From a virus: DNA of 20,031 bases. The notes beneath the pieces are model-generated. The model had not been told where the DNA came from and made no database searches. It saw only the letters and a program-made list of their open reading frames with translations. This document shows, one piece after another, positions 1-20,031 of the stretch. The position numbers were made by a program, and so were the translations under genes. Within the stretch, counting starts at the first letter, position 1. Each line of letters starts with the position of its first letter. Location: positions 1-20,031 of the IMG/VR virus record IMGVR_UViG_3300035681_000155. One strand, written 5' to 3'.

Positions 1-129
1 GGTTGCGAAGCAATCACTCATTTGCTGAACAGTAATAACCATGCCAACCTCAGCGCCATCTTTGGAGGTCAAGATGAACCTGAATTTCTGGCTATTGGCT
101 AGACCCCTGACAATTTGCTTAGTACGCAT
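1..129 (-). CDS. small early protein, 3' end beyond window (partial)
   Basis: The first 43 codons of a minus-strand gene are visible, beginning MRTKQIVRGLANSQKFRF and still open at the window edge. The start is set by a GAGGAAGAAAG ribosome binding site just upstream and by promoter P1 (164-191), which leaves a leader of about 30 nt. The visible part reads as alternating beta strands (KFRFILTSKDGAEVGMVITV), so a small beta-rich domain is possible. I do not recognise the family. It is the first gene downstream of P1 and of the tandem inverted repeats at 193-234, so it is probably expressed early under the same regulator as the other P-box operons here. Confidence 0.7.
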   Translation of the reverse strand, partial: MRTKQIVRGLANSQKFRFILTSKDGAEVGMVITVQQMSDCFAT

Positions 130-163
130 CTTTCTTCCTCGTTTCAATCAATCAACATAAACA

Positions 164-191
164 ATTATACAGGATCTAGAAACTTTGTCAA
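164..191 (-). promoter_or_regulatory. sigma70 early promoter P1
   Basis: Read on the minus strand: TTGACA at 191-186, a 16-bp spacer, then a consensus TATAAT at 169-164. It faces the gene starting at 129. The inverted repeat 193-210 ends one base upstream of the -35 box, closer than at any other promoter in the window. Confidence 0.85.
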
Positions 192-192
192 G

Positions 193-210
193 TGTTGCAA
201 AAATGCAACA
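193..210. promoter_or_regulatory. 18-bp inverted-repeat operator 1a (TGTTG-N8-CAACA)
   Basis: TGTTGC-aaaaat-GCAACA, with arms extending to seven perfect pairs. It is one of ten copies in the window. Its centre falls about 45 bp upstream of the predicted start site of P1. This is probably a protein-binding site, and the binding protein is unknown. Confidence 0.7.
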
Positions 211-212
211 AA

Positions 213-455
213 TTACTGTTGTTTTTCTGCAACATGCAAGCGCCAGCGCTTTCCGCGACCAGCGGGCACCTGTACCATACTAACCTCATGCCCTTGCTGG
301 CGAAGAATATCTGCTGCTTGGGCATACTCGGCGTACATCCACCCCCAAACTTTCAAGCTACGCCGACCATCGACCAGCTTATCATTGAAAATTGTAGAAC
401 CACGACCACTAATCGTTCGAATAGCAGAAGCAACTTTGAATGTCTGAGTAATCAT
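213..455 (-). CDS. small basic protein of unknown function
   Basis: This 80-residue protein has many basic residues, especially near the C-terminus (PAGRGKRWRLHV), which suggests nucleic acid or protein binding. I recognise no named domain. The start is supported by a GGAGA ribosome binding site with good spacing. The gene follows the 20-codon reading frame at 470-532 and is transcribed from promoter P2 (568-595). Its stop codon lies between operators 1a and 1b of the next operon, and operator 1b encodes its last residues, so the regulatory sites are nested in coding sequence. Confidence 0.75.
   Translation of the reverse strand: MITQTFKVASAIRTISGRGSTIFNDKLVDGRRSLKVWGWMYAEYAQAADILRQQGHEVSMVQVPAGRGKRWRLHVAEKQQ
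217..234. promoter_or_regulatory. 18-bp inverted-repeat operator 1b
   Basis: TGTTGT-ttttct-GCAACA. Its centre is 24 bp from that of operator 1a, about two helical turns. It overlaps the last codons of the gene at 213-455. Confidence 0.7.
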
Positions 456-469
456 TACACTGTCTCCAA

Positions 470-532
470 TTAAGCGTAAGAAACCAGTTCATCGGCGAGA
501 GCGTAGACATCAGCGTGAGAGACATATGCCAT
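470..532 (-). CDS. 20-residue micro-protein or leader peptide
   Basis: A reading frame encoding MAYVSHADVYALADELVSYA follows a strong GAGGAAAG ribosome binding site and is the first frame after promoter P2. It ends about 15 nt before the start of the gene at 455, whose own ribosome binding site lies in the gap. The peptide looks like one amphipathic helix. It could be a real micro-protein, a leader that couples translation to the next gene, or the remains of a larger gene. The ribosome binding site is as good as those of its neighbours, which favours translation. Confidence 0.5.
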   Translation of the reverse strand: MAYVSHADVYALADELVSYA

Positions 533-567
533 GATTCTTTCCTCGTTTCAATCACTCAACAGAATCA

Positions 568-595
568 ATTATACACCTTCTAGCGAGAAGTGCAA
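568..595 (-). promoter_or_regulatory. sigma70 early promoter P2
   Basis: Minus strand: TTGCAC (595-590), a 16-bp spacer, TATAAT (573-568). The region from the -10 box into the leader is nearly identical to that of P5 (14347-14374). Two operators lie upstream, the nearer one 14 bp from the -35 box. Confidence 0.85.
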
Positions 596-609
596 CCACT
601 TTTTTCGGG

Positions 610-627
610 TGTTGTTTCAATGCAACA
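610..627. promoter_or_regulatory. 18-bp inverted-repeat operator 2a
   Basis: TGTTGT-ttcaat-GCAACA, centred about 58 bp upstream of the predicted P2 start site. Confidence 0.7.
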
Positions 628-631
628 AAGG

Positions 632-649
632 TGTTGTTTTTTCACAACA
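632..649. promoter_or_regulatory. 18-bp inverted-repeat operator 2b
   Basis: TGTTGT-tttttc-ACAACA, 22 bp centre to centre from operator 2a. It covers the stop codon of the gene at 642-869. Confidence 0.7.
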
Positions 650-869
650 TGAAACGCTGCAAGATTTCGTTACTTTCACGGTAGCTCTCATCCTCCTCGA
701 GGTCTTGGTCAATCATCTCCAGCAGGAGCACATGCAGAAGCACAACTGCATCCTGCTGATCCTTAAGGTTAAGTGTGTCTAGCCAGGCGTCTAGATCTGT
801 GCGACTGCTAATCGTCCACATGATATCGAGGAGTTCCTTCTGTCGCTTGGTAACGCCTTCAATTCTCAT
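642..869 (-). CDS. conserved-looking small acidic helical phage protein
   Basis: 75 residues, almost entirely predicted helix and acidic in its second half (DQDLEEDESYRES). The pattern TKRQKELLDIMWTI...LDTLNLKDQQDA...LQRFML resembles a small protein of unknown function that recurs in T4-like marine phages; this is from memory and not confirmed. Its start lies inside the end of the SWIM-protein gene (11-nt overlap), so it is probably co-transcribed from P3 and translationally coupled. Its ribosome binding site is weak, which fits coupling. Confidence 0.7.
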   Translation of the reverse strand: MRIEGVTKRQKELLDIMWTISSRTDLDAWLDTLNLKDQQDAVVLLHVLLLEMIDQDLEEDESYRESNEILQRFML

Positions 870-1245
870 GGGTGATCTTTTTGCTTACTGCTTGTGAGTG
901 CTTGCAGGTCCTGCGGTAAGAAAATCCCGTGCAGGTGCAAGAAATTTTGCCACCAACAGCGCTGACAATGTACGACTTGCCCGTAGACTTGCTGGTGACT
1001 CGAAACTGCCTTGTGCTCGAGGTGTCAACAGAGACAGCAGATCCCGATACAATCTTGAGTTCAACCACTCGAGAGATATCAATGACCGCTTTGGGGAAGT
1101 CAGGATTGCCCGTAGCAACAGCAAACTGAGAGGGGGTTAACCACGGCATGCGAGGAATGACTGTGCCTCGAGTGGTGTACTCTCGAGACCCATGATACTG
1201 AGTCCTCACCATGATTGAAGAACCGACTGACGGCATAGAACGCAT
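859..1245 (-). CDS. SWIM zinc-finger protein
   Basis: The C-terminal part carries a complete SWIM-type zinc-binding motif: CTC (C103, C105 in a 128-residue product), then CKH (C114, H116), in the context ISCTCTGFSYRRTCKHSQ. SWIM domains occur in bacterial SWI2/SNF2 ATPases, MuDR transposases and MEKK proteins and bind DNA or protein. Here the domain stands alone, preceded by a Ser/Thr/Val-rich beta-like segment (residues 55-100). A start at 1245 is chosen because AGGAGG lies at 1250-1255, just upstream. The alternative ATG at 1260 precedes that site and falls at the predicted transcription start of P3. Transcription would come from P3. The protein is small enough to be an early DNA-binding regulator or host-takeover protein, but that is inference. 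Confidence 0.75.
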   Translation of the reverse strand: MRSMPSVGSSIMVRTQYHGSREYTTRGTVIPRMPWLTPSQFAVATGNPDFPKAVIDISRVVELKIVSGSAVSVDTSSTRQFRVTSKSTGKSYIVSAVGGKISCTCTGFSYRRTCKHSQAVSKKITHEN

Positions 1246-1266
1246 AGAACCTCCTGACATGCCATC

Positions 1267-1295
1267 ATCATAGCGAAAGATAAGTTCATTGTCAA
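1267..1295 (-). promoter_or_regulatory. sigma70 early promoter P3
   Basis: Minus strand: TTGACA (1295-1290), a 17-bp spacer, TATGAT (1272-1267). It drives the SWIM-protein operon. Its -35 box overlaps the stop codon of the metallopeptidase gene (1292-1294). Confidence 0.8.
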
Positions 1296-1945
1296 GAGAA
1301 ATCTTTTATGGTGGGTAACCAAGTGTTGGTTTTTCGCAACAGCTCTTCACGTATATGCACCCATCTTGCCCCCCGGAACGCCTTTTTATAGGTTTTCCAC
1401 ACCGCTAACTGGTTGTATTTACTGATATTATTTAGTATAATTTGCGGGTTTTTGTCGGGGTAGTGAAACTTGATTTCCATGGCTAGGTCGTGGGCGTAGG
1501 CGTCGATCTCATCCATGTTGGCAAAGTATTCAAGCGTTCTTATTCTTGTCTTTGATGAGCATCTAACAAAGTTCACTACCTTAGCGTAGAAACGATTTTC
1601 GCCTCGCTTAGTAAACTGATACTTATGCATCATCTCATGCTGTAGAGTCTGATTGAGGAGGAAAAGGAATCTCTTCTTCCTGTTGGGAGTAAAGTTTATT
1701 AGGTTAGAGGGATTTAGATGAACGATGATGCTGATAGGTCTTTTGACCCTATAGGGATCAAACTCCCCTCCTATCTTAAACGGGGTTCTAGATGTAAACC
1801 TAAAGTCATAGATGACTTCTATGCCAGCACCGAAAGGGCTGATCATCCGCTGCGTCTTTTCTAAGAAAAGTTCAGCAGTTACTTCTCCTTGCATCCATTC
1901 TGTATTTTTATTCAACCTTCTCCAGATTCGTCTACCTTGATACAT
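1292..1945 (-). CDS. putative zinc metallopeptidase (HExxH)
   Basis: 217 residues containing HEMMH at residues 103-107 inside a helix (LQHEMMHKYQ), the standard zinc-binding and catalytic motif of zincins. About 40 residues later comes ANMDEIDAYAHDL; E146 or D148 could be the third zinc ligand, as in gluzincin-like folds. No signal peptide or membrane segment is visible, so it would act in the cytoplasm. The start has an AGGAGA ribosome binding site. The promoter immediately upstream is a T4-type TATAAATA (1972-1979) overlapping the gp41 stop codon, so expression is probably late, unlike the early genes around it. A late role such as processing of a virion or host protein is possible. It does not resemble the T4 prohead protease gp21, which is a serine protease. 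Confidence 0.7.
   Translation of the reverse strand: MYQGRRIWRRLNKNTEWMQGEVTAELFLEKTQRMISPFGAGIEVIYDFRFTSRTPFKIGGEFDPYRVKRPISIIVHLNPSNLINFTPNRKKRFLFLLNQTLQHEMMHKYQFTKRGENRFYAKVVNFVRCSSKTRIRTLEYFANMDEIDAYAHDLAMEIKFHYPDKNPQIILNNISKYNQLAVWKTYKKAFRGARWVHIREELLRKTNTWLPTIKDFS
1324..1341. promoter_or_regulatory. 18-bp inverted-repeat operator 3 (single)
   Basis: TGTTGG-tttttc-GCAACA. This is the only copy that breaks the Y/R position of the consensus. It is also the farthest from its promoter (28 bp from the -35 box) and lies inside the 3' end of the gene at 1292-1945. Confidence 0.6.
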
Positions 1946-1971
1946 AGCTTTCTCCTGAAGGTTACTTAAAC

Positions 1972-1979
1972 TATTTATA
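1972..1979 (-). promoter_or_regulatory. T4-type late promoter (TATAAATA)
   Basis: Minus strand TATAAATA, an exact match to the T4 late -10 element read by the gp55/gp33/gp45 late system. It begins before and runs through the gp41 stop codon (TAA at 1975-1977) and lies about 27 bp upstream of the metallopeptidase start, the usual distance. There is no -35 box, as expected for this class. Confidence 0.65.
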
Positions 1980-3357
1980 CCTTGAAGCCAGAAAAGTCCC
2001 TTTGTGATTTTTTGTTTAGAGTCTCGATACTGAGAACAGGTCTAGATTCACCCATGTCAGAGACACCCCTCTGAGCAGAATCTTCTAGATCATACAACTT
2101 CATCTTGCTTCTATCTACACCGATCAGAAATCTCTTGTTTGCAGACGGATCGTTGTATCTATTCTTTAGTTGCTTGACCATCAACTGACCTAGCTTCTCT
2201 AATTCTTCTGTGCTGATAAGTGCAAACATGAAGTCGGCAGTCGCAGGCAAACCAAACGATTCTGAAGTATCTGTCAGTTCAACATCAGTGTTGCCATATC
2301 CTCCTCGAGTTGTCTGTGTTGCAGACACGATAGGAATATTGTGCTCAACTGCTAGGCCTCGAAGTTCCTCGGCAATCGACTTCACCATCATGTAACTATT
2401 GATGTTGCTGTTTGCTTTGAATCTCGAACTTGCACAGATGTTCAAATAGTCAACGAACAGAATGTCAGGTTTGAAGTTTCGCTTGAGAGATAGTTCATTC
2501 AAAAGTGACTTGAAGTGACCCACATGTGCTGATGCAGTAGGATATTCCTTAATGATTAGTCGACCTTGAGTCTTGTTGGTGATCTTCTTGACACGATTCT
2601 CAAACACATTCTTAGGAAGATCCTTCAACTCGTCAATCGCTGTATTCATTAGGTTCGCATCAATACGCTCTGCGATTCTTTCTTCTGCCATCTCAAGTGT
2701 GATGTACAAAACATTCTTGCCTTGTTCGAGACAACTTGCTGCCACATGACACATGAACAAACTCTTGCCCACCCCGGTTCCTGCAAGACAGATATTAAGC
2801 GTCTTTCGAGGCAACCCACCATTGGTTATGGTGTTAAAGTATTGCAGATCAAAAGCAAGTTTGTCCTCTACTTTATTGTAGAAGTCATATCTTGCCAAGG
2901 CATCATCGATATAGTCGTGACCCACTGAGGTATCGAAACAAGTTCCCAATGCCTCTTGCAGCAAAGTAGGAATGGCATCCTTTGCATGAACTTTGTCTCG
3001 TCCGTCAAGAATGCCTATGGATGCTACGATTGCATTATAAACTGCACGATCTTTACAATACTTCTCTGTCTCATTGACCAACCAATCAAGGTTAGGATCA
3101 GGTTCACCAAAGGTATTGACAATACCCATCACCTCGCTGAAGTTATCTTCAGCAATCGTCTTGTCATTATGAAAGGCGATCTCGATTGCATCCTTTGTGG
3201 GCAGCGAGTTGTAGGAGTTAATGAACTCAGATATGTGTTTGAAAATTATCTTGACATTGGGGTCTGTAAAATACTCTTCTTTGAGAAATGGAAAGACCTT
3301 CCTCATATACTTTTCATTGTACATGAGGTTGTTCAGAATAGTATTCTCAATTGCCAT
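1975..3357 (-). CDS. 41: DnaB-family replicative helicase (T4 gp41-like)
   Basis: 460 residues, close to T4 gp41 (475). It is the hexameric 5'-3' helicase that unwinds the fork and works with the primase. Seen in the sequence: an N-terminal helical domain (about 1-150), then the RecA-like motor with Walker A GTGVGKS (193-199), the catalytic glutamate in LEMAEER (E222), Walker B ILFVDY (D303) and the DnaB motif SATQTTRGGYG with downstream arginine-rich elements. It follows the small gene at 3347-3634 with a short overlap and lies in one minus-strand block with uvsX and gp43, so all three are probably co-transcribed. The assignment is firm; the accession-level relative is not determined. Confidence 0.95.
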   Translation of the reverse strand: MAIENTILNNLMYNEKYMRKVFPFLKEEYFTDPNVKIIFKHISEFINSYNSLPTKDAIEIAFHNDKTIAEDNFSEVMGIVNTFGEPDPNLDWLVNETEKYCKDRAVYNAIVASIGILDGRDKVHAKDAIPTLLQEALGTCFDTSVGHDYIDDALARYDFYNKVEDKLAFDLQYFNTITNGGLPRKTLNICLAGTGVGKSLFMCHVAASCLEQGKNVLYITLEMAEERIAERIDANLMNTAIDELKDLPKNVFENRVKKITNKTQGRLIIKEYPTASAHVGHFKSLLNELSLKRNFKPDILFVDYLNICASSRFKANSNINSYMMVKSIAEELRGLAVEHNIPIVSATQTTRGGYGNTDVELTDTSESFGLPATADFMFALISTEELEKLGQLMVKQLKNRYNDPSANKRFLIGVDRSKMKLYDLEDSAQRGVSDMGESRPVLSIETLNKKSQRDFSGFKV

Positions 3358-3634
3358 TAGTTTCCTTGTAATCTTCGATTGCTTTTGACAGTATATCAGA
3401 AATGATCAGTTGAAACAACTCCACAAAGTTAGATTTGTCAAAATCTTCTTTGACCATACCATCAGGAAAGTTTACGATATGAAAGTCAACTTGCAACTCG
3501 CCAGATGTGTCATCCTTGAACTCAACCCCCTCAATCTGAATGACTGCATCCTTGTACTCGCCTTGAGTGATTTCTACACCCCAACTAGCATTACCAACTG
3601 CCCAGGGGCGATATAGTTCATTAAGCGTTGTCAT
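3347..3634 (-). CDS. small conserved replication-block protein, unknown function
   Basis: A protein of about 95 residues starting MTTLNELYRPWAVGNASWG. A start at 3634 is preferred because GAGG lies upstream at good spacing. An alternative TTG at 3646 would place that ribosome binding site inside the gene. It overlaps the 3' end of uvsX by 14 nt and the start of gp41 by 11 nt, so all three are translationally linked. The middle reads as beta strands (VIQIEGVEFK, ELQVDFHIVNFP) and the end as a helix, acidic overall. I recognise it only as the small gene found between uvsX and gp41 in marine T4-likes. A role in the recombination or helicase-loading machinery is a guess from position. Confidence 0.8.
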   Translation of the reverse strand: MTTLNELYRPWAVGNASWGVEITQGEYKDAVIQIEGVEFKDDTSGELQVDFHIVNFPDGMVKEDFDKSNFVELFQLIISDILSKAIEDYKETNGN

Positions 3635-4670
3635 ATTCTGCCTCAATATCTTGTGTGGTTACATCCTGCATGATTGCACTTGTTGATACCTTGAACTTAT
3701 TTTCAACATAGGAGTTGAACTCCTTTGAGGTCAGAATGGGCAACCAAAATTCTTTGTTGTTGGTATCTGCAAGACGATACTTCTTGTCCTCTCCTGCCTT
3801 TGCATACCAACCATTGCTGGGTTTAGTTACGAACCCCCCATCTAGTGCAATGTCAAGAAGTCCCGACCATTTGCTGATGCCCCCGTCAAAAGAAACTTCA
3901 ACAGGCAACTTTGACTTCTCACGAACATACCTTGACTTCTCTACATTGATGATAAAGTTATATCCTGTCAGTTCAGTCCCGTCTTTCTCTTGTTGACGAC
4001 CGATAATGAAGATGTTGTCTGCAGAATAGTAAACACCTGTACCGCCCGACACCACATCCTTGGGATACAACCCAATCTCTTTGTAGGTATGATTGACCAC
4101 GACCATAGGAATGTCCTTGATGGTCAAGTGAGGAGTCACCATACGAAACAATGACTTCAGTTGTTTTGCTCGAGACATATCTGCAACTGATTTGCCCTCA
4201 AGCGCATCTTCGACTTCTTTCTTGGATGCTAGATTTCCAACCGAATCCACAATAACCATAATGTGATCGCCCCGGTTAATACTAGAAAGCTGCGCCATAG
4301 AATCATGTTTTAGTTGCTCCACATCCGTGATAGGGGTATGAATGACACGCTCGGTATTGATACCAAACGAATCGAAATACGACTGAGGTGAACCGAACTC
4401 TGAATCATAGAAAAGAACGACTGCATCCTCGTACTTGTCTAGATACGACTTTGCCAACATTAGTGCAAACGCCGTCTTAAAGTGTTTTGAGGGTCCTGCA
4501 AAGACAGTCAATCCTGGGGTCAGGCCTCCCGTCAAACTACCTGACAATGCCACATTGAGAATGGGCACAGGCGTCTGAATCATATCCTTCTTGTTAAAGA
4601 ACTTTGACTCAGACAACACCGCTGTTTCTTTGATAGTAGAGTTCTTCTTAAGTTTTTCTAGCAATGACAT
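3621..4670 (-). CDS. uvsX: UvsX recombinase (RecA-like)
   Basis: 349 residues. It forms filaments on single-stranded DNA and catalyses strand exchange for recombination-dependent replication and repair. Visible features: N-terminal TGGLTPGLTVFAGPSKHFKT, where GPSKHFKT (59-66) is the Walker A of UvsX proteins and departs from the usual GxxxxGKT; the catalytic glutamate in FYDSEFGSP (E91); Walker B MVIVDS (D142); and a C-terminal acidic tail (DIEAEYDNA) typical of RecA/UvsX. The start at 4670 has AAGGAAACC upstream. The gene sits 9 nt after gp43, in the order gp43-uvsX-small gene-gp41. Confidence 0.95.
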   Translation of the reverse strand: MSLLEKLKKNSTIKETAVLSESKFFNKKDMIQTPVPILNVALSGSLTGGLTPGLTVFAGPSKHFKTAFALMLAKSYLDKYEDAVVLFYDSEFGSPQSYFDSFGINTERVIHTPITDVEQLKHDSMAQLSSINRGDHIMVIVDSVGNLASKKEVEDALEGKSVADMSRAKQLKSLFRMVTPHLTIKDIPMVVVNHTYKEIGLYPKDVVSGGTGVYYSADNIFIIGRQQEKDGTELTGYNFIINVEKSRYVREKSKLPVEVSFDGGISKWSGLLDIALDGGFVTKPSNGWYAKAGEDKKYRLADTNNKEFWLPILTSKEFNSYVENKFKVSTSAIMQDVTTQDIEAEYDNA

Positions 4671-4679
4671 TTGGTTTCC

Positions 4680-7160
4680 TTATGCAAAAAGATCTTCTAG
4701 TGTCGCCTGTTGCTTTGCACTCCATCCCATACCACCCAGGATAGTTTCAAGTGGTTCAATAAACGACTTCTGAAACATTGTATTGTAGTCGATGAATTTT
4801 GTCAATCCCAACTCATCGGGCAATCGACTTACGAAAGCGATACAGTTTTCTCCGATGGGGTTAGGTTCCTTCAAGTACAGAAACTTTATCTTGTCCCCCT
4901 CTTGGATGGGTTCATACTTCTTTTCGAGTTTGTGCTTCTTCACATGAAAGTTGTATAGCAATGATCCTCGCACATGCATGGGAGTCGCCTGTTTATAGAT
5001 GTTCGCAGGACAACCATACTTCTGCAAACCATTCACACCTCGAGGAAAGGCAATCTCGTGTGCCTTAAGTTTTTTGAAGTCATCCTCAACCTTCAGGATG
5101 TAACTTTGTAGTTGATTCTGTGTTGCTGTAAGTGCAAGACGAACTGCCTCACGCAGTGCCTCTCTAACAGGTTCAGGAGTCGATGACTTTACAATCTCGA
5201 GTCCCATGACCTTTAGTTTAGGTTCCTTGTACCTGACTCCTTCATTGTCATAGACATTCAGCGCATAGCGTTTCTTCGCAACCCAAATGCCACGATCTGC
5301 AATTGCCTCACGCTTGAAGTAGATCTTCTTCTCGAATGCATTGACATAGGATGCCATGCCATCACAAGAATCGTTAATGACCTTGACGATCTTCTCTTCA
5401 CAGATTTTGTCTAGAATTTCGATCAACTTCTCTTTAGGAAGATTTGAGTAGAACTTTTTGACTAGAGGATCGAGTGTGATATAGCAACTGTCTGTATCGC
5501 TGTAGAAAGAATAGTCAAAGTTTTTTGTTCCGCAAACTTTGTTAAGGTATTCGTTAAGTGCCTTACCTACTCTCTGGATTATATATTGACCTGTGAGCGT
5601 GATACCTTCTGCAATCCGATCATCATAGAATCTAAAGTATTCGTTGCCCCATGCACCAAACAGCGAGTTCAACTGAATCTTTCTAGCCATCTGAAAGTTG
5701 TTGTACTTCGAGATATCTTTCTGATGTTTCTTATCTTTAGTTTCCTCGTATTGCTTTTGAGCAGCAATCATTGACTTCTTGTATCGCTGTCTGTCATCAA
5801 ACAACTTCTGAACGATCTCAGGAAACAATCCTTGCTTGTCTCGACGGTAGAAGTATCCATTTGCCGCCATGCAATCGTCATCGTTCAAATCAAAGGTATG
5901 GTGCACCATTCCGTCAATCGTTGTATCGAATGTCTTTCCTCGAACCATTGTCTCAGGAGACATGTTCCATTGCATGATGATAGAAGGATACAGAGAAGTT
6001 GCATCGAAAGAAACTACCCAATCATACTTTCCGGGAACTGGTTCCTTAACGAAGGCACCAATGATTTGCCTACCGCGCCTTGACTCATCCCGCTGATGAA
6101 CCACAACCCCTTTGTTCCAGCAATGATTGTACAGAATACAATCCCAAGTTCGCACTGCCGAGAACACATCATTGTAGTTACACTTGGCATCATACGCCAT
6201 AGTGATGATGAGTTCAATGAGTCGCAGTTTATCTTCTAGTTGGTCGACTAGTTCAACATCAACCACATTGTACTCTACGAATCGTTGCCAGTCATTGCGG
6301 TAGAACTCTCGAAAAGTATCATACTCATGGGTTAGCTTTTGCTTACCCAATTCGACCTTTGCGATATGATCTAGTTTGTCTGATTCTTGTCGTGTGTAAG
6401 TAAACTTCTTGTAGAGATCGAGATAGTCAAGAATCGAGATGCCTAGAATGTCAAAGGCGATAACCTGCCTACCCATGCGCTCGAATGACTTGTCATTGAT
6501 AACACCCCAAGGAGACAGGCGCCGAACCGCACTCTCGCCCAAGACCTTTTCGATCCGGCGAATTAGGTATGGGATATCAAACACCTCGCAATACCAACCA
6601 GTCAGAATGTGAGGATAGTCCTGTTGGATTAGCAAGACAAACTTTTCAAGCAGATCGCGCTCATCCCGACACTGTACATACTGGTGATTTTCCTGCTTCA
6701 CCGTGAAGGGTTCACATCCAAAGGTGATAAGTTCCTTACTATTTGCATTCTGCAAAGTGATGAGAAGGACTGCCTCGATGGGATTAGTTACATCAGGAAA
6801 TCCATGCTCAGCAGATGTCTCAATGTCAATCGAGTAGATAAGCAACTGAGACATGTCGAACTGTATCTCATCAGGATAGTTCTCTGAGATGTATTGATAG
6901 GCAAAGTTCTTGTTGCCGTAGATTTCAAAGTTCTCTACTTCAGAATACTGCTTGATGAAATCTTTAGCTTCGTTGATATCACCGAACTCGATTCGCTCAA
7001 GATAGTCGCCAAACAGAGACCTGAACTCTGTTTTGTTCTTGCCCTTGACAAAGAGAGATGGTTTGAAAGGAACCTTAGTGGTTGTCTTATGTCCTTTCAC
7101 AATGCCTCGAAATAAAATCTTACTGCCATACTGCAAGACATTAGTGTAGAAGTTAGACAT
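4680..7160 (-). CDS. 43: family B DNA polymerase (T4 gp43-like)
   Basis: 826 residues against 898 in T4. It replicates the phage genome with 3'-5' proofreading. Exonuclease motifs: DIET (D112, E114, the same numbers as in T4), WYCEVFDIPY (D195) and YNVVD (D301). Polymerase motif A is DATSLYPSII (D386), motif B KIQLNSLFG (494-502) and motif C YSDTDS (D555, D557). All catalytic acids are present, so proofreading and synthesis should both be active. The tail LEDLFA resembles the C-terminal sliding-clamp binding tail of T4-type polymerases. The start is set by GGAGAACCT. A 6-bp hairpin (7181-7195) and a tRNA gene lie just upstream. Confidence 0.97.
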   Translation of the reverse strand: MSNFYTNVLQYGSKILFRGIVKGHKTTTKVPFKPSLFVKGKNKTEFRSLFGDYLERIEFGDINEAKDFIKQYSEVENFEIYGNKNFAYQYISENYPDEIQFDMSQLLIYSIDIETSAEHGFPDVTNPIEAVLLITLQNANSKELITFGCEPFTVKQENHQYVQCRDERDLLEKFVLLIQQDYPHILTGWYCEVFDIPYLIRRIEKVLGESAVRRLSPWGVINDKSFERMGRQVIAFDILGISILDYLDLYKKFTYTRQESDKLDHIAKVELGKQKLTHEYDTFREFYRNDWQRFVEYNVVDVELVDQLEDKLRLIELIITMAYDAKCNYNDVFSAVRTWDCILYNHCWNKGVVVHQRDESRRGRQIIGAFVKEPVPGKYDWVVSFDATSLYPSIIMQWNMSPETMVRGKTFDTTIDGMVHHTFDLNDDDCMAANGYFYRRDKQGLFPEIVQKLFDDRQRYKKSMIAAQKQYEETKDKKHQKDISKYNNFQMARKIQLNSLFGAWGNEYFRFYDDRIAEGITLTGQYIIQRVGKALNEYLNKVCGTKNFDYSFYSDTDSCYITLDPLVKKFYSNLPKEKLIEILDKICEEKIVKVINDSCDGMASYVNAFEKKIYFKREAIADRGIWVAKKRYALNVYDNEGVRYKEPKLKVMGLEIVKSSTPEPVREALREAVRLALTATQNQLQSYILKVEDDFKKLKAHEIAFPRGVNGLQKYGCPANIYKQATPMHVRGSLLYNFHVKKHKLEKKYEPIQEGDKIKFLYLKEPNPIGENCIAFVSRLPDELGLTKFIDYNTMFQKSFIEPLETILGGMGWSAKQQATLEDLFA

Positions 7161-7180
7161 AGGTTCTCCAAATGAAGAAA

Positions 7181-7195
7181 GGCAGCAAAGCTGCC
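7181..7195 (-). terminator. hairpin between tRNA-Met/Ile2 and gp43 (terminator or attenuator)
   Basis: GGCAGC-ttt-GCTGCC on the minus strand: a perfect 6-bp GC-rich stem with a 3-base loop, followed by TTTCTTCATTT. The broken T-tract makes it a weak intrinsic terminator, perhaps one that lets through reduced transcription into gp43, or a processing signal at the tRNA 3' side. Confidence 0.5.
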
Positions 7196-7199
7196 AAAA

Positions 7200-7277
7200 T
7201 GGTGGGCCCCCTGGGAGTCGAACCCAGCACCAATGGATTATGAGTCCACTGCTCTAACCAACATGAGCTAGAGGCCC
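7200..7277 (-). tRNA. tRNA with CAU anticodon (Met, possibly Ile2)
   Basis: 78 nt including an encoded CCA. Acceptor GGGCCTC/GGGGCCC, D-arm GCTC...GAGC, anticodon loop CTCATAA, T-arm CTGGG-TTCGACT-CCCAG. The anticodon CAU could read Met, or after lysidine modification by host TilS the AUA Ile codon. The anticodon-arm context and GC-rich acceptor are closer to bacterial tRNA-Ile2 than to elongator Met. It lacks the unpaired first base of an initiator tRNA. Confidence 0.95.
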
Positions 7278-7281
7278 GATA

Positions 7282-7366
7282 TGGTGCCCGAAACCGGATT
7301 CGAACCGGTACGCTTTTTGAGCGGCAGATTTTAAGTCTGCTGTGTCTACCTTTCCACCACTCGGGC
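7282..7366 (-). tRNA. tRNA-Leu(UAA)
   Basis: 85 nt including an encoded CCA. Acceptor GCCCGAG/TTCGGGC, anticodon loop CTTAAAA (UAA), a long variable arm (GCTC-aaaa-AGC-like) as required for class II tRNA-Leu, and T-arm ACCGG-TTCGAAT-CCGGT. It lies 4 nt from the CAU tRNA and 5 nt after the stop codon of the gene at 7372-7539, so it is part of a mixed mRNA/tRNA transcript. Confidence 0.96.
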
Positions 7367-7371
7367 ATAGT

Positions 7372-7539
7372 TCACTTAGAAGGATTCAGCATGAACTTTT
7401 GTAGAAGTTGCTGTGCTTCCTTCGTATCCTTTACCTCATCATTATAGTCGACCTTCATGGTTCTGACCATAACATCCATATTGAACTTTAGGAAGTAAGA
7501 GTCTTTTTTATTACTTTTAGCTGACAAGTCAAAATTCAT
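7372..7539 (-). CDS. 55-residue protein of unknown function
   Basis: A reading frame starting MNFDLSAKSNKKDSYFLKFN and ending QQLLQKFMLNPSK. Its ATG overlaps the stop of the gene at 7536-7766 in an ATGA junction, the pattern used throughout this operon, and GAGG precedes it at good spacing. Charged, with a helical C-terminal half. It ends 5 nt before tRNA-Leu. No family is recognised. The overlap and ribosome binding site make it a credible gene despite its size. Confidence 0.7.
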   Translation of the reverse strand: MNFDLSAKSNKKDSYFLKFNMDVMVRTMKVDYNDEVKDTKEAQQLLQKFMLNPSK

Positions 7540-7766
7540 TCTACCACCTCATAGGTAACCTCGTAACCGCCTTTACGCTCTGTAACCCAATCATCATGTC
7601 GCTCGTAGTCGCCTTGATTGATAAAGTCGAGAGCATCCCAATCATCTTCATCGAGAAGTTGCTTAAAGTTTTCTAGTGATTCGAATTGGTCAATGATTTC
7701 TTCTTCATCCAATTCGTAGGTGAACTCACTAACGACTGTATGGAATTCTTTTTTGATAATTTTCAT
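7536..7766 (-). CDS. 76-residue acidic protein of unknown function
   Basis: Strongly acidic in the middle (DEEEIIDQF, LLDEDDWDALDF), with beta-like ends (MKIIKKEFHTVVSEFTYEL and GGYEVTYEVVE). Such small acidic proteins often mimic DNA or bind host enzymes, but nothing here proves it. The start overlaps the upstream stop in TAATG, and the stop overlaps the next start in ATGA. Confidence 0.75.
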   Translation of the reverse strand: MKIIKKEFHTVVSEFTYELDEEEIIDQFESLENFKQLLDEDDWDALDFINQGDYERHDDWVTERKGGYEVTYEVVE

Positions 7767-8155
7767 TAGCTAAACTCCCTCGCTGAAAAACTGTATCCTT
7801 CTTCATCATCCCAATCATATTCGGGATTGAACCAAGTGTGCCCATACTTATCCGGCTTTCTACCTTCATCATTGTGAATCTGGTTCTTACGCCCACGATC
7901 ATTTACAAAATTTGGAGACTTTTGATTCTCAATGTATTCCACAAACCAATCGTAGTCGATTCGTTCACGATACTCGTCCATGATGATCTTGTCTTTCAGA
8001 AATTCTTTCCATTGTTGCCAAGAGACAAGACGTTCTGGTCGATAACCTTGAAACGAGAATGCCCAACCAAATGAAGATTTGCCGATATGATACTCTTCAT
8101 CATACCGGTCACAGCATTCACAGTGGTTAGAAGCAACATAATAATTAGTTCCCAT
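7766..8155 (-). CDS. conserved phage protein, GTNYY family, putative zinc binding
   Basis: 129 residues starting MGTNYYVASNHCECC. The N-terminus carries CECC and a following HIGKSSFGWAFSFQGY. I recall the pattern GTNYY...C..C...HIGKSS.GW.F from small proteins in many unrelated phages. A zinc ribbon or finger is plausible from the cysteines (with H8-C15 nearby), followed by an aromatic-rich, Asp/Glu-rich C-terminal half. Function is unknown. A start at 8155 gives GGAG a 7-nt spacing; the adjacent ATG at 8158 is the alternative. It overlaps the upstream stop codon. Confidence 0.8.
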   Translation of the reverse strand: MGTNYYVASNHCECCDRYDEEYHIGKSSFGWAFSFQGYRPERLVSWQQWKEFLKDKIIMDEYRERIDYDWFVEYIENQKSPNFVNDRGRKNQIHNDEGRKPDKYGHTWFNPEYDWDDEEGYSFSAREFS

Positions 8156-8346
8156 CATTCAACTCCAAAATGTTTCTTAATCTTACGCAAAAGGTCGACT
8201 CGTTCCATATCCCAACCCAACTGCTTTGTAGCCATAACAACATTACTGCCGGGACGATCTATCATATCTTGACATTGCTGTGCATGGCGAAGTTGCACAT
8301 CAATCATACCTTCAATAAGTTCAATTTCTCGTTCTGATAAGGTCAT
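8155..8346 (-). CDS. 63-residue helical protein ending in KKHFGVE
   Basis: Predicted as two or three helices (SEREIELIEGMIDVQLRHAQQC, ERVDLLRKIKKHFGVE). The last residues KKHFGVE match the C-terminal tail of the NERIREL-type proteins at 12133-12333 and 13362-13589, although the N-terminal NERIREL box is absent. It may be a diverged member or a product of recombination at the shared tail. ATGA overlaps at both ends place it in the operon. Confidence 0.75.
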   Translation of the reverse strand: MTLSEREIELIEGMIDVQLRHAQQCQDMIDRPGSNVVMATKQLGWDMERVDLLRKIKKHFGVE

Positions 8347-8822
8347 TCTCCAATCCTTTCTTTATACTCTTTCGTGGGAGTGTAGGGAAAGGTCACCGGG
8401 ACACGACTTTCAATACTGGTAAAATGACTCTTATATCGTTCACCAGTTTCCTCATCAATTCGCCAATCATAGAACACGATACCATCAATGTCATATGCTC
8501 CATTATTATCTTTGAACACATGACTACACCGTTTGTTCTGAAACAGCGGACCATTGTCTCGGCCACCATATTCACTTACGTCATGCCATTCCCAATCTTC
8601 ACCAGTCAGTGGTGCAAGCGGCTTAAACAAGGCTAACTTAGAAAATAGATTAACAGTATAAGGTGCAGAGGAACCAGAATGCCCTTCATTTTCAAAAACT
8701 GCAAGAAGCCCTAAAACATGCAGACAAATATCTTTCTGCATCTCATCTTCAAATTGATTATTCTCATCTACCCAACCTGCTGCACGGAACTCAGCCCATG
8801 CATGTCTCTCATAATTATTCAT
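8343..8822 (-). CDS. conserved phage protein of unknown function
   Basis: 159 residues with the pattern ERHAWAEFRAAGW...SGSSAPY...LALFKPLAPLTGEDWEW...QNKRCSHVFK...AYDIDGIVFYDW. This pattern is familiar from hypothetical proteins of many phages of Proteobacteria, where it is single-copy and of unknown function. No catalytic motif is evident. The single Cys-Ser-His and acidic-aromatic motifs could be a binding site. It overlaps both neighbours by ATGA, so it is translationally coupled. Confidence 0.8.
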   Translation of the reverse strand: MNNYERHAWAEFRAAGWVDENNQFEDEMQKDICLHVLGLLAVFENEGHSGSSAPYTVNLFSKLALFKPLAPLTGEDWEWHDVSEYGGRDNGPLFQNKRCSHVFKDNNGAYDIDGIVFYDWRIDEETGERYKSHFTSIESRVPVTFPYTPTKEYKERIGE

Positions 8823-9217
8823 ACTCTGTGACTCCCCATTGCATAAAATTTGTTTACAGCATCTTCACCAAGCCCATGAAACTTAGCAAATGCTTTGAGT
8901 AAATCCGATTCATGTTCAGCATCATAAATTGCATTGTGAATATCTAGATAGCCTGCGCACTGAGCAGGCATGTATGCTTCTGGTCCAAAACCAAATACAT
9001 TATATAGCACATAGCGATAAGTACCCTTTTGTTTGATTTCACCATCAAGGATTCGGCGTGACACTGCACAGAAGGCCATCAGTTGCTGATCTTTAGAGAG
9101 AGAATTCCAATATTCTTCCTGTTCCTTCTCCATCGCATCAATCACTATTTGAAATTGTTGCCTTAACTCTGACAATTCTTCCAATGCCTTTTCAACACCG
9201 TCATTCTCTTCAGTCAT
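8819..9217 (-). CDS. conserved phage protein of unknown function
   Basis: 132 residues. An N-terminal helix, probably coiled coil (EKALEELSELRQQFQIVIDAMEKEQ split over residues 9-33), precedes a conserved-looking block: EEYWNSLSKDQQLMAFCAVS, GEIKQKGTYRYVLYNVFGFG and AQCAGYLDIHNAIYDA. The second block is familiar from hypothetical phage proteins. No enzyme motif is seen. It starts inside the end of the gene at 9210-9560 (8-nt overlap) and ends with ATGA into the next. Confidence 0.8.
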   Translation of the reverse strand: MTEENDGVEKALEELSELRQQFQIVIDAMEKEQEEYWNSLSKDQQLMAFCAVSRRILDGEIKQKGTYRYVLYNVFGFGPEAYMPAQCAGYLDIHNAIYDAEHESDLLKAFAKFHGLGEDAVNKFYAMGSHRV

Positions 9218-9560
9218 ATTTTGGCTCCTTAATCGCAGGCTTTCTTCGCAGGAATTCGTTAAGTTTACTTTGCCAGTTGGAATAACAATGCCTTACGCCA
9301 ACTGTAATTCTTAGGTAAGGCAAGATAGCGCCGACATATAGTTCATTTGGGTCTAGTCCTGCATCTACACCAAACGAAAAGTGTTCCATCGTCCAAACCT
9401 GGAAGATCAGCCAATGAACACTCCAATTGTTTGAGTTCCACTCATCACCTTCTCGATAGTGCCACCGAGGCACCAATGGGCATACATCATTACACCACCA
9501 CTTATGTAGTGGATAATGTTCCCACCATTCTTTATCTCTATAGGGTTTTTCTTCACTCAT
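9210..9560 (-). CDS. aromatic-rich protein of unknown function
   Basis: 116 residues starting MSEEKPYRDKEWWEHYPLHK. It is unusually rich in Trp, Tyr and His (WWEHYPLHKWWCND, NSNNWSVHWLIFQVWTMEHF). A start at 9560 is chosen because it overlaps the upstream stop as ATGA and has a purine-rich GGGGA ribosome binding site. A start at 9575 would bury that site. The centre (HWLIFQVWTMEHFSFGV) is hydrophobic but broken by charged residues, so it is more likely a buried core than a membrane helix. No family name is known to me. Confidence 0.75.
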   Translation of the reverse strand: MSEEKPYRDKEWWEHYPLHKWWCNDVCPLVPRWHYREGDEWNSNNWSVHWLIFQVWTMEHFSFGVDAGLDPNELYVGAILPYLRITVGVRHCYSNWQSKLNEFLRRKPAIKEPKYD

Positions 9561-9931
9561 TCTTTTCTTCCCCATGCAGATACTTTCACCTGCGTAATAA
9601 TATCATGAATATCAGAACGGTCTAGCCAAGTGCCAACAAATTCTACCTGTGGATTACTAAAACCTTTTAGCACTTCTGGTCCTGATACATATCGAAACCT
9701 ACGGTCTAACCCCTTTTCTCTGTGATATGTTCTAAACTGTTCATGTGTTCCTGCAACAATGAAGATAGGATGTTCTCTAACAACAGATTCAGTTAGTTGC
9801 CTCGAATGTTCGTTATAACCACACTCATAAATTCGTTCAAGCAACAAACGAAGTGAATCTGCTTCTGGGTATCCACCTTGAACTAAACCAAGAATTGCTT
9901 GGTCTACTACTTCTTCTTTATATGATTTCAT
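9557..9931 (-). CDS. conserved phage protein of unknown function
   Basis: 124 residues. The N-terminal half is helical (EEVVDQAILGLVQGGYPEAD and LLLERIYECGYNEHSRQ). The C-terminal half looks like a Rossmann-type alternation: HPIFIVAGTHEQF, then RRFRYVSGPEVLKGF, then VEFVGTWLDRSDIHDI. The order strand-helix-strand-helix-strand resembles the minimal half of a P-loop-like fold, but no GKT/GKS motif exists, so no nucleotide binding is claimed. I recall FIVAGT...FVGTW.DR.DI from phage hypotheticals. It overlaps both neighbours by ATGA. Confidence 0.8.
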   Translation of the reverse strand: MKSYKEEVVDQAILGLVQGGYPEADSLRLLLERIYECGYNEHSRQLTESVVREHPIFIVAGTHEQFRTYHREKGLDRRFRYVSGPEVLKGFSNPQVEFVGTWLDRSDIHDIITQVKVSAWGRKE

Positions 9932-10158
9932 TTTCTCGGATCCATTCCGCCATCACTAACAATATCAGTATAACATGAATTTTTTTTGTTCTGCAACCAT
10001 TTGATAGCTTCTTCCCAACCTTCTTGGAAAGTCTGCCAGTGGTCTTCTAGAGCATCACTGACGTACTGCCCGTCTGGCCTTCGTCGTAGCCCGTGACCCG
10101 TTGCTCTAAGCGACAAATAAGTTACTTCTTCAAACGCTTTGCGAATTGGATCCGTCAT
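9928..10158 (-). CDS. small helical protein of unknown function
   Basis: 76 residues starting MTDPIRKAFEEVTYLSLRA. Start 10158 has GGAACA at 7-nt spacing. An ATG at 10170 is possible but less well placed. The segment WQTFQEGWEEAIKWLQ resembles FETFRKGWEYHKF in the product of 12499-12705, so the two may share a short helical module common in accessory phage genes. It overlaps the upstream gene by 29 nt and the next one by ATGA. Confidence 0.75.
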   Translation of the reverse strand: MTDPIRKAFEEVTYLSLRATGHGLRRRPDGQYVSDALEDHWQTFQEGWEEAIKWLQNKKNSCYTDIVSDGGMDPRK

Positions 10159-10486
10159 TTTGTGTTCCAATTTGTTTCTTCAGTTTTTTAATTTCTGCTT
10201 TGAGCCCACGATTCTCATACTTTGCCCAACCCAAATCATCCTGCATCTTTCGCATCTGTTCAGCAAAGTCACGGTCAGCAGGTGTTAGGTTTTCTTCTGG
10301 TGTGATAATGAACTTACCTGCGTCCCAGTCAAAACCCATACCAATGTGTTTGATCTTAACTGTAGGATGAGCACCTACAGTAGAATATGGAAGTTTAATT
10401 TGAATGACAACTTCTGGATCTTCACGCACCATTCGTTCTTCATTGTGATGAGCATTCACCAATCGATGTAGTTCACTGAGTTTCAT
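10130..10486 (-). CDS. conserved phage protein, FDWDAGKF family
   Basis: 118 residues starting MKLSELHRLVNAHHNEER. The beta-rich core (PEVVIQIKLPYSTVGAHPTV...MGFDWDAGKFIITPEENLT) matches a pattern I know from many small phage proteins of unknown function. The C-terminal 50 residues form a probable coiled coil (AEQMRKMQDDLGWAKYENRG and following). Start 10486 makes a TAATG junction with the upstream stop and has AAGGA nine bases upstream. The ATG at 10492 is the alternative. Confidence 0.78.
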   Translation of the reverse strand: MKLSELHRLVNAHHNEERMVREDPEVVIQIKLPYSTVGAHPTVKIKHIGMGFDWDAGKFIITPEENLTPADRDFAEQMRKMQDDLGWAKYENRGLKAEIKKLKKQIGTQNDGSNSQSV

Positions 10487-10695
10487 TACCATTGATCCTT
10501 TTCAAGCCATTCTTCAGCATCTTCAATGTTATCGAAAATTTCACCATGTTGACGGTACCGATCTTCACATGGACCACACACAGCCTGATATGCAATGGCT
10601 TTATTCCCTTCGCGGTCATTTGCTTTGGTCATAACATTATGCACATGATAAAAGTCATCAACTTCATGCCCACATGATAGCACAATGTTACTCAT
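10486..10695 (-). CDS. small zinc-finger-like protein (CGH...CGPC)
   Basis: 69 residues with SCGHEVDD near the N-terminus and VCGPCEDRYRQHG about 30 residues later. Four candidate ligands (C8, H10, C40, C43) match the compact CGH...CxxC treble-clef type of finger often seen in phage accessory proteins. The acidic tail DNIEDAEEWLEKDQW is helical. Function unknown; DNA, RNA or protein binding is possible. It overlaps the upstream gene by ATGA and the next by TAATG. Confidence 0.78.
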   Translation of the reverse strand: MSNIVLSCGHEVDDFYHVHNVMTKANDREGNKAIAYQAVCGPCEDRYRQHGEIFDNIEDAEEWLEKDQW

Positions 10696-10925
10696 TTGTC
10701 AACCTCAAACCAGTTACTAATATGTTGTTTAGCACCAACGGCTCCATATGATTGTTCCTTAAGCCCATGGGTAAGCAATCCAACTTCAGCCACTTCACAC
10801 ATTCGCATACATTCTCGCACAATCAACTCGGCGAACTTTACAGGATCCAGTTCACCTGCAACATAGTCACCGTTGCTTTCCAGCACTAGTGCTTGATCAT
10901 AAAGTTCTCGAATTCGTTCGTTCAT
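10692..10925 (-). CDS. NERIREL-family small protein, copy 1
   Basis: 77 residues, MNERIRELYDQALVLESNGD followed by DPVKFAELIVRECMRMCEVA. It shares with three other genes here the N-terminal MNERIREL box, a central FA(E/D/K)LIV.EC helix and the same size. The tail is diverged (HISNWFEVDK where other copies have KKHFGVE). I know this family as recurrent small phage proteins of unknown function. The start follows the upstream stop by one base. Confidence 0.8.
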   Translation of the reverse strand: MNERIRELYDQALVLESNGDYVAGELDPVKFAELIVRECMRMCEVAEVGLLTHGLKEQSYGAVGAKQHISNWFEVDK

Positions 10926-10926
10926 T

Positions 10927-11136
10927 TTATCGTCCCACTGTTTGAATACGCAGGTTCAGTGCTTGTTCAGCATCAACCAAAGCATCTACACGATTGATCA
11001 GTTCTCTATAATCAGGTCTTAGGTGACGACGATGAGTTAGTCGGCGTTCCAATTCTGCACAATCGACTAAATGATCCCGCAGACCTTTGAGGGCACTGAC
11101 TAGATCGTCTCGTGTGTCAAATGTTAGATCGCTCAT
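10927..11136 (-). CDS. small helical coiled-coil protein
   Basis: 69 residues starting MSDLTFDTRDDLVSALKGLR. It is almost wholly helical and rich in Arg, Leu and Asp (CAELERRLTHRRHLRPDYRE), consistent with a short helical hairpin or coiled coil. Start 11136 gives GGGAG an 8-nt spacing and a TGATG overlap with the upstream stop. No family is recognised. Confidence 0.75.
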   Translation of the reverse strand: MSDLTFDTRDDLVSALKGLRDHLVDCAELERRLTHRRHLRPDYRELINRVDALVDAEQALNLRIQTVGR

Positions 11137-11282
11137 CACACAAACTCCCAAAACAATTTCGGATTCATTTTACGGCGTTGGGTCCAATAGGGAATTGCCC
11201 AAGCAAGATTAGTCTCAATCACAATAGGGGTCATTTCACACATAAGATTCTGTTTACGACTTGCATACACTTTCATCAACAC
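11136..11282 (-). CDS. 48-residue basic protein, first gene of the P4 operon
   Basis: The frame reads (M)LMKVYASRKQNLMCEMTP and ends KMNPKLFWEFV. A GTG start at 11282 has AAGGAG six bases upstream. An in-frame ATG at 11276 is the alternative, with a 12-base spacing. Longer starts would fall inside promoter P4, so they are rejected. It is basic and possibly beta-strand rich. No family is recognised. It heads the operon that runs down to the tRNA and replication genes. Confidence 0.65.
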   Translation of the reverse strand: MLMKVYASRKQNLMCEMTPIVIETNLAWAIPYWTQRRKMNPKLFWEFV

Positions 11283-11312
11283 AAACTGCTCCTTGTCATT
11301 CACTATACCGAT

Positions 11313-11341
11313 ATTATAGCAAAAAGCGGTATACCTGTCAA
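11313..11341 (-). promoter_or_regulatory. sigma70 early promoter P4
   Basis: Minus strand: TTGACA (11341-11336), a 17-bp spacer, TATAAT (11318-11313), both boxes perfect. Transcription would read the small-gene operon 11282 to 7372 and possibly continue through the tRNAs into gp43. Confidence 0.87.
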
Positions 11342-11353
11342 GCAAAAGTTAAG

Positions 11354-11371
11354 TGTTGTATTCGTGCAACA
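11354..11371. promoter_or_regulatory. 18-bp inverted-repeat operator 4 (single)
   Basis: TGTTGT-attcgt-GCAACA, 12 bp upstream of the P4 -35 box. It directly abuts the stop codon of the gene at 11372-11635. Confidence 0.7.
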
Positions 11372-11635
11372 CTATTCAGAACCACTGTCGGGGCTTGTTT
11401 TCCCATCAGGTCCACTAATGTCATACCGACCACCACATTTGCCACAGTAGAACCAAGACCAACCAAAGCCATTGTCGTGGTATTTACCGCCTCGGTGTCC
11501 TTCAAGAAAACAATCACGAAGCAATTGTTTCTTAGCAGGCAAGTAGACAGTATTGTCATACTCAGCCAGGAGTTCTTCCATCTTTAGTGCCCTAGCACGA
11601 TCAATCTCACCTCGACGTTTCCAAATGTCACTCAT
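11372..11635 (-). CDS. putative zinc-binding small phage protein
   Basis: 87 residues. An N-terminal helix (DIWKRRGEIDRARALKMEEL) leads to a block with candidate zinc ligands: DCFLEGHRGGKYHDNGFGWS then WFYCGKCGGRYD. C42 and H47 with CGKC would make a four-ligand site. The Gly-His-Asn-Gly-Trp context is familiar from phage hypotheticals. The C-terminal tail is Gly/Ser/Asp-rich and probably disordered. It starts inside the end of the gene at 11628-11795 by 8 nt. Confidence 0.78.
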   Translation of the reverse strand: MSDIWKRRGEIDRARALKMEELLAEYDNTVYLPAKKQLLRDCFLEGHRGGKYHDNGFGWSWFYCGKCGGRYDISGPDGKTSPDSGSE

Positions 11636-11795
11636 ACTTAACGCCCATATGGTTTAGAATACGCATACAGTCATCGCTTAAACATTGATTAGCACATTCC
11701 CTAACAATCAACTCGGCGAACAATTCTAAATCAATATGCACATTGTAGAATTCATTATGGGATTCTTCAGCAAGTTCTCGAATTCGTTCGTTCAT
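11628..11795 (-). CDS. NERIREL-family small protein, copy 2
   Basis: 55 residues: MNERIRELAEESHNEFYNVH, then IDLELFAELIVRECANQC and a short tail ILNHMGVKYE. It has the N-terminal box and the central FAELIVRECANQC helix of the family, but a shorter middle. ATGA overlap with the upstream stop (11792-11794) and an 8-nt overlap with the next gene support it as a real gene. Confidence 0.78.
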   Translation of the reverse strand: MNERIRELAEESHNEFYNVHIDLELFAELIVRECANQCLSDDCMRILNHMGVKYE

Positions 11796-12133
11796 ACATC
11801 ATCCTCGCCACAAAAAACTTTTGTAAGGTCAGCAATGTTATAACCTTTCAAGCTTAGTTTGCTTCTTGCCGGAATATTACCTCGCACATATTCATACTTG
11901 ACAAACTTTCCCAAGCCTTCATCAATTTCTTTCACAGTCTTTCCATGCCATACTTTGCCAAGAATGTATTTGACTTTTACCCACTTTACGTTGTTCTCAG
12001 GAGTACCTGAATACTCGCTTTTAAAACTGTAGTAATCACTGTGACCTCCACCCATAGAAACAATATTTAATGGACGGCACCAATCTTCTGGATCAATAAC
12101 ATCATTGTCTTCAAGCATTTGAATGGAGATCAT
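11792..12133 (-). CDS. protein of unknown function
   Basis: 113 residues starting MISIQMLEDNDVIDPEDWCR. The centre is beta-like and basic (VKWVKVKYILGKVWHGKTVK), with Lys/Gly-rich loops, and the end is acidic (FCGEDDV). Start 12133 gives GGAG a 7-nt spacing. The ATG one codon upstream (12136) also works and overlaps the upstream stop. A start at 12172 would overlap most of the neighbour's tail and is rejected. No family is recognised. Confidence 0.75.
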   Translation of the reverse strand: MISIQMLEDNDVIDPEDWCRPLNIVSMGGGHSDYYSFKSEYSGTPENNVKWVKVKYILGKVWHGKTVKEIDEGLGKFVKYEYVRGNIPARSKLSLKGYNIADLTKVFCGEDDV

Positions 12134-12333
12134 CATTCGACTCCGAAATGTTTCTTTAGGTCCTCGATGCATCGACGGACTTCCATGTCCTCGCGGTTCA
12201 GGTCGCCCATGTACCGCTTCTGAACTACGCCGATAGCCTCATTTACGATAAGGTCGGCGAATTTTTCGGCATCGAACACCGTAGGAAAATTCTTCCAACT
12301 CTCCATCATCAATTCTCGAATCCGTTCATTCAC
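12133..12333 (-). CDS. NERIREL-family small protein, copy 3 (GTG start)
   Basis: 66 residues: (M)NERIRELMMESWKNFPTVF, then DAEKFADLIVNEAIGVVQK and the family tail DLKKHFGVE. A GTG at 12333 is chosen because it aligns with the ATG of the other copies and forms a GTGA overlap with the upstream stop. The usual Cys of the central helix (LIV.EC) is replaced by Ala (VNEA). Confidence 0.75.
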   Translation of the reverse strand: MNERIRELMMESWKNFPTVFDAEKFADLIVNEAIGVVQKRYMGDLNREDMEVRRCIEDLKKHFGVE

Positions 12334-12506
12334 TTTACAATCTCTCTGCAATATTTAACAGCATCAGTATACAGCATGGTGCCATTCTTGTCAAGACAGT
12401 TGTTGTAAATACGCATCTTTTCCAACTTACCACCAATAACAATTAGTAAAACAATAGCCGCAAGTGTTAAACCTGTTACGGGAAAGACCCACCAATTATC
12501 ATTCAT
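12330..12506 (-). CDS. small single-span membrane protein
   Basis: 58 residues starting MNDNWWVFPVTGLTLAAIVL. One transmembrane helix (about residues 5-25, LTLAAIVLLIVIGG) is followed by a charged tail with two cysteines (NNCLDKNGT and VKYCREIVK) spaced 15 residues apart. Start 12506 has GAGG seven bases upstream. Similar one-helix proteins with two tail cysteines are frequent in accessory phage operons. A holin is unlikely in this early minus-strand position. Confidence 0.75.
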   Translation of the reverse strand: MNDNWWVFPVTGLTLAAIVLLIVIGGKLEKMRIYNNCLDKNGTMLYTDAVKYCREIVK

Positions 12507-12705
12507 CTTCACACCTCGGTCCATGTTCAAGGTAATCTTTCATAAAAACATCATTATGTTCTAGGTAGAACTTATGATATTCCCAGCCTTTGCGAAAAGT
12601 CTCAAATCTAATTCCCGCAAGTCTCATACCTTCTTCAGTCATAGGTACAGCATATGCTTCGGAGTCTCGCCATGCATCGTGGATCAGTTGTTCTTGTTCG
12701 TTCAT
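12499..12705 (-). CDS. small helical protein of unknown function
   Basis: 68 residues starting MNEQEQLIHDAWRDSEAYAV, with FETFRKGWEYHKFYLEH in the middle. The last motif resembles the product of 9928-10158. Start 12705 is chosen because of the GGA-TTGAAA context and the MNE start seen in neighbouring genes. An upstream start at 12768 would duplicate coding of the neighbour. Its first 71 nt overlap the end of 12635-12979 in another frame. Confidence 0.72.
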   Translation of the reverse strand: MNEQEQLIHDAWRDSEAYAVPMTEEGMRLAGIRFETFRKGWEYHKFYLEHNDVFMKDYLEHGPRCEDE

Positions 12706-12979
12706 TTTCAATCCAATTGTAAAAGTTGATAGTTTGATCGGTACTATTTGCCCAACGATCAAACTCATTTAATGGGCAACTAATGTCAACAAAGAAATCA
12801 GGAAATGCCCAGTAGCGAAAACGATACATGCGGCTGCCTTTCTTTGCAATAGCACCCCATTTGAAAAAATCACGGCGAACCTTGTAGCCAAGCTTTTTTA
12901 GTAGAGTCTTGAATTGACTTGCACTCATGCCAAACAGTTGCTCGCGGCGAGGTTTTTGTGATCGATATTTGAACTTCAC
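12635..12979 (-). CDS. basic protein of unknown function with long 3' overlap
   Basis: 114 residues starting at a GTG that overlaps the upstream stop as GTGA. The N-terminal 60 residues are very basic (KYRSQKPRREQLFG, LLKKLGYKVRRDFFKW), followed by an aromatic beta-like part (YRFRYWAFPDFFVDISCPL). The natural end may have been near NWIE: after that the frame runs 71 nt into the next gene and encodes a compositionally different Arg/Thr/Cys-rich tail, suggesting a lost stop codon. No family is recognised. Confidence 0.7.
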   Translation of the reverse strand: MKFKYRSQKPRREQLFGMSASQFKTLLKKLGYKVRRDFFKWGAIAKKGSRMYRFRYWAFPDFFVDISCPLNEFDRWANSTDQTINFYNWIENERTRTTDPRCMARLRSICCTYD

Positions 12980-13200
12980 TTCCACATATCCTTAGAAAAG
13001 ATAGGTTGACAATGCTCACCAAGTTTATTCATGTCACTAACCATTTCCATATCCGATTCAAAGGGATAGTGCCGCAGAAGCGACCGAGCGCGATCCCGAA
13101 CCTCTTTGGGAACTCGCGGAGTCTTAGACGGAATGAGAAGGTCAAAGAGAAACTCACGGGTTGAATTAACTGCCCGGAGTCTTTCGAATGGTAGAGTCAT
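12976..13200 (-). CDS. BPSL0761-like small protein
   Basis: 74 residues: MTLPFERLRAVNSTREFLFD, then KTPRVPKEVRDRARSLLRHY and a C-terminal CQPIFSK. The patterns RTRAV..TREFL and (K)TPRVPK.VR.RA..LLRHYP match my memory of the BPSL0761 family, small proteins of unknown function in Proteobacteria and their phages or prophages. This hints at, but does not prove, a proteobacterial host. The start overlaps the preceding remnant by ATGA. No good ribosome binding site is seen, so coupling is likely. Confidence 0.8.
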   Translation of the reverse strand: MTLPFERLRAVNSTREFLFDLLIPSKTPRVPKEVRDRARSLLRHYPFESDMEMVSDMNKLGEHCQPIFSKDMWK

Positions 13201-13295
13201 GTTGAAAAATAACCTATAATGTAAAAGGAACCTTTAGTGTATGACCATTCACAATCTCGTGCTGTGACCGTAAACAATGGTTTCTTATCACTCAT
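13197..13295 (-). pseudogene. truncated RF-1-like (peptide-chain release factor-like) remnant
   Basis: 32 residues, MSDKKPLFTVTARDCEWSYT, followed by KGS and then an unrelated hydrophobic tail (FYIIGYFST). The start matches the small phage and bacterial RF-1-domain proteins whose pattern is LFSVT.KD..W.Y.KGSG.GGQ..NKTSS. Here the sequence stops matching exactly where the catalytic GGQ loop should begin, and the next gene starts at the end of the frame. It therefore looks like a 5' fragment left by a deletion. The frame is still linked by overlaps at both ends and could be translated, but not as a release factor. Confidence 0.55.
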
Positions 13296-13365
13296 TTTCA
13301 TCTCTCATTTCAAAAACGTAATGCCCACAACCACCGGGTATATACCGAACTCGGAAGTGAGTCAT
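13288..13365 (-). CDS. 25-residue micro-protein
   Basis: The frame MTHFRVRYIPGGCGHYVFEM then RDENE. Its ATG forms an ATGA overlap with the stop of the gene at 13362-13589, and its stop overlaps the start of the next frame. It reads like one beta hairpin (FRVRYIPGG-CGHYVFE). It may be a real micro-protein or the end of a decayed gene. The overlaps on both sides are the main support. Confidence 0.45.
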   Translation of the reverse strand: MTHFRVRYIPGGCGHYVFEMRDENE

Positions 13366-13589
13366 TCTTCAACTCCAAAATGTTTCTTGATTGCCCGAGA
13401 ACAATCGTGGGTACCTCTTGCCCATTCTGAACTCATTTTATGATCGAGCAACAGATCACATTGGTTGGCACACTCCCCCACAATCAACTTGGCAAACCGT
13501 TCGAGTTCTTCTTCTGTAAAAACCCACTTCTCGCTAGCGATGTTCTCTACTAGCGCATCTAAAGCTAAATCTCTAATTCGTTCGTTCAT
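13362..13589 (-). CDS. NERIREL-family small protein, copy 4
   Basis: 75 residues: MNERIRDLALDALVENIASE, then EEELERFAKLIVGECANQC and tail RAIKKHFGVEE. This is the most complete copy, with all three family elements (N-terminal box, FAKLIVGEC helix, KKHFGVE tail). Start 13589 has GAGG five bases upstream and lies 7 nt after the stop of the gene above. It is transcribed from P5. Confidence 0.82.
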   Translation of the reverse strand: MNERIRDLALDALVENIASEKWVFTEEELERFAKLIVGECANQCDLLLDHKMSSEWARGTHDCSRAIKKHFGVEE

Positions 13590-13596
13590 AATAACC

Positions 13597-14310
13597 TCAC
13601 GCAAGTTTAGCACGGATCATGGTCGTCTGCTTAGTGCCCTTGTACTCATCATGGGACTTAACCGTAGCAGCGATCTTGACGGGGGCACCAACTTCAACTC
13701 TAAGATCCTTCCAGATGTTGACGATGTTGCCGAAGCAATCACGGAACACGGACAGGAACATGGGCCCGAAGCTACTCATACCCATGTCCCGACCACGCAC
13801 CAGCACGGCGTCAATAACCAGCTTATCGCCAGGTTGGCCCAGCCAGTTGCTGACAGGCTCTGCAGCTTTCTTAGCAGCAACCTCGGCATCAGTAGGCAGA
13901 GCAAACGGAGCCACAACAGCAGGATCACGCTGCCAAAGCAACTTCGTTTTGCTGGCATCGGGGGCCCAACCATCACGCAGGTTGCCCTTGCCGCCCACTT
14001 TGTACTGAGCAACCACGCCCAGCGTGTCCACGACAAAGACATAGAGCACAGGGATCACGCTGCGACTGCCGTAGTCTGCCCAGCGAGTATACGCCGTGGC
14101 TTCCACAGTGACTTGGTCAGCAGCCACAGGCACGGCCCAATGGTTGGCAACCTGCTCCCGAGTGTGACAGCTATTGAAGCGGGCGCTGTACTGTCGGAAC
14201 AGGAACTGGGCCTGCTTAGCTGACTTGAAGAACCCCAGGTTCTTGTTGCACAAGCCTTTGAGGCTGATGAACAGGTTTTGCTCATCTGGGCTAGCGAAGT
14301 CGAAACTCAT
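13597..14310 (-). CDS. conserved protein with probable C-terminal OB-like domain
   Basis: 237 residues starting MSFDFASPDEQNLFISLKGL. The N-terminal 70 residues are helical and include NLGFFKSAKQAQFLFRQY and HTREQVANHWAVPV. The rest is beta-rich, ending VGAPVKIAATVKSHDEYKGT then KQTTMIRAKLA. That ending (VK.HdeYkG.kqT.l.R.K) is a pattern I associate with small OB-like C-terminal domains of phage DNA-metabolism hypotheticals. A single-stranded DNA-binding role is possible but unproven. GGAG sets the start. It is visibly more GC-rich than its neighbours (about 52-55% in sampled lines against about 42%). Confidence 0.75.
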   Translation of the reverse strand: MSFDFASPDEQNLFISLKGLCNKNLGFFKSAKQAQFLFRQYSARFNSCHTREQVANHWAVPVAADQVTVEATAYTRWADYGSRSVIPVLYVFVVDTLGVVAQYKVGGKGNLRDGWAPDASKTKLLWQRDPAVVAPFALPTDAEVAAKKAAEPVSNWLGQPGDKLVIDAVLVRGRDMGMSSFGPMFLSVFRDCFGNIVNIWKDLRVEVGAPVKIAATVKSHDEYKGTKQTTMIRAKLA

Positions 14311-14346
14311 CTGAATCTCCAATAAATGAATCACTCAACAGAATCA

Positions 14347-14374
14347 ATTATACAGGACTCAGCAGAAAGTGCAA
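14347..14374 (-). promoter_or_regulatory. sigma70 early promoter P5
   Basis: Minus strand: TTGCAC (14374-14369), a 16-bp spacer, TATAAT (14352-14347). The -10 region and leader closely match P2. It drives the operon from 14310 down to at least 11372. Confidence 0.85.
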
Positions 14375-14386
14375 CCGGTTTTTGCA

Positions 14387-14404
14387 TGTTGCGAAAATAC
14401 AACA
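14387..14404. promoter_or_regulatory. 18-bp inverted-repeat operator 5a
   Basis: TGTTGC-gaaaat-ACAACA, 12 bp upstream of the P5 -35 box, centred about -56. Confidence 0.7.
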
Positions 14405-14408
14405 ATTT

Positions 14409-14426
14409 TGTTGTGTAAAAACAACA
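14409..14426. promoter_or_regulatory. 18-bp inverted-repeat operator 5b
   Basis: TGTTGT-gtaaaa-ACAACA, 22 bp from operator 5a and 5 bp downstream of the stop of the gene at 14432-14749. Confidence 0.7.
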
Positions 14427-14431
14427 CCTAG

Positions 14432-14749
14432 TCAAGGGGTGATCCAGCGGATATTTTCTTCGAATCTGATGTTTTCATACCCATCATACTCATCTATGAC
14501 AAAGCGTCTGCCCTCAGGAACCCAGCAAATTGTCAGGTCAGAAGCTCCATCATAGCCGCTCTCGCCGTACTTTTCCCGGCAGTATTCAATGATGGTATCT
14601 ACATCCTCATCATCATCGGGGTTCTCGAGCATCGCCACGATCTTGGGATCGAAAAGCATTTCCTCGATGCCGTACCAGGAGTACCATCCCGCGCCATATC
14701 CAGGAGAAACCAGGACGGCGACTTTACCATCACGCACCACTTTATCCAT
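14432..14749 (-). CDS. conserved phage protein, SPGYGAGWYSW family
   Basis: 105 residues: MDKVVRDGKVAVLVSPGYGA then GWYSWYGIEEMLFDPKIVAM, a very acidic centre (ENPDDDEDVDTIIEYCREKY) and a C-terminal beta part (LTICWVPEGRRFVIDEYDG). The start IRDGKVAVL.SPG.GAGW.TW is a pattern I know from small proteins in many phages, function unknown. It overlaps the upstream gene by 8 nt and belongs to the P6 operon. Confidence 0.82.
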   Translation of the reverse strand: MDKVVRDGKVAVLVSPGYGAGWYSWYGIEEMLFDPKIVAMLENPDDDEDVDTIIEYCREKYGESGYDGASDLTICWVPEGRRFVIDEYDGYENIRFEENIRWITP

Positions 14750-15122
14750 TAGATAAACTCCTGCTCAGGTACCCGAAAGGAAGCCCATTGGTATACTCAA
14801 AGTGTTCATTATCTCCGGCTAGATCTTCGGCGTCCATCAACCACCCGATGGCACGGTCCCTGCTAGCTCCAATCTCGAGGAGTTTAGAAACTCGTTCCTC
14901 GAACCGGCAAATTGCTTCCTTCTCCGCCGCACGCTCTTCTTCCATGACCTCTTTCAACTGAATGGAGAGCGCCTCAATCTGAGCAATGAAACCTTCCAGC
15001 GTCCAATTGGAAGTGTCCACACCGCGAGGGCGAACCCCGTGGACATCTTTGTACATGTCCCACCAAGTGGCTTGCGCCTGCTCGAGGGGGGTCAACTCTT
15101 CCCAACTTTTCAGATCGCTCAT
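14742..15122 (-). CDS. conserved phage protein, first gene of the P6 operon
   Basis: 126 residues starting MSDLKSWEELTPLEQAQATW. Conserved-looking elements: WDMYKDVHGVRPRGVDTSNW, a long acidic helix (EALSIQLKEVMEEERAAEKE), RDRAIGWLMDAEDLAGDNEH and YTNGLPFGYL. I recall this architecture from hypothetical proteins in many podo-, sipho- and myoviruses. The start at 15122 fits the leader after P6; a TTG 21 nt upstream is rejected. Function unknown; the long helix suggests coiled-coil assembly. Confidence 0.82.
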   Translation of the reverse strand: MSDLKSWEELTPLEQAQATWWDMYKDVHGVRPRGVDTSNWTLEGFIAQIEALSIQLKEVMEEERAAEKEAICRFEERVSKLLEIGASRDRAIGWLMDAEDLAGDNEHFEYTNGLPFGYLSRSLSNG

Positions 15123-15155
15123 CTTTCTACGCCTTGTTGTCAATCAACACTATGC

Positions 15156-15183
15156 ATTATACAGGTCTTGCATGAAAGTGCAA
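15156..15183 (-). promoter_or_regulatory. sigma70 early promoter P6
   Basis: Minus strand: TTGCAC (15183-15178), a 16-bp spacer, TATAAT (15161-15156). It drives the two-gene operon 15122-14432. Confidence 0.85.
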
Positions 15184-15197
15184 CCACTTTTTTACGG

Positions 15198-15215
15198 TGT
15201 TGTTTTGTTACAACA
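15198..15215. promoter_or_regulatory. 18-bp inverted-repeat operator 6a
   Basis: TGTTGT-tttgtt-ACAACA, 14 bp upstream of the P6 -35 box. It covers the stop codon of the HNH gene (15208). Confidence 0.7.
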
Positions 15216-15762
15216 CTCGAGAATGCCTAGGGAGCCCGGTTTTCAGGTACTCCATCTGATCGGCAAGAATGTTGCGATTTTGCAACAGAAGGTGCTCATA
15301 TAGGTTTGGAATGTAAGGGGCGTAGCACAGTTCCATGCCTGCTTCTTCTGGAGTGCGACTTCCCTTAGACATGTTGCAACCCATGCAAGAAGTGACCACA
15401 TTCATCCATTTGTTTTCACCTCCTCGCGCTCGAGGTACGATATGGTCTCTTGATAAGTTTCTGTAGTTGAACTGCTTAGCACAGTAAGCACAGGTGTGCT
15501 TGTCACGACCAAAGAGGGTTCGATTAGTTAAAGACACACGACCAGAACGCTCTTTCTTGTAGGCAGATGTATCTACTGCAATGATTGAATGTGTGGTTAC
15601 TGAGGAACGCTCTCCAGTTTTGCGCTGTATACCTCCGTAAAGAGTTCTTACAGGTTCACCTAGCGTCCAAGAAACTTTTCCTGTTGTGTAGTAAGAGACA
15701 GCTTCTTTGATAGTCAACCATTCACGCGGCATACCTGCAATGTCAAGTGAAAGGATTTGCAT
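15208..15762 (-). CDS. HNH endonuclease
   Basis: 184 residues. The N-terminal part (EWLTIKEAVSYYTTGKVSWT) resembles the small helical domain before many phage HNH nucleases. The nuclease core holds zinc ligands CAYC (C91, C94) and CMGC (C126, C129), the catalytic DHIVP (D106, H107), N121 in MNVV and N130 with KG after it, so all HNH elements are present. It cuts or nicks DNA. It could be a free-standing homing endonuclease or a phage-encoded defence or packaging-type nuclease, and the sequence does not decide. GGAGTGAACT sets the start. It lies just downstream of two tRNA genes, a common site for such genes. Confidence 0.88.
   Translation of the reverse strand: MQILSLDIAGMPREWLTIKEAVSYYTTGKVSWTLGEPVRTLYGGIQRKTGERSSVTTHSIIAVDTSAYKKERSGRVSLTNRTLFGRDKHTCAYCAKQFNYRNLSRDHIVPRARGGENKWMNVVTSCMGCNMSKGSRTPEEAGMELCYAPYIPNLYEHLLLQNRNILADQMEYLKTGLPRHSRVL
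15270..15287. promoter_or_regulatory. 18-bp inverted-repeat operator 6b (inside HNH gene)
   Basis: TGTTGC-gatttt-GCAACA, wholly within the HNH coding sequence and 72 bp centre to centre from 6a, much farther than the 22-24 bp of the tandem pairs. It could be a distal site that loops to 6a, or a chance match; its arms are perfect. Confidence 0.5.
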
Positions 15763-15785
15763 AGTTCACTCCATGAACAAATACA

Positions 15786-15793
15786 AGTATTTA
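15786..15793 (-). promoter_or_regulatory. possible weak late promoter (AATAAATA)
   Basis: Minus strand AATAAATA just after the tRNA-Trp CCA end, one base from the T4 late consensus TATAAATA and about 25 bp upstream of the HNH start. Spacing fits, but the first base differs, and it may simply be AT-rich spacer. Confidence 0.3.
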
Positions 15794-15794
15794 T

Positions 15795-15869
15795 TGGCCT
15801 CGGTGTACGGACTCGAACCGCATCTTTTGATTTTGGAGATCAACGTGCTGCCATTAACACTACACCGAG
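15795..15869 (-). tRNA. tRNA-Trp(CCA)
   Basis: 75 nt including an encoded CCA. Acceptor CTCGGTG/CACCGAG, D-arm GTGT...GCAC, anticodon stem TTGAT/ATCAA around loop CTCCAAA (anticodon CCA), T-arm TGCGG-TTCGAGT-CCGTA with one G-T pair. Discriminator G. Two bases separate it from tRNA-Arg. Confidence 0.93.
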
Positions 15870-15871
15870 AT

Positions 15872-15947
15872 TGGCCTGCCCGGCAGGAATCGAACCTGCG
15901 ACCCACAGCTTAGAAGGCTGTTGTTCTATCCGCTGAACTACGGGCAG
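15872..15947 (-). tRNA. tRNA-Arg(UCU)
   Basis: 76 nt including an encoded CCA. Acceptor CTGCCCG/CGGGCAG, D-arm GTTC...GAAC, anticodon loop CTTCTAA (UCU), T-arm GCAGG-TTCGATT-CCTGC. It reads AGA/AGG. Its first base follows the stop codon of the gene at 15948-16241 directly. Confidence 0.96.
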
Positions 15948-16241
15948 TTATTTGTTGTCAGTAACTAAGAAGATGTTCTTGTCAGGAAAGCGTGTCTTGG
16001 TGTTCTCTAGAGCTTCTTGCTCGCTAAAGCCCTGAGCTACAAACTCCTCTTCCTCAAAAGTGTGAACTAGAAAGTAAGTTTTTCCCGATTGTTCAACTTG
16101 TTCTATAGTTACAAATTTGGTGTTTTTTCTTGCTTCTTCAAAAAACAATTGATCAGATTGTTCCTTCACCTCTTGACTCCTACGAAGAAAGTATAGTGTG
16201 AGAAGAAAGACGAAGACCTGCAAGACAATTTCGAAGAACAT
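15948..16241 (-). CDS. small single-span membrane protein
   Basis: 97 residues. An N-terminal transmembrane helix (MFFEIVLQVFVFLLTLYFLR) is followed by a short charged linker and a cytoplasmic-looking domain of about 60 residues (KFVTIEQVEQSGKTYFLVHT, ending DKNIFLVTDNK) with beta-helix alternation. AAGGAG five bases upstream sets the start. P7 drives it together with tRNA-Arg and tRNA-Trp. No family name is known to me; similar membrane proteins occur beside tRNAs in T4-likes. Confidence 0.8.
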   Translation of the reverse strand: MFFEIVLQVFVFLLTLYFLRRSQEVKEQSDQLFFEEARKNTKFVTIEQVEQSGKTYFLVHTFEEEEFVAQGFSEQEALENTKTRFPDKNIFLVTDNK

Positions 16242-16262
16242 AGGGGCTCCTTTGTTTTATGT

Positions 16263-16291
16263 ATCATAAATGGACTAGCTTCTCCTGTCAA
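16263..16291 (-). promoter_or_regulatory. sigma70 promoter P7
   Basis: Minus strand: TTGACA (16291-16286), a 17-bp spacer, TATGAT (16268-16263). It is the only clear minus-strand sigma70 promoter here without a TGTTG-N8-CAACA operator. Confidence 0.82.
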
Positions 16292-16307
16292 GCGTAAGTA
16301 AAACTTT

Positions 16308-16315
16308 TATAAATA
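16308..16315 (+). promoter_or_regulatory. T4-type late promoter (TATAAATA)
   Basis: An exact TATAAATA, 24 bp before the ATG at 16339 and followed by AAGGAGG at 16328-16334. It starts the late plus-strand operon and lies only 17 bp from the -35 box of the divergent early promoter P7. Confidence 0.8.
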
Positions 16316-16338
16316 CATGGTACTTATAAGGAGGTACC

Positions 16339-16884
16339 ATGACAAAAAAGCTAGCGTCGCTACTTTTTGTTATGTCTACATGCGCTCTCGCTCAAACTGA
16401 TGTGATTGTAACTGATTCTACTTCAAAAAGTACAGTAGATTCTAGAACAACCAGTATCAATGAGACTACTGTAAAGTCTCCACCACCTTCTGCTATATCT
16501 CCGTCAATGACTATTCTGAACAATGATATCTGTACTACAGGTGTCAGTGGGTCAGTTCAGACACAGATTCTGGGGATATCGGGAGGATCAACTATCAGAG
16601 ATCTCAACTGTGAAAGGTTAAAACTCGCAAAATCTCTCTTTGACATGGGTATGAAAGTGGCAGCAGTTTCTACACTTTGCCAAGATCACCGAGTGTTTAC
16701 ATCTATGATGGATGCAGGAACACCCTGTCCTATTGATGGAAAAATAGGTGATGAGGCGAAAAGAATCTGGGATGCAAGTCCAGAGCGTAAACCACAACCA
16801 ATGAAAGAACAAAACAATGCAAGTTTCTGGCAAAAAGTTTCTGCTGGGCTTGGCACTCTTCTTCTCATCGCTCTCATACTCTAA
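16339..16884 (+). CDS. secreted/membrane-anchored late protein of marine T4-like type
   Basis: 181 residues. Sec signal peptide (MTKKLASLLFVMSTCALA, cut before QTD), a Ser/Thr-rich low-complexity stretch (residues 25-50), then a compact cysteine-containing domain (DICTTGVSGSVQTQILGISG, NCERLKLAKSLFDMGMKVAA, TLCQDHRVF, GTPCPIDGKIG) and a C-terminal hydrophobic helix (about 163-181). I recall the DIC.TGVSG.VQTQILGIS...NCERLKL...MGMKVAAVS pattern from hypothetical proteins in marine T4-like genomes. The mature protein would sit in the periplasm, anchored by the tail, or be carried in the virion. It begins the late operon with an excellent ribosome binding site. Confidence 0.82.
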   Translation: MTKKLASLLFVMSTCALAQTDVIVTDSTSKSTVDSRTTSINETTVKSPPPSAISPSMTILNNDICTTGVSGSVQTQILGISGGSTIRDLNCERLKLAKSLFDMGMKVAAVSTLCQDHRVFTSMMDAGTPCPIDGKIGDEAKRIWDASPERKPQPMKEQNNASFWQKVSAGLGTLLLIALIL

Positions 16885-18271
16885 CGCTCAGGATATTCAA
16901 ACAACCCCCAATCTAATTCAGCCGAATGGCTGGCAGGGGTGTTTGGATCAGTTCAGCGGAATGATTTGGGGAGGAACAAGGGGAGGTCCTTGCCCTGTAC
17001 AGCGCTCAGGTGACGGTGCTATACTGTTTAGTTACGGTACCACCACACTAAATCAATCAGTTGCAATCAACCAAGCACTAAGCGGGACGGGGATACAAGT
17101 GCGTGGGTATGATTACAGTTGGAATATCAAGAATGCAAACGCAGGTGCTGCTGGTCAATCCCATGAAGCAGACCCGCTTCAGATAACAGTCGCCCTTACT
17201 AATTCAAATGGAAATACTTTAGAATCAAAGACATATGACTATTCTTATAGAATATTTAATTGGACAACTTATTCGGGTTCACAAACATTTGAAAATCGTT
17301 ATTCTTTATCAGAGGTAGATAGGTTAAACATTGCCATTAGGGGGTCTGATAGGGGGTATTGGGCAGGTTACTATGGGTCTGAGATAAGAAATATTGATGT
17401 AAGATTACGCTATTCTTTAGATCCGTGTGCATTAAATCCTTTGTCATCACCTTCTTGCTCAGGATTTGCTGAAGCATTTAAGTTACAACAATGCACCGCT
17501 AACCCATTATTTGATTCATCTTGTCCAGGATATTCACAAGCGTATTTTACACAACAATGTACAGCTAACCCTCTTTATAATGCAGGTTGCCAGGGATATG
17601 CACAGGCGTTCTTTAATCAGCAATGTTCTATTAATGTATTTTACAACCCACAGTGTCCCGGGTATCAACAAGCATACCAACAAAAAATACAGGAAGACGC
17701 TTGTAAAGCCAATCCACAAAGTAATCCTCAATGTGCAGGATTTACACCTGTTGTAGTTGTGACACAATCTACACAACCTGAAGTTGTTATTCAGCAAGAT
17801 CCTGTTGCATTAGTAACTGAAGTTCCTGTGACACCTGATGTGATAGTCAACCAAGTCATAGCTCCCCCAAAACCTTTACCTAAAGAAGTTAATGAAACAA
17901 AAGAACAATCGTTAGGTACTGGAATAATCATTCCAGGATTGAGAATAACATTACTAGATTCTAGAAGGCAAAGTAGACAAACAGAAAATTCAAATCAAGC
18001 TTTAAGACAACCTCTTCCTACAACAAGGGAGACACAAGTTAGAAGAGCAGATCCACAATCACAACAGCAGGCGCAAGTGATGGCAGAAATAGGAACTGTG
18101 CCTGGATTCGAAACGTATCTAAACGCTCCGCTACCTGATGCACAATTTTATCCCTCTAGTGTTATTTACCGAGGTAATGTGATAAACGATAATGCAAGAG
18201 CACAAAGAGCATTGAGTCAAAGGAGCGACAGGCTACATAAGGAGATGGTAGATGAGCAATACAGAAGATAA
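16817..18271 (+). CDS. secreted late protein with five 22-residue cysteine repeats
   Basis: 484 residues. Signal peptide (MQVSGKKFLLGLALFFSSLS, cut near SNA-QD), a beta-rich domain with Tyr, Trp and Gly (about 35-200; PNGWQGCLDQ, GDRGYW-like GSDRGYWAGYY), then five repeats of the form CxxNPx5CxGYxxAYxxQQ beginning at C204, C226, C248, C270 and C296, and a long Gln/Pro/Val-rich, probably disordered tail. The paired cysteines suggest disulfides, so an exported location. The signal peptide confirms a start near 16817, which gives a 68-nt overlap with the previous gene. A virion or cell-surface-interaction role fits the late position. Repeats of this kind occur in marine phage hypotheticals. Confidence 0.82.
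   Translation: MQVSGKKFLLGLALFFSSLSYSNAQDIQTTPNLIQPNGWQGCLDQFSGMIWGGTRGGPCPVQRSGDGAILFSYGTTTLNQSVAINQALSGTGIQVRGYDYSWNIKNANAGAAGQSHEADPLQITVALTNSNGNTLESKTYDYSYRIFNWTTYSGSQTFENRYSLSEVDRLNIAIRGSDRGYWAGYYGSEIRNIDVRLRYSLDPCALNPLSSPSCSGFAEAFKLQQCTANPLFDSSCPGYSQAYFTQQCTANPLYNAGCQGYAQAFFNQQCSINVFYNPQCPGYQQAYQQKIQEDACKANPQSNPQCAGFTPVVVVTQSTQPEVVIQQDPVALVTEVPVTPDVIVNQVIAPPKPLPKEVNETKEQSLGTGIIIPGLRITLLDSRRQSRQTENSNQALRQPLPTTRETQVRRADPQSQQQAQVMAEIGTVPGFETYLNAPLPDAQFYPSSVIYRGNVINDNARAQRALSQRSDRLHKEMVDEQYRR
17426..17760 (+). repeat. five tandem Cys-NP...Cys-GY coding repeats (66-bp period)
   Basis: Units start at 17426, 17492, 17558, 17624 and 17702. The first three spacings are exactly 66 bp, the next is 78 bp and the last unit is shortened. 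The repeat is clearest at the protein level (CxxNP...CxGY..A...QQ), with many synonymous differences, so it is an old duplication under selection. Confidence 0.8.
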
Positions 18272-18884
18272 AAATCTAAACAAAAAAGTAGACGATCTAG
18301 AGGCTGCTGCAAAGAAGTACGCCAGCAAAGACACCGTTATCAGCATTGGGGGATATAGTTTTACTCCCGCAAAACTTATGATTGCATTTGGTATTGTATC
18401 ATCATTGATTGGTGGACTCTATGGAGTCTTTGAGACATATAAAGATTACATGGGCATGAAGAAGAAGATTGCTGAGTATGTTGCCCCTGACTTTAGTGAG
18501 TATGAAACACGCATTATTAAGTTAGAAGAGAACAGCGAGAAAGTGGTTGGTTACACTCGAGATATCAACACCAACCTGAAAGCTGACATTCGTAGAGTAG
18601 AAACTGTTTTGGAGAGTATCGAGCGAGGATATAAAACTGCTCAGCGTGAAGTTGAGAAAGATATTAACGACATTCGCAGACAGGTCGATGGCGAGATAAA
18701 AGAAATTCGCAGAGGTGTTGATGCTCAAGTTCGAGAGATGCAGAAACAAGTGGATGGAACTGTTCAAACCGTTAATGAAAGAGTCAACAGAATAGAGCGT
18801 GATACTGCAAGCGAACTTAGAACTATTAGAAGAGATGTTGATGACAAGATCAAGAAAGCTCTCGACAATCCTTTAGCGAACTAA
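18252..18884 (+). CDS. membrane-anchored coiled-coil late protein
   Basis: 210 residues. An N-terminal soluble helix (about 1-28), one transmembrane segment (AKLMIAFGIVSSLIGGLYGV, about 40-60), then about 130 residues of charged coiled coil with recurring I.R.VD..I..IRR.VD units (DINDIRRQVDGEIKEIRRGV, EMQKQVDGTVQTVNERVNRI). Repeats of about 11 residues are typical of long parallel coiled coils. Start 18252 has GGAG seven bases upstream and overlaps the previous gene by 20 nt. Similar proteins are found near lysis genes of marine T4-likes; a role at the envelope is inferred. Confidence 0.82.
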   Translation: MSNTEDKNLNKKVDDLEAAAKKYASKDTVISIGGYSFTPAKLMIAFGIVSSLIGGLYGVFETYKDYMGMKKKIAEYVAPDFSEYETRIIKLEENSEKVVGYTRDINTNLKADIRRVETVLESIERGYKTAQREVEKDINDIRRQVDGEIKEIRRGVDAQVREMQKQVDGTVQTVNERVNRIERDTASELRTIRRDVDDKIKKALDNPLAN

Positions 18885-18885
18885 C

Positions 18886-19389
18886 ATGGATCCCGTAAGT
18901 TTATTGGCTGCTGCAACTGCTGCTTTCAATGGTATAAAGAAAGCTGTTGAGATTGGTCGAGAAGTGCAAGATGTTTATGGCGAACTTAGCAAATGGGCAA
19001 GTGCTGCGGGAAATTTGCAGGCGTTTATTAACCAAGAAAAAGTCAAACCCCCAGGTATCTTTGAAAAGATAGGATTTAAGAACAGTGAAACCGCTGCGGC
19101 TTTTGATGTGTTCGCTGCACAAGTAAAAATTCGTGAAATGGAAGGTGACATTTATCACATGTTTCTTTATGGTGCATTGAATCACCTAGGCTTGGAAGGA
19201 TATCGTGAGTTTATTCATATGCGAAAGAAGGTGCGTGAGGATCGTGAAAATTTGATTAAAGAACAAATGAGAAGAAGAGAAATATTTTTCTATTATCTGG
19301 GATGGGGAAGTGCACTTGTTTTTGCCATTATGGTCGCCCTATGGTTGTTTTCAGAGATTGCAGATTTGTTTATAGGAATAAATAACTGA
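18886..19389 (+). CDS. late protein with C-terminal membrane anchor
   Basis: 167 residues. The N-terminal helix AAATAAFNGIKKAVEIGREV then QDVYGELSKWASAAG resembles a hypothetical protein common in marine T4-likes. The middle is helical and charged (HMRKKVREDRENLIKEQMRR), and the end has a transmembrane helix (YYLGWGSALVFAIMVALWLF). It begins one base after the stop of the previous gene with no clear ribosome binding site, which points to translational coupling. Position just before the spanin genes suggests a lysis or envelope role, unproven. Confidence 0.8.
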   Translation: MDPVSLLAAATAAFNGIKKAVEIGREVQDVYGELSKWASAAGNLQAFINQEKVKPPGIFEKIGFKNSETAAAFDVFAAQVKIREMEGDIYHMFLYGALNHLGLEGYREFIHMRKKVREDRENLIKEQMRRREIFFYYLGWGSALVFAIMVALWLFSEIADLFIGINN

Positions 19390-19398
19390 AAAGGAAAG

Positions 19399-19836
19399 AT
19401 GATGTGGATTCTAGAATGGCTTCCTAATTGGATTTTTTATGCAATCCTTTTAATAGGACTTTTGGGGTACGTTGCAACTTACTTACTTCGATTCATACCC
19501 CTACCGGTCCTTTACATGTATAAGACACCCATTCAAGTTGTGTCAATCTTTTTTATTGTAATTGGTGTCTATATGTCTGGGTCGATTACTAATAATGAAG
19601 CATGGGAAGCTAAGGTACGACAAGTTGAAGCTAAATTAGCTGAAGCTGAGGCAAGGGGTGCGATTGAAACTGTGAAGATAGTTGAAAAAATTGTTGTTCA
19701 AGAAAAGATTGTGCGAGAGAGAGGACAAAACACAGTGCAGTATATTGAAAAAGAAGTTGTTCGTTATGACAATACTTGTCCTATCCCAGAGGCTTTCATT
19801 GAGTCACATAATCGTTCGGTGGGAGGGGGGAAGTGA
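19399..19836 (+). CDS. i-spanin-like inner membrane protein (Rz-type)
   Basis: 145 residues. Two hydrophobic segments (about 10-30 and 43-62), then a periplasmic coiled coil (WEAKVRQVEAKLAEAEARGA, IVEKIVVQEKIVRERG) and a terminal VQYIEKEVVRYDNTCPIPEA then FIESHNRS. The ending (VQYI.KEVVRYD.TC.IPE.F...HN) is typical of Rz-like i-spanins of T4-like marine phages. With the lipoprotein that overlaps its stop codon, it would fuse inner and outer membranes in the last step of lysis. AAGGA lies upstream of the first ATG; the second ATG (19402) has better spacing. Confidence 0.78.
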   Translation: MMWILEWLPNWIFYAILLIGLLGYVATYLLRFIPLPVLYMYKTPIQVVSIFFIVIGVYMSGSITNNEAWEAKVRQVEAKLAEAEARGAIETVKIVEKIVVQEKIVRERGQNTVQYIEKEVVRYDNTCPIPEAFIESHNRSVGGGK

Positions 19837-20031
19837 AACTTATAATTCTTTTGAGTGTTCTTTTCTTAGCGGGGTGTGCATCAAAACCTGTACCCGTTAA
19901 AATGAAGTTTCCTGAAGCACCTGAAACCTTGTTAGAACCTTGTCCCGATCTAAAGTTATTAGAGAAAGATGCTAAACTAAGTGACATTGCAAAGACGATT
20001 AACGAAAACTATACCCTGTACCATGAATGTG
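19833..20031 (+). CDS. o-spanin lipoprotein (Rz1-type), partial at window end
   Basis: A GTG start makes a GTGA overlap with the i-spanin stop. The 66 visible codons begin MKLIILLSVLFLAGCASKP: a short signal peptide with lipobox LAGC (acylated C15), so a predicted outer-membrane lipoprotein. The mature part is Pro-rich at first (KPVPVKMKFPEAPE), then EPCPDLKLLEKDAKLSDIAK and TINENYTLYHEC. The gene runs off the window. Adjacent i-spanin and o-spanin genes with an overlap form a normal two-component spanin unit. Its presence implies a Gram-negative host. Confidence 0.82.
   Translation, partial: MKLIILLSVLFLAGCASKPVPVKMKFPEAPETLLEPCPDLKLLEKDAKLSDIAKTINENYTLYHEC

Follow-up and report, generated by a model that had tools for sequence, protein, structure and literature searches.

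The DNA analysed here, called the window in the following, is a 20,031-nt stretch of the IMG/VR virus record IMGVR_UViG_3300035681_000155. It contains genes for a DnaB-like helicase, UvsX and a family B polymerase and is therefore T4-like. An 18-bp inverted repeat, TGTTG-N8-CAACA, occurs ten times in the window, which raises the question of what this element does, in which phages it is found and what binds it. A first-pass annotation had described the repeat as an operator regulon that fits an activator, or an upstream-acting repressor, better than a simple blocking repressor, with a SWIM protein as one candidate binder. The regulon and an activator acting from upstream find support in the recurrence across whole genomes, in conserved footprints, in positions clear of the core promoter and in helical phasing, whereas the SWIM protein does not. 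Our main reading, to which we give a probability of roughly 0.55, is that TGTTGY-N6-RCAACA is the operator of a dimeric DNA-binding protein with class I-like upstream activation of early-type sigma70 promoters. The evidence is good that the repeat marks an operator regulon linked to early-type promoters.

Operator copies and promoters in the window

All ten coordinates of the first-pass annotation were right, and its exclusion of chance holds: dinucleotide shuffles of the window gave a mean of 0.10 copies and a maximum of 2, and never 10. Nine of the ten copies fit TGTTGY-N6-RCAACA as described, the exception being the copy at 1324 with G at position 6. The operator copies are:

193-210: copy 1 (TGTTGCAAAAATGCAACA), proximal in a tandem pair; degenerate in L228, a 91% relative
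217-234: copy 2, distal in the pair with copy 1; overlaps the 3' end of ORF 213-455; conserved in L228
610-627: copy 3, proximal in a pair; half-sites conserved in L228
632-649: copy 4, distal in the pair with copy 3; overlaps the 3' end of ORF 642-869
1324-1341: copy 5, variant TGTTGG...GCAACA; within the 3' part of ORF 1292-1945
11354-11371: copy 6; adjoins the stop codon of ORF 11372-11635
14387-14404: copy 7, proximal in a pair; half-sites conserved in L229
14409-14426: copy 8, distal in the pair with copy 7
15198-15215: copy 9; overlaps the 3' end of the HNH ORF 15208-15762
15270-15287: copy 10; within the HNH ORF
10723-10740: degenerate copy with 1 mismatch (TGTTGTTTAGCACCAACG), 43 nt upstream of the -10 box at 10679-10674

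The promoters beside them, all on the minus strand, are:

164-191: sigma70-type promoter, 12/12, 16-nt spacer (-35 at 191-186, -10 at 169-164)
568-595: TTGCAC-16-TATAAT, served by copies 3 and 4
1267-1295: TTGACA-17-TATGAT, drives the SWIM-protein ORF 859-1260
11313-11341: TTGACA-17-TATAAT, 12/12
14347-14374: TTGCAC-16-TATAAT, drives ORF 13597-14334
15156-15183: TTGCAC-16-TATAAT, drives ORF 14742-15143

The tandem copies are 24, 22 and 22 bp apart, in agreement with the 22-24 bp reported before, and no copy overlaps a core promoter, again as claimed. The statement that all copies stand beside promoters needs one correction: nine of the ten lie within 70 nt of a promoter, and the copy at 15270 is ~108 nt away from the -10 box of promoter 15156-15183. 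At 217, 632, 1324 and 15198 the copy shares sequence with the 3' end of the gene upstream. Strong minus-strand promoters with -10 boxes at 4782, 12371 and 16268 have neither an exact nor a one-mismatch operator copy, and the strong minus-strand promoter with its -10 at 10679 has only the one-mismatch copy. Judging by promoter type and gene neighbourhood, the site-bearing promoters are presumably early.

A 5' leader, TGTTGANTGATTG(AAAC), is conserved right behind the -10 box in several site-bearing promoters (window 124-163, 530-567, 14305-14346 and 15120-15155, minus strand). It repeats the half-site TGTTG near the transcription start. The window also holds small paralogous ORFs at 10692-10925 (starting MNERIREL), 11628-11795 and 12133-12351, and their cluster reaches 13 site-bearing records.

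Recurrence, geometry and mode of action

Scans of IMG/VR found tandem operator pairs in 113 stretches, and in at least 120 stretches TGTATAAT follows an operator site at a distance of 25-50 nt. Element and placement alike recur in many T4-like phages of IMG/VR and are not peculiar to the contig of the window. Three T4-like genomes of 162-169 kb hold 20, 11 and 8 copies, with the backwards control pattern at 0 in each. Among 5-mer gapped palindromes the operator ranks first, or shares first place, in nearly all site-rich genomes, the exceptions being G003 (3-4 copies) and the fragment G024 (3 copies). Equal abundance at random positions had been named as grounds for giving up the regulon. Instead, a promoter was found within 70 nt of 118 of the 131 copies in 15 contigs or genomes, compared to 4.2% of random positions; some of these records were picked for holding the motif, so that the counts describe the placement of copies and not the frequency of the motif. 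All 20 copies in G001 (162 kb) and all 11 in G002 adjoin a promoter. In G001, the stretch from 70.9 to 97.1 kb contains 18 of the 20 copies and the remaining two fall within 151.9-154.6 kb, whereas the portal gene lies elsewhere, at 12.7-14.0 kb.

The T4-like records G018-G023, obtained from the UvsX search, contain 0 or 1 copies. Among cultured T4-like phages, ACP17, Cr30 and HTVC008M have 0 copies and BUCT-ZZ01 has two, with no recognisable promoter adjoining. A genome-contig scan for tandem pairs returned 27 stretches of scattered taxonomy, and a literature search for the operator motif string gave no match.

Some other repeats were encountered. In Streptomyces spiroverticillatus (L313, L319) a single contig carries TGTTGTCCGCGGACAACA at least 12 times without mismatch, with ten of these copies packed into 3.6 kb, and this looks like a separate local regulon. 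Tandem pairs of the TGTTGC-N6-GCAACA type occur in Parageobacillus, Geobacillus and Calidifontibacillus (L307, L312, L317) with no TATAAT within 72 nt downstream, except at 24/44 nt in L317. A second element, TCAAGAGCTTA, stands just upstream of promoters or of TGTTG sites (L502 at ~7402 and 8638-8676, L504 at 980 and 1341, L475 at 8130-8168, L486 at 1840) and is also found in sister phages that have no TGTTG site. We rejected ATAAC-N7-GTTAT in G019 as a like regulon, since it is an internal repeat, mostly in one block, with no promoter link.

The distance between site and TATAAT peaks at 28, 38, 48 and 58 nt, which corresponds to site centres at about -49, -59, -69 and -79 with TATAAT set at -12 to -7. 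The best period is ~10.25 nt (Rayleigh nR2 = 26; 196 gaps, 148 promoter clusters). For strict clusters, built on spacer and downstream sequence and contributing one gap each (n = 78), nR2 was 9.0 with a Monte Carlo p of ~0.001, and a null preserving the smoothed shape of the gap distribution gave a higher value in one or more of its 5000 trials; the phasing is best described as a tendency. These clusters replaced a 50%-identity clustering on the whole core, which lumped unrelated promoters and blurred the phasing test. The gaps between site and -10 box in the window are 23/47, 36/58, 51, 35, 34/56 and 36 nt, most of them close to the preferred phase, with the copies at 193 and 1324 off phase. 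Sites less than 23 nt from the -10 box are almost absent, and the -35 and -10 boxes are almost never covered. Across records, the spacing of tandem copies is mostly 21-25 bp, inside the limits set by the scan.

Given the helical phasing, the protein at these sites probably approaches RNA polymerase on a constant face of the helix, and the sites stand above the -35 box at phased distances, as those of class I upstream activators do. Spacers of 16 nt were observed in 125 of the 208 site-bearing promoters, and imperfect -35 boxes (TTGCCA, TTGCAC) in many of those in G002, G004 and the window; both are expected where promoters profit from help. Upstream activation is the most likely mode. A dimer would bind each palindrome, and a pair of dimers the tandem sites. 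Bound upstream of the -35 box and on a fixed helix face relative to RNA polymerase, the dimer or dimers would most simply touch the C-terminal domain of the alpha subunit, and this contact would raise the occupancy of the promoter.

Several points speak against activation. Many site-bearing promoters come close to the consensus and ought to manage unaided, the motif-free relative G018 runs many 12/12 promoters without the operator, and a repressor that contacts the polymerase from upstream would also give phasing. Such a repressor, of phage or host origin, would lock the polymerase via its alpha subunit, for example in a later shut-off of early genes, and strong core promoters, phasing and tandem sites fit it as well as they fit activation. 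We consider it unlikely, however, because simple repressor sites over -35, -10 or +1 are almost absent and repression from upstream only is uncommon among known repressors.

Candidate binding proteins and distribution

The SWIM protein has homologues in the motif-free G019 and in motif-free loci, and phmmer found none in the site-rich G001, G002 and G004. As its gene is not co-distributed with the operator, a SWIM protein regulon was rejected. We likewise rejected an Ogr/Delta protein, as no such gene (CX2CX22CX4C, PF04606) exceeded the family cut-off in 23 records, four of them T4-like genomes of 162-172 kb, and family B, an HTH_39 protein, which occurs in motif-free phages too. None of the BLAST clusters common to G001, G002 and G004 and absent from G018, G019 and G022 was regulator-like. 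The best candidate for a regulator encoded by the phages themselves is the winged-helix family A:

G001: 69373-69765
G002: 101879-102292
G003: 55426-55851
G004: 148949-149317
G009: 17772-18167
G028: 16502-16990

Family A has no Pfam or PHROGs match and 406 related stretches in viral contigs. By hmmsearch it is present in 6 site-bearing records, including G001-G004, and in none of the motif-free G018, G019 and G022. The operator lies upstream of the family A gene in 40 of the 53 loci that have at least 3 kb of upstream sequence (103 sites versus 1 control in 1.09 Mb), and in G004 and G009 the gene is the first behind a site. The protein is predicted to form a winged helix with a fold weakly similar to MarR/PadR/ArsR regulators. 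A phage regulator would also agree with the scanned bacterial genomes, as 399 Pseudomonadota and 194 Cyanobacteriota show practically no instance of a site combined with a promoter in this way. On the other hand, several family A sub-clades whose recognition helix is identical (MYRISTYMWHIKT, MYRLSTYIWHIKT) have 0 sites in up to 10 kb upstream, a divergent helix (YRLSTNIYNIRK) accompanies the same operator, and the window, itself only a fragment, has no family A gene, as is the case for some other site-bearing fragments. Family A is attractive by location and, weakened by the same-helix sub-clades without operator, fits poorly as the binder; regulation by a phage-encoded protein seems rather improbable to us.

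We lean towards a regulator encoded by the host, or a factor that is already there when infection begins. Scans of ~590 bacterial genomes revealed no regulon, with one chance-level match in each of the two bacterial groups, and the phages' host may lie outside this thin sample; in a host-genome scan the number of sites per genome was at most 11. A cyanobacterial host was considered and rejected: the nearest cultured relatives are cyanophages but only ~55-62% identical, and no psbA family match exceeded the cut-off in 28 records.

On the UvsX tree the operator is patchy, with six changes, at least three of them forced by well-supported branches, where many operator-minus rows represent only 10-21 kb around UvsX and G018, G019 and G022 represent 139-167 kb. 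The UvsX of the window is closer to that of the motif-free G018 (81%) than to that of the motif-rich G001 (55%). This patchiness, together with the equally strong, operator-free promoters of G018, indicates that the operator is an optional layer that is gained, lost or swapped. The patchy distribution would suit a factor supplied by the host or a promoter cassette that is mobile. It is conceivable, at somewhat less than even odds, that T4-like lytic phages have wired their early genes to a sequence-specific, host-encoded activator which gates or boosts the first wave of transcription.

Nature of the element and comparison with known systems

Conservation upstream of orthologous genes, the test named by the first-pass annotation, was seen in the closest relatives (91% UvsX identity). 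Across three orthologous promoter regions 58 of 60 half-site positions were identical compared to 34 of 48 in the centres and 71 of 121 in the upstream flanks, with one of the three pairs (A3) conserved throughout and adding little to this contrast. Y at position 6 and R at position 13 were found in 93% of 306 copies not selected for them, and the two positions do not covary (Fisher p 0.14). The 8 nt following the site contain 29% T, with 5 or more T in 6% of the cases, so there is no T-run. The conserved half-sites, the Y/R preference without covariation and the missing T-run indicate a protein site in DNA and not an RNA structure. As inverted repeats in gene-to-gene gaps right before promoters, the sites could be taken for PeSL-like Rho-independent terminators or RNA hairpins at gene ends; the same lack of T-run and covariation together with a mean folding energy of only -5.8 kcal/mol makes this highly improbable, and it gives no reason for the helical phasing. 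Equally hard to credit is a palindrome merely carried along, with no binding protein, in the ~55-nt promoter cassettes that are repeated inside the window, as the half-sites stay intact while centre and upstream flanks change and the same palindrome occurs in phages with UvsX only 55% identical.

T4-type early transcription is usually put down to very strong promoters alone. A phased palindrome that is shared and swapped among related phages implies a separate transcription factor at the first step of infection, in a group of widespread, uncultured viruses. With its clean sequence signature the operator marks early-type promoters in the genomes of environmental phages, and it offers a handle to fish out the factor. 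If this is a host activator, infection could be matched to those physiological conditions under which the activator works, and the operator could be gained or lost as lineages change hosts.

Among known systems, CRP-type class I activation uses sites at successive helical turns around -50, -60, -70 and -80 with the palindrome TGTGA-N6-TCACA. The successive-turn positions are alike, whereas the palindrome and its half-site spacing differ. Ogr/Delta activation works via the alpha subunit. The Ogr/Delta site at the late promoters of P2/P4 is TGT-N12-ACA (PMC3931495), which is exactly the outer part of TGTTG-N8-CAACA, and in both cases an activator site, putative here, lies upstream of the -35 box of sigma70 promoters. 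However, the P2/P4 promoters are late promoters of temperate phages that need a phage zinc-finger protein, whereas here the cores are near consensus and the 23 records hold no PF04606 gene over the cut-off. PeSL cassettes of T4-type phages (Arbiol 2010, Comeau 2014; as cited in PMC4503421 and PMC5931544) combine an early promoter with an inverted repeat. The small intergenic gaps and the repeated cassettes with a sigma70-type early promoter are shared, while the inverted repeat here is not a terminator and has no stem-loop with a U-run. T4 early promoters (UP/-35/TGn/-10) are likewise strong promoters for the host sigma70 in which the region upstream of -35 carries information (PMC2988021). 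In T4 this information consists of UP elements rich in A/T, which the alpha subunit itself reads, whereas here a fixed palindrome for a separate putative protein would replace them or be added to them.
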